A stretch of 64,000 bases of DNA from Granulibacter bethesdensis. GTDB lineage: Bacteria; Pseudomonadota; Alphaproteobacteria; Acetobacterales; Acetobacteraceae. Each line of letters starts with the position of its first letter. Positions within the stretch are counted from its first letter, which is position 1. The notes beneath the pieces were generated by a model that was not told the DNA's origin, did no database searches, and worked only from the letters and a program-made list of their open reading frames with translations. Location of the stretch: assembly GCF_001889545.1 (NCBI RefSeq), contig NZ_CP018194.1, positions 2,119,501 through 2,183,500 on the forward strand, in the 5' to 3' direction. Made by a program: the position numbers and the translations under genes. This document shows positions 1 through 64,000 of this stretch, one piece after another.

Positions 1-1
1 C

Positions 2-382
2 GTCTTTCAAAGCGAGAATACCGAGCAGCAGGTGCGATCCGCCCTTGAAGAGCAGCTCTATATGTACGCTGGCAAGAGCGTGGGCGTGATCGTGCGGACC
101 GCAGACGAGATCGCAGACACACTGGCCCGCAACCCTTTTACGGACTCACCCGGCAACCGTGTCATGGTGCTGTTCGTCGATGGGGTGCTCCCAACCGATC
201 CACTCGATCACGTCACCGGGCTCAGGAATGAGCAGGTACGATTGGGAAAACGCGAGCTTTTCGTCCTCTACCCGGACGGGATGGCGAACACTCGCCTTCG
301 CATACCGCTCGAAAAATCGGGAACAGCACGGAATATGAACACGGTTGCGAAGCTTGCGGAGATGGCGGCAGCAATCATGTGA
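2..382 (+). CDS. DUF1697 family protein, 5' end cut off by the window
   Basis: The reading frame is already open at base 2 and ends at a TGA at 380-382, so only the C-terminal ~126 residues are present. The first visible residues (VFQSEN) match the conserved 'sGNVvF.s' strand of DUF1697 proteins, whose N-terminus normally contains a 'LLRGINVGG' motif lying upstream of this window. A downstream GTG at 32 is an internal codon and not the true start. The biochemical role of the family is unknown. The rest of the visible domain ([26 protein letters not shown] near the end) fits the family, including the terminal Arg-Asn-x-x-Thr pattern. Confidence 0.75.
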
Positions 383-578
383 TCCGGCCGCATCCCCTCA
401 CCCAACTTTTTCAACAGCACCGCATGTTTTTATGGCGTCCGGGATTCCACGACGCGGAATCCGTCTGGTAAGGCAAAGATGCGACTCGGCGGTTCAACAG
501 AGTTTCAAGGCTCCGCCAGAGGCTTTGCATCTCCTGCCGCTCCCGCGTGCAGGGGGGGCTGACAGGGGGCGGATGCAG

Positions 579-2418
<1,840 letters not shown>

Positions 2419-2522
2419 AAGACCGTTGATCCGGCGGTCATGAAATCGTACGGATTCTGCCACAAAGATGTTACAATCCAGGCGTTCCCTGAGCAGGCGT
2501 TAGTCTGAAAAGGACACCCGAT

Positions 2523-2933
2523 ATGAGAACCATGGTGCGGACTTTTACCGCGCTTGCGGTTGCCGCCGCTTTGACAGGGACGTTGCTGACACCGGCAACC
2601 GCCCATGCATGGTGGCGTGGCGGCCCGGGTTGGGGACCTCCGGGGCCTCCAGGCCCTCCGGGACCTCCAGGGCCTCCGGGCTGGGGTCCTCCGGGACCTG
2701 GGCCGGGCTGGTATGGCCCTCGCCATCACTGGCATGGCCCCGGTTGGGGTGGCGTCGCCGCCGGTGCGATAGCCGGGCTGGCATTGGGAACTGTCATCGG
2801 TGGGATGGAGCGCCCGTATTTTGCACCGCCTCCACCAGTTGTTTATGCGCCACCTCCCCCACCGGTCATCTATGCACCGCCGCCGGTCGTTTATGCACCT
2901 GCACCGCTCTATCCGTTTTTTCCCGGCTATTAA
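2523..2933 (+). CDS. Small exported Pro/Gly-rich protein with collagen-like repeats
   Basis: A 136-residue protein with a clear Sec signal peptide (basic start, hydrophobic core ending ATAHA at about residue 29). The mature part begins with five consecutive Gly-Pro-Pro triplets at about residues 38-52, then a Trp/His/Gly stretch, a glycine-zipper-like hydrophobic segment (GVAAGAIAGLALGTVIGG), and a proline-rich tail with repeated 'APPP-VVYAPPP' units. It could be a surface or periplasmic structural protein, but no function can be assigned. The low-complexity composition means homology searches would be misleading. It stands alone between ccrM and a transporter gene. Confidence 0.75.
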   Translation: MRTMVRTFTALAVAAALTGTLLTPATAHAWWRGGPGWGPPGPPGPPGPPGPPGWGPPGPGPGWYGPRHHWHGPGWGGVAAGAIAGLALGTVIGGMERPYFAPPPPVVYAPPPPPVIYAPPPVVYAPAPLYPFFPGY

Positions 2934-3005
2934 GGCGGCTGACGAAGCAGGACACTGCTGGCAGTATGGCAGTCTTGCCATGCCACAGACTGTCATAGCG
3001 CCATC

Positions 3006-4535
3006 GTGAACACTCACCTGCCACAGCCGGATAACCGGACCCGCGCCTTTATCGTCGTTCTGTCTATCGAGCTGTGGGAACGCTTTGGCTATTACGCCAT
3101 GCAGGCGATCCTGCTGCTGTTTCTGATCCAGAAGCTGCATTTTTCCAGCCATGATGCGGTGCTTCTGGCCGGGGCCTTCGCCGCCAGCGTCTATGCGACA
3201 CCGGTACTGGGGGGATGGCTGGGGGATCGGGTACTGGGGGCGCGACGCTGCACTCTGAGTGGCGCCGTGATCCTTGCCGCAGGGTACAGCCTGCTGGGTC
3301 TGCCCACCGCATGGTCCGACCCTGTTCTTGACGAAACATCGCTGGCTTTTGCCGCACTGGGCATGATTTCTGTTGGCAATGGTCTGTTCAAGCCCAATGC
3401 CGCGGCGTTGGTGCGGGTCATTCACGAGGGGCAGGACCAGCGTCTGGATGCCGCTTTCACGCTGTACTACATGGCGGTGAATGTCGGCTCCTCTGTTTCC
3501 ATGCTGCTGACACCATGGGTGCAGCAACAGGCGGGCTGGCACAGTGCTTTTGCAGTCTCTTTTTTCGGTCTGGCCCTGGGGATCACCGGTTATGGCATGA
3601 TGCGGTCATGGCTGGGCCAGACAGGAACCGAGAAGGACCACCATCCGGTTCCGCGCCTGCATCTCATGGCGGTGAGTGCTGGCTGTGCATTCCTGATCAT
3701 CGGCATCGCCCTGCTCCTGCACTCTGCATCGCTCGCGATGTGGTGCAACATGGCGGCCGCCCTTGGCGTGCTGATGCTCTGGATCGTCTGCTATGGTCGC
3801 GCGGCACCACGGGAGCGACCGGGGCTGGCGATCATGTATGCGCTGGCCGGGCAATCATTGATGTTTTTCATATTCTATCAGCAGATGTCGACATCCCTGA
3901 CGCTGTTTACCGTGCATGGTGTCTCTCCGGCGCTGCGCCTCGGCGGCCACACGCTGATGACATGGACACCGGCGCAGTTTCAGGCGCTCGACCCGATCTG
4001 GATCATGCTGCTTGGCCCGGTTCTGGCCGGTTTGTATACGACTCTGGCGCAGCGAGGCCGCGATGTCAGAATCGCAGCCAAATTCACGGCCGGTTTCGTG
4101 AGCGTTGGCACCGCATTTCTGATCTGGTGGGGTGCTGCCCGTATCGCAGCACCGGACGGGCTGGTCTCGCCATGGATCATGGTGGCCGGATATGGCGCGC
4201 TGGCATTGGGTGAATTACTGATCGGCGGTCTCGGTCTGGCCATGGTCGCACGCTATGTGCCGCAGCGGCTGAACAGCCTGATGATGGGCAGTTATCTTCT
4301 GACCATGGGCTTGTCGATGTATGCGGGCAGCAGGATCGCCAGCGTCGCCACCCCCTCCTTCTCAAGCCAGACAGCACAGACCCCTGCCGCGTTCATCAGC
4401 CTGTTTGGCGGTCTGTCCGTCGCGGCCTTCCTCGCCGCTTTGGTGTGTCTGACGATGGCACCATGGCTGCGGAGACTGGACCGGCAGCACCGGGCATTTG
4501 CCCTCCCCGACCCAGCGCCACACATTTCATCATGA
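3006..4535 (+). CDS. POT/PTR family proton-dependent oligopeptide transporter
   Basis: Inner-membrane symporter of the POT branch of the major facilitator superfamily, expected to import di- and tripeptides with protons. Of its 509 residues, the N-terminus has the family signature ELWERFGYY (the E-x-x-E-R-F motif on helix 1), followed by GGWLGDRVLGARR between helices 2 and 3 and GNGLFKPN, which corresponds to the PTR2 signature. Roughly 13-14 hydrophobic segments are visible. The only reasonable start is GTG 3006. The 3' end overlaps the convergent mutY gene by 140 bases, which is unusually long and suggests that one C-terminus has been extended. Confidence 0.88.
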   Translation: MNTHLPQPDNRTRAFIVVLSIELWERFGYYAMQAILLLFLIQKLHFSSHDAVLLAGAFAASVYATPVLGGWLGDRVLGARRCTLSGAVILAAGYSLLGLPTAWSDPVLDETSLAFAALGMISVGNGLFKPNAAALVRVIHEGQDQRLDAAFTLYYMAVNVGSSVSMLLTPWVQQQAGWHSAFAVSFFGLALGITGYGMMRSWLGQTGTEKDHHPVPRLHLMAVSAGCAFLIIGIALLLHSASLAMWCNMAAALGVLMLWIVCYGRAAPRERPGLAIMYALAGQSLMFFIFYQQMSTSLTLFTVHGVSPALRLGGHTLMTWTPAQFQALDPIWIMLLGPVLAGLYTTLAQRGRDVRIAAKFTAGFVSVGTAFLIWWGAARIAAPDGLVSPWIMVAGYGALALGELLIGGLGLAMVARYVPQRLNSLMMGSYLLTMGLSMYAGSRIASVATPSFSSQTAQTPAAFISLFGGLSVAAFLAALVCLTMAPWLRRLDRQHRAFALPDPAPHISS

Positions 4536-5643
4536 CAGAGGGCAGCGCCTCCTCATTCAGAAAGGCGACGGAGGCACTTTTCTCCTGCCGCGCCGGATCA
4601 GCACACAGATGCCTGACCTCCGCCGCATAGACGGTAAGGTGTAGTGCGAAATGCGTGAACACATGCGTAGCCACACCGAGCTTTCGCCAGGCGGTTTCCG
4701 CTTTGGGGGCGAGGCATAAAGCATCCTCTTCCTGCCATGCGGTGTCCTGCCATGGCGTTCCCGGCAGTTCCATCATCCCACCGAGCAATCCCCGCTCCGC
4801 CCGTCGCCGCAGCAGGACGTTGCCCTTTGCATCAGTCAGCCAGAAATGCACCCCGTATCGCTGCGGCCTGAGCTTCTTCGGTGCCTTGCGGGGAAGAGAG
4901 GCGGCAATGCCCTGCTTCCGCCCCTCGCAATGCCGCATCCACGGGCAGAGCGCGCAGGCGGGATCGAGCGGCGTACAGATCGTCGCCCCAAGATCGAACA
5001 AAGCCTGCGCGAAATCGGAAGGCTGTTCCATCGCCGCCGGATCGGTCCCCAGTTGCGCGGCCTGCGCTGCAATCAGCGGTCTGGATTGAGGCAGCGGCGC
5101 CTCAATGGCGAACAGGCGGCTGGTGACGCGCTCCACATTGCCATCCACCGGCACTGCGGGAATACCGAACGCGATCGCACCCACCGCCGCGGAGGTATAC
5201 ACGCCAATCCCGGGCAGGCTCCGCAGAGCCTCGATATCTTTCGGAAAGGCCCCCATCCCGGCAACCCTGCGCGCGCAGGCCAGCAGATTGCGCGCCCGCG
5301 CGTAATAACCAAGCCCGGCCCAGGCGGCCATCACCGCTTCATCCGGGGCTGCGGCCAGCGCCTGCACGGTGGGGAAACGGGTGATGAAACGCTCGAAATA
5401 GGGTATGACGGCTGCAACGGTGGTCTGCTGGAGCATCACCTCACTGAGCCAGACGCGGTAAGGATCGGGCGTTTCCCCCGGCAGAGCACGCCATGGCAAG
5501 GAACGGCGATGCCGGGCATACCACTCCAGAAGCGCAGAGGCAGGCGGAATGGGCGATCGTTCCAAGGAAAAATCCGGGATCAAGGGCGGTACGGATGCCG
5601 ATATGCGGCAAGCTGATCCCTCGCGCCAGCCCCATAGCGGCAT
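4396..5643 (-). CDS. mutY: A/G-specific adenine DNA glycosylase MutY
   Basis: Removes adenine mispaired with 8-oxoguanine. The product has the helix-hairpin-helix glycosylase domain with the catalytic Glu region SEVMLQQT, the LPGIGVYTSAAVGAIAFG hairpin, the catalytic Asp in VPVDGNVERV, and the [4Fe-4S] motif Cys-x6-Cys-x2-Cys-x5-Cys (CTPLDPACALCPWMRHC). A C-terminal NUDT1-like domain (LLGGMMELPGTPW, ending near THVFTHFALHL) follows. The start is uncertain: ATG 5643 gives 415 residues with a leader of about 35 residues before the conserved LLEWY, and it abuts the start of the divergent gene. TTG 5565 is an alternative. The C-terminal ~45 residues are encoded inside the convergent transporter gene and are rich in basic residues. 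Confidence 0.92.
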   Translation of the reverse strand: MPLWGWREGSACRISASVPPLIPDFSLERSPIPPASALLEWYARHRRSLPWRALPGETPDPYRVWLSEVMLQQTTVAAVIPYFERFITRFPTVQALAAAPDEAVMAAWAGLGYYARARNLLACARRVAGMGAFPKDIEALRSLPGIGVYTSAAVGAIAFGIPAVPVDGNVERVTSRLFAIEAPLPQSRPLIAAQAAQLGTDPAAMEQPSDFAQALFDLGATICTPLDPACALCPWMRHCEGRKQGIAASLPRKAPKKLRPQRYGVHFWLTDAKGNVLLRRRAERGLLGGMMELPGTPWQDTAWQEEDALCLAPKAETAWRKLGVATHVFTHFALHLTVYAAEVRHLCADPARQEKSASVAFLNEEALPSVMMKCVALGRGGQMPGAAGPVSAAMVPSSDTPKRRGRPRRTDRQTG

Positions 5644-6100
5644 GCCGCAATCTTATTTTCAGCGCGGCCCGCGTGCCGTCTCAGCCCTGCTGCCCGCCAT
5701 TACCCGACCGGTGTTTCGTAAAACTGCTCCGGGCCTCGCCACGCTTCTGTCCGAATGGACGACCATTGCCGGGCCGGTTTTGTCCTCCACCGCCACCCCG
5801 CGCAAGCTGGCCAATGGCACGCTGGTGCTGGGCTGTACCGGTCCAGCCGCAATGGAATTGCAGCACAGCACGCCGCAACTGATCCAACGCATCAATTTCT
5901 TTCTGGGCAACAAGGTGGTCGAGCGTATCCGTCTGACACAGGAAGCCCCGCCAGCACCTCCCACGCTGCGGAAAAAACCGGCCCGGGCCGAAACACCTGC
6001 TATGCGTGCCGCTGTGGAGCGTCGTCTCGATGGTCTGCCGGAAGGGGGATTACGCGATGCGCTTGCGGCACTGGGCACTGCCATGCTGAGCAAACGCTGA
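5642..6100 (+). CDS. DUF721 / DciA-like protein
   Basis: The 152-residue product carries the DUF721 core (RGPRAVSALLPAITRPVF, then LLSEWTTIAGPVLSSTATPRKL and LVLGCTGPAAMELQHSTPQLI). This is the fold of DciA, the replicative-helicase loading factor of bacteria that lack DnaC, so a role in replication initiation is a reasonable inference. The start is ambiguous: ATG 5642 begins directly before the conserved region, whereas upstream ATGs at 5603 and 5549 would overlap divergent mutY; only 5549 has a fair ribosome-binding site (AGGCGG). With ATG 5642 the two divergent genes share the palindrome GCATGC for their start codons. Confidence 0.8.
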   Translation: MPQSYFQRGPRAVSALLPAITRPVFRKTAPGLATLLSEWTTIAGPVLSSTATPRKLANGTLVLGCTGPAAMELQHSTPQLIQRINFFLGNKVVERIRLTQEAPPAPPTLRKKPARAETPAMRAAVERRLDGLPEGGLRDALAALGTAMLSKR

Positions 6101-6207
6101 CGCAGATAATGCCACGACTCGTCCCCTCACATCTCATGGGGTGACGGCGACGCGCATTGGCGGCAAAACCCCGTTATTGGGTAAAGAAGATATTGACGAG
6201 GAACACC

Positions 6208-6834
6208 ATGTCCATCACCCGCCGCTCTTTCTGCACTGCCGCTCTGTTCTCCCTTCCGCTGATTCAGACCGCCCGCGCTGAATCACCCGCCGCCCCAAGC
6301 GGCGATCTGTCCAGTTTCCTGTCAGAGCGCTCTATCGGCAAAGCCGATGCCAAGGTAACGGTGATGGAGTTCTTCTCCCTGACCTGCACCCATTGCGCGG
6401 CTTTCTCCCAGAACACCTTGCCGGAACTGATCAAGAAGCAGATCGATACCGGGCATCTCCGCATCGTGTTCCGTGACTTCCCGCTGGATCAGGTTGCCCT
6501 CAGCGCCGCGATGGTCGCCCGCGCCCTGCCGCCGGAGCGTTATGAGCCGTTTATCTCCGCACTGTTCGCCAGTCAGGATCGCTGGGCCTTCAACCGCGAT
6601 GGCAATGTCACGGAGTCTCTGGCGCAGATGGCTCTGCTGGCTGGACTGTCCCGCGCCAAATTCGATGCCGTCATCAATAATGAGGCTCTGAAGCGCGCGA
6701 TGCTGGAGCGGCAGCAGCAGGATTCCATCAAATATAACATCAACAGCACGCCGACCTTTGCTCTGACCAACGGGAAAACGCAGTCCGGCGCGCTGTCCTA
6801 CAGCGATTTCGTGTCCTTCGCCGGCCTGTCCTGA
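6208..6834 (+). CDS. DsbA-family thiol:disulfide oxidoreductase, probable Tat export
   Basis: Periplasmic thioredoxin-fold protein of 208 residues. The N-terminus MSITRRSFCTAALFSL is a twin-arginine type signal ending around Ala24. The active site is CTHC at 60-63 (EFFSLTCTHC), and a cis-proline region appears in INSTPTFAL near the C-terminus. The insert between them is alpha-helical, as in DsbA/DsbG and in 'DSBA-like thioredoxin' (Thioredoxin_4) proteins. It probably forms or isomerises disulfides in exported proteins. The start is set by GAGGA six bases upstream of ATG 6208. smc begins 13 bases after its stop, so the two may be co-transcribed. Confidence 0.87.
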   Translation: MSITRRSFCTAALFSLPLIQTARAESPAAPSGDLSSFLSERSIGKADAKVTVMEFFSLTCTHCAAFSQNTLPELIKKQIDTGHLRIVFRDFPLDQVALSAAMVARALPPERYEPFISALFASQDRWAFNRDGNVTESLAQMALLAGLSRAKFDAVINNEALKRAMLERQQQDSIKYNINSTPTFALTNGKTQSGALSYSDFVSFAGLS

Positions 6835-6847
6835 GTTTCAGCCCCCC

Positions 6848-9800
6848 ATGCCTGTCAGCTTCTCCCGCCTGCGTATTGCCGGCTTCAAAAGCTTCGCCGA
6901 TCCACAATCCATTGAGATCCTGCCGGGTCTGACAGGGGTTGTGGGGCCGAACGGATGCGGGAAATCCAATGTGGTGGAAGCGCTGCGCTGGGCCATGGGG
7001 GAGAACTCGGCCCGCGCCCTGCGCGGCGGAGAAATGGACGACGTCATCTTTGCCGGGACTGCCCATCGCTCCAGCCGTAATCTGGCAGAGGTGGTGCTGT
7101 CGCTGGAAGATGTCGCCGGTCAGGCTCCGCCCCCCTTTGGAGAGGTTCCGGAACTGGAAATCAGCCGCCGGATCGAACGCGGAGGCGGCAGTACCTATCG
7201 CATCAACGGTCGCGAAGTCCGGGCCAGAGATGTGCAAACCCTGTTTGCCGATCTGGCCAGCGGCGCCCGTTCCTCCGCGATGGTCAGTCAGGGACGGGTC
7301 GGCAGCATCGTCAATGCCAAGCCGGAAGAACGCAGGGCCATTCTGGAAGAAGCCGCCGGCATCACCGGCCTGCATGCCAGACGGCATGAGGCGGAGCTGA
7401 AGCTGCGGCAGGCCGAGACCAATCTGGAACGGGCCGAAGAACTGCGCGGTCAGTTGCAGGACCAACTCGGCGGCCTGCAAAAACAGGCGCGACAGGCCAG
7501 CCGGTATCGCAATATCTCCGGCCTTGTCAGACAGGCGGAGCTGGAATGGCTGGGCCTGCTTCAGGCGCGGGCCATGGCGGCGCTGGATCAGGCCTCTACA
7601 GCGCGTGAGGAAGCCCGCGCCACGCTCCGGCAGGCCGAACAGCAGGCAGAAGCCGCCACGATTGCAGCTTTCGAGGCTGACAAGACTCTGCCGGCTCTGC
7701 GCGAAGCCGAAGCCATGGCCCGTACGGCCCTTGAACGCCGCCGCATCGCCATGGAAGGGCAGATGCAGGCCGAAGAACAGGCTCGTAACGCACTCGATCA
7801 GGCGCAGGCGCGTCTGCATCAGGCGGAACAGGATCTGCATCACGGCGAAACCGGTCTGAAAGATGCGACTGAAGCCCTCGAACGGCTGGCCGCAGAAGAA
7901 CAGGCGCTGCGTGATGCGCTGATTGCCCTGCCTGCCCGGCAGGAAGAGGCAGAACGGGACGTAACCTCTCTGGAGGAAGAAGCAGGCCGACTGGCGCAGG
8001 CCGCCGATCAGGCCACCGCCCGGGCCGCAGAGGGTATGGCTCAGGCCCGAAGCGCCGAGGCTGATCGCGCCGCCGCCGAACAGCGCCTGCAGGCGGTCAA
8101 TGCGGATCATGCCCGTCTCTCCGCCGCTCTGACGGAGGCTCGTGCCCATCTGGTGGAAGAATCCGCCCTCACCGCCGCGCAGCAAAGCGCCGCCATAGCA
8201 AGACTGGCTGTAGAAGAGGCCCGCCGCGCTCTGGAGCAGGTGGAAGCCGCCCGTCCACCGCTGGCGGAACGCTACGAAGCCGCACGCCGCACGCTGGCCG
8301 ATGCACAGGCCCTGCGCAGCCAGGCAGACATGGTTCTGAAAGATGCAGGCAGCCGGGCCGAAAGCATCGCCGCCCAGACTGAGGCGCTGGAACGCGATCA
8401 CGCCGCGGCTCAGAGCCAGCGTATTGAAGATACCGCGCTGAAGGGCGCCAGACAGACCGCTGAAGCTGCCGCCGCCGCGCTTGAAACTGCACGGATCAGA
8501 CAGGAAGAGGCAGAAACCGCACTGGCACAGGCGTCAGCAGGCCATGCCGAAGCGCAGCGTGCCATGGAAACCGCAAGCAGCGACCGGGAACGTGCCACCC
8601 TCGCCGCCGGACAGAGCACCCGGCGCGCTGCACAGATTGAAGAAGAACTTCAATCCGTTCTGGAAGAACAGGCCAGAGCAGAAGCCTCCCTGCCGTCCGC
8701 GGAGCAACGTATCGCGGCAGAAACAGCATTGGCACAGGCTGAGCAGGCTCTGGCCATCAGCGAGCAGGCCCTGGCATCCGCCGAAACTGCCCGGATCGCT
8801 GCCCGCGCCGCGCATGAGCAAGCGCGTGAGACCCACGCTACCGCCCAGGCCGATCTCGGTCGGTTGCAGGCAGAGGTTGATGGGCTTGCGGCCCTGCTGC
8901 GGCACGATGACACGGCCAAAGGTGGTTTTCAGCCCGTCTCCGATCTTTTGCGTGTGCCGGAAGGGCTGGAACGCGCCGTCGGTGCCGCGCTGGGGGATAC
9001 GCTGGACAGCGCACTGGATGAAGCCGCCGATCGTTTCTGGCGTATCCTGCCGGCAGCGCCAGACCGGATGCAGCCTTTACCGGCCGGCACAGTGCCATTG
9101 TCCTCATTGATGGACCCACCAGCCGCACTGCGCCTTGCCTGTGACCATATTGGTATCATCAATGATCCGGCGACAGGTCCCGCCCTGCAATCCGGATTAC
9201 ATCCCGGTCAATGCCTTGTTTCCCGCGATGGCGCACTCTGGCGCTGGGACGGGCATTGCATGGCCGCAGGGGCGCCCGGTGCCGCCGCCATGCGTCTGAC
9301 CCAACGCAATCGCATGCTGGCGGCTCAGGATGCTCTGGCACAGGCCAAACAGGCGGCTGAGGCAGCGGCCCAGGCCTACACCCTTGCACAGCAGCAGGAA
9401 GCCGCCTCCGTCAGCGCCGAACAGATTGCCCGCAGCAACCGCCAGCAGGCCGAGAAACAGGCTGCCGAAGCCCGTGCCGCACATTCCACCATGACAGCTG
9501 CCATGGAGCGTGTCGAAAGCCATCTGACCGCCCTCGCCAGCCGTCGCGCCCGTCTGGAAACGGAGCATCAGGAGGCAACGCAGGCCGCGCAGGAAGCTGC
9601 CGCTCTGCTGGCTTCCCTGCCACCGCTGGAACAGATGCGACAACAGACTCAGGCGGCGGCAGCGACCCTCCAACAGGCACGGGCAGCGCTGGACGATGCC
9701 GCTGCAAGACGGCGCGATGCCGATCGCATCGTACAGACCACACGGGAAGAAGCCGCCCGCCTGTCCGCCCGGGCCATGGAGGCAGAAAGCCGTCTGGGCG

Positions 9801-11419
9801 CGCTGTCTCCACAACTCGACCGGCTGCGCGCCGAGCGGGAGGCCGCGCAGGCTGCCTTGCAGGATGCCCGGCTTGCTGTTGAGTCCTGCGCGGACATTGC
9901 GGCCCTGACGGCGGAAAGGGATGCTGCAAAGGCCGCTCTGGATCAGACACTGGCCGAAGAAAACCGCCTGCGTGCGGCAAGGCAGGAGGCCGAAAGCGCC
10001 AGCGACCAAGCCACAGCCGCCCTCGCCGCGCTGGAAGCGCGCGCCGCAGATGCGAAAGCCAGTCTGGCTGCTATCCAGCCGCAGGCCGAACGGGCCGAAA
10101 CGGACCGGCAGGAAGCCGAAGCCGCCCTGATCCTGCACCGCCAGCGACGTGATGCCATGGACGATCCGGCCAGCCTTCAGGAAGCCGCGGAGACCGCACG
10201 GCAGGCAGCAGCCACGGCCCAGAGCAGCCTTGCTGCCGCCCGCGTCAGACTGGACATGGCAAGGAACGAAGCGGACAGGATTGCGTCCCGTCAGGAAACC
10301 CTGCTCCGGGAACGTGCGGACTGGCAGATGCGGGCCGATACTGCCGCCCGCCATGTCGAGGAACTGCGTACACGCCATCAGATCCTGCTGACAGAAGCCA
10401 ACACGCTGGCAGACCGTCCCGAACAGGCCGCACGCCTGATGCAGGACACGCGCACAGCGCTGGAAGAAGCAGAAACAACCCACAGACAGGCCGCCGACAG
10501 GCTGCGTCAGGCGGAGGACGCACACAGGGCAGCAGGCGAGGCCAGACGGCAGGCGGATGCGGATTTCGCCACGGCGCGGGAAGCGATTCTGCGTCTGGAC
10601 GGGCAATGCGCACAGGCTGAAACCGCCCGTGATGCGGTGCAGGAGCGGATCGAGGAGCGGCTCGGCGCGGGGGCATCACTGCCGTCAGACATAGCCATTC
10701 CCGCCGAACTGTCCGACGTGGCGGAGGACAAGGCCCGCCGCAAGCTGGAACGGCTGTCGCGGGAACGGGAAGAGATGGGGCCGGTCAACCTGCGCGCCGA
10801 GATCGAGGCGCAGGATGTAGAAACCCGCATCGGCGGAATCGATCGGGAAAAAGAAGAACTCGGCACCGCCATCGCCAAGCTGCGCGGCTCGATCGGGCAT
10901 CTGAACCGGGAGGGACGGGAGCGCCTGAATGCCACCTTCACCCAGGTAAACACGCATTTTCAGGCGCTGTTCAACCGCATGTTCGAGGGTGGCAAGGCCT
11001 ATCTCGCCATGGTTGGCGATGATGATCCTCTGAAAGCCGGGCTGGAGATTTATGCCCAGCCGCCGGGCAAGAAACTGGCCACGCTGTCACTGCTGTCCGG
11101 CGGAGAACAGGCGCTGACCGCCCTGTCTCTGATTTTCGCAGTGTTCCGTTGCAACCCCGCCCCTGTCTGCGTGCTGGACGAGGTGGATGCTCCGCTGGAC
11201 GACGCCAATGTGGAGCGGTTCTGCATGCTGCTGGTCGATATGGTACAGGAAACCGGCACGCGCTTTCTGGTCGTCACGCACCACCATCTGACCATGGCTC
11301 GGATGGACCGGCTCTATGGTGTCACAATGCAGGAAAGAGGCATCTCCCGCCTGCTGAGCGTCGATCTGCATCGCGCCACCGCTATGGTCGAGGGAGAAGA
11401 AGCGGCCGCCGCGGAATAA
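6848..11419 (+). CDS. smc: Chromosome segregation protein SMC
   Basis: Structural maintenance of chromosomes ATPase that compacts and segregates the chromosome with ScpA/ScpB. Walker A is GPNGCGKS at 33-40, the hinge lies at about 690-800 (GGFQPVSDLL, AVGAALGDTLDSALDEA), the signature is LSGGEQALTALSL near 1416, and Walker B is VCVLDEVDAPLDD near 1440. Two very long Ala/Gln/Glu-rich coiled coils separate head and hinge. At 1523 residues it is much longer than the usual 1150-1200; the extra length sits in the coiled-coil arms. The strong Ala/Gln/Glu codon bias creates long spurious open frames on the other strand (for example 6740-8401), which are not genes. Confidence 0.96.
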   Translation: MPVSFSRLRIAGFKSFADPQSIEILPGLTGVVGPNGCGKSNVVEALRWAMGENSARALRGGEMDDVIFAGTAHRSSRNLAEVVLSLEDVAGQAPPPFGEVPELEISRRIERGGGSTYRINGREVRARDVQTLFADLASGARSSAMVSQGRVGSIVNAKPEERRAILEEAAGITGLHARRHEAELKLRQAETNLERAEELRGQLQDQLGGLQKQARQASRYRNISGLVRQAELEWLGLLQARAMAALDQASTAREEARATLRQAEQQAEAATIAAFEADKTLPALREAEAMARTALERRRIAMEGQMQAEEQARNALDQAQARLHQAEQDLHHGETGLKDATEALERLAAEEQALRDALIALPARQEEAERDVTSLEEEAGRLAQAADQATARAAEGMAQARSAEADRAAAEQRLQAVNADHARLSAALTEARAHLVEESALTAAQQSAAIARLAVEEARRALEQVEAARPPLAERYEAARRTLADAQALRSQADMVLKDAGSRAESIAAQTEALERDHAAAQSQRIEDTALKGARQTAEAAAAALETARIRQEEAETALAQASAGHAEAQRAMETASSDRERATLAAGQSTRRAAQIEEELQSVLEEQARAEASLPSAEQRIAAETALAQAEQALAISEQALASAETARIAARAAHEQARETHATAQADLGRLQAEVDGLAALLRHDDTAKGGFQPVSDLLRVPEGLERAVGAALGDTLDSALDEAADRFWRILPAAPDRMQPLPAGTVPLSSLMDPPAALRLACDHIGIINDPATGPALQSGLHPGQCLVSRDGALWRWDGHCMAAGAPGAAAMRLTQRNRMLAAQDALAQAKQAAEAAAQAYTLAQQQEAASVSAEQIARSNRQQAEKQAAEARAAHSTMTAAMERVESHLTALASRRARLETEHQEATQAAQEAAALLASLPPLEQMRQQTQAAAATLQQARAALDDAAARRRDADRIVQTTREEAARLSARAMEAESRLGALSPQLDRLRAEREAAQAALQDARLAVESCADIAALTAERDAAKAALDQTLAEENRLRAARQEAESASDQATAALAALEARAADAKASLAAIQPQAERAETDRQEAEAALILHRQRRDAMDDPASLQEAAETARQAAATAQSSLAAARVRLDMARNEADRIASRQETLLRERADWQMRADTAARHVEELRTRHQILLTEANTLADRPEQAARLMQDTRTALEEAETTHRQAADRLRQAEDAHRAAGEARRQADADFATAREAILRLDGQCAQAETARDAVQERIEERLGAGASLPSDIAIPAELSDVAEDKARRKLERLSREREEMGPVNLRAEIEAQDVETRIGGIDREKEELGTAIAKLRGSIGHLNREGRERLNATFTQVNTHFQALFNRMFEGGKAYLAMVGDDDPLKAGLEIYAQPPGKKLATLSLLSGGEQALTALSLIFAVFRCNPAPVCVLDEVDAPLDDANVERFCMLLVDMVQETGTRFLVVTHHHLTMARMDRLYGVTMQERGISRLLSVDLHRATAMVEGEEAAAAE

Positions 11420-11458
11420 TCTCCGCAGCCTCCCTCCCCTTCCTCGACTGGTTCCGCT

Positions 11459-12019
11459 TCAGGAATCCCGTCGTTCCAGCGCGGCAAGCATGGCCTGACC
11501 ACCCTGCGCCTCGGCAATACCGCGCGCTGAATTGCCTTCCGCATCCGTCAGGTCAGGATCAGCGCCATGCGCCATCAGCAGGCGCACCATCATTTCACGC
11601 CCGAACATCACCGCGAACATCAGCGGGGTACGGCCAGCAGCATTGCGATGATCGACCGTAGCCCCGGCATCCAGCAGCATCCGGGCCGCTGCCTCGTCAC
11701 CCTTGAACGCCACGCCGGACAGCGCCGTATCGCCATTGGCATCCACGGCATTCACCGCCGCACCACGCCGTAACAGCAAGGCTCCTGCGTCGATCTGCCC
11801 GTTATAAGTGGCCAGAATCAGAGGGGGGAAACCCCGCGCATCCGGGCGGTTGGGGTCCATACCGGACTCGAGAAATGCCTCGATCATATCGGCACGGCCT
11901 TCCCGCACCGCACCATAGAACAATGCTTCCAGCTGCTCCTGGGACAGGGACGTGCCCTCCTCCTTTTGATCAGGAATGCGAATAGATGAAATGGGAAAGG
12001 GCGGCCGCAGCTGAGTCAT
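11459..12019 (-). CDS. Ankyrin-repeat protein
   Basis: A 186-residue protein built of about four ankyrin repeats. Typical units are visible: GFPPLILATYNGQIDAGALLLRRG, GDTALSGVAFKGDEAAARMLLDAG, GRTPLMFAVMFGREMMVRLLMAHG and a last degenerate repeat starting with GNSARGIAEAQGG. The N-terminal ~45 residues (PFPISSIRIPDQKEEGTSLSQEQLEALFYGAVREG) lead into the array without a signal peptide, so it is probably a cytoplasmic protein-protein interaction module. ATG 12019 is chosen; upstream ATGs at 12064 and 12106 would extend into an AT-rich stretch with poor coding character. It lies convergent to smc and divergent from the atp operon. Confidence 0.82.
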   Translation of the reverse strand: MTQLRPPFPISSIRIPDQKEEGTSLSQEQLEALFYGAVREGRADMIEAFLESGMDPNRPDARGFPPLILATYNGQIDAGALLLRRGAAVNAVDANGDTALSGVAFKGDEAAARMLLDAGATVDHRNAAGRTPLMFAVMFGREMMVRLLMAHGADPDLTDAEGNSARGIAEAQGGQAMLAALERRDS

Positions 12020-12199
12020 GAAATACGGGTCCGGATTACAATCGTGAATGCTTATAAGGCACATTGAGAAAGAAAAGTGGATAAAAAGACCGTTCTGGTG
12101 ATGCAATCGTCATCTAAAAAGCCCATGCTTCTTGACACTCCCCCTACCCACCGGTAGCTAGCCGTCGCCTTTCGGCAAGGCGACTTGTCGAGGATGGAT

Positions 12200-12610
12200 A
12201 TGAAAGAGAACAGGCAGCTTCAGCCGCAGCCGGGTCAGGAAACGTCTACCAGGGTATCATCCCAGGGATTTTCCTTCCAGCAACGACTGAATGCGGCGCG
12301 AAACAGGCAGGGCCTTGGGACGGACGGGCAGAACCCGACTTCCGTGCTTCAGGCCCCTGATGGCAGCCCTGGCCCTTCCGCCATGGGTATTGGCCTGCGA
12401 ATCGGTGCTGACCTCGTGTCCGCGCTGATTGTCGGGGTCGCCATTGGATATGGTCTGGATCGCTGGCTGGGTACGATGCCCCTGTTCCTGATCCTGTTCA
12501 TCCTGATGGGAGGCGCGGCCGGTATTCTCAACGTATGGCGCACCCTGCGCCGTATGCCAGCCGGTCAGGGCCAAAGCGAAGCAGATGACGCCACCCACGG
12601 GCGGCGGTAG
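12200..12610 (+). CDS. atpI: ATP synthase protein I (AtpI)
   Basis: Small membrane protein encoded first in the F0 operon, thought to assist assembly of the c-ring or Mg2+ supply. The 136-residue product has a polar, Gln/Ser-rich N-terminus of about 65 residues followed by two membrane segments (ADLVSALIVGVAIGYGLD and LFLILFILMGGAAGILNVWR), the usual AtpI hairpin. ATG 12200 is preferred over ATG 12194 because GAGG at 12190-12193 is six bases away. It is followed at 16 bases by atpB. Confidence 0.85.
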   Translation: MKENRQLQPQPGQETSTRVSSQGFSFQQRLNAARNRQGLGTDGQNPTSVLQAPDGSPGPSAMGIGLRIGADLVSALIVGVAIGYGLDRWLGTMPLFLILFILMGGAAGILNVWRTLRRMPAGQGQSEADDATHGRR

Positions 12611-12626
12611 GTGATGGAGCATTAAG

Positions 12627-13382
12627 GTGGCGGCAGAACCCACGATCGACGCGCTCGGCCAGTTCAGGCTGCATCACGGCCTTGGCCCGATTGGCGGCCT
12701 GGTGAACTTTACCCAGTCCAATGAAATCATGGTTCTGGGTACCGCCATCGTCCTGGGCATCATCGCCCTGGGCATGCGTCAGCGCGCCGTGGTGCCGGGA
12801 CGTCTGCAATCTCTGGTCGAAATGTCCTATAATTTCATCATGAGCCTGTGCATCGAACAGATCGGGCATGAGGGAAAGAAGTTCTTTCCCTTCATCTTCA
12901 CGCTGTTTTTCTTCATCCTGATGGGCAATCTGCTCGGCCTGTTCCCCTATTTCTTCACCTATACCAGCCATGTTGCCGTGACCGGCGGTCTGGCGGCTCT
13001 GGTGATCGTGCTGGTGACGGCGGTGGCCCTGCGCTATCACGGCCTGCACTTCTTCTCCTACTTCTTTCCCCCGGGCGCACCGAAGGCGCTGGCACCCATC
13101 ATCGTGCCGATTGAAATCATCTCCTATCTGTCTCGTCCGGTCAGCCTGTCCATCCGTCTGTTCGCCAACATGGTGGCCGGACATGTGATGTTCGAGGTGT
13201 TCGCCACGTTCATGTTTCTGTTGATCGGCGCTCTGGGCACGTTCGGCTATTTCGCCGCACTCCTGCCGATGGCACTGAACGTGACCCTCGTTGGCTTCGA
13301 ATTGCTGGTGGCGTTCCTTCAGGCTTATGTGTTCGCCATCCTCACCTGTATCTATCTGCACGACGCAGTGCATCTGCACTAA
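12627..13382 (+). CDS. atpB: ATP synthase F0 subunit a
   Basis: Membrane stator subunit that forms the proton half-channels against the c-ring. The 251-residue polytopic protein contains the essential arginine in SLSIRLFANMVAGHV and the conserved C-terminal helix ELLVAFLQAYVFAILTCIYLHDA. GTG 12627 is the start, with GGAG at 12616-12619 seven bases upstream. Subunit c follows after 53 bases. The F1 genes are not in the window, which matches the split atp operons of alphaproteobacteria. Confidence 0.96.
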   Translation: MAAEPTIDALGQFRLHHGLGPIGGLVNFTQSNEIMVLGTAIVLGIIALGMRQRAVVPGRLQSLVEMSYNFIMSLCIEQIGHEGKKFFPFIFTLFFFILMGNLLGLFPYFFTYTSHVAVTGGLAALVIVLVTAVALRYHGLHFFSYFFPPGAPKALAPIIVPIEIISYLSRPVSLSIRLFANMVAGHVMFEVFATFMFLLIGALGTFGYFAALLPMALNVTLVGFELLVAFLQAYVFAILTCIYLHDAVHLH

Positions 13383-13435
13383 CAAGACGCGCAGATTGAT
13401 CTCTGCCCCTTCATATCAAGCAAGGAACTGAACCC

Positions 13436-13660
13436 ATGGACGTCGCAGCCGCCAAGGCCCTCGGTGCCGGTATCTCTGTTATCGCCCTCGCCGGCGTCGG
13501 CCTCGGCATCGGCAACATCTTCGCCTCTCTGATCGCCAGCGTCGCACGCAATCCCTCTTCCCGCGACCAGGTCTTCAGCATCGGCATTCTCGGCTTCGCC
13601 CTGACGGAAGCCGTGGCGCTGTTCGCGCTGCTGATCGCCTTCCTGATCCTGTTCGCCTGA
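13436..13660 (+). CDS. atpE: ATP synthase F0 subunit c
   Basis: The 74-residue proteolipid of the proton-driven rotor ring. It is a two-helix hairpin with a glycine-rich first helix ([23 protein letters not shown]), the polar loop ARNPSSRDQ, and the proton-carrying glutamate in the second helix ([20 protein letters not shown]). AAGGAA about ten bases before ATG 13436 serves as ribosome-binding site, suiting the high output needed for the ring subunit. Confidence 0.97.
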
Positions 13661-13667
13661 TCCAGTG

Positions 13668-14324
13668 ATGACCCGGGGCGGGATCGTGACGACCGCGCGC
13701 GACGGCGCCCTTCGCGCCTGCCGCGCCGGGTACCGTCAAGTGTTGCTCGGGACTGTCGTAACAGTCCTGAGCACACTGCCAGCTATCGCTTATGCCATGG
13801 ACCCTGAAAGTCCCGAGCATGAGGGTATGCCTCAGCTGAATTTTGCCAATCCGCTGACCACCAGTCAGGTGGTGTGGATGGCCCTTATTCTGCTTGCGTT
13901 CTATCTGTTGCTGTCCAAATGGGCATTGCCCCAGGTCAGCCAGGTGGTGGACGATCGCAATGCCTCCATCATGGGTGACCTCGATTCCGCCCATCTGGCA
14001 AAGGCAGAAGCCAACGCCGCCGTGGAAGAGATGAACGACGCCATCCGGCGTGCCAATCTTGAAGGCCAGGCCGAAATCGAAAAAGCCGTATCTACCGCCA
14101 AAGCCAAGGCACAGCAGGAAGCCGCTGAGGCGCATGCGCGTCTGGAACGGCAGCTTGCCGATGCGGAAGCCCGCATTGCTTCCTCCCGCGATACCGCCAT
14201 GAGCGCGTTGCGTGACGTTGCAACCGGCACGACACAGGCCCTGATCGCCCGGCTGACCGGTCAGTCTCCCGCCCAGGATACGGTGGAGCAGGCTGTTGGT
14301 CAGGCGCTGGCAGCTCGCAGCTAA
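13668..14324 (+). CDS. atpF': ATP synthase F0 subunit b'
   Basis: Peripheral-stalk subunit that pairs with b to hold F1 against F0. The 218-residue protein has a first hydrophobic stretch (VLLGTVVTVLSTLPAIAYA) that looks like a signal peptide, then the true anchor (VVWMALILLAFYLLLSKWALPQVSQVVDDR) and a long charged coiled coil to the C-terminus. ATG 13668 lies seven bases after the atpE stop; GTG 13665 is in frame, and ATG 13797 (MDPESPEHEG), which would omit the leader, is also possible. The family assignment rests on position before b and the ALPQV...R.a.I..dLdsA pattern. Confidence 0.9.
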   Translation: MTRGGIVTTARDGALRACRAGYRQVLLGTVVTVLSTLPAIAYAMDPESPEHEGMPQLNFANPLTTSQVVWMALILLAFYLLLSKWALPQVSQVVDDRNASIMGDLDSAHLAKAEANAAVEEMNDAIRRANLEGQAEIEKAVSTAKAKAQQEAAEAHARLERQLADAEARIASSRDTAMSALRDVATGTTQALIARLTGQSPAQDTVEQAVGQALAARS

Positions 14325-14339
14325 TATCGGAGGATCGCC

Positions 14340-14855
14340 ATGCAGGCTCATGAACTCAGCGGCGCTCCCTGGCACCACCCGGTTTTCTGGGTGGCCGTTG
14401 CCTTTGTTCTGTTCTTCGTTCTGTTCGGTCGGAAAATCTGGGGGGTTCTGACCTCCAAGCTCGACAGCTACGCTGACGAAGTGCGCCAGAATCTCGACGA
14501 AGCGCGCAAGCTCCGCCGTGAGGCCGAGGCCATGCTGGAAGATGCCCGCCGCCGCAAGGAACAGGCTCTGGCCGAAGCCAAACGTCTGCTGGAATCCGCT
14601 CATGCAGAAGCAGCAAGGGCTGCCAAGGCACTGAGTGACGATGCAGAAGCCAGCATCCGTCGCCGCGAGAAAATGGCCAATGACCGCATTGCCGCGGCCG
14701 AAAAGGCTGCCGTCGATGAAGTCCGCTTTGCCGCCGCCGACATTGCCAGCCGTGCCGCCAAGGACATTCTGACACGTGAATTCGGCCCTCAAGCCGATGC
14801 AGCACTGATCGACTCCGCCATCAGCAAACTGCCGCAGGCTCTGCGCGCAGCCTGA
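14340..14855 (+). CDS. atpF: ATP synthase F0 subunit b
   Basis: Peripheral-stalk subunit of 171 residues: one N-terminal membrane helix (HPVFWVAVAFVLFFVLFGRKIW) followed by an alanine/arginine-rich coiled coil (DEARKLRREAEAMLEDARRRKEQALAEAK region) that dimerises with b'. GGAGG at 14330-14334 is correctly spaced from ATG 14340. It is the last gene of the F0 operon and is followed 30 bases later by a strong intrinsic terminator. Confidence 0.95.
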   Translation: MQAHELSGAPWHHPVFWVAVAFVLFFVLFGRKIWGVLTSKLDSYADEVRQNLDEARKLRREAEAMLEDARRRKEQALAEAKRLLESAHAEAARAAKALSDDAEASIRRREKMANDRIAAAEKAAVDEVRFAAADIASRAAKDILTREFGPQADAALIDSAISKLPQALRAA

Positions 14856-14884
14856 TTGCAGGGTTCTGCACAGTATTGATGCTG

Positions 14885-14914
14885 AAAAAGGCCATCCTCA
14901 CCGGTGGCCTTTTT
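14885..14914 (+). terminator. Intrinsic terminator of the F0 ATP synthase operon
   Basis: Inverted repeat AAAAAGGCCA / TGGCCTTTTT with a ten-base loop, ending in a run of five T, 30 bases after the atpF stop codon. Confidence 0.85.
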
Positions 14915-14992
14915 CATGTCCGCAGCATGGCCGCCAGACTCTGTTAAGCTCGGTTACTCGACAATAAACGCTGGCTGTGAACGATAGCCGAT

Positions 14993-15517
14993 ATGAAATG
15001 CATCGGACTTTTTATCGCCCTGCTCCTGACACTCTGCTGTGCAGGGTGCGATACGCTCAATCCTTTCGAGGGGCCCTATCATCCGCCCGGAGCACCACTG
15101 GCGGTTGAAGGTCCCGCCGATATAGCGATGATGCCTCCCATCAGCGGTGCCACACCCTCACAGGCCGCAACCGTGGAAAAAGCCGCTCTGCAGGCGCTCG
15201 GGGCACGTAATCTGTTGTCCGAGGCCAAGCCAGACTCGGCACGGCTGGTCATGCGGCTTGCCGTCCTGCAATGGGATGTCACCGCAGCCGGTGGGCGGAT
15301 CGCACTGGGCATGTCCCTGTTCGACCGTGCAACCGGGAAAAAGCTTTATGAAGGGCAGAGTGCGGCCACCAACATGGATGGGCCTGTTCTGCTCAATCCC
15401 GGCACGCTGGGCGCCAATGAAGGCTTACTGGTGCAGGATGCGATGGGAAAACTGCTCAGCCAGCAGGCTTTCATGAAAGCCTGCGCCGAGCCGCCGCACC
15501 ATTTTCTGTTTTTCTAG
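14993..15517 (+). CDS. Predicted lipoprotein
   Basis: A 174-residue protein with a short type II signal peptide and lipobox (LTLCCAGC, the last Cys lipidated, about residue 19), so it should be anchored to a membrane facing the periplasm. The mature domain (IAMMPPISGATPSQAATVEKAALQALGARNLL, then LVMRLAVLQWDVTAAGGRIALGMSLFDRATGKKLYEG) looks like the compact alpha/beta fold of small envelope lipoproteins, but I do not recognise the family. The 3' 93 bases overlap the convergent VWA gene. Confidence 0.75.
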   Translation: MKCIGLFIALLLTLCCAGCDTLNPFEGPYHPPGAPLAVEGPADIAMMPPISGATPSQAATVEKAALQALGARNLLSEAKPDSARLVMRLAVLQWDVTAAGGRIALGMSLFDRATGKKLYEGQSAATNMDGPVLLNPGTLGANEGLLVQDAMGKLLSQQAFMKACAEPPHHFLFF

Positions 15518-16276
15518 AGCCGCCAGAGCCAATGATTCGGGTACAGGCAGGGCGCTGACTTCGCGGGTAAATTTCCGCCGGAAAGCATCGCCGAATTCCT
15601 GGAAGCTTTCCGCAGGCACCAGAAACCCTCCCGGCCCTCCGACGACATGGCTGGCATACCAGCCTTTCAGGGTCGCGGCCTCATCTCCCTCCAGAATAGG
15701 CAGGCCGTTGATGGTCACACCATCGCCAGCCAGCATATCACGCATGGAGGGAACATCAGGGCTGCTGTTGCAGTTGTCATGGCCATCGCCGGAAACGTCA
15801 ATCACAACGCGCTCCACCTGCGCCGGCATGGAGGGAAGCGTCTTGTCGGAAATCATCCGCAGGGCCTGCGCCATACAGGTAAAGTCGCCTGGAACACGAG
15901 GCAGCATACGAATACGGGCAGCCACTGCATTGGCGTCTGCCTGACCGGTGACCAATGTCCACGGCACAGACAGAACCGGCCTGTCCGCCCATTCGACAAC
16001 CGCCAGCAACATCGAACGATGCCGCCCAGACAGCATTGCGGTTACAACAGCCGGGTCTTCCAGAGCCCGGGCGATGCCCTCCATTTGCAGGACATAGCGG
16101 CTGGTATCCATTGAGCCGGAGACATCCACCGCCAGGACCAGAGCCAGGTCAGCCTTTAGTGTCGCGGCCCAAACGTGTCGAGGCAATGATGATGATGGCA
16201 GCAAGGCCACAGCGCCCAGCATCACGCCAGCTATCATGCTCCGCAAAAAGAAGCGGGAGAGCAAAGATTGTTTCAT
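15425..16276 (-). CDS. Exported VWA-domain protein (DUF1194)
   Basis: A 283-residue protein with an N-terminal hydrophobic leader and a von Willebrand A fold. The metal-ion-dependent adhesion site is intact: DVSGSM near residue 52, then the conserved Thr in FTCMAQAL and Asp in VIDVSGDGHDN. This arrangement (ADLALVLAVDVSGSMD, VVEWADRP, RVVIDVSGDG, INGLPIL) is characteristic of DUF1194 proteins. The role is unknown but likely protein binding in the periplasm. Its start overlaps the stop of the upstream pentapeptide-repeat gene by four bases (ATGA), so the two are translationally coupled. Confidence 0.85.
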   Translation of the reverse strand: MKQSLLSRFFLRSMIAGVMLGAVALLPSSSLPRHVWAATLKADLALVLAVDVSGSMDTSRYVLQMEGIARALEDPAVVTAMLSGRHRSMLLAVVEWADRPVLSVPWTLVTGQADANAVAARIRMLPRVPGDFTCMAQALRMISDKTLPSMPAQVERVVIDVSGDGHDNCNSSPDVPSMRDMLAGDGVTINGLPILEGDEAATLKGWYASHVVGGPGGFLVPAESFQEFGDAFRRKFTREVSALPVPESLALAALEKQKMVRRLGAGFHESLLAEQFSHRILHQ

Positions 16277-17115
16277 GGATAGGAGACGGCCCGGAATTGG
16301 GAGGGCAGCCCTTTTGCCGAATCGAGGCCATGCACGCCGTCAAAACGCGCGCCCTCCAGGTGCGCCCCTGAAAAATCCGCACCCGTCACATCCGCGCCGG
16401 AAAAATCGGCCCCGGCCAGATGGGCATGGCGCAGGGAAGTATTCACCAGTCTGGCGCCCTGAAAATGGGTAAATTCCAGAATCACACCATTGAGATTGGC
16501 ACGGCTCAGATCAGCCCCATCCATCCGGCAGCCGGAAAGATCGGTTGGAAAAGCCCCGATCATACGATTATCGAGCTGAAACTGTGCCCCGACGAGCTTC
16601 GCCCCACGCCAATCCCCCCGATTCAGCCGCCCGATCAGCCGAGCCCCTGACAGATCGGCCCCATCGAATCGGGGACTTTCCGACGCCAGCGGATCAAGGG
16701 TCGAGAATGCGGCCAACATAAACAGGCTCGCCCCGCGTAAATCGGCATGACTGAAGCGGGCGCGGGTAATGACGCTGTGATCCAGCACGGCCCCACGCAG
16801 ATCGGCGCCGCTGAGATTGGAATCCGTCAGATTCACACCATACAGATTGCTGCCGGACAATTGGGCATGATGGAAATCCAGCCCTGACAGATCCAGCTCG
16901 AAAAGCACCCGGTTGTTCAACTGGGCCGGATGGGCATCGGTGGCGTGCAGCAGCGCACGCACTATCTGCCGAACGGTCATGTCAGCCTGCAACGGGTCCC
17001 TGGAATTTTCAGTCAGGGAAGCGGCATGACAGGGCAGAGCAGACAGGAGCATCACACCCAGCGCCAGACAGACATTCAGGCCATATCTTGATAATCGACT
17101 TCTGCCCATTGCCAT
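16273..17115 (-). CDS. Exported pentapeptide-repeat protein
   Basis: A 280-residue protein with a Sec signal peptide (VCLALGVMLLSALPCHA, cleavage near residue 31) and a body made of A(D/N)LxG pentapeptide repeats such as LSGSNLYGVNLTDSNLSGAD and AHLAGADFSGADVTGADF, which fold as a right-handed quadrilateral beta-helix. Repeats run from about residue 70 to 265, broken once near 130-150. Such helices serve as protein-interaction surfaces; here export and coupling to a VWA protein suggest a periplasmic pair. The gene is first in a two-gene operon with the VWA gene. Confidence 0.85.
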   Translation of the reverse strand: MAMGRSRLSRYGLNVCLALGVMLLSALPCHAASLTENSRDPLQADMTVRQIVRALLHATDAHPAQLNNRVLFELDLSGLDFHHAQLSGSNLYGVNLTDSNLSGADLRGAVLDHSVITRARFSHADLRGASLFMLAAFSTLDPLASESPRFDGADLSGARLIGRLNRGDWRGAKLVGAQFQLDNRMIGAFPTDLSGCRMDGADLSRANLNGVILEFTHFQGARLVNTSLRHAHLAGADFSGADVTGADFSGAHLEGARFDGVHGLDSAKGLPSQFRAVSYP

Positions 17116-17176
17116 TGTTCCGGTGGAAAGACGGCCAAGTCCGTCACCGACCCCAAAACCGGCGGGCCTGAAAATA

Positions 17177-17211
17177 GAAAAACCCGGCAGGAACAGCCTA
17201 CCGGGTTTTTC
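17177..17211. terminator. Intrinsic terminator, probably bidirectional
   Basis: Stem GAAAAACCCGG (17177-17187) pairs with CCGGGTTTTTC (17201-17211). It lies just after the stop of the leftward 17233-17544 gene and has A/T tracts on both flanks. Confidence 0.8.
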
Positions 17212-17232
17212 CTGTTCTGATCCAGCGGCGTC

Positions 17233-17544
17233 TTACTTTGTAACGCCCGTGCTGGTGCCGGTGTCCGGAACGCCGGCAGCGGCCGGAGGCGTGGTGCCAG
17301 CCGGAACATCGGCGACACCCTTCTGGGCAGCCTGCAGGCTCTGCTGGTTCAGGCGATCAACTTCAGTTTCTTTGGCAGTGCCATAAGTGCCGGCATGCTT
17401 GAAATCCTTGTGCGCATGATGGGCAGCTGCCTTGGCGCCATCATGCTTTGCAGCATCATGGGCCTGTGCCGGCAGACCCAGCATCGCCACACCGGCAGTC
17501 ATGCCACCAGCAAAAATGAACGCTTTCGTCAGACGATTCAGCAT
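17233..17544 (-). CDS. Small exported His/Ala-rich protein
   Basis: The 103-residue product has a signal peptide (MLNRLTKAFIFAGGMTAGVAMLGLPAQAHD, cleavage after AQA). The mature part starts with a His/Lys/Ala-rich stretch (HDAAKHDGAKAAAHHAHKDFKHAG) that might bind metal, followed by a Thr/Pro/Gly-rich disordered tail. No family recognised. ATG 17544 is chosen over ATG 17553 because AAGGAG lies nine bases before 17544 but directly abuts 17553. It is a single-gene unit ended by a hairpin terminator. Confidence 0.7.
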   Translation of the reverse strand: MLNRLTKAFIFAGGMTAGVAMLGLPAQAHDAAKHDGAKAAAHHAHKDFKHAGTYGTAKETEVDRLNQQSLQAAQKGVADVPAGTTPPAAAGVPDTGTSTGVTK

Positions 17545-17553
17545 GGAAACCAT

Positions 17554-17961
17554 CTCCTTGTAAGCAACCGGTCAGAGAATCCGACTGGAAGAGAACCCGA
17601 TCCTACAGGCCGGGAACATTTTCAGCCCATCCATCCCCAAGGTGCAATTGGCCACATTGAGCGGGACAGGAGCGATCATATCGCATAACGCAACGATCCC
17701 TCCTTCTGTTGCAAGGGAATTACTGAAAGATCACCAAGGCCATCCCTGATACGCTTTCGCGCGGGTAAGGCGTCCAAAGGCACATGCCCATAGGAACAAG
17801 GCGGGTGGCGCGACTGCAACGGTGACAGGATAAGTCGGTACGCAAACAAGGGATGTTCTCTACCCCGGTCCGGCGGAGTTGCGATGCAACGGCAGCTTCT
17901 CTATCTCTCGGTCTGCGGTCCGTGATGGGCTTGCGGCTTTTCCTTGGACTCATGCCGGTGA
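17554..17961. other. 408-base intergenic region upstream of ispH
   Basis: No convincing gene is seen here. It must contain the promoters for ispH and for the divergent small exported-protein gene. Near ispH it has a short perfect hairpin GTTGC-gat-GCAAC (17878-17890) and GC-rich complementary stretches, compatible with a structured leader or a small RNA, but I cannot match it to 6S, RNase P, tmRNA or a known riboswitch. Confidence 0.4.
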
Positions 17962-18927
17962 ATGCTCATGACTGATAAACCCTCCCTGCGCATCCTGCTG
18001 GCTGGCCCGCGCGGCTTCTGCGCCGGTGTCGACCGCGCCATCCGCGTGGTGGAGGAAGCCCTGAAGCGCTATGGCGCGCCGGTTTATGTCCGTCATGAAA
18101 TCGTCCATAACCGCTATGTGGTCGAAAACCTTGAAAAGAAAGGCGCCATCTTCGTCGAGGAGCTGGAGGAAGTGCCACCGCATGCGCATGTGGTTTTCTC
18201 CGCCCATGGCGTGCCGAAATCTGTTCCCGCCGATGCCGAGGCGCGCGATCTGTCCTATCTGGATGCCACCTGCCCGCTGGTCAGCAAAGTCCATCGGGAG
18301 GCCGAGCGCCACTATGCCGGGGGCGGTCCCGATTCCCTGCATATCCTGATGATCGGCCATGCTGGACATCCGGAAGTGGTCGGCACAATGGGCCAGCTTC
18401 CCCCCGGCGCCATGACACTGGTGCAGAATGCGGAAGAGGCCGAAGCCGTTCAGCCGCAGGACCCTCACAAGCTGGCCTTTATCACCCAGACGACCCTGTC
18501 CGTAGATGATACGGCCGAGATCGTCGCCGTGCTGCGCCGCCGCTTCCCGGATATCGAGGGGCCGAAGCGCGAGGATATCTGCTACGCCACCACCAACCGG
18601 CAGGCTGCCGTCAAGGCAATCGCCGAAGATTCCGATCTGGTGCTGGTCATCGGCAGCCCCAACTCCTCCAACAGCCAGCGTCTGCGGGAAGTGGCGGAGC
18701 GCGCCGGTGCGCCGCGCGCCATTCTGCTGCCCAATGCCAGCGCGCTGGACTGGACCGTACTGAACGGCGTCAACTGCGTCGGGATCAGCGCCGGGGCTTC
18801 TGCGCCTGAGCTTCTGGTTGACGAGCTGCTGGATCGGCTGAGCGAACGCTATCATCTGGATATCGAGGAACGCCGCGTCACCCGTGAAGATGTTGTGTTC
18901 AAACTGCCTGCCCCCCTGTGCGACTGA
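17962..18927 (+). CDS. ispH: 4-hydroxy-3-methylbut-2-enyl diphosphate reductase IspH
   Basis: Last enzyme of the MEP isoprenoid pathway, reducing HMBPP to IPP and DMAPP using a [4Fe-4S] cluster. The 321-residue product has the three cluster cysteines in their family contexts ([34 protein letters not shown]), the HGVP motif, and [10 protein letters not shown] and [10 protein letters not shown] near the C-terminus. Start codons at 17962 and 17968 are both possible. In acetic acid bacteria the pathway feeds quinones and hopanoids. thrB follows after about 100 bases. Confidence 0.96.
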
Positions 18928-19031
18928 ACAGCATCTGATCCCGCCTGCATTAAAACCCTTCTCCTGCGGGTATGGCATGCCATACCCTGCATCCTTCCTA
19001 TTTCTCTCCTGTTACAGGCCGCACCGCACCC

Positions 19032-19991
19032 ATGGCCGTCTATACTGAAGTCACCGATGAGGCGCTGGCCGCGTTTCTGGCTGAATACGATATCGGCACT
19101 GCCGTGGCATTTCGTGGAATCGCGGAAGGGGTGGAGAACAGCAATTACGTGCTGCGTACCACAGGTGGCGACTACATCCTGACGCTGTACGAAAAGCGGG
19201 TGGACCCGAACGATCTGCCGTGGTTCCTCGGGCTGATGGAACATCTGGCCGCACGCGGCATCACCTGCCCACAGCCAGTGCGGGGCCGGGATGGGCAAGC
19301 GCTGCGCATGTTGTGTGACCGCCATGCCGCTATTACCGGCTTCCTGCCCGGTGTTTGGCCACGCAAGGTGCAGGTGGCACATTGCCATCCGGTCGGAGAG
19401 GTGCTGGCGAAGCTGCATGAAGCCGGAGCAGATTATGCGCCGACTCGTCCCAATGCGCTGGGGCCTGAAGGCTGGCCTCCCCTGCTGGCTATATGCCGCA
19501 GCCGTGCCGATGAAATCTCCCCCGGTCTGGGCGAGGAATTACAGAAGGCGCTGGACCACGTGCTGGCGGCATGGCCCTCTGATCTGCCAACCGGCCATAT
19601 CCATGCCGATCTCTTTCCCGACAACGTGTTTTTTCTGGATGATAAGCTTTCAGGCGTGATCGACTTTTATTTCGCCGCCACGGATGCTCTGGCATACGAC
19701 ATAGCGATTGCCCTGAACGCCTGGTGCTTCGAAAGCGATCACGCCTACAATATCACCAAAGGCAGCGCCCTGTTGCGTGGCTATAATGCCATACGCACGC
19801 TGACGGAGGCAGAAAAAGCGGCTTTACCGGTCCTGTGTCAGGGAGCCGCACTTCGTTTCGCATTGACGCGTCTGTTCGACTGGCTGAACACGCCTCCGGG
19901 CGCAATGGTGACGCGTAAAGACCCGATGGATTACGTCCACCGCCTGCGTTTCCATCTCTCTGCTCCGAATGCAGGCGCTTATGGCCTCTGA
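19032..19991 (+). CDS. thrB: Homoserine kinase, APH-fold type (ThrB2)
   Basis: Phosphorylates homoserine in threonine synthesis. The 319-residue product belongs to the choline-kinase/aminoglycoside-phosphotransferase fold used by proteobacterial homoserine kinases: [20 protein letters not shown] start, GVENSNYVL, the catalytic HADLFPDN loop near 190, and [18 protein letters not shown] with the metal-binding Asp. Start ATG 19032 leaves the conserved MAVYT N-terminus. Its 3' end overlaps rnhA, implying co-transcription. thrC is not in the window. Confidence 0.93.
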
Positions 19992-20454
19992 CCAAACCGT
20001 CATGGATACAACGCAGGGCGATAGCAACATCGTCGAAATATGGACGGATGGGGGCTGCAAGCCCAATCCCGGTCCCGGCGGTTGGGCGGCGATCCTGCTC
20101 TATCGTGGCACAGAGAAGGAACTCTCAGGTTTCGACCCCGAGACCACCAATAACCGGATGGAGTTGACCGCCGCAGCCGCCGCGCTGGAGGCCCTGACCC
20201 GGCCCTGCAAGGTGGTGCTGAACACCGACAGCGAATATGTGCGCAACGGCATTACCCGCTGGAAAGATGGCTGGGTACGTCGTAACTGGCGCAATGCGTC
20301 GGGCGATCCCGTCGCCAACATGGATCTGTGGCGACGCTTGCTGGATGCCGCGGCCCGCCATGAGATCGACTGGCGCTGGGTACGGGGCCATGCCGGCAAC
20401 CCGATGAACGAACGTGCCGATCAGCTGGCGACCAAGGCCCGTATGGAAGGCTGA
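19981..20454 (+). CDS. rnhA: Ribonuclease HI
   Basis: Degrades the RNA strand of RNA:DNA hybrids. The ~157-residue protein has all four acidic catalytic residues in context: Asp in [16 protein letters not shown], Glu in NNRMELTAA, Asp in LNTDSEYV, and Asp in NERADQLA, plus the His of [11 protein letters not shown] 19981 overlaps the thrB stop by 11 bases; ATG 19969 and ATG 20002 are alternatives. The thrB-rnhA arrangement is common in alphaproteobacteria. Confidence 0.95.
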
Positions 20455-20463
20455 TCGCAGCGG

Positions 20464-20964
20464 CTACAGCACCGCCAGAATTTGCTCGGCCCGGCTGACA
20501 TCAAAGCCGCCCGGTGGTTCAATGGCCAGATGGGTGACAATCCCATTCTCCACCACCATCGCGAAACGCTGACTGCGCACTCCGAACCCCCGTGCCGTCA
20601 GGTCCAGCTCCAGCCCCAGCGCCCTGGTCAGCACGGCGCTGCCATCGGCAAGCATCAGGATACGCTCCTCAACGCCCTGCTCTCTGGCCCATGCGCTCAT
20701 GACGAATGGATCATTGACGGACAGGCAGGCAATGATATCGACGCCCTTCTGCTGGAAGGCTTCAAGGGCATTGAGGTAACCGGGCAGATGTTTCGCACTG
20801 CATGTCGGCGTAAAGGCACCCGGCACAGCGAACAGAATCACTTTCTTATCTGCGAACAGCGATCCGGTCTCCACTTCCCTGGGGCCATCCGGCGTTGCCG
20901 CCATGATTTTGATGGCCGGAAAGACATCACCCGTTTTGACCGTCATACCTGCTTTCAATCCCAT
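20464..20964 (-). CDS. Peroxiredoxin, Prx5 type
   Basis: Thiol peroxidase of 166 residues. The peroxidatic cysteine is in the typical Prx5 motif PGAFTPTCS, followed by HLPGY; ARGFGVRSQRFAMVVENG contains the conserved active-site Arg of this subgroup. The partner reductant is probably glutathione/glutaredoxin, as is usual for this family, but no fused glutaredoxin is present. It is convergent to rnhA with nine bases between the stops. Confidence 0.92.
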   Translation of the reverse strand: MGLKAGMTVKTGDVFPAIKIMAATPDGPREVETGSLFADKKVILFAVPGAFTPTCSAKHLPGYLNALEAFQQKGVDIIACLSVNDPFVMSAWAREQGVEERILMLADGSAVLTRALGLELDLTARGFGVRSQRFAMVVENGIVTHLAIEPPGGFDVSRAEQILAVL

Positions 20965-21161
20965 GCTTATTGATCAATGCGACAAGAAATCCCGGGGCCC
21001 TTGGCCTTGCAGAATCTCCGCATTACTCCCGGTCTACAGAAGCGCACAAGCAGCCCGTCCGCCAGCAAAATCGGCTTCAGCCCCGTCAGGTCGGAGAATG
21101 ATAAACAATACATCTCAACCTGTCGCTTGCAGGATCGGCCAAGATTGACAATCTATAGGGC

Positions 21162-21776
21162 ATGAAAGACGAACAGCCCTCTCCTGATGACAACACCACG
21201 CCATCCGTCGCGACGGCGGATACGCTTTCTTTGGCCGGACAGCTTCTGATCGCTATGCCGGGCATGGAAGATGAGCGCTTTATGCGGAGTGTGATCTATC
21301 TCTGCGCCCATTCCGGTGAGGGGGCGATGGGCATCATCATCAATCGCCCGGTCGACAAACCGCGTTTTGATGATCTGCTCAGCCAACTGGATATGCCACC
21401 TTCCCCGCCGATCCGCCGGATCGAGATCATGGAGGGCGGCCCGATGGAAAGCGGACGCGGCTTTGTACTCCATACTGCTGACTGGTCGGGCGAAGGCACG
21501 TTGCCAGTCCAGAATGGCCTGTCCCTGACCGCCAGCCTCGATGTACTGAAAGCCATCGCCACCGGCGACGGGCCGAGTCAAGGTTTTCTGGCGCTGGGCT
21601 ATGCCAGCTGGACCGCAGGACAGCTTGAGCGTGAATTGCAACAGAATGCATGGCTGTCCGCGCCAGCCAACCAGACGCTGATTTTCGAGACTGGTCCGGG
21701 GGACAGATGGAAAGGCGCCATGGCTCAGCTGAAAATTGATCCCAACCTTCTCTCTACCGAGGCCGGGCACGCCTGA
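21162..21776 (+). CDS. YqgE/AlgH family protein (UPF0301)
   Basis: A 204-residue cytoplasmic protein of the UPF0301 family; the biochemical activity is unknown. Family features are LAGQLLIAMPGMEDERF near residue 26, the MGIIINRP segment, EGGPMESGRGFVLHT, and LGYASWTAGQLERELQQNAWL in the C-terminal half. A disordered acidic N-terminus of about 20 residues precedes the domain. It is convergent to the HAD hydrolase gene, 29 bases away. Confidence 0.92.
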   Translation: MKDEQPSPDDNTTPSVATADTLSLAGQLLIAMPGMEDERFMRSVIYLCAHSGEGAMGIIINRPVDKPRFDDLLSQLDMPPSPPIRRIEIMEGGPMESGRGFVLHTADWSGEGTLPVQNGLSLTASLDVLKAIATGDGPSQGFLALGYASWTAGQLERELQQNAWLSAPANQTLIFETGPGDRWKGAMAQLKIDPNLLSTEAGHA

Positions 21777-21805
21777 AGTGATCTTGGCGCAAAGCCCAAG
21801 CTCTC

Positions 21806-22672
21806 TTACCAGATGAAGCGCGCCGCCATATAATGCGGTGCGTGTTCAGCCTGCCTGAGGATTGAAACGGCACCTTCCTGCGGGCCGTGGCTATGGGCAG
21901 CAGCCTCCTGCCAATGGATGCCGCCCAGAATCCAGCACGCATCCAGCCCGGCGGCACGGGCGCCTGCCATATCCGTAGCCAGTGAGTCCCCGATGGCCAC
22001 GGTATCTTTCCTCTCACAGCCAAGCGCAGTCATGACCGGCTCATAGACAGTTGCATCCGGCTTGCCGACGGAGCGCACGATTCCGCCAATCTCCGTATAG
22101 CGCCTGGCCAGCGCACCGGCGCAAAGAATGGCGACGCCACCTTTGATGACTTTCATATCCGGGTTGGCACAGACCATCGGCAGCCCTGCCTCAAAACAGG
22201 CGGCAAGCTCGGCCTCGAACGGTTCGAGACTGGTCGGGTCACGGTGATCATCCGGCCCAGTATTCAGACAGAATTCAGCCTGGGCAGGCGATGAAACCGG
22301 ATCAAGCCCGCTTCCCTCCAACAGGTTGCGATCCCGCTCCGGCCCCAGATGATAGACACGCCTGCCGAGAGAAGCGAAAAACGGATCACGCCGGGTCACG
22401 AGCAGATCATAGGTGACCTCTCCGCTGGTCACGATCCCGTCATAGAGACCATCCTCCACCCCCAACACACGCAGCGCGGCGGCGGCAGACGCGGCACGGC
22501 GCGGCGCATTGGACAGCAGCACAACCCGCTTGCCCGCCTGTTTCAGCCGGCTCAGTGCCTCCAGTGCCCCTGGGTAAGGGGCCATGCCATCATGGATCAC
22601 GCCCCACAGATCGACGATAAACCCCTGATAGCGCTCCGCCAGCGGCGCGATACCGTCCAGAGGGATCGTCAC
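21806..22672 (-). CDS. HAD superfamily class IIA hydrolase (TIGR01459-like)
   Basis: The 288-residue product has the HAD class IIA layout: first Asp motif FIVDLWGVIHDG, motif II LLSNAPRR, cap domain, then GKPDATVYEPV and the final Asp motif IGDSLATDMAGARAAG. It resembles NagD-like phosphatases, and the substrate is unknown. GTG 22672 is chosen because GTGA overlaps the pyrD stop codon, giving translational coupling; a longer frame extends upstream through pyrD but lacks coding character. Confidence 0.88.
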   Translation of the reverse strand: MTIPLDGIAPLAERYQGFIVDLWGVIHDGMAPYPGALEALSRLKQAGKRVVLLSNAPRRAASAAAALRVLGVEDGLYDGIVTSGEVTYDLLVTRRDPFFASLGRRVYHLGPERDRNLLEGSGLDPVSSPAQAEFCLNTGPDDHRDPTSLEPFEAELAACFEAGLPMVCANPDMKVIKGGVAILCAGALARRYTEIGGIVRSVGKPDATVYEPVMTALGCERKDTVAIGDSLATDMAGARAAGLDACWILGGIHWQEAAAHSHGPQEGAVSILRQAEHAPHYMAARFIW

Positions 22673-23745
22673 AGGGTCATACTCCGCAAGGCAGCGCCTC
22701 TGGCTGCGGCAATATCCTGATAGCCTCGCTCCTCCAGCAATGCCTGCGTTTCCTTCAGGATACGCGGCAACAGAGAGGGCCCCTGCAAGGCAAAAGCGGA
22801 ATAAAGCTGCACCATGGTCGCCCCATGCTCGATCTTGGCGAGCAGATCGGCACCGCTGGCAACGCCCCCGCATCCCACCAGTGTCAGACGACCGGGGGCC
22901 AGTTGCTCGCTCAGCAGCGCGGCACGGCCCAGCATTCTGGTGGAAGCTGCCAGCAACGGCCTGCCGGATAAACCGCCAGCCTCCCCTGCATGCGGGCTGC
23001 GCAAGCCTGCGGGACGGGCAATCGTCGTATTGGAGATGATCAGACCATCAACCCCGGCCGCGATACAGCATCGCACCACCCCCTCCAGCCCCTCATCAGC
23101 CAGATCGGGCGCGATCTTGACCAGCAGAGGTGGCCTCTGCGGCACGGCACGGGCGATGGAGGCCAGAATGGCGGCCAGCTTTTCCTCTCCCTGCAGGTCT
23201 CGCAGACCAGGCGTGTTGGGGGAGGAGATATTGATAGTGATCGTATCGGCATAAGGGGCGACTGCTGCCACCAGGTCTGCGTAATCAGTCTCCGGTTTGG
23301 CCCCTTCCTTGTTGATGCCGATATTCGCACCGATCGGCGCCGGATGGTGTTTCAACCGCTTCAGGCGGTCCAGAAAAACCGCAATACCGTCATTGTTGAA
23401 ACCCATGCGATTGATAACCGCCTGATCTTCGCGCAAACGAAATAAACGTGGGCGGGGATTGCCTGATTGCGGACGTGGGGTGACAGTCCCTGCTTCCACC
23501 CAGGCAAAACCCAGACGCAACAACGGCAGGACGGCACGGGCGTTTTTATCAAATCCTGCCGCCAGACCAAGCGGATGGGCAAAACGCTGGCCGAATGCGG
23601 ACACAGCCAGTCGCGGATCATCCGGCATGCTCTGCCGCCCGGCCAGACCAAGCGACAGGGCACTCAGCCCCCATTCATGGGCATGCTCCGCATCCATACG
23701 ACGCAATGCTGCAAATCCGGCCTGGCGGAGAAGATCGGTCAACAT
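22669..23745 (-). CDS. pyrD: Dihydroorotate dehydrogenase, quinone-dependent (class 2)
   Basis: Membrane-associated flavoenzyme that oxidises dihydroorotate to orotate in pyrimidine synthesis, passing electrons to ubiquinone. The 358-residue product starts with the amphipathic N-terminal helix region (LTDLLRQAGFAALRRMDAEHAHEWGL) typical of class 2 and has GLAAGFDKNA, VEAGTVTPRPQ, NRMGFNNDG, the catalytic serine in NISSPNTPGLR, IAPDL, ISNTTIARP, and VGCGGVASG for FMN phosphate. It is translationally coupled to the downstream HAD gene. Confidence 0.96.
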   Translation of the reverse strand: MLTDLLRQAGFAALRRMDAEHAHEWGLSALSLGLAGRQSMPDDPRLAVSAFGQRFAHPLGLAAGFDKNARAVLPLLRLGFAWVEAGTVTPRPQSGNPRPRLFRLREDQAVINRMGFNNDGIAVFLDRLKRLKHHPAPIGANIGINKEGAKPETDYADLVAAVAPYADTITINISSPNTPGLRDLQGEEKLAAILASIARAVPQRPPLLVKIAPDLADEGLEGVVRCCIAAGVDGLIISNTTIARPAGLRSPHAGEAGGLSGRPLLAASTRMLGRAALLSEQLAPGRLTLVGCGGVASGADLLAKIEHGATMVQLYSAFALQGPSLLPRILKETQALLEERGYQDIAAARGAALRSMTL

Positions 23746-23900
23746 GGTCCGCTTCTGCCGGAAAGCGGCCTGTCAGGAAAGAGGAACATGCGGCGAGGCT
23801 GCCTGCCCAGCCGAAAGACCTTTTGCATCATATGTCTGATGACATGTTTTCATCATTAACACACTTGCATTGACCTGCGTAGAAGTGGCTATTCAGGGTC

Positions 23901-24149
23901 ATGAGCCAGACCGCTTCCTCTTCCTTCGTCTATGATGAACCCTATCTGGAAACCTGCTGCCGTTCCGCGCTTCACCGGCTGAGCCTGAGCGGAGCAGCGG
24001 GCCGGCCGGACGGGCTGAAAGATGGCGCCTGTCTCCATCGACTGCAGGCAATGGGCCTGGCACGGCAGGAAAAGGATGGGCAGTTCCGGATCACTCACGA
24101 AGGCGTCACCCGGCATAATAGTGAAGTGCTGAAACGACGCAGACCGTAA
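23901..24149 (+). CDS. Small hypothetical protein, possible winged-helix domain
   Basis: An 82-residue protein without signal or membrane segment. The second half (LHRLQAMGLARQEKDGQFRITHEGVTRHNSEVL) reads like the recognition-helix and wing portion of a small winged-helix DNA-binding protein ('leader of helix - turn - x-x-GLA - beta wing - ItxeGvxrH'). No functional family is recognised with certainty. It sits in a short intergenic space after pyrD and just upstream of the S24-like repressor, so a regulatory role is possible. Confidence 0.6.
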   Translation: MSQTASSSFVYDEPYLETCCRSALHRLSLSGAAGRPDGLKDGACLHRLQAMGLARQEKDGQFRITHEGVTRHNSEVLKRRRP

Positions 24150-24192
24150 TGCGTTCTGATTTTATCAGTAACCGGACTTTTGAATTCTTTCT

Positions 24193-24207
24193 CCAGACAC
24201 AATCTGG
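24193..24207. promoter_or_regulatory. Inverted repeat upstream of the S24-like repressor
   Basis: CCAGA-cacaa-TCTGG, a perfect 5-bp inverted repeat with a 5-base spacer, lies 34-48 bases before the repressor start and could be its own operator. A second imperfect inverted repeat (AAATCC at 24212-24217 and GGATTT at 24230-24235) follows immediately. Confidence 0.4.
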
Positions 24208-24240
24208 TGGAAAATCCCTGTCCAGAGCAGGATTTCCTAT

Positions 24241-24906
24241 ATGAAGCATGAGGATATCTGGCGCGCCATAGATACCCTGGCCGCCATCAAAGGCCTGTCG
24301 ACCTCCGGCCTCGCCAGACGGGCAGGGCTGGACGCGACAACATTCAACTTGTCCAAACGGCAGATGCCGGATGGACGGCAACGCTGGCCAAGCACGGAAA
24401 GTATTTCCAAAATTCTTGTTGCGACCGGTGAATCGCTGGGTACCTTCACGTCTCTGGTTAATGGCGCCGAGACCCTTTCCGCAGCCAGCCGACAAGACAC
24501 CCACTATGGCAGGCGTATTCCGCTGTTCTCTCTGTCCGAATTACAGAACATTCCGATCAGAGGTGAAGCAACCACCTTTCCTTCCGCCCGGGATGAAACC
24601 AGCCTGCCAGATGTCGCAGACCGTGAAGCATATGGCATCGAAATCCACGACACCTCGCTGGCGCCACTTTTTCGAGAGGGTACGATCCTGATCGTCTCTC
24701 CCAATGCTCCGCTACGCCGCAGCGACAGGGTCATTGTTCGCCTGGCAGCCCATGACGGGGCACCATCCGAAACTGTTTTTGGTCATTTTCACCGACGCTC
24801 GGCACGCTGGGTGGACATTTCTTCGCTGAATGGCGAAAAACCTGAGCGGAGTATTTCTTTAACTGCACTGGTGTGGATACACAGAATCGTGTGGGCCAGC
24901 CAATAG
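24241..24906 (+). CDS. HTH/S24-like transcriptional regulator, non-cleaving type
   Basis: A 221-residue protein with an N-terminal XRE-like helix-turn-helix (GLSTSGLARRAGLDATTFNLSKR, about residues 19-41) and a C-terminal LexA/CI S24 peptidase fold (IPLFSLSELQ ... YGIEIHDTSLAPLFREGTILIVSP ... RSDRVIVRL). The serine is present (DTSLAP aligns to GDSMEP) but the catalytic lysine of 'tVKr' is replaced (ETVFGHFHRR), so self-cleavage is not expected. It therefore probably binds an effector or acts as a stable repressor. An inverted repeat upstream may be its operator. No phage genes adjoin it. Confidence 0.83.
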   Translation: MKHEDIWRAIDTLAAIKGLSTSGLARRAGLDATTFNLSKRQMPDGRQRWPSTESISKILVATGESLGTFTSLVNGAETLSAASRQDTHYGRRIPLFSLSELQNIPIRGEATTFPSARDETSLPDVADREAYGIEIHDTSLAPLFREGTILIVSPNAPLRRSDRVIVRLAAHDGAPSETVFGHFHRRSARWVDISSLNGEKPERSISLTALVWIHRIVWASQ

Positions 24907-24964
24907 GAAATGGTTACAGAATGACACCCTTTCACAAGGGGTGTCTTGAACCAAAGGCAGGGGC

Positions 24965-25933
24965 ATGGGTTTGCTGCTAGACGGGGTCTGGAAAACAGAC
25001 TGGTATGATACCGCCTCCCATGATGGACGCTTCAAACGCGATGCATCATCCTTCAGAAACAGCATTGATCCGGCTGGTCCTTTTCCCCCTGAAACGGGGC
25101 GTTATCACCTCTATGTTTCTCTTGCCTGTCCCTGGGCACACCGTACACTGATCTACCGTGTGTTGAAGGGGTTGACGGAGGTTATTTCCGTTTCAGTTAC
25201 AAACTGGCTGATGGAAGATCACGGTTGGACTTTCGAGCCGGGCGAAGGAACCATACCGGATACGCTTTACGGTGCAAACTATCTGCACCAGATCTACACA
25301 CGCGCGAAACCGGATTACTCAGGCCGGGTCACGGTGCCGGTGTTATGGGACAAACAGCGCGAAACCATCGTGAACAACGAATCAGCGGAGATCATCAGAT
25401 TTTTTGATGACGCCTTTGATTCGGTTGCAAAACACCATGTTCATTTCTACCCGCCTGAATACAGGGATGACATTGATGCGCTGAATGCGCGTATCTATGA
25501 CACGGTCAATAATGGTGTGTACAAGGCCGGATTTGCTACGACCCAGCACGCCTATGAAGAAGCCGTATATCCCCTGTTCGCCACACTGGACTGGCTGGAA
25601 GACCGTCTATCCCGACAGAATTTTCTCTGCGGCAACCGCGTCACGGAAGCAGACTGGCGGCTGTTTACCACACTGATCCGTTTCGATTCCGTCTATGTGG
25701 GACATTTCAAGTGCAATATTCGTCGCCTGAGCGACTATCCGGAACTTCTGGATTATACGCGGGCGCTCTACCAAGTGCCGGGCATTGCCGATACGGTAAA
25801 CTTCACCCACATCAAGCGGCATTATTACATGAGCCACCGAACCATTAACCCCGCCGGCATAGTACCGGTCGGGCCTGATCTGCAACTGACGGTCCCAGCC
25901 CGGCGCGATGTGGCGGGAGCCATCAGACCGTGA
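24965..25933 (+). CDS. Glutathionyl-hydroquinone reductase (GST Xi class, YqjG/Ecm4-like)
   Basis: The 322-residue product has the family's thioredoxin-like domain with catalytic Cys in SLACPWAHRT, the 'NNESAEIIRFF' glutathione-site loop, and the C-terminal helical domain ending in DTVNFTHIKRHYYMSH. These enzymes reduce glutathionyl-hydroquinones, recovering quinols and glutathione. It starts a three-gene unit; its stop overlaps the GTG start of the next gene (GTGA). Confidence 0.92.
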   Translation: MGLLLDGVWKTDWYDTASHDGRFKRDASSFRNSIDPAGPFPPETGRYHLYVSLACPWAHRTLIYRVLKGLTEVISVSVTNWLMEDHGWTFEPGEGTIPDTLYGANYLHQIYTRAKPDYSGRVTVPVLWDKQRETIVNNESAEIIRFFDDAFDSVAKHHVHFYPPEYRDDIDALNARIYDTVNNGVYKAGFATTQHAYEEAVYPLFATLDWLEDRLSRQNFLCGNRVTEADWRLFTTLIRFDSVYVGHFKCNIRRLSDYPELLDYTRALYQVPGIADTVNFTHIKRHYYMSHRTINPAGIVPVGPDLQLTVPARRDVAGAIRP

Positions 25934-27216
25934 CAGGGACCGGCATCGGGGCGGACCAGACTGACAAACTTGTCCTGAAAGACGCGCTTGAAAGCGCCAT
26001 TCACGCAGCACCGGCGGACAAAACCCTTCTCCGCCGCTATTTCGATGTACTGGGCGAGATTTCAGCAACATATCAGGGGCCACTGACGGTCCATCTGCCG
26101 GGCATTGCCCACGCAATCCGTATCCGGTGCGGAACGGATGACAGCGCCATTTGTCGGGGGATTTTCCTTGATGGCTGGTACGACCATGCCCTGCCTGCCT
26201 CCCCGCGCCATATTCTGGATCTGGGTGCGCATGCAGGCTTCGCAGCGATCTATTTCGCGAACCGTTACCCGGATGCACATATTCTCTGTGTTGAGGCCGA
26301 TACAGCCCATTATCGCGCCCTGCTGATGAACACATTGCCTTATCCCAGGATTGCGCATCTGCATGGCGCAGTTTCCGCAACGTCCGGCTGGGCCAGCCCC
26401 CTGGATATCGGCAAGGACCGTCAGTCCCGCGATGGGGGGCAACGTTTCACGGTTGAGGGGGAGACTCTCTCGGTCGGAGGCCAGCCAGCCGGTGGGAAGC
26501 TGCGCGCCTATGGCGTCATGCAGATCCTGAATCAGTTTGGATGGAAAAGCGCCGACACCATCAAATGCGCCCTGTCAGGAGATGAGGCCGCCCTGTTTTC
26601 CGCGTCCACATCCGAATGGCTTGATTCAGTGACCACCCTGCTGATTTCGCGCCACAAGGCCGACGCACCCCTGGATGTTCTGAATGCCATGGCAGATGCT
26701 GAACTCTTTGAACCCGTTCAGGGAGAGGGCGTCACAATGCTCCGACGGCTGGGGGCCGGACATTCTGACTCCCGCCCGGCTCCGCTCACGCTGATTGAGG
26801 TGGGAACCCTTCGACCCGTCCTATGGGATGGCACAGAACCCGCTCTGTCTCAGAGCTGCTTTCTGGATGATCAGGCTGTTCTGATCCAGGCCGGTCCCAT
26901 TGGAACCACCCCGACCACCCTGACGATCAGACGCGATTTCAGCGGCCAAAGCCGCCTTGGCGGTGTCATCACATCGTCGGGTGATCCTGATAGTCTGGCC
27001 CAGTTGTCCATGATCATCAGGCGCGTCAGGGATCAGGCCGTTCTGCTGGAAAGCGAGTTGCGTCTGCCTGCCGGACAGCAAACCACATGGAAGGCCACCA
27101 CCCCTCTGATGCAGGGTCTGCACGACATCCGGTTTTCACTGGAGACCGCAGCGGATTCGGCTCCGGGCCAGTCGGCCTGCCTCAGGCTGGGCCATCTGAT
27201 AGCGGATATAACCTGA
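25930..27216 (+). CDS. FkbM-type methyltransferase-like protein with C-terminal extension
   Basis: A 428-residue protein. Residues about 95-130 contain a Rossmann SAM-binding motif (HILDLGAHAGFAAIYFANRYPDAHILCVEAD), and the following segments match the FkbM methyltransferase layout. After the methyltransferase-like half comes a C-terminal region of about 150 residues (from LTLIEVGTLRPVLWDG) predicted to be beta-rich and unlike known methyltransferases. Substrate unknown. The 4-base overlap with the upstream reductase and 3-base gap to the next gene indicate one operon. Confidence 0.72.
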   Translation: MTGTGIGADQTDKLVLKDALESAIHAAPADKTLLRRYFDVLGEISATYQGPLTVHLPGIAHAIRIRCGTDDSAICRGIFLDGWYDHALPASPRHILDLGAHAGFAAIYFANRYPDAHILCVEADTAHYRALLMNTLPYPRIAHLHGAVSATSGWASPLDIGKDRQSRDGGQRFTVEGETLSVGGQPAGGKLRAYGVMQILNQFGWKSADTIKCALSGDEAALFSASTSEWLDSVTTLLISRHKADAPLDVLNAMADAELFEPVQGEGVTMLRRLGAGHSDSRPAPLTLIEVGTLRPVLWDGTEPALSQSCFLDDQAVLIQAGPIGTTPTTLTIRRDFSGQSRLGGVITSSGDPDSLAQLSMIIRRVRDQAVLLESELRLPAGQQTTWKATTPLMQGLHDIRFSLETAADSAPGQSACLRLGHLIADIT

Positions 27217-27219
27217 CCT

Positions 27220-28017
27220 ATGCCGGCCCGGTCCACACTGCCTCCTGCCCTGCCTCATGCAGAGCAGGCAGCATGGCCGGTTTACCCCGTGGAGCCAGAG
27301 ATCAAGGCGCGTGTCACAAGCGCCATGCCCGATCTGGCCTCCTCGCTGGATCGGGAAGTCGAACGGATATGGCAGGCAGCCCTTCAGCGCACCGGCGGCA
27401 GACTGTTCAATGGGCAGGTGTTCAGCGCCGATGAACTGACGCCTGCCCTGCTGACCGGGCATATGACGGAATTTCGCCGTATCGTCGCCCAGATGGAGCG
27501 GCCTGATCTGTATGAGGCACTGCATGTCAGACCGCTGGCGGTATGCGGTTCCGTTCTGGCCCGTCCTGAAGCCAGCCCGGAAGAAGGCGGCATCATCATC
27601 GGACGACGGGCAGGCCATTCGGTCTATCAGGCCGGATACTGGCAGACGCCTCCCGCCGGGAGTGTTGATGCAGGGGCCTTGCTGCCTGATGGCAGCCTGG
27701 ATCTGCGCGGGCAGTTGATGAAGGAGCTACAGGAGGAACTGGGAATCCTTCCTGAGGCCGTGACCGAGTGCGTTCCCCTGTTGATGATCGAGCATCCGGA
27801 CAGCCATGTACTGGATATAGGCCACCGCATGGTGGTCAATCTGACTGCATCCCAGGTGCAGGAAACCCACCGGTTTCTGGCCAATGATGAATATGATCCG
27901 GTCCTGATCCTTAAACTGCCGGAACTGGAAGCGGCCCTGCGTGGTCTGGGCGGCGTTCTGTCGCCACCATCCCGTGCCATAATGCAGGTCAGCCACTGGC
28001 TTGGTGGAAAAATCTGA
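27220..28017 (+). CDS. Nudix-fold hydrolase-like protein
   Basis: A 265-residue cytoplasmic protein. Around residues 140-175 the segment TPPAGSVDAG-(insert)-QLMKELQEELGI matches the Nudix box (G-x5-E-x7-R-E-x2-E-E-x-G) with an insert and with Lys for Arg in the REUxEE core, so pyrophosphohydrolase activity is likely but uncertain. It follows the FkbM-like gene by three bases. The N-terminal 110 residues are alpha-helical and unrecognised. Substrate cannot be predicted. Confidence 0.7.
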   Translation: MPARSTLPPALPHAEQAAWPVYPVEPEIKARVTSAMPDLASSLDREVERIWQAALQRTGGRLFNGQVFSADELTPALLTGHMTEFRRIVAQMERPDLYEALHVRPLAVCGSVLARPEASPEEGGIIIGRRAGHSVYQAGYWQTPPAGSVDAGALLPDGSLDLRGQLMKELQEELGILPEAVTECVPLLMIEHPDSHVLDIGHRMVVNLTASQVQETHRFLANDEYDPVLILKLPELEAALRGLGGVLSPPSRAIMQVSHWLGGKI

Positions 28018-28499
28018 ATTTTTTTGATCTGTTCAAAAAAATCGAGATTATATCTCGCTATATTAAGATCACTCTGGCAATGAAACAAAATTTTAGGGTC
28101 AAAATCCCAGATTTTTAGGTTTTTAGTCCTTTATTTTTTCTTTTCCCTGTTCCCTGACTTATCACACCTATCCAGTCCTCACTGCGATGGCATCTTGGGA
28201 AGCAAATAAAACATCATCCTCAAATAAGAAAAAGCAGTCGATAAATATTGATAAAAATATAGCCGCCACAAACCCGCCCTAATTCCTGCCATATTTCCAA
28301 TGATGAGTCATTTGGACTGGACACGATGTCTCTGCGTCTGCTAGTCAGGCTTCATCACGATGAAGGGATAGATTATATCCCTACCCTCCGGTCAGGTTTT
28401 TATCCTGCCGAGCACCATTGTGCACGTCTGTGGCGTGCGCGTTCTTTGTGTTTGGCGTTTCGGTACGGTGTTCCGGGGCGTCCCGATCAGGAGCAGGCA
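28018..28499. other. AT-rich intergenic region with two hairpins upstream of the RlpA-like gene
   Basis: About 480 bases without a supported gene and markedly AT-richer than the flanks. Just after the Nudix gene are TTTTTTTGA-tctgt-TCAAAAAAA (28019-28041) and CGAGAT-tat-ATCTCG (28043-28057), which may terminate the operon. The rest probably holds the promoter for the RlpA-like gene. An open frame from 28326 is only the upstream extension of that gene and has no ribosome-binding site. Confidence 0.5.
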
Positions 28500-29105
28500 A
28501 TGCGCCACCTACGTAAACGAGGCTTCCATGCCTTGTTAAGTTCAGCTTTGGTCTTTGGGACTACCAGTCAGGCTTTCGCGACAACCCATGGGCCGGCCCA
28601 TCACGTTTCAAAGCGGCATATTTCCCATCATGTCAGCGCGCATCATTCGGTTTATGCTGCCGAAACCGTGACTGCCGATGACCTTAACAGTGGTGAGCTG
28701 AGCAAGTTCAACGCAGCCAGCGGTTTTTCTGCTTCCGGCAGCATTCAGCCTTCCACGGCCCAGACCCATCATGCCATTTCTCTGCAAGGCACCATCGCCG
28801 GGAAGGATGTGCAACCCAAACCGATTGAGACCGGAGTTGCCTCCTGGTACGGCAAGAAGTTCCGGGGCCGCGTTTCCGCCGATGGGACCATTTTTGACGA
28901 ACATGGTCTGACCGCCGCGCATCGCTGGCTGCCGCTTGGCTCCAAGGTCCGTGTCACCCTGGCCGATAGCGGTCGCTACGTCGATGTCACTATTACTGAT
29001 CGCCCTGGCACACGCAAACGTGTCATCGACCTTTCCAGGGGTGCCGCCGCAGAACTGGGCATTATCAGCCAGGGCACGGCCAAAGTTACTTTAAGCCAGC
29101 TCTAA
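28500..29105 (+). CDS. RlpA-like double-psi beta-barrel protein
   Basis: A 201-residue exported protein: signal peptide (MRHLRKRGFHALLSSALVFG...QAFA), a His-rich linker, then the RlpA domain from about 120: GVASWYGKKFRGRVSADGTIFDEHGLTAAHRWLPLGSKVRVT and ITDRPGTRKRVIDLSRGAA, with the catalytic-type Asp and His of lytic transglycosylases in place. No SPOR domain follows, so it is a short RlpA form that may cleave denuded glycan without division-site targeting. AGGAG six bases before ATG 28500 sets the start. Confidence 0.85.
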   Translation: MRHLRKRGFHALLSSALVFGTTSQAFATTHGPAHHVSKRHISHHVSAHHSVYAAETVTADDLNSGELSKFNAASGFSASGSIQPSTAQTHHAISLQGTIAGKDVQPKPIETGVASWYGKKFRGRVSADGTIFDEHGLTAAHRWLPLGSKVRVTLADSGRYVDVTITDRPGTRKRVIDLSRGAAAELGIISQGTAKVTLSQL

Positions 29106-29126
29106 GCATCTGCGATTCCTGCATCC

Positions 29127-29603
29127 ATGCGGCCTTCCAGCCTGTTCACCAGTATGTTCTGCCGCTTTCAGGTCACCAGACCTTCTCTCTCACTGTTTCT
29201 CCTCGTTCTGTCAGCCTGTGCAAGCACGGCTGGAGGGGGATATACCAAACGTCTGACCGGCCAGACCGTGCCGACAGGCCCCGGTCATGCAGGGGATCGC
29301 TGCACCGGCCCTTCCAGTGCAACGCTGGTCATTGATCGCTCATCCCGCCGCTTTACCTTTGCTCCGGCCGATGGCGCCCTGCGCCTGTCAGGTCTTGTCG
29401 GTGCAAACGGGACCATTCAGGCAAGCACCAATACCCAGCCGCCGGGCAAAACGCCCTATATCGTGACGCTGCATGGCGTGTTGGGAAAAGACAGCTTCAA
29501 CGGCACCTATGAAACGCCGCTCTGTCTGTCTGCCGTCGCCCTGAAAACCAGTGACGGGCTTGGCATCATACTGGCTGCTCCGGACAATGCGCTGGGCCTC
29601 TGA
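29127..29603 (+). CDS. Predicted lipoprotein
   Basis: A 158-residue protein whose N-terminus has a lipobox (LVLSACAS), predicting lipid anchoring at the cysteine near residue 31. The mature part (ATLVIDRSSRRFTFAPADGALRLSGLV, TYETPLCLSAVALKT) suggests a small beta-rich fold, not recognised. ATG 29154 gives a more typical short signal peptide and could be the true start. It lies 21 bases after the RlpA-like gene, so the two may be co-expressed envelope factors. Confidence 0.65.
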   Translation: MRPSSLFTSMFCRFQVTRPSLSLFLLVLSACASTAGGGYTKRLTGQTVPTGPGHAGDRCTGPSSATLVIDRSSRRFTFAPADGALRLSGLVGANGTIQASTNTQPPGKTPYIVTLHGVLGKDSFNGTYETPLCLSAVALKTSDGLGIILAAPDNALGL

Positions 29604-29976
29604 CGGGACATCTCCCTTGGAGCAGCTGCTCCACATTCAGCAGATGTCGTGACGAAAAGAGGGTTTTTCATGACCCGGCATGCAGCGGATGACAGGTCCG
29701 TGAACACCGTAAGCGCCCCCAAAACATCCTTTGCAGACCATCGGAACTGAGTGGCTGGTCATGCCGCACATGACAATGCCGGCATAAAGCACGCAGACGG
29801 CCACAACGGGCACATCCCATCCATACGTATAATCCACGCATCCGCACAAAACGGACAGGATGCTGATCGATTGCCAATTTCCCGAAATACCGCGCATCAG
29901 GCAGCCTTCATGCGTTAAGTCGTAAACAGATTATTGTTTGATAGCATAATCAGGCTATTTTCATTGAAGGATCGCC
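29604..29976. other. Intergenic region, possible small gene on the minus strand
   Basis: Contains the promoter region of the transporter gene at 29977. On the minus strand an 86-codon frame (29637-29897) has a plausible ribosome-binding site; see its own entry. Otherwise I see nothing. Confidence 0.4.
29637..29897 (-). CDS. Possible small lipoprotein (uncertain)
   Basis: An 86-codon frame with GAAGG about seven bases before ATG 29897. Its N-terminus ends in SILSVLCGC, which could be a lipobox, and the rest is Cys- and Gly-rich. No family is recognised and codon use is not decisive, so this may be a chance open frame. Confidence 0.3.
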   Translation of the reverse strand: MRGISGNWQSISILSVLCGCVDYTYGWDVPVVAVCVLYAGIVMCGMTSHSVPMVCKGCFGGAYGVHGPVIRCMPGHEKPSFRHDIC

Positions 29977-30957
29977 ATGAGCCTCGCCCCACTGAATGCC
30001 TCACCGGGATTACAGATTTTCCCCGTGCTTGCGATCCTTGTTTCTGTCCTCGCCTGGTTCTGGCCGGAGCCTTTTGCCATAGCCCTGCCCTGGATCAGCC
30101 CGTTGCTCGCGCTGGTCATGCTGGCCATGGGGATTACGCTCACCCTTGATGATTTCCGCAGGCTTGCCACCCGCCCCGCCCCGGTTCTGGCAGGGCTTGG
30201 GCTGCATTATCTGATCATGCCGTTGGCCGCACTGGGGATTGCCCGGCTGCTGCACCTGCCACCTGATCTGACAGCAGGCATGATCCTGACCGGCAGTGTC
30301 GCCAGCGGAACCGCCTCTACGGTCATGGTCTATCTGTCAGGCGGAGAAGTCGCTCTCTCCGTCACGATCAGCGCCTGCTCAACCATTGTCGGGGTTGCCA
30401 TGACGCCGCTGCTGACCTGGCTTTATACCTCCTCGACGATTCCGATTGATTATGGAGCGATGTTGCTCAGCATCGTGGAGATCGTGCTGTTGCCGGTCGG
30501 GCTCGGGCTGCTGCTGCGGCACACTGTGCCCACCATGATCACACGGGTGGAGCCGGGCCTGCCGATCCTGTGTATGGCAGCCGTGATCATCATTATCGGT
30601 GCAATCGTCTCCGCAGTGCCCGACAATACCCTGACCGAGGCCGCACCGATGATTCTGGCTGTCGCCATGCATAATACCACCGGGTTGCTCGGCGGCTATT
30701 TCGGAGGCCGCCTGCTCGGTTTCAATGAAGCCGTCTGCCGGACGCTGGCTCTGGAGGTCGGCATGCAGAATTCCGGCCTCGCAGCGACTCTGGCGCGGCT
30801 TTACATTTCCTCCAGCGCCGCCATTCCGGCTGTTTTTTTCTCAATCTGGCACAACCTGTCCGGTTCCCTGCTGGCTGGATACTGGTCCCGGCATCCTGCC
30901 TCACTCTCAACCCGGCAGAAGCATGCAGCGCAGCACACGTCGTTTTCTGAAAGATGA
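29977..30957 (+). CDS. Bile acid:sodium symporter (BASS) family transporter
   Basis: A 326-residue inner-membrane protein with about nine to ten hydrophobic helices. Family features are MAMGITLTLDDF, the GSVASGTASTVMVYLSGG region corresponding to the sodium-site helix break, and EVGMQNSGLAATL near the C-terminus. Members move organic anions (for example pantoate/ketopantoate or bile acids) with sodium; the substrate here is unknown. The region 24 kb onwards is rich in transporters. It precedes the ethanolamine genes by about 140 bases but has no obvious link. Confidence 0.87.
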   Translation: MSLAPLNASPGLQIFPVLAILVSVLAWFWPEPFAIALPWISPLLALVMLAMGITLTLDDFRRLATRPAPVLAGLGLHYLIMPLAALGIARLLHLPPDLTAGMILTGSVASGTASTVMVYLSGGEVALSVTISACSTIVGVAMTPLLTWLYTSSTIPIDYGAMLLSIVEIVLLPVGLGLLLRHTVPTMITRVEPGLPILCMAAVIIIIGAIVSAVPDNTLTEAAPMILAVAMHNTTGLLGGYFGGRLLGFNEAVCRTLALEVGMQNSGLAATLARLYISSSAAIPAVFFSIWHNLSGSLLAGYWSRHPASLSTRQKHAAQHTSFSER

Positions 30958-31095
30958 ATGTCGGTTTTTACATTGCACGGTCGCATCAATCCGACAGACG
31001 ATGCGTTCTGGAAGAAGGTCTGCACCATGGGAGACGTTCTCCCCTGAGCGTCATACAGCCCTCCATGACAGAAACGGCAGGGAAGGACATACACC

Positions 31096-32496
31096 GTGGC
31101 AAGCCATACAGCGACCGCAGGCGGGGAGCGGCATCATTTCGATGATCTGAAATCCGTTCTCGCCGCTGCCTCCCCCCGCCGCTCGGGCGATGAACTGGCC
31201 GGATTGGCTGCTGCAAGTGATGCGCAGCGTGTGGCGGCGCGGTTTGTTCTGGCTGATCTGCCGCTGCGCAGTTTTCTGAACGAAGCCGTCGTGCCGTATG
31301 AGAGTGATGAAATCACCCGCCTGATCATCGACACGCATGATGCAGCCGCCTTTGCTCCAATTGCGCATCTGACTGTAGGCGGATTTCGTGAATGGCTGCT
31401 TTCCCATGAAGCCGATGCCGCTGCCCTGGCCGCCGTCGCGCCCGGCATCACACCGGAAATGGCCGCCGCCGTCTGTAAACTGATGCGCAATCAGGATCTG
31501 ATCGCCGTCGCACGTAAATGCCGCGTCATCGCCGGATTCCGCAATACATTGGGGCTGGAGGGGCGGCTGGCGACAAGACTGCAACCCAATCATCCCACCG
31601 ACGATCTGCGCGGTATCGCCGCTGCCACATTGGACGGACTGCTCTATGGCACTGGCGATGCTGTGATCGGCATCAACCCTGCCAGCGACAATGTACCGAA
31701 CTGCATCGCCCTGCTGGAAATGCTGGACGAACTGCGCCAACGCTACAGCATCCCCACACAAAGCTGCGTGCTGACGCACGTTACCAACGCACTGGAAATC
31801 ATGAAACGCGGTGCGCCGGTCGATCTGGTGTTCCAGTCCATCGCCGGGACCGAAGCCGCCAATCGCGGCTTCGGAATAGACCTTGCCATCCTGCGGGAAT
31901 CCCATGATGCCGCCCTGTCCCTGAAACGCGGCACGGTCGGTCAGAACGTGATGTATTTCGAAACCGGACAGGGGGCTGCGCTCTCTGCCGACGCGCATCA
32001 CGGGCTGGATCAGCAGACGGTGGAAACCCGGGCCTATGCCGTGGCCCGCGCCTTCAACCCGTTGCTGGTCAACACCGTGGTCGGCTTTATCGGCCCCGAA
32101 TATCTGTATGACGGCAAGCAGATCATTCGCGCCGGTCTGGAGGATCATTTCTGCGGCAAGCTGCTCGGTCTGCCGATGGGATGCGACGTTTGCTACACCA
32201 ACCATGCCGAAGCTGATCAGGATGATATGGATACGCTGATGACCCTGCTGACCGTGGCGGGTGTCACCTTCCTGATCGCCGTGCCGGGCGCAGATGATGT
32301 GATGCTGAACTATCAGAGCCTCTCCTTTCATGACGCGCTGTATCTGCGCTCCGTGCTGGGCGTGAAAGCCGCACCGGAATTCGAGACATGGCTGGAACAG
32401 ATGGATCTGAAAGACCGGAGCGGACGCATTCGCGCCCTGCCCCCGCAGGATGATCGCGTGCTGCGCCTGATCGCGGAGGCCACCTCCCATGGTTGA
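31096..32496 (+). CDS. eutB: Ethanolamine ammonia-lyase large subunit
   Basis: Adenosylcobalamin-dependent catalytic subunit that converts ethanolamine to acetaldehyde and ammonia. The 466-residue product has the TIM-barrel features of EutB: NVPNCIALLEMLDELRQRY, QSCVLTHVTNALEI, QSIAGTEAANRGFGID, and MYFETGQGAALSADAHHG for the cobalamin-contact region. GTG 31096 follows AAGGA. The start of eutC overlaps its end by eight bases. No microcompartment, eutR or aldehyde dehydrogenase genes are in the window. Confidence 0.95.
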   Translation: MASHTATAGGERHHFDDLKSVLAAASPRRSGDELAGLAAASDAQRVAARFVLADLPLRSFLNEAVVPYESDEITRLIIDTHDAAAFAPIAHLTVGGFREWLLSHEADAAALAAVAPGITPEMAAAVCKLMRNQDLIAVARKCRVIAGFRNTLGLEGRLATRLQPNHPTDDLRGIAAATLDGLLYGTGDAVIGINPASDNVPNCIALLEMLDELRQRYSIPTQSCVLTHVTNALEIMKRGAPVDLVFQSIAGTEAANRGFGIDLAILRESHDAALSLKRGTVGQNVMYFETGQGAALSADAHHGLDQQTVETRAYAVARAFNPLLVNTVVGFIGPEYLYDGKQIIRAGLEDHFCGKLLGLPMGCDVCYTNHAEADQDDMDTLMTLLTVAGVTFLIAVPGADDVMLNYQSLSFHDALYLRSVLGVKAAPEFETWLEQMDLKDRSGRIRALPPQDDRVLRLIAEATSHG

Positions 32497-33289
32497 AAAA
32501 TCGGCCGGGAACCCGCCTGACCACACGGCCTCGCCCATCATCGACCCATGGGCGAGGCTGCGGGCCGCCACCAGCGCCAGAATTGGACTGGGCCGGGCCG
32601 GGGACGCCATGCGCACACAGGATGTGCTGGATTTTCAGCTCGCCCACGCGCGCGCCAGAGATGCCGTGCATACGCCGCTGGATACCACAGCCCTTCAGGC
32701 GGCGCTGGCCCCGCGCGAAACTATTCTGGTGCAGGCCGATGTAGACAGCCGCAGCACCTATCTCCGTCGCCCCGATCTCGGGCGGCGCCTTTCACCCCAC
32801 TGTACGGATATGTTGCAGAAAGGGGATTGGGATGTGGTGTTCGTCATTGCCGATGGTCTTTCCTCCACCGCCGTGCAGGTGCATGCGGCCCCGTTTCTGC
32901 ATCAGGTGATCGGGCTTCTGCCTGGATGGCGCATCGCCCCCATTGTGATCGCCACGCAGGCACGGGTAGCGCTGGGTGATGATATCGGCGAACGGCTCGG
33001 CGCAAAGCTCTGCGCGCTGCTGGTCGGGGAGCGACCGGGCCTGACCGCGGCCGACAGTCTCGGGGTTTATCTGACCTATGATCCCAAGCGGGGACGGCGC
33101 GATTCCGAACGCAACTGCATCTCCAACATCCATGGCGGCGGCCTGTCTTATACGACCGCCGCGGACAAGCTCACCTGGTTGATGAGCGAGGCGCGAAGCC
33201 GCAAGCTGACCGGGGTAGCGCTGAAGGATGACCCCCTTCTGCCGGGAGCAGCCGTCCCCACCAGCCTGTGCGCCGATCCGCCCGGCTGA
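32489..33289 (+). CDS. eutC: Ethanolamine ammonia-lyase small subunit
   Basis: Partner of EutB, completing the B12-dependent lyase; 266 residues. Family motifs are ARIGLGRAGDAMRT, the substrate/cobalamin-contact DVVFVIADGLSSTAVQVHA, LVGERPGLTAADSLGVYLTYDP, and ERNCISNIHGGGLSY. The eight-base overlap with eutB supports equal synthesis of both subunits. An ethanolamine permease follows 142 bases downstream. Confidence 0.95.
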   Translation: MVEKSAGNPPDHTASPIIDPWARLRAATSARIGLGRAGDAMRTQDVLDFQLAHARARDAVHTPLDTTALQAALAPRETILVQADVDSRSTYLRRPDLGRRLSPHCTDMLQKGDWDVVFVIADGLSSTAVQVHAAPFLHQVIGLLPGWRIAPIVIATQARVALGDDIGERLGAKLCALLVGERPGLTAADSLGVYLTYDPKRGRRDSERNCISNIHGGGLSYTTAADKLTWLMSEARSRKLTGVALKDDPLLPGAAVPTSLCADPPG

Positions 33290-33394
33290 CTGTTTGCCTG
33301 CCCGGATGATAGTGCCCTCGTCACTATGATCCGCAAGAACAGCGCAGAAAGCGCCCGTTTTTAAAACGTCATCACGCCGACGATTTCAAACAGC

Positions 33395-33408
33395 CGTTTC
33401 ATGAAACG
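33395..33408. promoter_or_regulatory. 14-bp perfect palindrome upstream of the ethanolamine permease gene
   Basis: CGTTTCATGAAACG is a perfect palindrome whose last base is 23 bases before the permease start codon. It fits an operator for a dimeric repressor or activator, though a hairpin in the leader is another explanation. Confidence 0.45.
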
Positions 33409-33431
33409 TTCCACCCAAGAAAGAATCATCC

Positions 33432-34811
33432 ATGGCTTCTCCCTCCTCTTCGCCTCCCCCCTCCGCCCCCACCCTCAACAAAAGCCTGAATGTTTTCCAC
33501 TTATGGGGCATTGCTGTCGGGCTGGTTATTTCCGGTGAGTATTTCGGCTGGAGCTATGGTTGGGCCGCCGCCGGAACGCTGGGCTTTCTGATCACCACGC
33601 TGGTGATCGCCACCATGTATACCGCCTTCATCTTCAGTTTTACTGAACTGACCACCGCCATTCCGCAGGCAGGCGGCCCGTTTGCTTACAGCTATCGCGC
33701 TTTCGGCCCCACGGGCGGGTTCATTGCCGGTTTTGCAACCCTGATTGAATTCCTGTTCGCCCCTCCGGCCATTTCACTGGCCATCGGCGCCTATCTGCAT
33801 GTGCAGTTCCCGACCCTGGATCCGAAAATAGCCGCGCTTGGTGCCTATGCGGTCTTCATCGCGCTGAACGTGATCGGCGTCACCATTGCGGCAACATTCG
33901 AGCTGGTCATTACCCTCCTCGCCATTGGCGAGCTGCTGGTATTCATGGGTGTCGTCTCACCCGGTTTCTCATGGAGCAATTTCACCCATCATGGCTGGGC
34001 AGGAAGTGATTATTTTTCCAGCGCCACGCTCGGCGGCATCTTTGCGGCAACACCCTTCGCCATCTGGTTTTTTCTGGCCATTGAAGGCGTGGCCATGGCT
34101 GCCGAGGAAGCCAAAAACCCTCGCCGTACCATTCCCGTCGCCTATATTGCCGGGATCGTGACGCTGGTCCTGCTTGCTTTCGGCGTCATGCTGTTCGCAG
34201 GTGCCAGCGGCGACTGGAGCAAGCTCAGTAATCTGAATGACCCTCTGCCGGAAGCCATGCGTTTCGTGGTCGGGGATCACAGCGGCTGGCTGCATATGCT
34301 GGTCTGGCTGGGTCTGTTCGGCCTGATCGCATCGTTCCATGGAATCATCATGGGCTATGCACGACAGATTTTTGCACTGGCCCGCGCGGGGTTCCTGCCG
34401 CATTTTCTCGGTCGGGTGCATCCCCGCTTCCACACCCCTTATATCGCCACCATCGCCGGGGGTATCGTCGGCGTGGCTGCAATCTACAGCGATAATCTGA
34501 TTGTGATTGCGGGTCAGTCCCTGACCACCACCATTGTAACCATGTCAGCTTTTGGCGCCCTGACCATGTATATCATGAGCATGGCCAGCCTGTTCCGCTT
34601 GCGTCGCACGGAACCGGATATGCCACGCAGCTATACGGCACCGTTTTATCCTGTCCTGCCCGCACTGGCTTTGGGGCTGGCAATTCTGGCGCTGGCTGTC
34701 ATGATTTTCTATAATATCGAGATTTTCATGATCTTTGCCGCGATCATGCTGCTCGCAACCGGGCTGTTTTTCGTCCTTGCCCGCCCGACCGTAGCGGCAG
34801 CACTCCGCTGA
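33432..34811 (+). CDS. eat: Ethanolamine permease
   Basis: APC-superfamily importer of 459 residues with about 12 membrane segments. The N-terminal LNVFHLWGIAVGLVISGEYFGWSYGW and TELTTAIPQAGGPFAYSYRAFGPTGGF match the Eat type, and AIEGVAMAAEEAKNPRRTIP is the conserved APC loop. It should bring ethanolamine to EutBC. A palindromic site sits just upstream and a hairpin just downstream. Confidence 0.9.
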   Translation: MASPSSSPPPSAPTLNKSLNVFHLWGIAVGLVISGEYFGWSYGWAAAGTLGFLITTLVIATMYTAFIFSFTELTTAIPQAGGPFAYSYRAFGPTGGFIAGFATLIEFLFAPPAISLAIGAYLHVQFPTLDPKIAALGAYAVFIALNVIGVTIAATFELVITLLAIGELLVFMGVVSPGFSWSNFTHHGWAGSDYFSSATLGGIFAATPFAIWFFLAIEGVAMAAEEAKNPRRTIPVAYIAGIVTLVLLAFGVMLFAGASGDWSKLSNLNDPLPEAMRFVVGDHSGWLHMLVWLGLFGLIASFHGIIMGYARQIFALARAGFLPHFLGRVHPRFHTPYIATIAGGIVGVAAIYSDNLIVIAGQSLTTTIVTMSAFGALTMYIMSMASLFRLRRTEPDMPRSYTAPFYPVLPALALGLAILALAVMIFYNIEIFMIFAAIMLLATGLFFVLARPTVAAALR

Positions 34812-34830
34812 GGCTATCCCGGTGACGATT

Positions 34831-34855
34831 CAGGCGGCGCATGATGCGCCGCCTG
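34831..34855. terminator. Hairpin after the ethanolamine permease gene
   Basis: Stem CAGGCGGCGC pairs with GCGCCGCCTG around ATGAT, 20 bases after the stop codon. There is no good T-run on either side, so it may terminate weakly or protect the mRNA end. Confidence 0.4.
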
Positions 34856-34894
34856 ACAAAGTCTCATAAAAAAACCGGATCAAAAATATGAGGA

Positions 34895-35638
34895 TCAGCC
34901 CTTGATCCACCATTTCACAGGCTGAGGCTCTTTTTCACGCTTGGCCCGCTTTACATATGTTCTTGGCTGCCGTGTCCGGACAGGCTCATCTTCCAAAGAA
35001 GATGCAGTCATCCGTTCAGCCGGAACAGGACGCGGCTTTAGTGCCTGATCGCGCATATCCTTCAAAGCAGCAACAGCTTCATCTCTCGCCTGTTCGGCGT
35101 GGTAGAGACGCGTTTTCTGATTTTCAATCGTCTGCTGAGCCTCTTTCAGCGCCCGCAACAGACGATCAATTTCAGACCGTGCCTGTTCCAGCAGATTGAC
35201 CGCCGCCAGATTAGGCTCGTTACTGGCTGAACGCTCATCGGGAACAGGATCCCGGCGCACACGATTGATTGTCTGCACCGGCACTTCACCGTCACGTACA
35301 AATCGTGCGCGTCTGGCCTGCTGGTGGGTACCGGCCTTTACCTGCGGTGCCACAGGCCGCCATCCACGCAGTGCAGCGCCTTGGCCCGTCGCAGCAGAGC
35401 CACGATCTTGTCCGCGCTCATGACGTGTCTGGTGAATTTCTATCGACGTTGGCGCGAATGCCTCCGGCGTAGTCGCCCCAACCGCATCCCGTGCAGCATG
35501 CGATCGCGCCGCGTCACCTTCACCGATCCCCAACGCCCGACGAGCGCGCGCCTCAGCCTCATCCAATGCGGAAGCGGAAAAGCTTTCTTCTTCTGTCTCG
35601 TTGGATAAAACTGAACCAGACTGAACCATAAAACGCAT
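34895..35638 (-). CDS. Hypothetical coiled-coil protein with basic C-terminus
   Basis: A 247-residue cytoplasmic protein. The first 130 residues are charged and low in complexity (rich in Ala, Arg and Glu), residues about 140-195 form a coiled coil (LLEQARSEIDRLLRALKEAQQTIENQKTRLYHAEQARDEAV), and the C-terminus is strongly basic (RQPRTYVKRAKREKEPQPVKWWIKG). The tail might bind nucleic acid, but no function is assigned. It is divergent from the sulfate-transport operon, separated by an AT-rich region. Confidence 0.68.
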   Translation of the reverse strand: MRFMVQSGSVLSNETEEESFSASALDEAEARARRALGIGEGDAARSHAARDAVGATTPEAFAPTSIEIHQTRHERGQDRGSAATGQGAALRGWRPVAPQVKAGTHQQARRARFVRDGEVPVQTINRVRRDPVPDERSASNEPNLAAVNLLEQARSEIDRLLRALKEAQQTIENQKTRLYHAEQARDEAVAALKDMRDQALKPRPVPAERMTASSLEDEPVRTRQPRTYVKRAKREKEPQPVKWWIKG

Positions 35639-35987
35639 GTTTAATTAGATCTCTATAAACTTATAGATTTACAAAACATTGAATAGCTATTGATAGTTAA
35701 TAAAACTATGACGCTGTTTTTCGATTTCATAGCATATTTCAGCATCATTCCTTTGAATGGAATGCGCCATATTTTCACAGAATGCAACCTTATTATCCTT
35801 CAATACTTGTTTTATTTCATGAATTTTGTAGCGCAACAGAGTTCCTTCGAAACAAGCCCGCAAAAATTCAACCAAAAAAATTTGTGAAAAAAAATTCACA
35901 CCATCCATTGCGGTCATATTCAACAGAAGATATAAGAAAATTATACAATTAACGAACTAAAATTGTAATTTAAGGATCGTTGCCTCC
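35639..35987. other. AT-rich intergenic region upstream of the sulfate importer
   Basis: About 350 bases, far AT-richer than the flanks. It holds the promoter and probable operator for sbp (see inverted repeat at 35944-35967). A 78-codon open frame on the minus strand (35687-35923) lacks a ribosome-binding site and I regard it as chance. Confidence 0.5.
35944..35967. promoter_or_regulatory. Inverted repeat before sbp
   Basis: TACAATT (35944-35950) and AATTGTA (35961-35967) form a perfect inverted repeat with a 10-base spacer, ending 21 bases before the sbp start codon. The spacing resembles half sites for a dimeric regulator. Confidence 0.4.
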
Positions 35988-37013
35988 ATGAAACGCACCA
36001 TAAGTCTTTCCTTGACTGCTATGCTGGGACTGGGTGCAGTCAGCACATGCATACCCGCCAGAGCCCATGCAGAGGAAACAACCACTCTTCTTAATGTATC
36101 ATACGATCCGACACGAGAGTTTTATAAGGACTTCAACCGCCTGTTCGAAAAGAAATGGCACGCGGAAGGCCATCCGGATATCAGCGTCAAGACATCGCAT
36201 GGCGGTTCAGGGGCACAGGCGCGCTCGGTGCTGGATGGGGTGCAGGCGGATGTCGTGACGCTGGCCCTGTCGATCGACATCGATGCTCTGGCTACCCATG
36301 GCCTTCTGGCAAAAGACTGGGCAAACCGTTTTCCGCATTTCTCATCCCCCTATACCAGCACGATCATCCTGCTGGTAAGAAAAGGAAATCCCAAACAAAT
36401 CCATGACTGGTCTGATCTGATCAAACCGGGCGTTCAGGTGATCACCGCCAATCCCAAGACCGGTGGTGGGGCGCGCTGGAATTATCTGGCCGCTTATGGA
36501 TGGGCCCTGCATCAGCCGGGCGGCAATGAACAGAAGGCCAGAGAGTTTATCACGGCTTTGTACAAGCATGTGCCTGTGCTTGATTCCGGCGCCCGTGGCT
36601 CAACCAATACTTTTATTCAACGCCATGTCGGCGATGTACTGATCGCTTGGGAGAACGAAGCCCTGCTGGCACAGCGTGACCTGGGAAAGGGAGAGTTCGA
36701 GATCGTCTATCCTTCGGAATCCATTCTGGCGGAGCCACCGGTTGCCGTCGTTGATTCCGTGGTTGACAGGCATCATACGCGGGAAGCCGCCACAGCGTAT
36801 CTGAACGCGCTTTACACGCCTGAGGCACAGGAGCTGATCGCAAAACATTATTTCCGCCCGTCTGATCCTGCCGTTCTGGCCCGCTACAGCGCTACATTCA
36901 AACCGCTCAAGCTGTTCGATATTCGCAGCCTGGGTGGCTGGGCCACTGTTCAAAAGATACATTTTGCCGAAGGAGGTGTGTTCGATAGTATCTATACACC
37001 CTCAAAACAGTAA
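35988..37013 (+). CDS. sbp: Sulfate ABC transporter, periplasmic sulfate-binding protein
   Basis: A 341-residue periplasmic binding protein with signal peptide (ending PARAHA). Family features are LNVSYDPTREFYKDFN, SHGGSGAQARSVLDG, NPKTGGGARWNYLAAYGWAL and DVLIAWENEALL. It should bind sulfate or thiosulfate and deliver it to CysTW. It starts the operon sbp-cysT-cysW-cysA, with nine bases to cysT. Confidence 0.95.
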   Translation: MKRTISLSLTAMLGLGAVSTCIPARAHAEETTTLLNVSYDPTREFYKDFNRLFEKKWHAEGHPDISVKTSHGGSGAQARSVLDGVQADVVTLALSIDIDALATHGLLAKDWANRFPHFSSPYTSTIILLVRKGNPKQIHDWSDLIKPGVQVITANPKTGGGARWNYLAAYGWALHQPGGNEQKAREFITALYKHVPVLDSGARGSTNTFIQRHVGDVLIAWENEALLAQRDLGKGEFEIVYPSESILAEPPVAVVDSVVDRHHTREAATAYLNALYTPEAQELIAKHYFRPSDPAVLARYSATFKPLKLFDIRSLGGWATVQKIHFAEGGVFDSIYTPSKQ

Positions 37014-37022
37014 GATTGCCCG

Positions 37023-37949
37023 ATGAGTCACCCTGAAAGCCTGACCATACCGGACCCGGTCCGGCCCGGCCTGAGCCTCAGCCGCGCCATCTTCCGGTTT
37101 CCGGACCATCATGTCCTGCCCGGTTTCTGGCTGTCTTTCGGTGTGACCATGGGCTGGGTTTCTTCACTGGTGCTGTTACCTCTTCTGGCGCTGTTTGCAA
37201 AAGCATCCAGTGCCGGCGTGGAGCAGATGCTGCATGCCGTGCTGGCTCCACGCGCTCTGGCCGCGCTGGAGCTCAGCTTTGGCGTGGCAGCACTGGCCGC
37301 CCTCATCAACCTTCCGCTCGGCCTGCTGCTGGCATGGGTACTGGTGCGTATCCCTTTTCCCGGTCGCTCTCTGGCAGATGCGATTGTTGATCTGCCCTTT
37401 GCCCTGCCAACAGCCGTGGCCGGTATCACACTGGCCACGCTGTATGGCCCGTCCGGCTGGATCGGTGCGCCGCTGGCATCCCTCGGTATCCAGATTGCCT
37501 TCACCCGTCTCGGTATTGTGCTGGCGCTGATTTTCATCGGCCTGCCTTTCGTGGTGCGCAGCGTCGCTCCCGTGCTCGCTGATTTTCCCGCCGAGCAGGA
37601 GGAAGCGGCCACCACGCTCGGCGCATCACCGTGGCAGAGCTTCCGGCGGGTTATACTGCCCGCTCTGCTGCCTGCTTTGATCTCCGGCTTCGGGCTGGCT
37701 TTCGCACGCGGAATTGGCGAGTACGGATCCGTCATTTTCATTTCAAGCAATATCCCGATGGTCAGCGAAATCGCACCAACCCTGATCGTCTCCGAATTAC
37801 AGGAATTCCACTACGCCTCGGCCTCCTGCATAGGATTGTTCATGCTGGCCGGTTCCGCCCTCAGCCTTGTGCTGGTTGCAACACTGCAACGGCGCTGGGC
37901 AGCCCCTACCTCCCGCAAGCGCCGCCTTATCGCCGGAGGTCAGACATGA
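37023..37949 (+). CDS. cysT: Sulfate ABC transporter permease CysT
   Basis: One of two permease subunits of the sulfate importer; 308 residues with about six membrane helices. The EAA-type loop EQEEAATTLGASPWQSFRRVILP, which docks on the ATPase, is present, as is GLAFARGIGEYGSVIFISSNIP, a CysT-type stretch. Its TGA overlaps the cysW ATG (ATGA), giving translational coupling. Confidence 0.95.
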   Translation: MSHPESLTIPDPVRPGLSLSRAIFRFPDHHVLPGFWLSFGVTMGWVSSLVLLPLLALFAKASSAGVEQMLHAVLAPRALAALELSFGVAALAALINLPLGLLLAWVLVRIPFPGRSLADAIVDLPFALPTAVAGITLATLYGPSGWIGAPLASLGIQIAFTRLGIVLALIFIGLPFVVRSVAPVLADFPAEQEEAATTLGASPWQSFRRVILPALLPALISGFGLAFARGIGEYGSVIFISSNIPMVSEIAPTLIVSELQEFHYASASCIGLFMLAGSALSLVLVATLQRRWAAPTSRKRRLIAGGQT

Positions 37950-38755
37950 CCGGGAAAAAATATCTCCGCGGTGGCAATCTTCTCTGCCTGCTTGCAGGAT
38001 TACTGATCGTGATCGGCTTCCTGCTGCTGCCGCTGATTGCGGTGTTTGCCGAAGCATTGCGCGCGGGGGTGTATGTTGCTCTCAGTTCCCTGAGCGATCC
38101 GGATGCGCTCTCGGCCATCAGACTGACCTTGCTGGTGACGGCCATTGCTGTGCCGGTCAATACGCTGTGCGGGATCGCCGCCGCCTGGGTGCTGAGCAAA
38201 TTCTCCTTCCCCGGCCAGAAGCTGCTCTCCATCCTGATCGACCTGCCGCTCAGTATCTCCCCGGTCGTGGCGGGTCTGGTGTGGATCCTGCTGTTCGGCA
38301 CCCGAGGCTGGTGGGGGGAGGCCCTTCAACAGCATGGGATCCACATTGCCTTCGCCACACCGGGTATCGTGCTGGCCACGCTGTTCGTCACCTTCCCCTA
38401 TGTCGCCCGCACCATTCTGCCGCTGATGCAGTCACAGGGCACAGAACAGGAGGAAGCTGCCGTCATGCTGGGGGCCGGGTTCGGCACTATGCTGCGCCGT
38501 ATCGTGGTGCCGGATATTGGCTGGGCGCTGCTGTCAGGCGTGCTGCTGTGCACCGCCCGGGCGATGGGGGAGTTCGGAGCGGTCTCTGTGATTTCCGGCC
38601 ATATTCCAGGCGTCTCTGAAACCATGCCCGTGCATATCCAGACCCTGTATGATGGCTACCAAAGTACGGCCGCTTTCGCCATGGCAGCCGTGCTGGCCCT
38701 GTCCTCGATTGCTTTTCTGGCCTTGCGCCGTCTGATCTCGGTGGTCAACCGATGA
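37946..38755 (+). CDS. cysW: Sulfate ABC transporter permease CysW
   Basis: Second permease subunit, 269 residues with about six helices. The EAA loop EQEEAAVMLGAGFGTMLRRIVVPDIGW and LLCTARAMGEFGAVSVISGHIPG are typical of CysW. ATG 37946 overlaps the cysT stop; a longer frame upstream is read-through of cysT in another frame and is not coding. cysA follows after 49 bases. Confidence 0.95.
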   Translation: MTGKKYLRGGNLLCLLAGLLIVIGFLLLPLIAVFAEALRAGVYVALSSLSDPDALSAIRLTLLVTAIAVPVNTLCGIAAAWVLSKFSFPGQKLLSILIDLPLSISPVVAGLVWILLFGTRGWWGEALQQHGIHIAFATPGIVLATLFVTFPYVARTILPLMQSQGTEQEEAAVMLGAGFGTMLRRIVVPDIGWALLSGVLLCTARAMGEFGAVSVISGHIPGVSETMPVHIQTLYDGYQSTAAFAMAAVLALSSIAFLALRRLISVVNR

Positions 38756-38804
38756 ACCTCATCCTCTTCCCCTTTCTGGCTGCCCAGTATGGAGACGCCG
38801 CGCC

Positions 38805-39902
38805 ATGAGCATCGAACTGCGCCATATCAGCCTTGGTTTCGAGGGAGAGGCAGGGGTCCGGGACATATCCCTGCCCATTGAAAGCGGCGAATTCCTGGCT
38901 CTGGTGGGCCCCTCCGGCGCGGGCAAGACGACATTGCTGCGTCTGATCGCCGGGTTGTTGCAACCGCAGACCGGGCAGATCCTGATCAACGGGCGGGATG
39001 TGACGCATGCCCCCGCCAAGGAACGTAATATCGGCTTCGTCTTTCAGAACTACGCGTTGTTCCGCCATATGAGCGTCGCCGACAATATCGCCTTCGGCCT
39101 GACTGTTCTGCCACGCTCACGCCGCCCGTCGCGTGCCGCGATTGGCCGCCGGGTAGAGGAACTGCTTCATCTGGTGCAGGTGCCGGAACTGGCTGGTCGC
39201 ATGCCGGATCAGCTCTCCGGCGGGCAAAAACAACGCATCGCTCTTGCGCGCGCCCTGGCGACCGAGCCGCAAACCCTGTTGCTGGATGAGCCTTTCGGCG
39301 CGCTGGACCCGCTGGTGCGCAAGGATATCCGCACATGGCTGCGGGGGCTGCATCGTCAACTCGGGCTGACCAGCATCTTTGTCACACATGATCAGGGGGA
39401 GGCCATGGAAATGGCCGATCGGGTCGCCGTCCTGCGGGCCGGACAGTTGCAGCAGGTCGGCAGTCCCCAGCAGCTGGAAGCGCATCCCGACACCGCCTTC
39501 GTGCACCGTTTTCTGGGCGAGACAGTGACTTTCATCGCGGAAAGCCGCGACAGCCATCTGTCACTGCCCGAGCTGCCCGATCACCAGCCTCTTGCAACCG
39601 CCCTTCCGGATGGCAAGGCTTTGCTCTCCGTACGTCCCTATCATATCCGCTTGACCGAGGGTCATCTGGCCCGCGTCGAGGATATTGCGCTGGCCGGACC
39701 ATTCACACGGGTTGTGCTGTCCCTTCAAGGGCGCATGGTCGATGTGCTGCTGCCGCCAGGGGCAGAGGTTCCGGAACGGGGCAGCGTACACGGGCTGGAT
39801 GTCAGCCTGGGCCATCATTTTCCTGACAACCACCCCGCAGACATGCCGCATATCAGGACCGGGGCAACCAATTTATTACATAATTTTGCTGAAGCCGCCT
39901 GA
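38805..39902 (+). CDS. cysA: Sulfate ABC transporter ATP-binding protein CysA
   Basis: A 365-residue ATPase: Walker A GPSGAGKT, Q-loop VFQNYALFRHMSVADNI, signature LSGGQKQRIALARALA, Walker B LLLDEPFGALD, switch His in VTHDQGEAMEMADR, and a C-terminal TOBE-like domain from about 240. It powers sulfate import. It closes the operon; the two-component gene at 39983 follows after 80 bases. Confidence 0.95.
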   Translation: MSIELRHISLGFEGEAGVRDISLPIESGEFLALVGPSGAGKTTLLRLIAGLLQPQTGQILINGRDVTHAPAKERNIGFVFQNYALFRHMSVADNIAFGLTVLPRSRRPSRAAIGRRVEELLHLVQVPELAGRMPDQLSGGQKQRIALARALATEPQTLLLDEPFGALDPLVRKDIRTWLRGLHRQLGLTSIFVTHDQGEAMEMADRVAVLRAGQLQQVGSPQQLEAHPDTAFVHRFLGETVTFIAESRDSHLSLPELPDHQPLATALPDGKALLSVRPYHIRLTEGHLARVEDIALAGPFTRVVLSLQGRMVDVLLPPGAEVPERGSVHGLDVSLGHHFPDNHPADMPHIRTGATNLLHNFAEAA

Positions 39903-39982
39903 ACCGTCCCCTGCCCTATGGCGCTCAATAAACGGAATGATAGTTTAATCATTCTTTTTTCGTCATTCAGGGCACCTTGTTC

Positions 39983-40738
39983 ATGGTTGATCAGACTACA
40001 CCGAATGCCATGACGGCAGAGAATGCCGGAGCCCCCTATATTCTCGTGGTCGAGGATGATCCCGGCATGCGTGTGCTGATCATGCGCGTGCTGCGTGAAA
40101 ACGGTTTCCGGACCAGTGCCGTAAGGGATGGACGGGAGATGTGGCCCTCCATCGAACAGCTGATGCCGGATCTGATTCTGATGGATGTCATGCTGCCGGG
40201 TGGCAGCGGTTTCGACCTCTGCAAGGCACTGCGTCAGTCCAGTCAGGTACCGATCATCATGGTCAGTGCACGGGGCGAGGAAATGGACCGCGTGCTGGGA
40301 CTGGAACTCGGCGCGGATGATTATATTGCCAAACCGTTCGGTAAACAGGAGCTTCTCGCCCGCGTTCGTGCCGTCCTGCGACGCGGTCCGGTGAACGAAC
40401 CAACCGCAAAAGGCAAGAGCGAGACAATATGCTTCGCGGGCTGGCAGATCGACATGAAGCGCCGCGAACTGACCGATCCCAGCGGAGCCGTCGTCGATCT
40501 GTCCGGTGCGGAATATGATCTGCTGTTGAGTTTTCTGGAAAACGCCCAACGGGTGATCGGGCGCGACCGTCTGCTGGAACTGTCACGCACCCGGCTTGGC
40601 GATGTTTCCGACCGCAGTATTGACGTACTGGTCAGCCGCCTGCGCCGCAAGATCGGCAATCGCGTAGGGGAACGCCCGTTGATCCGCACCATTCGCGGGG
40701 TCGGCTATATGTTCGCCGCCGATGTTGAACGGGAATGA
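39983..40738 (+). CDS. OmpR-family response regulator
   Basis: A 251-residue regulator: receiver domain with the phosphoacceptor Asp in PDLILMDVMLPG, acidic pair VVEDDPG, Lys in YIAKPFGKQEL, and an OmpR/PhoB winged-helix (LSGAEYDLLLSFLENAQRVIGRDRLLELSR, SRLRRKIG, IRTIRGVGYMF). It overlaps the kinase start by four bases (ATGA), so the pair is coupled. ATG 39983 is chosen over TTG 39977. The signal is unknown; proximity to cys genes gives no proof of a sulfate link. Confidence 0.93.
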   Translation: MVDQTTPNAMTAENAGAPYILVVEDDPGMRVLIMRVLRENGFRTSAVRDGREMWPSIEQLMPDLILMDVMLPGGSGFDLCKALRQSSQVPIIMVSARGEEMDRVLGLELGADDYIAKPFGKQELLARVRAVLRRGPVNEPTAKGKSETICFAGWQIDMKRRELTDPSGAVVDLSGAEYDLLLSFLENAQRVIGRDRLLELSRTRLGDVSDRSIDVLVSRLRRKIGNRVGERPLIRTIRGVGYMFAADVERE

Positions 40739-42180
40739 AGCGGTTTCATCTCTGGCCACGCGGACTGATCGGTCGCGTGACGCTGGTGCTGCTGCTGGCC
40801 ACGCTGCTGGAATTTCTGGGCAGCACTATCGTCTATGAACAGACCGAGATCTATTATGCCGATGACCTTGCCGTTCAGCGTGTGGCCGAACGTCTGGCGC
40901 TGAGCTATCGCGTGCTGATGGCAGCCGAGGAGGAAGAACGGCCGGCCCTTGCGAAACGCCTGTCCTCTCCTGACCTTCAGATCGGGTGGTTTGACTCTGG
41001 AGCTGGCACATCTCCGACCAATCCGGTTCAGATCGGCAGTTTCAGCCTGCCTGGGAATGCCCTGTCCCTGCCACCGACATCTCCCCGGGATGCGGGGCTG
41101 CTGCGGATGCAGGGGCTGCTGATCAACAGTCAGGATCTGCTCGAAAATGTGGAGCTGCGTCTCAGCCGGGGCGGCCGCAGCCTGATCGGCACCAGACGTG
41201 ATCTGATCGGCACCATGCGGCTGCCGGGCCATGTCGACAAGGATGGCCCCCGTGACAGCTTCATCGTGTTTTTCGCAACCGGCGTTCTGGGCAGATTGCC
41301 GGGATTTTATGGTGGTCTGCTCTCTGCGGCGATTCTGGCCTGCTGCGTACTGGCCGCTGCCGCCATGCTGGTACGGACGCTGGGTCTGCCACTGCGGACA
41401 CTGGCTCAGGCAGCAGATGCGATCGGCCATGGCCCCCCGGTCCAGATCAAGCCCAGCGGCCCGCGTGAGGTGCGGCAGGTGGCACAGGCCTTCAATGCCA
41501 TGCAGACCCGCATCTCCCATCTCATCAATGACCGTACTCAGGCTCTGGCGGCGGTCTCGCATGATTTGCGCACCCCCATCCAACGCCTGCGGCTGCGCGC
41601 CAGCTTTCTGGATGATAGGGAGGCTCAGGCCGCCATTGAGGACGATCTGGACGAGATGGAGGCCATGGTCTCCTCCGTGCTGGCTTTTCTGGCGGGGGAT
41701 ACGGATCCTGAAAAACGCCGCCCCGCCGATCTGGCCACCATGCTGGAAACGCTGGTGGATGATGCCAGTGATGCCGGACAGCTTGCCACCTATTCCGGGC
41801 CTGAACATTGTATCCATACGGTGCGCCCCGTCGCCATGAAGCGGGCCTTCGCCAATCTGATCGGCAATGCATTGAAATATGCCAGCCGGGCCGATGTGAC
41901 CCTGTTCTCGACCGACCACAACGTACAGATCCTCATCGAGGATAACGGTCCCGGTATTCCGGAGGCGGAGCTGGAAAACGTGCTGGAGCCATTCCGCCGC
42001 ATCGAGGCATCCCGCAACCGTGACACGGGCGGTATGGGGCTGGGCCTTGCCATCGTAAGGCAGGTCGTGGAGCGGGAAGGCGGCAGCATCACCCTGTCCA
42101 ACCGCACAGGCGGCGGGTTACGGGCCAAAATCGTGCTGCCGCTGCATCCCCCGCAGACCAAAGATCAACAAACCGGCTGA
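40735..42180 (+). CDS. Sensor histidine kinase, EnvZ-like
   Basis: A 481-residue inner-membrane kinase with two helices (about 12-32 and 185-210) flanking a periplasmic domain of some 150 residues. A HAMP region follows, then H-box AVSHDLRTPIQRLRLRASF, N-box NLIGNALKYA, G1 IEDNGPGIPEA and G2 GGMGLGLAIVRQVV. It phosphorylates the OmpR-type partner encoded just upstream. Ligand of the periplasmic domain is unknown. Confidence 0.92.
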   Translation: MKRFHLWPRGLIGRVTLVLLLATLLEFLGSTIVYEQTEIYYADDLAVQRVAERLALSYRVLMAAEEEERPALAKRLSSPDLQIGWFDSGAGTSPTNPVQIGSFSLPGNALSLPPTSPRDAGLLRMQGLLINSQDLLENVELRLSRGGRSLIGTRRDLIGTMRLPGHVDKDGPRDSFIVFFATGVLGRLPGFYGGLLSAAILACCVLAAAAMLVRTLGLPLRTLAQAADAIGHGPPVQIKPSGPREVRQVAQAFNAMQTRISHLINDRTQALAAVSHDLRTPIQRLRLRASFLDDREAQAAIEDDLDEMEAMVSSVLAFLAGDTDPEKRRPADLATMLETLVDDASDAGQLATYSGPEHCIHTVRPVAMKRAFANLIGNALKYASRADVTLFSTDHNVQILIEDNGPGIPEAELENVLEPFRRIEASRNRDTGGMGLGLAIVRQVVEREGGSITLSNRTGGGLRAKIVLPLHPPQTKDQQTG

Positions 42181-42194
42181 AGCGTTTTTTCAGG

Positions 42195-42225
42195 CAGCCA
42201 TATTTTGTCCCAGCCATATTTTGTC
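42195..42225. repeat. Tandem 15-bp direct repeat upstream of the carbonic anhydrase gene
   Basis: CAGCCATATTTTGTC occurs at 42195-42209 and again at 42211-42225 with one base between, so the period is 16 bases. It lies 108-138 bases before the carbonic anhydrase start and just after the kinase stop codon. It may be two adjacent binding sites. Confidence 0.55.
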
Positions 42226-42332
42226 ACGGCGTTTTTGCAACTGCGAAAAATCCATGCGCCATAACATTGGGGCGGCCGGGTGGTCGCTTCCTCCTGCGGA
42301 GGATCGTTCAGGACAGTACAGGAGACCGTCCC

Positions 42333-43034
42333 ATGGATACATTCATCAGCGGTATGGCCCGATTCCGGGGCGAGGTCTTTCCCCAGAACCGGGCCCTGTA
42401 TGAGAAGCTTGCGCGTGAAGGCCAACAGCCGAAAGCGCTGATGATTTCCTGCGCGGACAGCCGCGTCATTCCTGAAATGATCGCCCAATGTGGTCCGGGC
42501 GAGCTGTTTGTTTCCCGCAATGTCGGCAACATCGTGCCGCCTTATGTGGATGAATCCTCTCTGAGCGGCGAAGTCGGCTCCGCGATCGAATATGCCGTGG
42601 CCGTGCTGGGCGTCAGTGACATTGTCGTATGCGGCCATTCCGATTGCGGTGCGATGAAGGCCATCATGAACCCGTCCGCGCTGGAACCGCTGCCGCATGT
42701 CAAATCCTGGCTGCGTCATGGCTGCGGGGATCACCAGCGCCTGTGCGAGGGCCTGCCCTCCACCGAAACCGGCGGCGATCCGGTTCGAACCCTGGCCATG
42801 CGCAATGTTGCCTTGCAACTGAACAATCTGCGCAGCTACCCCGTCGTGCGGGAAGCTGTCGCGCATGGTCGGCTGAGGCTCCATGGCTGGGTGTTCAACA
42901 TCGAATCCGGCGGCGTCTATGCGCTGGATGGCGAGACCGGGCGCTATCACGAAGTCATGGATCACCGCCTGCCGGTTGCCATTCATGCGGCCAATGAGGA
43001 TGCAGCGTCGATTATTCCAATGGCCGCTGAATAA
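42333..43034 (+). CDS. Beta-class carbonic anhydrase
   Basis: Zinc enzyme of 233 residues that interconverts CO2 and bicarbonate. The zinc ligands are in SCADSR and GHSDCGAM, within the beta-CA pattern, and NVGNIVPPY and EYAVAVLGV are conserved. AGGAGA about ten bases before ATG 42333 fixes the start. It is followed by a strong terminator. It could supply bicarbonate for carboxylations or pH control in an acid-producing organism. Confidence 0.94.
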   Translation: MDTFISGMARFRGEVFPQNRALYEKLAREGQQPKALMISCADSRVIPEMIAQCGPGELFVSRNVGNIVPPYVDESSLSGEVGSAIEYAVAVLGVSDIVVCGHSDCGAMKAIMNPSALEPLPHVKSWLRHGCGDHQRLCEGLPSTETGGDPVRTLAMRNVALQLNNLRSYPVVREAVAHGRLRLHGWVFNIESGGVYALDGETGRYHEVMDHRLPVAIHAANEDAASIIPMAAE

Positions 43035-43091
43035 AGACCGTTTTCCTTCCCTTCCTGCCCCCGACAGGTTGAAACAGTGCCGTTGCCCCCG

Positions 43092-43130
43092 ACCGCGAGA
43101 AAAGAATCCTCTTTTCTCGCGGTTTTTTTT
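43092..43130 (+). terminator. Intrinsic terminator after the carbonic anhydrase gene
   Basis: Stem ACCGCGAGAAAAGA (43092-43105) pairs with TCTTTTCTCGCGGT (43110-43123) around ATCC, followed by a run of T. Confidence 0.9.
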
Positions 43131-43316
43131 ATGCAGCCCGGCGAGCTTCGTACAATCTGTCATCTATCATCGCTATTTTTTTGAAAAACCGCACAGATTA
43201 TACCCGGACAGCCTTCCCCCTTACGGAATCAGACGATAAAGCATGCCACGGTGCGGCCGAATGGCAGTGTCACCGCACAGATCGGCACAAGCGCCACAAT
43301 GCGGCGGAGGATTTTG

Positions 43317-43835
43317 ATGACTCTTCGTTATACCGGACCTGCAATCGCATGTATGGCGCTTGCCCTGTCGGCCTGTCAGAAGCCGCCGGAAGCCCCATCC
43401 AAACCAGCCTATATTTATGAAGCTGATACAGTCGGCGCAGCCCCGTCCTGCTCCGCACAGGAAGTCACCCTGACCCCGGGCAAGGAAAGCGCCATCACCA
43501 TGACCGTCCAGAATGACGGCGGCTGGTGCGCGGCCAAAGTCACGCAGCCCGATCGCTCCCCCTATACGGCCGGGCTGCTGATCGCCCGTCCGGCTCACGG
43601 CAAGGTGGTTGTGCACAGTGTCGGCTATGACACCCGCACCGATTACACCCCCGATCCGGGCTATCAGGGCGCTGACAGCTATGCGGTCCAGCTGCTGCCG
43701 GGTGATGCCATCCTGCGCGTGAACGTGACCGTGACCCCGGGCAAGACCAATATCACCCCCGCCGTCACCGCTCCGAAGCCTTCCAAGGCAACGGCCACGC
43801 ATAAGCGCAGCAGCAGCAAGAGCAAGAAACACTGA
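43317..43835 (+). CDS. Predicted lipoprotein with cadherin-like beta fold and basic tail
   Basis: A 172-residue protein with a lipobox (LALSACQK), so anchored in the envelope. The middle (ARPAHGKVVVHSVGYDTRTDYTPDPGYQGADSYAVQL) matches the Y-x-P-x2-G-Y-x-G-x-D-S pattern of bacterial cadherin-like or Ig-type domains. The C-terminus is a Lys/Ser-rich basic tail that may bind peptidoglycan or other polyanions. GGAGG six bases before ATG 43317 fixes the start. Confidence 0.75.
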   Translation: MTLRYTGPAIACMALALSACQKPPEAPSKPAYIYEADTVGAAPSCSAQEVTLTPGKESAITMTVQNDGGWCAAKVTQPDRSPYTAGLLIARPAHGKVVVHSVGYDTRTDYTPDPGYQGADSYAVQLLPGDAILRVNVTVTPGKTNITPAVTAPKPSKATATHKRSSSKSKKH

Positions 43836-43908
43836 ACGACCCTGTTGTGCACATGCCTTTCCTCCATCAGGGAAGGCATGTGTGATCCGTAAAGACGCAC
43901 CCCGAAAG

Positions 43909-43944
43909 AAAAAACCGCCGGACAACAGCCCGGCGGTTTTTTTT
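43909..43944. terminator. Bidirectional terminator between convergent genes
   Basis: AAAAAACCGCCGG pairs with CCGGCGGTTTTTT around an eight-base loop. It ends the rightward lipoprotein gene and the leftward 44007-44537 gene. Confidence 0.85.
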
Positions 43945-44006
43945 AATGCCGTCGCTCAGGGAGGAGGGGAACGGGAAAACGTTCCGCGCGCCCCGCTCGA
44001 ATCAGC

Positions 44007-44537
44007 TCAGTGCTTCCTGCTGCGGCGGGAAGAAGAAGGGGCGGACACGGCAGGTCCATCCTGCAATACACGACAGGCAGGTGCAGTCGCGGGATAAGTA
44101 TCCTTACCGGCTGCATAGCTGGCCAGCATGCTGTCTTTCGGCAGCGCCATCACTTCCGTAAACAGCGGCGTGCCAAGCACGCAGAAATCGCTGCCTTCCT
44201 TGAGGGAGTTTGTGGACTGCCCATTGGCAAGGCCGGTGATGAAAATATCGTGGACCTTCTGAGCAGACTTCCCGGCAGCCTTCTTAAACCAGGCGCTGAC
44301 ATCCTCATGCGCCGCAGCCAGAGCGGGGCGGTAACGGGTCACGAAGCTGTTATACGCATCTTCGGTATGGCAGGCCTTGGCGATCACCTGCAATTCGCTC
44401 TGGAGGGCGACTGTATCAAAGGCCGCCTGCTCTGCCTGGCTGGAGCATCCCGAAGCGGCCATAGCCGGGGCTGCCCCCCCCATCGCTGCGGCGGCAAGGC
44501 TTGCGGAAAAGCAAAATCCGTAAAGGACGGCGCGCAT
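44007..44537 (-). CDS. Exported hypothetical protein
   Basis: A 176-residue protein with a signal peptide (MRAVLYGFCFSASLAAAAMGGAAPAMA). The mature part is alpha-helical with four cysteines (SGCSS, AKACHTE, DFCVLG, PACRVL) that could form two disulfides, followed by a short Ser/Arg tail (SAPSSSRRSRKH). ATG 44537 is chosen because AGGG lies nine bases upstream. It is not recognised. Paired convergently with the lipoprotein gene at 43317. Confidence 0.68.
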   Translation of the reverse strand: MRAVLYGFCFSASLAAAAMGGAAPAMAASGCSSQAEQAAFDTVALQSELQVIAKACHTEDAYNSFVTRYRPALAAAHEDVSAWFKKAAGKSAQKVHDIFITGLANGQSTNSLKEGSDFCVLGTPLFTEVMALPKDSMLASYAAGKDTYPATAPACRVLQDGPAVSAPSSSRRSRKH

Positions 44538-44869
44538 GGATATCATCCCTTGCATCTGTTTACACCGGCTCAGGAGCCAGCGTGCGGATACTCCCGAGCC
44601 TCCCCCCTGCACGATCCTTACGACCGGCGGGACGAGTAATCGTGGCAAGTCTTCATCTCTGACCAAAAATGCCTTGGGGATCAGAGTTTAGGAAGGTTTT
44701 GATAAAGCGAAACCCGAAAGAATCAAGTCCGCAGCCTGGGGACAATACCACCGTCATGAAAATATTTCCTGCCTCTGGCAGGCAGAGTGTGCGGGAGGGC
44801 TGGCGATTTTCAGTCCCGCTGGCTACAGCGACAGTGGCGCAGGCGGATCGAAGGAGCAAGCGGCAGACA
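44538..44869. other. 332-base divergent intergenic region
   Basis: It lies between the leftward exported-protein gene and the rightward pseudo-protease gene and must hold both promoters. The upstream part of the pseudo-protease frame is open across it (from 44669) but lacks a good start signal. I see no other structure. Confidence 0.4.
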
Positions 44870-45859
44870 ATGTCGGAAGACCGGTGGCAAATACCGCAAA
44901 ACATGCAGCCTCATCCTTCGGATTACAGCTTCGATCTGGAGGCTGTCCTGCAAGGAATTGTCTTCCTGCGTTGTATTGGCCCGGATGGGTTTGATCCCGA
45001 TGGCGCTGACGATCAGGGCGCGCAGCGGACCGGGAGCGGTGTCGTGATCGAGGTCGGTTCCAGCCAGACAAAAATGGTCATCACCATGACCTATCTGGTG
45101 AACGACGCCGATGCGATCTGGATCACGACACAGGCCGGTCAGGTCACGCCGGGCCATATCATCGCGCTGGATCATGAAAGCGGCTTTGCACTGATCCGCC
45201 CCGCTGACGCATTGGCCTGCCCCACCATACAGATCGGCGATCCCTCCAACGTCGCCAGCGAAAGCAGCGCTATTCTGGCGGCCTCCGGCGGCATCACCCA
45301 TGCGGTGGAAACGCGGATCATTGCCCGTCAGGAATTTGCCGGATACTGGGAATACCATATCCCCGATGCGCTGCTGGTCACTCCACCGCATCCCGTCTGG
45401 GGTGGCTGCGCCCTGATCGGCATGGACGGTCGCCTGCTGGGAATTGCCGCCGTCGTGTTGCAGCAGGGCGATGTCGGCGCGGGACAGCTCGACATCAACC
45501 TGATCATTCCGGTCTCTCACCTGCAAGCCATTCTGCCAGAGCTGCTGACCCATGGCAGACGGCTGGCCAGTCGGCCATGGCTGGGCCTGCTGGCGGCTGA
45601 ACAGGAAGCGGGAATCCTCATCAGCGATGTTGTTCCACACGGTCCGGCCGAAGCCGCCGGTCTGCGACAAGGCGACCAGATCACCGCTATCAATGGCAAG
45701 GAGCCGGGTGATCTGGCAACGCTGTGGCGGTTGTTATGGCAAAGCGGGGCGCCACCCGTGGAGGTTGCTATCACCATCCGGCGGGATGGCCAGACCATGC
45801 ATACGCAGGTTCATGCCATTGACCGCTATCTGTATGACAAAACCCCCCGGATACATTGA
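44870..45859 (+). CDS. HtrA/DegP-like PDZ protein, likely a pseudo-protease
   Basis: A 329-residue protein with the trypsin-like fold of S1C proteases followed by a PDZ domain (about 230-315: RPWLGLLAAEQEAGILISDVVPHGPAEAAGLRQGDQITAINGK). Against DegP all three triad positions look lost: TNNHV becomes TMTYL (His to Tyr), SDDQSDIAL becomes LDHESGFAL (Asp to Gly), and GNSGGAL becomes PVWGGCAL (Ser to Trp). It may be a chaperone or scaffold, not an enzyme. No signal peptide is seen with ATG 44870 (AAGGAG 13 bases upstream); ATG 44756 would add 38 residues. Confidence 0.78.
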   Translation: MSEDRWQIPQNMQPHPSDYSFDLEAVLQGIVFLRCIGPDGFDPDGADDQGAQRTGSGVVIEVGSSQTKMVITMTYLVNDADAIWITTQAGQVTPGHIIALDHESGFALIRPADALACPTIQIGDPSNVASESSAILAASGGITHAVETRIIARQEFAGYWEYHIPDALLVTPPHPVWGGCALIGMDGRLLGIAAVVLQQGDVGAGQLDINLIIPVSHLQAILPELLTHGRRLASRPWLGLLAAEQEAGILISDVVPHGPAEAAGLRQGDQITAINGKEPGDLATLWRLLWQSGAPPVEVAITIRRDGQTMHTQVHAIDRYLYDKTPRIH

Positions 45860-45877
45860 CCTCCCTGCCTTACTCCG

Positions 45878-46558
45878 TCAGGCAGGAACGCTGCCCTTGG
45901 CCCGTTCGACCGCATATTTGATCAGCGCCGCCGCGGAATTATAGCCCAGCTTGCTGCGGATCTGCAGCGCCGCATGCGCCGCCGTGCGGTAGCTGACGCC
46001 AAGGATCACGGCAATCTCGTTCAGGCTGCGTCCCTGACCGAGCAGATCGAACACCTCCCGCTCCCGTCGGGATAACGGGCGCAGGGGGTCATCCGGCTCC
46101 CGCAGCGTGTGGAGAGCGATTTTCTCGGCAACCCGTGGACCGAGATGCATCCCACCCGCGAGCACCTTGTCCAATGCCTCCAGCATGCTGAACGGATCAT
46201 CATTCTTGGTCAGATAGGCGGAGGCACCACCCTCCAGCGCGCGGGAGACAAAAGCGGGATCCTCATACATGCTGAACACAATGACCTTCAGGGAAGGCAC
46301 GTCCGCCTTCATGGCGGCCAGAACCTCCAGCCCCGGCATGTCAGGCAGATTGAGGTCGAGCACAACGACCGCAGGGCTGTGCTCCCGGTTCAGACGCACG
46401 CCTTCAGCACCCGTGCTGGCCTCGATCACCTCAACCCGCTCCTCAGCATGATCCTGAGCAGAACCGGCAACCACTTTGCGCGCAGGGGTATAATCCGTCA
46501 GCAAACGTCGGCATCCGGCACGAACAATCGGATGATCCTCGATCAGCAGCACCTTCAT
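45878..46558 (-). CDS. LuxR/NarL-family response regulator
   Basis: A 226-residue regulator: receiver domain with phosphoacceptor Asp in VVVLDLNLPDMPGLEVL, Lys in AYLTKNDDP, and a LuxR-type HTH (LSRREREVFDLLGQGRSLNEIAVILGVSYRTAAHAALQI). The start is set by AAGGA before ATG 46558. It sits downstream of the histidine kinase gene by 132 bases in the same direction and is probably part of the same unit. Position near the xox/lut locus suggests it regulates methanol and lanthanide genes, as ErbR or PedR2 do in pseudomonads; this is an inference. Confidence 0.9.
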   Translation of the reverse strand: MKVLLIEDHPIVRAGCRRLLTDYTPARKVVAGSAQDHAEERVEVIEASTGAEGVRLNREHSPAVVVLDLNLPDMPGLEVLAAMKADVPSLKVIVFSMYEDPAFVSRALEGGASAYLTKNDDPFSMLEALDKVLAGGMHLGPRVAEKIALHTLREPDDPLRPLSRREREVFDLLGQGRSLNEIAVILGVSYRTAAHAALQIRSKLGYNSAAALIKYAVERAKGSVPA

Positions 46559-46690
46559 CCTGTATTCCTTCCCCGCGTTCATACGGCATCCTTCAGACCG
46601 TCAGCACCGTCACCGGCAGACCGAACTGCACCACCGGACGGCACCCTCAGCGGGATACCTTCTTACAGGCCTTGGCTTATAGGCCGTGGC

Positions 46691-48316
46691 TTATAGGCCG
46701 TGGATATTAGCCGATTGGCTGCGGGAAGCGACTCCCCCGCTCTTTGCCTGCCATGGAATTCTGGCAAAAATCACTGCACCGCCATGCAGCCAGGCATCGT
46801 GACCATCATCCGGCTCATCCTCCCCCCATCCCTCAGCGGATAACCCGGCCTTCTGCGAGGCCATCATCATTTCCGCCAGCTTGTCCGCGGCACCGGGCTG
46901 GCCGTTATCGCCGATATAAAGCTTGCCTCCCGCGGCACGGACACGCTCCGTCATGCCCAGCAGACCGTACCCATAGGAAGGGCTCCCCGAAAATCCGGCG
47001 CCATCATCGCGCACATAGACGCCCAGCCATGGAGGCTCCGTCTTGCCATCCTGCAGGGCTCCGACTGGTTCCCGCCGGGGAGGCAGCCAGAAAAAACCAA
47101 CCTCCACATGTCTGGCGCCGGCATGACGGGCAATGTTGGTCAGACATTCCTGCACCAGACGAAACAGGGTCAGAGCCAGATCCGTCTGTGTCTGCTCCAG
47201 CCCGGCACAGAGCATGATATCCCACTGCGTTTGGGGAACGCGCCGCCGCCAGTCCTCCACCAGACGCTCCAGCGCGTCAGGCAGGCCCATTTCCTCCAGC
47301 ACCATCGGGCGCAGACGCTCCAGCATGGCCGCGTTTATGTTCTGGATGGCATCGACCAGAGACCCGACCGACACGACCCGCGACTCGATCTTCTCCACCT
47401 CGCGGATCGATAAACCATCCTGCCCATCACTCTGATACCGATCCCGGCACCACCGGGTCAGGGAGGCCAGTTCGGCCCTGATTGCGAAAAAAGCCGGGCC
47501 GAACTCGTCATGCAGCTCATGCGCGACATCACGCCGCTCCGCTTCCTGCATGGAGATCAAACGGTCGATCAGATGATGGTTATCCTGCGTGATGCGTTGC
47601 AGCCGGGCGGCCAGACTGTCAAAGCGAACTGCAATCGGCTGCAACTCCTCCACCGTCACCGGGCCGAGACGGGTGGCATATTCCCCCGCCTCCAAAGCCT
47701 CGAACCCTTCCGCCAGGCGCTGGAGCGGACGCAGCGACAGGGACGTGGCCAACATGATCAGCAGCACGATGGCAACCGAGATCGCGGCAAGCTCCACCGC
47801 GATCAGGCACAGCTCTCCCCAGACTTCCTTCATTTCGTCGAACGGATTGGCGATCAGGATAATCTGGCCAATGATCGCACCGTGATAGAGCACCGGAAAC
47901 GACCGGGCGACGATCGGCTGGGGCAGCAGATCGACAAACCAGTGCGGCACACGCGGACGCTGCCCGACCAGCAGAGGCGGCATCCCCATCGCCATCATCT
48001 CAGGCGCAGGCAGCAGTAACAGGTCCAGATGCCGGACACGCGGCAACTGTTGCGCCACCATCGTCAGCGCATCCTGCTGCGTCGGCATGGCGCGGGCTGT
48101 TACCAGCACGGCCTCCACCAGCACACGCCCCAGGCGGAAACCTGACTCCATTTCATTCCGGATGCGGTGATTGGCCCGGTGAAGGCTCAGCGCCAGAGAA
48201 ACAATCAGACCAACCAGCAGGATAAGGGCCGGCAGCAAGACCAGACGCCCTTGTAAAGAGCGTGTTAAACAAGGCCAGAATGGTATTCTGAAGACTATTT
48301 TCTGCATTTTATGCAT
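46691..48316 (-). CDS. Sensor histidine kinase, NarX/UhpB (HisKA_3) type
   Basis: A 541-residue membrane kinase: first helix at about 23-45, periplasmic domain of about 120 residues, second helix at about 165-193, HAMP-like linker, and HisKA_3 region with the His in ERRDVAHELHDEFG, N-box VQECLTNIARHAG, and G-box VRDDGAGFSGSPSYGYGLLGM. A Gly-containing stretch near the C-terminus is long and variable. It is divergent from the TonB receptor gene, 138 bases apart. Its start codon lies inside a sequence that recurs before xoxF. Confidence 0.9.
   Translation of the reverse strand: MHKMQKIVFRIPFWPCLTRSLQGRLVLLPALILLVGLIVSLALSLHRANHRIRNEMESGFRLGRVLVEAVLVTARAMPTQQDALTMVAQQLPRVRHLDLLLLPAPEMMAMGMPPLLVGQRPRVPHWFVDLLPQPIVARSFPVLYHGAIIGQIILIANPFDEMKEVWGELCLIAVELAAISVAIVLLIMLATSLSLRPLQRLAEGFEALEAGEYATRLGPVTVEELQPIAVRFDSLAARLQRITQDNHHLIDRLISMQEAERRDVAHELHDEFGPAFFAIRAELASLTRWCRDRYQSDGQDGLSIREVEKIESRVVSVGSLVDAIQNINAAMLERLRPMVLEEMGLPDALERLVEDWRRRVPQTQWDIMLCAGLEQTQTDLALTLFRLVQECLTNIARHAGARHVEVGFFWLPPRREPVGALQDGKTEPPWLGVYVRDDGAGFSGSPSYGYGLLGMTERVRAAGGKLYIGDNGQPGAADKLAEMMMASQKAGLSAEGWGEDEPDDGHDAWLHGGAVIFARIPWQAKSGGVASRSQSANIHGL
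48295..48314 (-). repeat. 20-bp motif shared with the xoxF upstream region (copy 1)
   Basis: On the minus strand the sequence GCATAAAATGCAGAAAATAG begins within the start codon of the kinase gene. It differs by one base from the copy upstream of xoxF at 63336-63355. Chance identity over 20 bases is improbable, but it could reflect similar coding starts and not a protein site. Confidence 0.5.
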
Positions 48317-48454
48317 ATTCTATATCATATAAAGCAAATACATATTCATTTTATGTGCCACAATGTACAACAAAGTACTTCCAAAATTCAAAATACCATG
48401 GACATTACCAAAAAATAATTTGTAGGACGCAACGAGTTACTCGGGGGGTTTATA

Positions 48455-50860
48455 ATGAGAAAAAGAATTATACTTGCCGCCGTTGCGCCTTTTCTTCCCG
48501 TCGTCGCCCAGGCACAGGGAACGATGAAGAATGCAGCGAGCCAAGGCAATCAGCCAGCGGCTTCGTCTCCCGCTGAAAACAGCACACCCAATTTCACGCT
48601 GCCTTCCCTGCAGGTGGTGGGAACGACCCCACTTCAGGGGTCGGGACTGAACCGGGAAGAAGTACCCGCAGCCACTCAGGTTTATACCGGGCTTGATACC
48701 CAGAAAACCGGCCCGGCAGACCTGCTGCGTTCGCTGGAACAACAGGGCACCGGTATTTCCTTCAATCAGGCGGTGGGCAATTCCCTTCAGCCCAATCTGA
48801 TCTATCGCGGCTTTTCCGCTTCTCCACTGGCCGGTGATCCCCAGGGCCTTGCGGTCTATGTCAACGGCACACGCTTCAACCAGTCCTTTGGCGATACGGT
48901 GAACTGGGATCTGATCCCCAGCATCGCCATTGATGAAACACAGCTGGTCGGCGCCAATCCGGCTTTCGGTCTGAATGCGCTGGGCGGTGCCCTGTCCGTG
49001 CGGATGAAGGACGGCTTTAACTATCAGGGCGGTCAGGTCGAGGTATCGGGGGGGTCGTTCGGCAACATCACCCTGTCCGGACAATATGGTGTGAAGTCCA
49101 AAGACGGCACGATGTCCGCCTATATTGCCGCCAGCGGGATGAACGAGGATGGCTGGCGCCAGCATTCCCCATCTCAGGCGCGCCAGGTTTACGGCGATAT
49201 CGGATGGCGCAGCGACCGTGCCGAAGCGCATGTCAACGTGACCTATGCCAACAATATTCTGGTCGGCAACGGCACAACCCCGGTTGAACTGCTGGCAGCG
49301 GACCGGAGTGCGGTGTTCACCTATCCCGATCAGACCCGCAACAAATATGTCCGCGTTGTCGGCAGCACCACGGTGACAGTGACCGATGAGTGGTCAGTGC
49401 AGGGCAATGTCTATTACAGCAACCTGTCCCAGCGCACCTTCAACGGCGACGCAGCCGAGGTTGAGCCGTGCGATGACGATCCCACTCTGGTCTGTTCAGA
49501 GGATGGCCCCCCGCTGCAATCCCGTCGCGGCGGATATGTTCCCAATTTCGTGCAGAACAGCCCGTATAACCAGCACGGCTTCGATTATGACGAGGGCGGT
49601 CCCTACGCCTATCTGAACCGCACCGCGACCGATACCAACGGGTTCGGAGCCTCGGCACAGGGTGTGAATACCGCCACGGTGTTCGGCCACAAGAACCATT
49701 TCGTAGCCGGTGTCAGCTATGATGGCGGGCGCAGCACTTTCACCGCCAACACTTTGATCGGCCCGCTGACCCTTGATCGCGGCTTTGGCGGCCCCAGCAT
49801 TGAGGTTGATGACTCCACCGCCAATGTGCTGCCGGTGCGGGTGAATACCAGCAACGACTATTACGGTGTTTTCTTCACGGATACGTTCGACATCACCGAA
49901 AAACTGGCCGCCACCGTCTCGGGGCGTTTCAACTCCGCCCAGATCGCGCTGAACGACCAGATCGGCACCAGCCTGAACGGCCAGCATTCCTATAACCGCT
50001 TCAATCCCGCAGCCGGCCTGACCTGGAAGATCACGCGCTCCGTCTCCGCCTATGCCGGCTATGCCGAATCGAACCGCGCGCCAACCCCGGCGGAGCTTTC
50101 CTGCGCCGATCCGACCGCCCCGTGCAGCCTGACCAATTTCTTCGTCGGTGATCCGCCCCTGAAGCAGGTCGTGGCCCATACCTGGGAAGCCGGGTTCCGT
50201 GGCCATCACAAGGTCGAGACCGCCACCGTCAACTGGCATACCGGCTATTTCCATACCGGCAGTGATGACGATCTGGCCTTCGTATCCAGCGAGACCTCCG
50301 GGCGAGCCTATTTCCGGAATGTTGGCCCCACCACACGTCAGGGTGTGGAAGCCTCCGTCAATCTGATTGCCGGCGCATGGTCGGTCTTCGCCAACTATTC
50401 TTTCACCGATGCCCGCTATGGCAGCAATTTCACGCTCAATTCCGAGGATAATCCTTACGCTGATGACGGGCTCGTCAATGTGCGCAAGGGCAACTACATC
50501 ACCGGGATTCCCGCCCACGTGTTCAAGGTCGGCGTACAGTGGTCGGTAACGCCCAAATGGGTTGTGGGTCTGATCGGGCGTGCCGCGAGCGGCCAGTATC
50601 TGATCGGCGATGAAGGCAACCAGAACCAGCGGACCGGCAATTACTTCGTGATGGATTTCAACACCGCCTACCAGATCACGAAAAATGTGCAGCTGTTCGG
50701 CCTGGTGCGGAACCTGACCAACCAGAACTATGCCACTTTCGGCACATTCTCCCCGGTTGGTGAAGTCCCGATGCTTCAGGCTCCCAATGCCACCAATACC
50801 AGAAGCCTCAGCCCGGGCGCTCCCATCGCCGGATATGGCGGTGTGCGCGTTTCCTTCTGA
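48455..50860 (+). CDS. TonB-dependent outer-membrane receptor, likely for lanthanide complexes
   Basis: An 801-residue outer-membrane protein with signal peptide, a plug domain (LPSLQVVGTTPLQ ... LLRSLEQQGTGISFNQAVGNSLQPNLIYRGF), and a 22-stranded beta-barrel ending in the usual terminal Phe (GYGGVRVSF). Strong GGGGGG six bases before ATG 48455. Divergent from the two-component genes and in the xoxF locus, it is the counterpart of LutH (Methylorubrum), the receptor for lanthanide or chelated lanthanide. A siderophore or other substrate remains possible. Confidence 0.88.
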   Translation: MRKRIILAAVAPFLPVVAQAQGTMKNAASQGNQPAASSPAENSTPNFTLPSLQVVGTTPLQGSGLNREEVPAATQVYTGLDTQKTGPADLLRSLEQQGTGISFNQAVGNSLQPNLIYRGFSASPLAGDPQGLAVYVNGTRFNQSFGDTVNWDLIPSIAIDETQLVGANPAFGLNALGGALSVRMKDGFNYQGGQVEVSGGSFGNITLSGQYGVKSKDGTMSAYIAASGMNEDGWRQHSPSQARQVYGDIGWRSDRAEAHVNVTYANNILVGNGTTPVELLAADRSAVFTYPDQTRNKYVRVVGSTTVTVTDEWSVQGNVYYSNLSQRTFNGDAAEVEPCDDDPTLVCSEDGPPLQSRRGGYVPNFVQNSPYNQHGFDYDEGGPYAYLNRTATDTNGFGASAQGVNTATVFGHKNHFVAGVSYDGGRSTFTANTLIGPLTLDRGFGGPSIEVDDSTANVLPVRVNTSNDYYGVFFTDTFDITEKLAATVSGRFNSAQIALNDQIGTSLNGQHSYNRFNPAAGLTWKITRSVSAYAGYAESNRAPTPAELSCADPTAPCSLTNFFVGDPPLKQVVAHTWEAGFRGHHKVETATVNWHTGYFHTGSDDDLAFVSSETSGRAYFRNVGPTTRQGVEASVNLIAGAWSVFANYSFTDARYGSNFTLNSEDNPYADDGLVNVRKGNYITGIPAHVFKVGVQWSVTPKWVVGLIGRAASGQYLIGDEGNQNQRTGNYFVMDFNTAYQITKNVQLFGLVRNLTNQNYATFGTFSPVGEVPMLQAPNATNTRSLSPGAPIAGYGGVRVSF

Positions 50861-50885
50861 AACGGCTTGATCCTGTATCATTATG

Positions 50886-50914
50886 AAGGGCGGTCTCCGG
50901 ACCGCCCTTTTTTT
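50886..50914 (+). terminator. Intrinsic terminator after the TonB receptor gene
   Basis: Stem AAGGGCGGTC (50886-50895) pairs with GACCGCCCTT (50100-region arm, 50900-50909) around TCCG and is followed by a T-run to 50914. It separates the receptor from the leftward gene at 50933. Confidence 0.85.
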
Positions 50915-50932
50915 GATCTCTGCCTTACCGAC

Positions 50933-51370
50933 TCAGGGTGTGCAGTCCTTCAAATCGGCATCGCCGATTGAAAAAGCATAGGGACCGTCTTCCTTCGCCT
51001 CGACATCATGAACCACACAACTACGCCCGCGCTTCAGTTTCAGCTTCACGTCATAGCGGCCCGGCTGAATACCGAGGATTTTCAGGCGCTCATCCGCCTC
51101 AACCTCTCCATCCTTATCGTTCTTGCACTGATCACTGCCCCATGCCGTCGTGCCGACAGGGGCCATCTGAAGTTTCACGATGGTGTCAGAGGTCGTATTC
51201 CAGAACCTCATCGCCTTACCCGCAGCGATTGCGCTGCCACCAGCAGCCATGGTCAGGCCGATGCCGATCAGGCCGCCGAACCACAGCATGCGATATTTCC
51301 GACCCGAAGGCTTCGAGGTGGCAAGGGCGGTTGCCAGAAGTGAGTCACCTGTTTCAACAGAGATAATCAT
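50933..51370 (-). CDS. Small exported or anchored hypothetical protein
   Basis: A 145-residue protein with a hydrophobic helix at about 26-45 (WFGGLIGIGLTMAAGGSAIAA) and a periplasmic beta-rich domain (FWNTTSDTIVKLQMAPVGT, ILGIQPGRYDVKLKLKRGRSCVVHDVEAKEDGPYAFSI) with three cysteines (DQCKN, RSCVV, DCTP). AAGGA fixes the start at ATG 51370. Function unknown. It is divergent from the cytochrome c gene and within the xox/lut region, so it may be an accessory factor. Confidence 0.68.
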   Translation of the reverse strand: MIISVETGDSLLATALATSKPSGRKYRMLWFGGLIGIGLTMAAGGSAIAAGKAMRFWNTTSDTIVKLQMAPVGTTAWGSDQCKNDKDGEVEADERLKILGIQPGRYDVKLKLKRGRSCVVHDVEAKEDGPYAFSIGDADLKDCTP

Positions 51371-51565
51371 GGACTTTTGTTCCTTCCTGAAACCCGTCAT
51401 ACTGCGATCTGGAGCCGGTTGACGAAGGTGCCATGCCGGTGCCGCAAAATTGCCTCAAGAATGCCTCGACGAACGGCTATCGGAAAGAGCGTCAACAAGA
51501 TAATGTCCCGGCGCGGCTCATTGGGGGCCGTGCCTTTCCGAACCACCTTGCAACGGGACGAAACG

Positions 51566-51943
51566 ATGCAAAGCAAACTGGTTCCTGCTCTCGCTTTCTC
51601 CGCTTTTGCGCTGCTGGCCGCCGGCCAGGCGCGCGCGGATGGCGATGCCGAAGCAGGTAAGACCCTCTTCAAAAAGTGCGGCTTCTGCCACTCCACCGAA
51701 GCCGGCAAGAACAAGGTCGGCCCCTCCCTGGCCGGCATCGTCGGTCGCAAGGCAGGTGTTGAGCCTGGCTTCAACTACTCCGACGCCCTGAAAAGCTCCG
51801 GCCTGACCTGGGACGAAGCCACTCTGAACAAGTGGGTTGAAAATCCGAAGGGCCTGGTTTCCGGCACGAAGATGATCTTCCCCGGCATCAAGGACGAAAA
51901 GGATCGCCAGAACCTGATCGCCTATCTGAAGACCCTCAAGTAA
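51566..51943 (+). CDS. Class I cytochrome c (soluble, c2-like)
   Basis: A 125-residue periplasmic cytochrome: signal peptide ending AGQARA, heme motif CGFCH, and a Met ligand region near GTKMIFPGIKDE. It is similar to c2/c550 proteins that shuttle electrons to the terminal oxidase. It may receive electrons from XoxG in this locus. ATG 51566. Its 3' end overlaps the convergent ABC ATPase gene by eight bases. Confidence 0.88.
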   Translation: MQSKLVPALAFSAFALLAAGQARADGDAEAGKTLFKKCGFCHSTEAGKNKVGPSLAGIVGRKAGVEPGFNYSDALKSSGLTWDEATLNKWVENPKGLVSGTKMIFPGIKDEKDRQNLIAYLKTLK

Positions 51944-52700
51944 TCAGGTCTTCCGGGGATTGGAGGTCTGCCGCAAGGCGGGCCTCCTCCTCTGCCGTCA
52001 GGCTGCGGGCTGACGGGTTTGCACCGGGCAGATTAACCTGCCTGATCATGCTGGCAGGCTTTCCACCAAGCATCATGACCCGATTCGCAAGCCTTGCCGC
52101 GTCCAGCGCCTCATGCGTCACCATCACCGTCGCCATGGCGCCAGAACGCCAGAAACGCCGCAATAAACCCATGCTGCTGCCGATGCTGTCCTTGTCCAGC
52201 GAGGCAAACGGCTCATCCAGCAGCAGAATATCCGGTCTGGACGCCAGCGCCCTGACCAGAGCAGCGCGCCGTGCCATCCCCAACGACACACGGCCCGGAA
52301 GGCTGTCAGCCACTTCCTTCAGTCCGAGTTCTGTGAACAGACGCTCTATCAACGCCTCATCCGGGGCAGGCATCATCAGCGCGACGTTCTGACGCAGCGT
52401 TTTCCACGGGAGCAATAAAGGTTCCTGAAACACTGTGCCGATTCGCGGGAAAGCCCGGTTGCGGCGCTGTCTGATGCTGTAACCTGCCCACCTGACCTGG
52501 CCGGAATACGCATCATCCAGTCCGGCCAGAATACGCAACAGACTGGTTTTGCCACAGCCTGAGCGCCCCATGACTGCCAGCACATCCCCCCGGTGCAGAT
52601 CAAACGCAATGTCCCTTAAAACAGGTGTTGCGCCATGATTTTTGGCCTCGATCCGCACATGCAGCAGGGCGGCAGCAGCGTGTGCCTGCTCTATCGCCAT
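51936..52700 (-). CDS. ABC transporter ATP-binding protein, nitrate/sulfonate type
   Basis: A 254-residue ATPase of the SsuB/TauB group. Walker A is GRSGCGKTS, Q-loop VFQEPLLLPWKTL, and Walker B ILLLDEPFASLD. The signature LSGGM is altered to VSLGM (first Leu to Val, first Gly to Leu), while the serine and second glycine remain, so activity may be modified. ATG 52700 overlaps the end of the permease gene by ten bases. Together with the permease and binding protein it forms a complete importer of unknown substrate. Confidence 0.85.
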   Translation of the reverse strand: MAIEQAHAAAALLHVRIEAKNHGATPVLRDIAFDLHRGDVLAVMGRSGCGKTSLLRILAGLDDAYSGQVRWAGYSIRQRRNRAFPRIGTVFQEPLLLPWKTLRQNVALMMPAPDEALIERLFTELGLKEVADSLPGRVSLGMARRAALVRALASRPDILLLDEPFASLDKDSIGSSMGLLRRFWRSGAMATVMVTHEALDAARLANRVMMLGGKPASMIRQVNLPGANPSARSLTAEEEARLAADLQSPEDLIT

Positions 52701-53470
52701 GCAGATACCCGCCGTTCCAGCAATTGCAGCACGCCCCATTCCAGCGCCTGTACCACCAGAATAAAGGCCAGCGTGTAGACCAGAATCCCGGTCACATCGA
52801 AAAGCTGGAAATACACCTGAAGCTGAAACCCCACCCCATCGCTACGCCCCAGCAGCTCCACCACCAGCACGATTTTCCAGATGATCGATAGCCCGGAGCG
52901 GGCAGCCGCAAAAATATAGGGTGCCAATTGCGGCAGGATTGCGTGGCGCAGAATGGCAAGACGGCTCATGCGGAAGCTGCGCGCCATGTCCAGCAGCGCC
53001 GGGTTCAGCGCCCGCGCGCCTTCTCTCACCGTCACAGCAGTGTTGGGCAACTTGTTCAGCGCCACAGCCATCACCGCGGCCCACTCCGTCAGCCCGAACC
53101 AGATATAGATCAGCACGATCAACACAACGGCAGGCAGGTTGAGCATGGCGGTGAGCAGACTGTCCATGATCGCATTGAGACGGGGCATCCTGCCCAAGGC
53201 CACGCCAATCGCCGTCCCGACCACCAGTGCGAGCACGAAAGACTCGGCAACACGGCGCAGCGTAATCGCCAATGTTGGCAGCAAGGCCCCATGCACTGCC
53301 TGCTGCACCATGGCGGCGATGACGGTGCTGGCGGATGGCAGCAAGGGATCGTGGGCCCAGACTGCCGCGCCCTCCCAAATCGCCAGCAGCAACACCATCG
53401 ACGCGACCCGCCAGCCGAAACCGATCTGACCAGTGCGGGGGGCCTCTCTGCGGGCAGAAAATGCGGTCAG
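52691..53470 (-). CDS. ABC transporter permease, probable CTG start
   Basis: Six-helix permease of the SsuC/TauC group with EAA-type loop RSFRMSRLAILRHAILPQLAPYIF. An ATG exists only at 53398, within the first hydrophobic helix. The frame is open further upstream, and CTG at 53470-53468 has a perfect GGAGGT six bases upstream and overlaps the binding-protein stop (CTGA). The longer form (259 residues) keeps an intact first helix (GFGWRVASMVLLLAIWEGAAVW). I therefore take 53470; the 235-residue ATG form is the conservative alternative. Confidence 0.82.
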   Translation of the reverse strand: MTAFSARREAPRTGQIGFGWRVASMVLLLAIWEGAAVWAHDPLLPSASTVIAAMVQQAVHGALLPTLAITLRRVAESFVLALVVGTAIGVALGRMPRLNAIMDSLLTAMLNLPAVVLIVLIYIWFGLTEWAAVMAVALNKLPNTAVTVREGARALNPALLDMARSFRMSRLAILRHAILPQLAPYIFAAARSGLSIIWKIVLVVELLGRSDGVGFQLQVYFQLFDVTGILVYTLAFILVVQALEWGVLQLLERRVSAWR

Positions 53471-54498
53471 AGCGCTACCTCCGCCGGAAACAGTCCGACC
53501 GGTATCCGCGTCGGCAGGCCGGAGGTCTCTGCACCGGGCAGGGCATGCAGGATCGTCAGCAAGCTCTGGGCCGCATCGATCTGCGCCTGGCCCCAGTGAT
53601 GCGGAATGCCAGCCCGGTATGCATCACGCAGTAGGATCAACTCATGATCGTCTCCCGCACCGGTCAGAGGGCGGATAGCCTGCCACTCCGTATCCGATGT
53701 CGCGAGAATGGCCTGTGCCTGCGCAGCGGCCTTCAGAAATCTCCGTCCTGGCTGAGCCGGGCCTTCCGCCCAGGCGGAACGGAACACATAACCCACAAGA
53801 GGCGTATCCACCGGCAGCCCCAGCCCCGCCAGAGCATCGCCAATACGCAGCAGAACGCGCCCACCATGAGCCTCCCCCCGTGCCACGAAAGGCCAATAGG
53901 TCAAGGCGGCGTCCAGTCTTCCCCGGGTCAACTGCTCGTTCAACAGCGGCGGGGCTGCAAAAAACGGAGTAAGGCTCTGCGGGTCATAGCCCAGCTTGCG
54001 GGCGGCAAAAGCCCTGAAAATCAGCCAGCTTTTATCGATCGGGCCCCCGGCCACCCCTAATCTGGCCTGCTTCAGATCATCAATCCCATGCAGCTTGCTG
54101 TCCGCCCGGACCAGAATGCCCCCGGATTCGCTGGAAAAAGGGGAAAACAGCCAGTCTCCGCCCTGTTCTCGCTGTCGGGCCGCCCAGAGCCAATCCTGCA
54201 CGGCAAGATCGGCCGAGCCAGCCTGTAACGCCACCTGTGTAGCCTGTGATCCGGCGAGTGACAGCTCCACCAATCGAAAGCCAGCATCATGGTCCAGGCC
54301 ATGACGGCGGATGACATCCAGCAGCCAGGAAAGACTGCCGAAACGCAGGCTGGCGACCCTGATCTCCGGCATGGAAGGGTCCTCCGCCCGCGCGGCTACC
54401 GCACGAGTGGCAAGGCACAGCCCAAGGCCGCCCGTCAGCACGCGACGGCGGGACCAGAACGAGGGATTCTGTCTCCTGCCCGTTTCCAATAAGCTCAC
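53467..54498 (-). CDS. NMT1/SsuA-type ABC substrate-binding protein, Tat-exported
   Basis: A 343-residue periplasmic binding protein with a twin-arginine signal (WSRRRVLTGGLGLCLATRAVAARA). The body fits the SsuA/ThiY/TauA class (IRVASLRFGSLSWLLDVIRRHGL, DLAVQDWLWAARQREQGG, LDAALTYWPFVARG). Export as a folded protein through Tat is unusual for this family and suggests a bound cofactor or metal. GAGGA before GTG 54498 sets the start; TTG 54525 is less likely. It begins a leftward three-gene unit. Substrate unknown. Confidence 0.85.
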   Translation of the reverse strand: MSLLETGRRQNPSFWSRRRVLTGGLGLCLATRAVAARAEDPSMPEIRVASLRFGSLSWLLDVIRRHGLDHDAGFRLVELSLAGSQATQVALQAGSADLAVQDWLWAARQREQGGDWLFSPFSSESGGILVRADSKLHGIDDLKQARLGVAGGPIDKSWLIFRAFAARKLGYDPQSLTPFFAAPPLLNEQLTRGRLDAALTYWPFVARGEAHGGRVLLRIGDALAGLGLPVDTPLVGYVFRSAWAEGPAQPGRRFLKAAAQAQAILATSDTEWQAIRPLTGAGDDHELILLRDAYRAGIPHHWGQAQIDAAQSLLTILHALPGAETSGLPTRIPVGLFPAEVAL

Positions 54499-54720
54499 GG
54501 CGTTTTCCTCAAGCCTTGTGATCAAGGCGTTTTGAGTTCTATCCCGCCTATATCGGCATAAATTGTCAATATTTCATGGATATTTTCACCCTAAACGCAT
54601 TTTTATCCCTGTTATCCATCGCCACATCAGCAGGCACATGAGATAAAGGCAGAAGCGTCTGCCAATGTTTCAGGCCCTTTATCCGGAGAGGCCGTGTGGC
54701 GGGGGATGCGGAGGAAACAT

Positions 54721-55968
54721 ATGAGCTGGATCAAGCACGCGAGAAACGCGGCACCGGCACTGACTGTACTTGCCTGTCTGGCGGGTCTGCCGGCCGGGGA
54801 AATGCTGACGCCTCATGCAGCGATGGCACAGGACGCTGCAGCAACGCCAGCACAGACGATCCGTATCGTCTATCTGGAGCTGCATGAAACGCGCCGGTGG
54901 CCTTCGACATGGCTTGATCAGCCTCCCGCCGATGAAGGCGTGGAAGGCGCACGTCTGGCCCTGCGCGACAATGCGACCACGGGCCGCTTCCTGAACCAGA
55001 ACTATGTGCTGGACGAGCAGATTCATCCAACGCCCGAGGCCGTGATACAGGCCTTCAAGGACAGGCTGAAAGCAGGCGACCGGAATTTCGTGCTCAGTGT
55101 GCCGCCTGACCTGCTGCTGCGTCTGGCAGATCTGCCGGAAGCGAAAGACGCTCTGCTGATCGATGCGAAATTGCCGGATGACCGGCTGCGTGGCGCGGAT
55201 TGCCGCCACAACGTACTGCACACCATGCCCAGCCGCGCCATGCTGGCGGATGCGCTGATGCAATATCTGACCGTCAAAAACTGGCACCACGTCATGCTGG
55301 TAAGCGGCAAAACACCAGATGATGCCTTATATGCCGAGGCCATTCGCCGATCGGCCAAAAAATTCCAGATCCGCATCGTCGCCGATCGCCCATGGACCTT
55401 CAACCCGGCGACGCAGCAGGCTGATACGGGACATTTCCAGATCAACACCGAGGTTTCCCGTCTGACACAGGATGTCGATTACGACGTGCTGATCGTTGCC
55501 GATGAGGCAGGCAATTTCGGCGACAGCCTGTCCTACCGCACCAACACGCCTCGCCCGGTGGCCGGAACGCAGGGGATGGTGCCGGAAGCATGGGCCAGAC
55601 CATTCGACGAATATGCCAGCACACAGTTTCAAAGCCGTTTTCTGAAACTGGCCCATCGCTGGATGACCAGTCTGGATTACGGTGCATGGATGGCGGTACG
55701 CAGCTTTGGTGAGGCCGCCACCCGCACCGGACAGTCCGATCCGGCCAAACTGGCAGCCTATATACGCGGCGATTCCTTTGCTCTGGCCGCCTATAAAGGG
55801 CCACCGCTCAATTTCAGGCCCTGGGACGGACAGTTACGGCAGCCCGTGCTGCTGGCGGATGATCGTTCGCTGATTTCCATTTCGCCGCAGCCCGGATTTC
55901 TGCACCAGTTTTACGAAACAGATACGCTCGGCATCGACCGGCCGGAGAGCACATGTCACATGCAATGA
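54721..55968 (+). CDS. PQQ-dependent alcohol system ABC substrate-binding protein (LutA-like)
   Basis: A 415-residue exported protein of the ABC-type branched-chain-binding fold used in PQQ dehydrogenase loci (TIGR03863-like). It has a signal peptide (ending AAMAQD), IRIVYLELHETRRWPSTWLDQPPADEGVEGARLAL, and GADCRHNVLHTMPSRAMLADALMQYL. GGAGGA immediately upstream supports ATG 54721. In Methylorubrum the homolog, LutA, is needed for lanthanide transport. It opens the run of five adjoining genes. Confidence 0.88.
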   Translation: MSWIKHARNAAPALTVLACLAGLPAGEMLTPHAAMAQDAAATPAQTIRIVYLELHETRRWPSTWLDQPPADEGVEGARLALRDNATTGRFLNQNYVLDEQIHPTPEAVIQAFKDRLKAGDRNFVLSVPPDLLLRLADLPEAKDALLIDAKLPDDRLRGADCRHNVLHTMPSRAMLADALMQYLTVKNWHHVMLVSGKTPDDALYAEAIRRSAKKFQIRIVADRPWTFNPATQQADTGHFQINTEVSRLTQDVDYDVLIVADEAGNFGDSLSYRTNTPRPVAGTQGMVPEAWARPFDEYASTQFQSRFLKLAHRWMTSLDYGAWMAVRSFGEAATRTGQSDPAKLAAYIRGDSFALAAYKGPPLNFRPWDGQLRQPVLLADDRSLISISPQPGFLHQFYETDTLGIDRPESTCHMQ

Positions 55969-56945
55969 TCCGCCACCGCATGGCAGCCGCGATTGTCAGT
56001 GCTGCGCTGGCAATCCCGCTTTTCGCCACCAGTGCGATGGCGGGCAAAATTCTTGTCTCCAATGAAAAAGACAACACCATCACGGTGCTGGATCAAGACT
56101 CTCTCAAAATCATCAAGACCGTTCCGGTGGGTGCGCGCCCGCGCGGTATCGTGCTCTCGAAAGACGGAAAAAGCCTCTATATCTGCACATCCGATGCTGA
56201 TCATATCGAGGTGCTCGATCTCGCCAGTCTGACCGTCAGCAAAACCCTGCCGAGCGGACCGGATCCGGAGCTGTTCGCCCTCAGCCCGGATGGAAACACG
56301 CTTTATATTTCCAACGAAAACGACAACATGGTCTCTGTGCTGGATATCGGGCAAAGCAGGATTGTCGATGAAATTCCCACCGGCGTGGAGCCGGAAGGGA
56401 TGGCGGTCAGCCCGGATGGAAAAACCATCGTCAACACATCCGAAACCACCAGCATGGCGCATTTCATCGACGCCAAAAGCCATAAGCCGGTGGCCAATGT
56501 GCTGGTCGGCACCCGCCCGCGTTATGCGGAATACAACAAGGATGGCTCTCTGGTCTGGGTTTCTTCCGAAGTTGCAGGTCAGGTCGCGGTGATCGATACC
56601 AAGACCCATAAAGTGATCAAGACCATCAGCTTCGCGATCCCCGGCGTACCGAAAGAAGCAGTCCAGGCTGTTGGCATCGCCCTCAGTGATGACGGCAACA
56701 CTGCCTTCATCTGCCTTGGCCCGGCCAATCGCGTGGCGGTGGTGGATGCCCATACCTACGAGGTGAAAAAATATCTGCTGGTCGGGCAACGTGTCTGGCA
56801 CGCTGCTTTTTCACCGGATCAGAAAACACTTTATACCGCCAACGGAATCAGCAACGACATGTCAGTGATCGACGTGCCCAGCCTCAAGGTTCTGAAATCG
56901 GTGCCGGTCGGGCAACTGCCATGGGGCGTGGTGGTGGCACCCTGA
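55953..56945 (+). CDS. YVTN beta-propeller protein of the PQQ system (LutB-like)
   Basis: A 330-residue exported protein whose repeats (for example ILVSNEKDNTITVLDQDSL, TLYISNENDNMVSVLDIGQ) are YVTN-family beta-propeller blades, like TIGR03866 proteins in PQQ-alcohol loci. GGAG five bases before ATG 55953. It overlaps the preceding gene by 16 bases. It may bind metal or PQQ in the periplasm. Confidence 0.88.
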   Translation: MSHAMIRHRMAAAIVSAALAIPLFATSAMAGKILVSNEKDNTITVLDQDSLKIIKTVPVGARPRGIVLSKDGKSLYICTSDADHIEVLDLASLTVSKTLPSGPDPELFALSPDGNTLYISNENDNMVSVLDIGQSRIVDEIPTGVEPEGMAVSPDGKTIVNTSETTSMAHFIDAKSHKPVANVLVGTRPRYAEYNKDGSLVWVSSEVAGQVAVIDTKTHKVIKTISFAIPGVPKEAVQAVGIALSDDGNTAFICLGPANRVAVVDAHTYEVKKYLLVGQRVWHAAFSPDQKTLYTANGISNDMSVIDVPSLKVLKSVPVGQLPWGVVVAP

Positions 56946-57721
56946 TGCCGACACCATCAGCCCCTTCATCCGCCGCGCTGGCCGTAAGCAGCCTCAGCCA
57001 TGCTTTCGGGGCGCGTCGGGTGCTGGATAACGTCACATTCAGCATTCAACCCGGTGATTTCTCCGTCCTGCTCGGACTGAACGGGGCCGGCAAGACCACA
57101 TTATTCGGGCTGATCACAAGACTCTATCACAGCAAAAGCGGCCATATCGCCGTGCTCGGTCATGATATGCGCCGGGAACCAGGCCGCGCCCTTGCCCGTA
57201 TGGGGGCGGTGTTTCAACAATCCACGCTCGATCTCGATCTGACCGTGTTGCAGAACCTGACCTACCATGCCGCCTTGCATGGAATGCCCTCCCGAGAAGC
57301 CCGCGAACGCGCCCTGGAGGAACTTGGCCGGATCGGCCTTGCTGATCGTGCGGGGGATCGGGTTCGGCAGCTTTCCGGCGGACAACGCAGACGTGTCGAG
57401 CTGGCACGGGCGCTGGTCCATGCGCCTTCACTGCTGTTGCTCGATGAACCCACCGTGGGGCTTGATATCGAAAGCCGCCGCTTCCTGCTTCAGCATGTGC
57501 GCGAATTGTGCCGCGATCACGGTCTTGCCGTGTTGTGGGCCACCCATCTGATTGATGAAGCAGATGAGCAGGCCCGCATCATTGTGCTGCATCAAGGAAA
57601 GGTGCTGGCACAGGGTGCGCGCGATACCATTGTCCGTGACGCCGATGCCGTCGATCTCGGCACCGCGTTTGATCGCCTGACACGCAACGGTCAGAATACC
57701 ACGCGGGAAAAAGCCGCATGA
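56945..57721 (+). CDS. ABC transporter ATP-binding protein of the PQQ/lanthanide system (LutE-like)
   Basis: A 258-residue ATPase: Walker A GLNGAGKTT, Q-loop VFQQSTLDLDLTVLQN, signature LSGGQRRRVELARAL, Walker B LLLLDEPTVGLD, and switch His in WATHLIDEAD. The sequence matches the LutE/PedA-type exporter-like ATPases of methanol loci. ATG 56945 overlaps the stop of the preceding gene (TGATG) and its own end overlaps the permease gene (ATGA). Confidence 0.9.
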   Translation: MPTPSAPSSAALAVSSLSHAFGARRVLDNVTFSIQPGDFSVLLGLNGAGKTTLFGLITRLYHSKSGHIAVLGHDMRREPGRALARMGAVFQQSTLDLDLTVLQNLTYHAALHGMPSREARERALEELGRIGLADRAGDRVRQLSGGQRRRVELARALVHAPSLLLLDEPTVGLDIESRRFLLQHVRELCRDHGLAVLWATHLIDEADEQARIIVLHQGKVLAQGARDTIVRDADAVDLGTAFDRLTRNGQNTTREKAA

Positions 57722-58539
57722 CAACAGCGTTTTTATCACCCGCCCAGTACGGGCGCTGCATGACGGGGATTGTCCGCCGGGAGGCTTTACGCTGGGTCCA
57801 TCAACGCGGACGCTTTATCTCCGCCCTGGTGCGACCGCTGGTCTGGCTGGTCGTGTTTGCCGCAGGATTCCATTTCGTACTCGGCGTCTCAATTATTCCG
57901 CCTTACGAAACCTATGTTCCCTATGAGGTTTATATCGCACCGGGTCTGGTGGCGATGATCCAGTTGTTCAACGGCATGCAATCGTCCCTCTCCATGGTTT
58001 ATGACCGGGAGATGGGCAGCATGAAAACCCTGCTGATCAGCCCGTTTCCCCGCTGGTTCCTGCTATTGTGCAAGCTGCTGGCAGGTGTGACGGTTTCCAT
58101 TGTGCAGGCCTATATTTTTCTGGCCATTGCCTGGTTCTGGGACATCACGCCGCCTGTGACCGGCTATCTGGCCGTACTGCCTGCGCTGATCATGGCCGGC
58201 TTGATGCTGGGAGCGCTGGGGCTGGTTCTTTCCTCCTTTATCAAACAGCTCGAAAATTTTGCCGGTGTGATGAACTTCGTGATTTTTCCGATGTTTTTCA
58301 CATCCTCTGCCCTTTATCCGCTCTGGCGGGTCAAGGATGCCAGCACCACGCTATGGTGGTTCTGCCAGATCAACCCCTTCACCCATGCGGTGGAGCTGAT
58401 CCGCTTTGCTTTGTACGATAAGTTCGCCACGCAATCGGCGTTGATCGTCCTCACCTATACCATTTTGTTCATGGCAGCCGCCATTCTGGGCTACGACCCC
58501 GGTCGCGGGCTGATGGCCCGTCGTACGGCGGCAGATTGA
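57718..58539 (+). CDS. ABC-2 type permease of the PQQ/lanthanide system (LutF-like)
   Basis: A 273-residue membrane protein with six helices and the ABC-2 pattern (VAMIQLFNGMQSSLSMVYDREMGSMKTLLISPFPRWFLL, FVIFPMFFTSSALYPLW, WWFCQINPFTHAVELIRFALY). It pairs with the adjacent ATPase. In Methylorubrum LutE-LutF is essential for lanthanide transport into the cytoplasm. Coupled to both neighbours by overlapping start and stop codons. Confidence 0.9.
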   Translation: MTTAFLSPAQYGRCMTGIVRREALRWVHQRGRFISALVRPLVWLVVFAAGFHFVLGVSIIPPYETYVPYEVYIAPGLVAMIQLFNGMQSSLSMVYDREMGSMKTLLISPFPRWFLLLCKLLAGVTVSIVQAYIFLAIAWFWDITPPVTGYLAVLPALIMAGLMLGALGLVLSSFIKQLENFAGVMNFVIFPMFFTSSALYPLWRVKDASTTLWWFCQINPFTHAVELIRFALYDKFATQSALIVLTYTILFMAAAILGYDPGRGLMARRTAAD

Positions 58540-59192
58540 AAGTGTCGAACCTCATGCTGCGCAACACCGTCTTTCGCCTGACCTCTCTGCTGCTGCTGAC
58601 AACAGCCACCACACCGTCATGGGCCGCCTCTTTCGACAAGGATCCTGACTGGCCGTGCCAGCAAAGGCTGGTGCCGCATGTCGCGGCAGCCACCTACTGG
58701 GCCGGGGAAGCGCCTGTTCCCTCACCCGGGGATGCGCCGCAGGACAAGGCCCGTGCCGACGTGATTGCTGCCGTCTCCGACCGCTCGCTTCCGCTGACGG
58801 ATGGTCAGGCCAAGCTTGCCGCCTATGCCGATACCATTCCTCAGGCAGAGCGCAGCAAGGTGCTGGGAACCCTGTTCGCGGATATTACCGCTGCGGTCGA
58901 TACAGAACGCTCCTCGCTGATTTCCCGTATCAAGGAGCTGGGCCGTCATCAGCGCGGGCTTGCCAGACAGGTGGAGGCGGTCAATGGCGATCTGTCCAAA
59001 TTGCCGGAAGAGCCGCAGGGTGCCGATCTGGTTAAATTCAACGACCTGAATAGTGAGCGTGGATTGCTGGTACGCAGCTATCAGGAGACCCAACATACCA
59101 TGCGCTATGTCTGTGAGGCACCGGCTGATCTGGAAGGACGTCTGGCAGCCTATGCCCGGACGTTACAAGCCAAAATCCAGCCCGCTCACTAA
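58536..59192 (+). CDS. Exported coiled-coil protein of the PQQ/lanthanide locus
   Basis: A 218-residue protein with a signal peptide (LTSLLLLTTATTPSWAA), then a domain with DWPCQQRLVPHV near the N-terminus and a helical coiled region (ISRIKELGRHQRGLARQVEAVNGDL). It overlaps the permease stop (TTGA). GTG 58542 or ATG 58554 are alternative starts. Its position matches the small exported proteins encoded in lut clusters, whose roles are not established. Confidence 0.78.
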   Translation: MKVSNLMLRNTVFRLTSLLLLTTATTPSWAASFDKDPDWPCQQRLVPHVAAATYWAGEAPVPSPGDAPQDKARADVIAAVSDRSLPLTDGQAKLAAYADTIPQAERSKVLGTLFADITAAVDTERSSLISRIKELGRHQRGLARQVEAVNGDLSKLPEEPQGADLVKFNDLNSERGLLVRSYQETQHTMRYVCEAPADLEGRLAAYARTLQAKIQPAH

Positions 59193-59218
59193 GCTATCCT
59201 GCGCGTAACAGCGGGCCG

Positions 59219-59770
59219 TTACGGCTGCTCTGGCGGGAAGACTGGCTGGTTCGGCACAAGCCGGTAACCAGCCGCTTTCCATGCCTCGGTTCCTCCGGGA
59301 AACCAGGCGACATGGGGATAGCCATAGGACAACGCACGCTTTGCCGCGTTCCAGCTCATCCAGCAATTGGGCAGGCAATAGAACACCAGCAACTTGCCCT
59401 TGTCGCCCATGGTGGCGTTGGCAAGCTGATGCCGGAACCATGTATCAACGCCAGGCGGCAACGTTCCCAACCCGATATCGGCCAGCCACAGACTACCGGG
59501 AATATCGAGGCGTGGTGGAGGCATCCACGGTATTTCCGGCGCACTTCCTTTCGGCTTGCGGGGAGCGGCCATGGCATCAATCAGAACCACCCGGCCCCGC
59601 TCGATCACCGTATGCAGCGCATCCGCATCCAGCACGATGGCGCCTTTGAGCGTAGCAGGGGTCGGCGCCTTGAAATCCTGCATCCGGTAGCCTTCAGGCT
59701 CTGGCGCAGGGGATGCAGCCGCCACAAGCAAGGATGCCATCAGACCAGCCACAAGGCGCATCGTTCTCAT
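59219..59770 (-). CDS. PQQ-dependent catabolism-associated CXXCW protein
   Basis: A 183-residue exported protein with a rhodanese-like fold and the defining Cys-x2-Cys-Trp motif (CLPNCW, near residue 135), like TIGR03865 proteins. Such proteins accompany PQQ-dependent alcohol dehydrogenases; the CXXCW may handle thiol or metal chemistry during dehydrogenase maturation. It lies 33 bases after the xoxJ stop, so the two are probably one unit. Confidence 0.88.
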   Translation of the reverse strand: MRTMRLVAGLMASLLVAAASPAPEPEGYRMQDFKAPTPATLKGAIVLDADALHTVIERGRVVLIDAMAAPRKPKGSAPEIPWMPPPRLDIPGSLWLADIGLGTLPPGVDTWFRHQLANATMGDKGKLLVFYCLPNCWMSWNAAKRALSYGYPHVAWFPGGTEAWKAAGYRLVPNQPVFPPEQP

Positions 59771-59803
59771 GCTTTCCTCCGCTATCTTCCCTGTGAGGCC
59801 GGC

Positions 59804-60667
59804 TCAATGCGCGGCAGGTGCAGCTTTCGGGATGATCGGATGATTTTGTTCATCCAGCAACGGGACATGATATGCCATGAGAATATCGTCGATAGCAGGC
59901 TGGTTTTTGCGCAAGGCCGCATTCAGACGACGGCGCCACTCGGTTTCATTCGGGCGCACACCCAGCGCAACACGATAATCAAGCCGCACCTTTCCATCCG
60001 ACTGCAAAAAATCCATATGCAGCGGCAGCTTGCCCTCGGCGATGAAATAGCCGGCAAAGGGCCCCCAGATCAGGGCCACATCGATCTTGTGATCCAGCAG
60101 ATCCTGCAACATCTGGCGCGGAGGCGACTCGACGCGTGTATCGACCTGTAAGGAATAGGCGGTGGCACGATCGATCAGATGCGCATGCAACAGAAGATCG
60201 GAAGGTGGGGTCGCTGCGATCAGGCCGAACCGTTTGCCTGCCAGAGAAGGATCGGTCACGGATGTCGCGGTCAGATGATCCTCCTGCCGCGTCACGATCA
60301 TATAGGCGGAGTGATAATAGGCGCTGGTGCTGTCCATCATGCCATTACCGGGTACAACACCGATCACAACATCACATTTTTCAGCGATCAGCGTGTTGCG
60401 CAGAAAACCAACGGTCTGCGGAAACCATGTGTAGCTGACTGGAAGCGACAGGGTTTTCGCCAGCAATGTGGCGATCTTGTTTTCAAAACCTTCCCGCTTT
60501 TTATTGGAGAAAGGCATATCGGATGGATCGGCACAGACGCGGAAAGCGGACCGGCTGACCAGATCAACGTCATATTGGGCAAAAGCAGGCGCATGCGCCG
60601 CACAAAACGCCAGAAAGGTCGAGACAGCGGCCAGAAACCGCAACCGCCCAGTCATGACACGACGCAT
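59804..60667 (-). CDS. xoxJ: XoxJ, periplasmic protein for methanol dehydrogenase
   Basis: A 287-residue exported protein of the solute-binding fold; the characteristic start of the mature part is FRVCADPSDMPFSNKK. Homologs (XoxJ, MxaJ) are believed to assist maturation or folding of the methanol dehydrogenase and its PQQ-metal site. It lies 66 bases after xoxG in the same direction and precedes the CXXCW gene. Confidence 0.9.
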   Translation of the reverse strand: MRRVMTGRLRFLAAVSTFLAFCAAHAPAFAQYDVDLVSRSAFRVCADPSDMPFSNKKREGFENKIATLLAKTLSLPVSYTWFPQTVGFLRNTLIAEKCDVVIGVVPGNGMMDSTSAYYHSAYMIVTRQEDHLTATSVTDPSLAGKRFGLIAATPPSDLLLHAHLIDRATAYSLQVDTRVESPPRQMLQDLLDHKIDVALIWGPFAGYFIAEGKLPLHMDFLQSDGKVRLDYRVALGVRPNETEWRRRLNAALRKNQPAIDDILMAYHVPLLDEQNHPIIPKAAPAAH

Positions 60668-60733
60668 GGCACGCGCTCCAGAATCCTGATCCGGCGAAGC
60701 ACAGCGCCCCGCCGGAAAGGAAGAGGGATTAAA

Positions 60734-61165
60734 TCAGTCGTCGAAACGCTTCGGACGACCGCGGCCCAGCGCCCCGTCAGAACGGGCCTTCAGGTACATG
60801 TAAATAGCATCAAGGTTATTAACGACGTCGGCAACTTCACCAAAAGCGGGCATCACACTGTCGCTGGTGGTGGAGACGTTCTTGCGACCGTTAATGACAG
60901 TCTGGGTGAACGTGTCATAGCTCATGGTCTTGAGCGAGTTGGTCAGATTAGGGGCATAAGAGCTGCCGGAGCCATCGGGACCATGGCAACGCAGGCAGTT
61001 ATCGCCATAAAAATTGTAGCCATGAGCAATGGTCTTGTCGCCCTTGCCGTCTTTCACATGCTTCTTGTAATCCGGCGCATCATCCGCATGGGCTGCGGAA
61101 ACGGCACCGCCAGCGAAAGCCACGCTGAGCAGGACAGCGGCAAGGCGTGTTTTGATGTGTGGCAT
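60734..61165 (-). CDS. xoxG: XoxG, methanol dehydrogenase cytochrome c
   Basis: A 143-residue periplasmic cytochrome c with signal peptide and heme motif CLRCH (GDNCLRCHGPDG) and a probable Met ligand in VMPAFGEV. It is the expected electron acceptor of XoxF. It lies downstream of xoxF with 205 bases and a terminator-like hairpin between them. It is coded next to xoxJ. Confidence 0.9.
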   Translation of the reverse strand: MPHIKTRLAAVLLSVAFAGGAVSAAHADDAPDYKKHVKDGKGDKTIAHGYNFYGDNCLRCHGPDGSGSSYAPNLTNSLKTMSYDTFTQTVINGRKNVSTTSDSVMPAFGEVADVVNNLDAIYMYLKARSDGALGRGRPKRFDD

Positions 61166-61306
61166 GGATCGTCTTTTCCTTCCTCGGTCAAAAGGCCGTT
61201 ATCAGGGGTGACATCGGCTGTGGGACAAATTCCGCGTTATCTGCATATTTGCCCCAGACTAATTCCGGCATCCGAGGCATTTTGGACGCGATAGCAAGAT
61301 AAAGAA

Positions 61307-61334
61307 CCCCGGCGACACGTCAATGTCGCCGGGG
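61307..61334 (-). terminator. Hairpin after xoxF
   Basis: CCCCGGCGACA (61307-61317) pairs with TGTCGCCGGGG (61324-61334) around CGTCAA. On the minus strand it is followed by TTCTTT. It could end most xoxF transcripts, letting a fraction read through into xoxG. Confidence 0.75.
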
Positions 61335-61370
61335 CCAATAATCAGTCTGTCAGATGATGACCGGCATCGA

Positions 61371-63173
61371 TCAGTTGTCGATGCCGAACACCGTCAGCAC
61401 GCCGCCAAGCTGCGTGTAGCTGGCGAGCGAGCGATACGCACCCACCGCGCCCAGACCATCGGCGTCACCGGTCAGACCAGCGGCCATACCGATACCGGCC
61501 CAGCCACCAAGGCCGGACAGAACGGCAATGTACTCTTTGCCCTTGTGCTCATAGGCATTGACGTTGCCGATGATGCCGGACGGGGTCTTGTACTTGTAGA
61601 GCAGCTTGCCGGTCTTGGCGTCGACTGCCTTCAGGTAGCCTTCCAGCGTGCCGTAATAGACAACGCCACCCGCCGTGGAGAGCGCACCGGACCACACGGA
61701 GAACAGTTCCGGATCGGACCAGGCGATTTTGCCCTTGTTAACATCATAGGCAATGAAGTTGCCCAGATGGTTTTCGCCCGGCGGCGGATACATGTTGACG
61801 GTGGAGCCAACGAAAGGCTGACCGGCGGTGTAGGACACCTTGAACGGCTCATAGTCCATGCAGATATGGTTCGTCGGCACGTAGAACATGTGGTTCTGCG
61901 GGTCGAACGAGGCAGGCTGCTGGTCCTTGACGCCGAGCGCAGCCGGGCAGATGCCCTTCGTGTTGTGGTCTTCACCACCGGCTTCGGTGGAGTATTTCTT
62001 CACACGCTGCGGGAGACCGGTCTTCAGATCGACGCCGGTAGCCCAGTTGACGATCGGATCGAACTTGTTCGCCTGCAGCAGCTCACCCGTCACGCGGTCG
62101 AGCACATAGGCGAAGCCATTACGGTCGAAATGCACCAGCGCCTTGGTTTCCTTGCCGTTCACCTTGGTGTCGGCGAGGATCATTTCGTTGATGCCGTCAT
62201 AGTCCCATTCATCGTGCGGGGTCATCTGATAGACCCACTTCGCGACACCGGTATCTGCATCACGGGCAAAAATGGTCATGGACCACTTGTTGTCGCCAGG
62301 ACGCTGCACCGGGTTCCAGGTGCTGGGGTTGCCGGACCCGTAATAGATCAGGTTCAGCTTCGGATCGTAGGAATACCAGCCCCAGGTCGCACCGCCACCC
62401 GTCTTCCACTGATCGCCCTGCCAGGTCTTGATGGAGCTGTCCTTGCCAACCGGCTTGCCGAGAGCGGTGGTCTTGTCATCGAACAGGATCTGGTCATCCG
62501 TGCCGACAGAATACGCCTTCCAGACCAGCTTGCCGTCTTTCAGGCTGTAAGCGGTCAGGCGGCCCTGCACACCGAATTCACCGCCGGAGATACCGACGAT
62601 CACCTTGTCCTTCACAATGAAAGGGGCGCTGGTGGAGGTTTCACCCTTCTTCGGATCGCCGTTGGTAACTTTCCAGACTTCCTTGCCAGTCTTGGCATCG
62701 AGGGCGACAACCTTGGTGTCGGCCTGAGCCAGAATGATCTTGCCGTCGCCATAGGCAACACCACGGTTCACGGTGTCACAGCACATCACCGGGATGACTT
62801 CCGGATCCTGCTTCGGCTCGTACGACCAGATCACGCGACCATTGTCGTTCAGATCAAGGGCGAACACCTTGTTCGGAAACGGCGTGTGCACATACATGAC
62901 ATCGCCGATCACCAGCGGGCCGCCTTCATGGCCGCGCAGAACGCCGGTGGAGAAGCTCCATACCGGATGCAGCTTGCCGGCATTGGCCACCGTGATCTGC
63001 TTCAGGGCGCTGTAGCGCTGATTGGCGAAATCACCTGCCTGCATGGCCCAGTTGGCCGGGTTCTTGGACAGTTTCGCGAGATCTTCATTCGCACGCGCGC
63101 CATCAACCGCGGTCAGGCCGACAAAGGCTGACACGGCAACGGACATCGCAAGCAGTCGCTTGCTGGACTTCAT
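61371..63173 (-). CDS. xoxF: Lanthanide-dependent methanol dehydrogenase XoxF
   Basis: PQQ enzyme of 600 residues oxidising methanol (and probably other alcohols) in the periplasm. Signal peptide ends near ARANED. The adjacent cysteines Cys131-Cys132 (MCCD) form the usual disulfide ring over PQQ. The lanthanide signature is present: Asp324 in WDYDG and Asp326 two residues on, where calcium-type MxaF has Ala. Glu in SGGEFGV and Asn in [10 protein letters not shown] complete the metal site. GGAGG before ATG 63173 sets the start. Confidence 0.96.
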
Positions 63174-63587
63174 AAAAATCCTCCCTGGGTTTGGCCGACA
63201 TCCACCAAAAACGCCCACCTTTCCGGCAGGTCTGGCATTGGCAGAAGCCGGTCGGAGCCGCCCCCGCCTGTTACTGGCTGACGCGGTGCGCGGGAGATTA
63301 TCTCTCGCAACCTTCCAACCACAAGAGGCAATATGGCATAAAATGCATAAAATAGGTTACATGATTGGAAATTTTGCGTCACAACAGCACATGATTTCCG
63401 ATATCACAGGCTCATTGTCGCCTTCTGACGATCTCTGCTGTCATGCTTTGTCAGTTAAATTACGTTTTAGAGAATCTGCATGAGCACTTTGTTCCTTCCA
63501 GAACGTCGGAAGGATGGTAGACTAAACGCGCGCGCAAGCATCACTATAAGCAAATAAACTGGCATTAAATGCCGTCAGGTTCAGGAA
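63174..63587. other. Divergent xoxF regulatory region
   Basis: About 414 bases between xoxF and the rightward gene at 63588, expected to hold both promoters. It includes a direct repeat of GCATAAAAT near 63336-63354 and GGCAT-taa-ATGCC (63561-63573) fourteen bases before the rightward start. No gene is seen here. Confidence 0.55.
63336..63355 (+). repeat. 20-bp motif shared with the histidine kinase start (copy 2)
   Basis: GCATAAAATGCATAAAATAG, about 163 bases upstream of the xoxF start. It differs at one position from the minus-strand sequence at 48295-48314. It is also an internal tandem repeat of GCATAAAAT. Confidence 0.5.
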
Positions 63588-64000
63588 ATGCTCCGTTACT
63601 CACTCTCTGCCTTGTTCTCCGCCATGTTGCTGACGGCTCCGGCCTTTGCCGCCGATCAGCCCGGCACCGAACCATCCACCAATCCGGCCGTCCATGCCGT
63701 GTTCGAATCACCGCATCTGGCCAATATCACCCAGCCGGAAACGCTGATCTATTCCTATGAGTACAAAGGTCCACAGTCTTTTACGGACACGGTGTCAGAA
63801 CAGATCATCAAGATCCATCCGGATGGCACCAAACTGGTCGGGTTTCACTTTCTGACTGGCGACCGATTCATGTTCACGCCATCGCTGGATGATTATCGCG
63901 GCAATCCGCTGGTGATGATCTTTCTGGAACATGATGTCATGGAAATGAAAAAATCCATCGGCATGGCCGCCGCCTATTTCCGTGCCCGCGTCAAGGAAGG
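63588..64000 (+). CDS. Exported hypothetical protein next to xoxF, cut off by the window end
   Basis: The frame starts at ATG 63588 and stays open to the last base (137 codons seen), so the C-terminus is missing. It has a signal peptide (MLRYSLSALFSAMLLTAPAFAAD). The mature part (SYEYKGPQSFTDTVSEQIIKIHPDGTKLVGFHFLTGDRFMFTPSLDDYRGNPLVMIFLEHDV) is beta-rich and unrecognised. Divergent location from xoxF suggests a periplasmic partner of the methanol system. Confidence 0.75.
   Translation, partial: MLRYSLSALFSAMLLTAPAFAADQPGTEPSTNPAVHAVFESPHLANITQPETLIYSYEYKGPQSFTDTVSEQIIKIHPDGTKLVGFHFLTGDRFMFTPSLDDYRGNPLVMIFLEHDVMEMKKSIGMAAAYFRARVKE

Follow-up and report, generated by a model that had tools for sequence, protein, structure and literature searches.

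The window analyzed here is a stretch of 64,000 nt from Granulibacter bethesdensis (assembly GCF_001889545.1, contig NZ_CP018194.1, positions 2,119,501-2,183,500, forward strand). Open reading frames were found where an earlier note on this DNA had placed them, and the gene group, spanning 45.9-63.2 kb of the window, encodes a response regulator, a histidine kinase, a TonB receptor, LutA/B/E/F-type proteins, a CXXCW protein, XoxJ, an XoxG-like cytochrome and XoxF. The xoxF, xoxJ and CXXCW genes and the LutA/YVTN/LutE/LutF-like run, which that note had recognized within ~18 kb, all scored above the curated NCBIfam cut-offs. It did not mention an ABC importer (51936-54525), a 155-aa exported protein, a c550-type cytochrome and the pqq genes lying past position 64000.

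The xoxF gene (61371..63167, minus strand) encodes a protein that matched TIGR03075 at 751 bits (cut-off 480) and had the lanthanide XoxF 6oc5 as its top PDB match (E 4.6e-285). Its metal site reads W-D-Y-D, that is, it carries the extra aspartate (D-x-D) by which lanthanide XoxF is recognized, and the same aspartate was found in 16/16 examined family ORFs of ≥60% identity. Judged from these sequence features, the window XoxF is probably a lanthanide-dependent methanol dehydrogenase. The XoxG-like cytochrome c (60734..61165, minus strand) was a weaker call, as it reached 131 bits against the TIGR03874 cut-off of 162, and it is 41-63% identical to the gene product adjoining XoxF in relatives. 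The XoxJ-type periplasmic protein (59804..60667, minus strand; TIGR03871, 312 bits, cut-off 212) and the PQQ-associated CXXCW protein (59219..59770, minus strand; TIGR03865, 219 bits, cut-off 128) were both assigned above their cut-offs. A c550-type cytochrome lies apart from these genes (51566..51943, plus strand; Cytochrom_C 43 bits; NF043008 117 bits against a cut-off of 240); its ATG start is at 51566, and the family scans were run with 51536-51943.

The lut-type run lies on the plus strand and comprises a LutA-type binding protein (54694..55968; TIGR03863, 505 bits, cut-off 413.6), a YVTN beta-propeller protein of the PQQ/lanthanide system in the LutB position (55953..56945; TIGR03866, 512 bits, cut-off 287), a LutE-type ATPase (56921..57721; TIGR03864, 354 bits, cut-off 302) and a LutF/PedC-type ABC-2 permease (57718..58539; TIGR03861, 412 bits, cut-off 241). 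These four models, all passed by the window proteins (4/4), are presumably those covering LutA, LutB, LutE and LutF of Methylorubrum extorquens AM1, and place the proteins in the Lut/Ped ABC system. An exported protein of 218 aa follows (58536..59192, plus strand), which occupies the LutG position and co-occurs with LutA in family genomes; it also has a homologue in the xox region of Sinorhizobium meliloti. The 155-aa exported protein (50933..51400, minus strand) has a signal peptide recognized by eye and an EF-loop-like motif, NDKDGxVxxDE, of which N94, D95, D97 and E104 were invariant in an alignment of 10 sequences. The window member had no Pfam match, one chance-level match was found among the 10 sequences, and the best PDB matches stood at E 0.99; the motif makes the protein a possible metal binder.

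The TonB-dependent receptor (48455..50860, plus strand), claimed in the earlier note, was borne out by its Plug and barrel domains, and we regard it as a LutH-like candidate. Its top NCBIfam matches were generic haem/siderophore receptor models, below cut-off. One homologue, 38% identical, is encoded one gene away from a lanmodulin on a plasmid of Methylobacterium nodulans, and homologues elsewhere lie near lanmodulin or PQQ alcohol dehydrogenases. The receptor is probably a lanthanide receptor, a metal specificity suggested by its co-occurrence with XoxF and the gene neighborhood of its homologues. Of the two-component pair, the LuxR/NarL-type response regulator (45878..46582, minus strand) was secured by its receiver and LuxR-type domains (Response_reg 73 bits, GerE 34 bits), whereas the domains of the sensor histidine kinase (46691..48316, minus strand) all fell below the Pfam cut-offs: HAMP 24.0 bits (cut-off 25), HisKA_3 22.9 (24), HATPase_c 15.3 (26.4) and a weakly matched MoxY-type periplasmic domain, LapD_MoxY_N, 16.1 (25). 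The kinase also scored 99 bits with a UhpB-type model, below that model's cut-off. Both genes are transcribed away from the receptor gene, and the regulator adjoins the kinase and a TonB receptor in five relatives (L085, L088, L091, L102 and L122). Through comparing the upstream regions of the receptor gene and xoxF for common operator words, 2 shared 9-mers were found, a number that 66 of 500 shuffles also reached.

Between the receptor and lutA lies an ABC importer on the minus strand, consisting of an ATPase (51936..52739; ABC_tran 106 bits), a permease (52691..53398; BPD_transp_1 72 bits) and a solute-binding protein (53467..54525). The last is homologous to the solved periplasmic PQQ-binding protein PqqT over query residues 55-346 (phmmer, 2e-46 to PDB 9b1u/9b1v). 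When the binding-protein family profile was compared with the PDB, PqqT matched at 3e-100, followed by amino-acid-binding proteins (1.6e-7) and then a sulfonate-binding protein (7.7e-4). Alignment A1 contained 17 of the 22 family binding proteins. According to the available text of PMC12828617, PDB 9B1V is PqqT with PQQ and Gd, and unmodified PqqT with PQQ binds La about tenfold better than Ca. The lysine of the DKSW motif (K164) is equivalent to PqqT K142, in the numbering of the same available text, which corresponds to chain residue 115 if the two numberings are offset by 27 residues, as we assumed. This lysine was invariant in all 64 rows of alignment A4, built from the window protein and the sequences of 63 loci out of the best 80 of at least 553 relatives, 16 loci being omitted by frame length and L145 as cut at a contig end. 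Among the same best 80 of at least 553 relatives, an importer ATPase homologue was found in 77 loci and a permease homologue in 78, and 10 of the 53 full-length loci had the importer with no lut gene, alcohol dehydrogenase or pqqB/C above threshold within ~10 kb. A simple pattern for twin-arginine signals matched in 33 of the 80, on which we base no conclusion. The middle importer is of the PqqT type, predicted to serve the cofactor and not the metal, with PQQ as the predicted ligand of its putative PQQ-binding protein. Since the importer is homologous to PqqT, part of what had been described as a metal-uptake locus probably handles the cofactor.

Relevant genes also lie outside the window. 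The pqq genes begin 0.8 kb past its end, with pqqB, C, D and E above cut-offs. Two genes separate xoxF from pqqE, in the position of orf6/orf7 of M. extorquens: the first encodes a 224-aa exported protein, of which only the start is in the window (63588..64000, plus strand), and the second a protein of 138 aa, with homologues in 3/40 and 13/40 family stretches, respectively. Elsewhere in the genome, a lanmodulin was found (NF053806, 135.5 bits against a cut-off of 135, a half-bit margin), which strengthens the reading of a lanthanide locus. Genes for a calcium-type MxaF/MxaI pair and for two further enzymes of the XoxF type lie far from the locus; the metal site of MxaF reads W-D-Y-A, and its identity to the window XoxF is 51%. 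Given these distant genes and the pqq genes just past the window, the locus is not self-contained, contrary to what had been proposed. With MxaF/MxaI present, the principal enzyme may be one other than XoxF. We rejected a strict lanthanide dependence of methanol growth on the same ground, and lanthanide-independent growth, which the earlier note had named as evidence against its reading, is expected to be permitted by the MxaF/MxaI locus. An IucA/IucC siderophore-type locus is also present in the genome.

To place the locus in its family and class, gene matches were surveyed with E-value limits that differed per query. Among 120 family genomes, the receptor was found in 35, an XoxF-like match in 30, and both in 28, so that XoxF-like matches occurred in 28/35 receptor-bearing genomes versus 2/85 others. 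The limit for XoxF, E 1e-150, also admits MxaF-like enzymes, such as the MxaF of this genome, with 51% identity. Matches of ≥66% identity were found in 27 of the 30 XoxF-like genomes, the best being 57, 55 and 48% in the other three (G037, G096 and G084), and in 25 of the 35 genomes with the receptor; of the remaining receptor-bearing genomes, 7 lacked any match within the 1e-150 limit and 3 had one of just 48-57%. That XoxF reaches ≥66% identity in 27 of the 120 genomes contradicts the expectation that the locus extends the known range of lanthanide use. LutA was found in 29 family genomes (26/29 matches passing the family cut-off) and the 218-aa protein in 27, all 27 with LutA. This co-occurrence of parts across the 120 genomes indicates that the gene grouping is not due to chance, though its p-values overstate independence as the surveyed genomes are akin to each other. 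In the class survey, LutF was present in 28 of the 30 genomes having the importer's binding protein, 13 of the 28 being linked within 10 kb and 15 not. Of the 19 families in the sampled class that contained the importer, 18 showed it together with the lut transporter; among the matches listed, it lies beside lut genes in named beta- and gammaproteobacteria as well. The gene order is common to family genomes and other Proteobacteria. This association of a PqqT-type importer with the lut transporter, together with its nesting in the lut run of S. meliloti, is possibly a new observation.

As likened by description from the available parts of the literature, the lut/xoxFGJ genes of M. extorquens AM1 share with the window a LutA/E/F-type transporter, a TonB receptor and xoxFGJ, as well as an exported protein after lutF and two function-unknown genes before pqq. 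Compared with AM1, the window and its adjoining pqq genes bring all of these within ~22 kb, a PqqT-type importer lies between the receptor and lutA, a regulator pair adjoins the receptor, and lanmodulin is away from the locus, whereas the AM1 lut cluster comprises lutA-lutH and lanM. The window PqqT-like protein, in which the key lysine of AM1 PqqT (PDB 9B1U/9B1V) is kept, is encoded with its permease and ATPase inside the xox-lut locus. In Pseudomonas putida KT2440, the ABC system of pedA1A2BC, again likened by description, is reported for lanthanide uptake, and TIGR03861, passed by the window permease, bears the PedC name; KT2440 is reported without a LutH homologue, whereas the window has a receptor and its enzyme is XoxF. 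The pSymB region of S. meliloti 2011 has in common with the window cytochrome-xoxF-xoxG-xoxJ-CXXCW, lutA-lutB, a PqqT-type importer and lutE-lutF, the importer being nested within the lut run, unlike in the window. No match to the window receptor was found in a 39-kb stretch there, and the available text of PMC12628762 reports no obvious LutH homologue in this strain.

Since the receptor distantly resembles PqqU of E. coli (E 3e-13, 26% across 296 residues), it could instead be a PqqU-type PQQ importer in a locus devoted mainly to cofactor scavenging. The window receptor has an arginine opposite R536, a less conserved residue of PqqU, the PqqT-type importer adjoins the receptor region, and a receptor homologue lies near pqqABCDE in Burkholderia multivorans. 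However, at the published signature positions (E. coli numbering), an aromatic at 99 (Y99), R304 and R365, the window receptor aligns A, L and F, in an alignment that is approximate as the barrels are divergent. Furthermore, of the 17 receptor relatives with residues at these positions, none carried the aromatic or either arginine (one further relative was a gapped fragment), K274 aligns with N, and a PDB search with the receptor returned no PqqU chain at E 0.001, a limit reached only by the colicin I receptor. The genome's own pqqB, C, D and E and the receptor homologue one gene from a lanmodulin also argue against PqqU. We rejected the candidate on the absent signature residues, and the scavenging reading as a whole appears unlikely.

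Another reading takes the receptor and regulators as serving iron uptake, with their position beside xox/lut incidental. Given the siderophore-type gene set of the genome, an iron complex is a possible substrate of the receptor, and the receptor's generic haem/siderophore matches, though below cut-off, point the same way; yet the association of receptor with XoxF (28/35 versus 2/85 genomes) and its linkage to lut, PqqT-type importer or alcohol dehydrogenase genes in other genomes make this distinctly improbable. The middle importer, in turn, falls by weak matches into the broad nitrate/sulfonate/taurine-like class and is often a neighbor or companion of lut genes, as a second lanthanide or a sulfonate importer not specific for PQQ would be. 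The phmmer and profile matches to PqqT and the lysine kept in 64 sequences speak against this, leaving it with little probability; a second lanthanide importer had been dropped once the profile search matched the solved PqqT. In the literature, nothing was found joining NitT with lanthanide and xoxF, and the titles and abstracts listed on taurine with lanthanide and methanol included none about lanthanide transport.

The locus is real and well explained, a compact but essentially known type of system. Protein families, the metal motif and gene order give good support to what the earlier note proposed, namely a locus for lanthanide methanol oxidation and uptake akin to lut and pedA1A2BC. The family assignments, XoxF metal motif, co-occurrence and linkage are direct observations, and we consider it highly likely that together they mark a lanthanide-dependent quinoprotein methanol-oxidation island with metal uptake and PQQ recapture. 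Everything that follows on the direction of transport, the substrates, the path of electrons and regulation is our inference. Lanthanide, whether free or as a chelate, would cross the outer membrane through the TonB receptor, and LutA/B/E/F would pass it into the cytoplasm, by analogy with reports for M. extorquens and P. putida. The available text of PMC7391723 describes M. extorquens mutants in which loss of lutE or lutF prevents growth on methanol with La until suppressors appear, and loss of lutA slows it. Periplasmic XoxF would oxidize methanol or another small alcohol using a PQQ-lanthanide cofactor, with electrons passing to the XoxG-like and/or c550-type cytochromes, and XoxJ and the CXXCW protein probably aid maturation. 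The PqqT-type importer would recapture periplasmic PQQ, adding to that made by the neighboring pqq genes, and the kinase/regulator pair, in a presumed sensing role, probably controls receptor and/or xox expression. More speculatively, and with a low but not negligible probability, the importer and LutA/B/E/F could act as one unit that imports PQQ, possibly complexed with lanthanide, to the cytoplasm, either alongside the bare metal or in its place, to sense or store the metal-cofactor pair, with the 155-aa EF-loop-like protein as an extra metal carrier beside the receptor.

The route by which lanthanide reaches XoxF and the way cells sense it are still being worked out in the field. In this locus, PQQ synthesis lies next to the receptor, the inner-membrane transporter and a probable importer for PQQ recapture. 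The association of the importer with lut offers a testable tie between cofactor and metal handling, and the survey argues for adding PqqT-type transporters to the lists of lanthanide genes.

The lanthanide-related genes extend from 45878 to 63167 of the window, in a genome that forms one contig of 2.74 Mb, and run in the order LuxR-type response regulator, histidine kinase, TonB receptor, 155-aa exported protein, c550-type cytochrome, three-gene ABC importer, lutA, YVTN protein, lutE, lutF, 218-aa exported protein, CXXCW protein, xoxJ, xoxG-like cytochrome and xoxF. All four lut-type genes scored over their curated cut-offs, as did CXXCW, XoxJ and the quinoprotein, whereas the XoxG call stayed under its cut-off (131 vs 162 bits) and the domain matches of the histidine kinase were all sub-threshold; based on such a match, the kinase/regulator pair may be MoxYX-like. 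PqqE, D, C and B, all over their cut-offs, are encoded 0.8 to 4.0 kb past the window end, with a PqqA-like peptide recognised by eye beyond them. Judged by sequence, the main parts of the locus are known families, and comparison of gene order with published clusters, suggested in the earlier note, found an arrangement that parallels those of Methylorubrum extorquens and S. meliloti.

A named family match was sought for the 155-aa protein, the 218-aa protein and the two genes before pqqE, and none was found. The 155-aa family (window 50933-51400), present in 18 of 120 Acetobacteraceae genomes, is exported and carries an invariant N-D-x-D and a later E, a motif resembling an EF-hand loop without the first ligand. 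The two genes between xoxF and pqqE (window 63588-64000; L023:89-1181) encode exported proteins of 224 and 138 aa, for which a Pfam search returned no family; they occupy the position of orf6/orf7 in M. extorquens, the loss of which is described, in the portion of PMC7391723 consulted, as causing poorer growth on methanol with La.

The best solved match of the window quinoprotein was a lanthanide XoxF (PDB 6oc5, E 4.6e-285), and the metal site W-D-Y-D was found in this enzyme and in two further quinoproteins that the genome encodes (L020 and L022). The fourth (L021) has W-D-Y-A and was taken as MxaF because its gene run also encodes a methanol dehydrogenase beta subunit (PF02315, 144 bits). 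The genome is thus predicted to encode one calcium-type enzyme besides three of the XoxF type, and growth on methanol without lanthanide would therefore be compatible with the lanthanide reading; the earlier note had counted such growth against it, a view that falls away because the calcium-type enzyme is also encoded.

Among the 120 family genomes, the XoxF query was matched in 30 (27 at ≥66% identity) and the TonB receptor in 35, with 28 genomes common to both, or 25 when only the 27 high-identity XoxF genomes were counted. Several relatives within the family (L085, L088, L091, L102, L122) also have the receptor next to the kinase/regulator pair. Outside the family, homologues of the receptor lie near alcohol dehydrogenases, and a plasmid of Methylobacterium nodulans encodes one of 38% identity, with a single response-regulator gene between it and a lanmodulin that is clearly over the model cut-off (175.5 vs 135 bits). 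The published PqqU signature residues are not present in the window receptor, which keeps the less conserved R536. Because of these genomic neighbours and the absent PqqU signature, a lanthanide receptor is favoured. The genome encodes another receptor of this subfamily (49% identity; G000 705244-707562; L121:5242-7620) ~38 kb from the XoxF-type gene L022, whose product shares 84% identity with the window XoxF; no xoxG/xoxJ match was found near L022.

When the genome was searched with M. nodulans lanmodulin, a 143-aa homologue (E 2.9e-30; G000 2359548-2359871, L213:1492-1923, minus strand) was identified at a distance of ~177 kb from the locus; its score of 135.5 bits exceeds the lanmodulin cut-off of 135 by half a bit. 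By eye, it has four EF loops, three with proline at position 2, and its gene, unlinked to xox-lut, is flanked by a P-type-ATPase/MerR-like pair on one side and a 3-hydroxyacyl-CoA dehydrogenase-like gene on the other. Elsewhere, a siderophore-type locus (L217:6347-12478) encodes two IucA/IucC-like synthetases, an N-hydroxylase and a GNAT acetyltransferase, and its product could serve iron or lanthanide.

The solute-binding protein of the ABC importer (53467-54525, within 51936-54525) gave weak Pfam and NCBIfam matches only, and its best named relative among the matches listed was from an Acetobacteraceae genome. A 64-sequence family profile matched PDB 9b1u/9b1v at 3e-100 and 9ooz at 1.9e-99, the next matches being amino-acid-binding proteins at 1.6e-7 and weaker; the window protein alone matched the same chains at 2e-46. 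As excerpted from a review (PMC12828617), 9B1V is PqqT with PQQ and Gd, the Kd for PQQ is 50 nM and lysine 142 has been studied; PqqT is described in the accessible part of PMC12124388 as helping to prevent PQQ loss and to capture PQQ. The lysine corresponding to K142 sits in a DKSW motif and is invariant in 64/64 aligned rows. Given the profile and single-sequence matches to PqqT and this invariant lysine, the importer most likely belongs to the PqqT type and takes up PQQ. An unexplained lanthanide response is mentioned for the ssuABCDE (sulfonate transport) operon of strain RH AL1 in the section of PMC10848612 seen.

In the mechanism we propose as most likely, the TonB receptor would bring lanthanide into the periplasm, XoxF would use it together with PQQ, and the PqqT-type importer would curb PQQ loss. 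The lut system would pass lanthanide to the cytoplasm, the site of expression switching, by analogy with M. extorquens AM1 as outlined in passages of PMC7391723 and PMC9260416.

In the family survey, the binding protein was found in 25 and LutA in 29 of 120 genomes, 23 having both. Of 289 Alphaproteobacteria genomes, 30 had the binding-protein family, 40 had LutF and 28 had both (overlap evaluated by Fisher test): LutF was missing in 2/30 genomes with the binding protein and present in 12/259 without it. The two genes were ≤10 kb apart in 13 of the 28 and not in 15, where they lay on different contigs (11) or far apart on one contig (4). Among the best 80 of at least 553 relatives in named genomes, the stretch held a lut gene in 54, a PQQ alcohol dehydrogenase in 30, pqqB or pqqC in 12, and any of these in 59. 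For the 53 of these 80 loci longer than 20 kb, the counts were 43 with any such gene and 39 with a lut gene; the ten with none came from Skermanella (2), Azospirillum (4), Paracoccus (2), an Arenicellales genome and Thiothrix lacustris. S. meliloti 2011 carries the importer within its lut run, in the order lutA-lutB-importer-lutE-lutF, directly after xoxFGJ, and similar gene sets occur on Azospirillum lipoferum, Tateyamaria and Pseudosulfitobacter plasmids. PqqT-type importer genes were also seen in two Pelagibacter-group genomes, followed by lutE-lutB-lutA-lutF in one (L200); no lut gene was seen in the other (L187), whose stretch stops at a contig end. The importer-lut association was not found in the portions of the literature searched, which did not include the original PqqT papers, and may already have been reported. 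The added interest of the locus is that a probable PQQ importer so often accompanies the lanthanide transporter.
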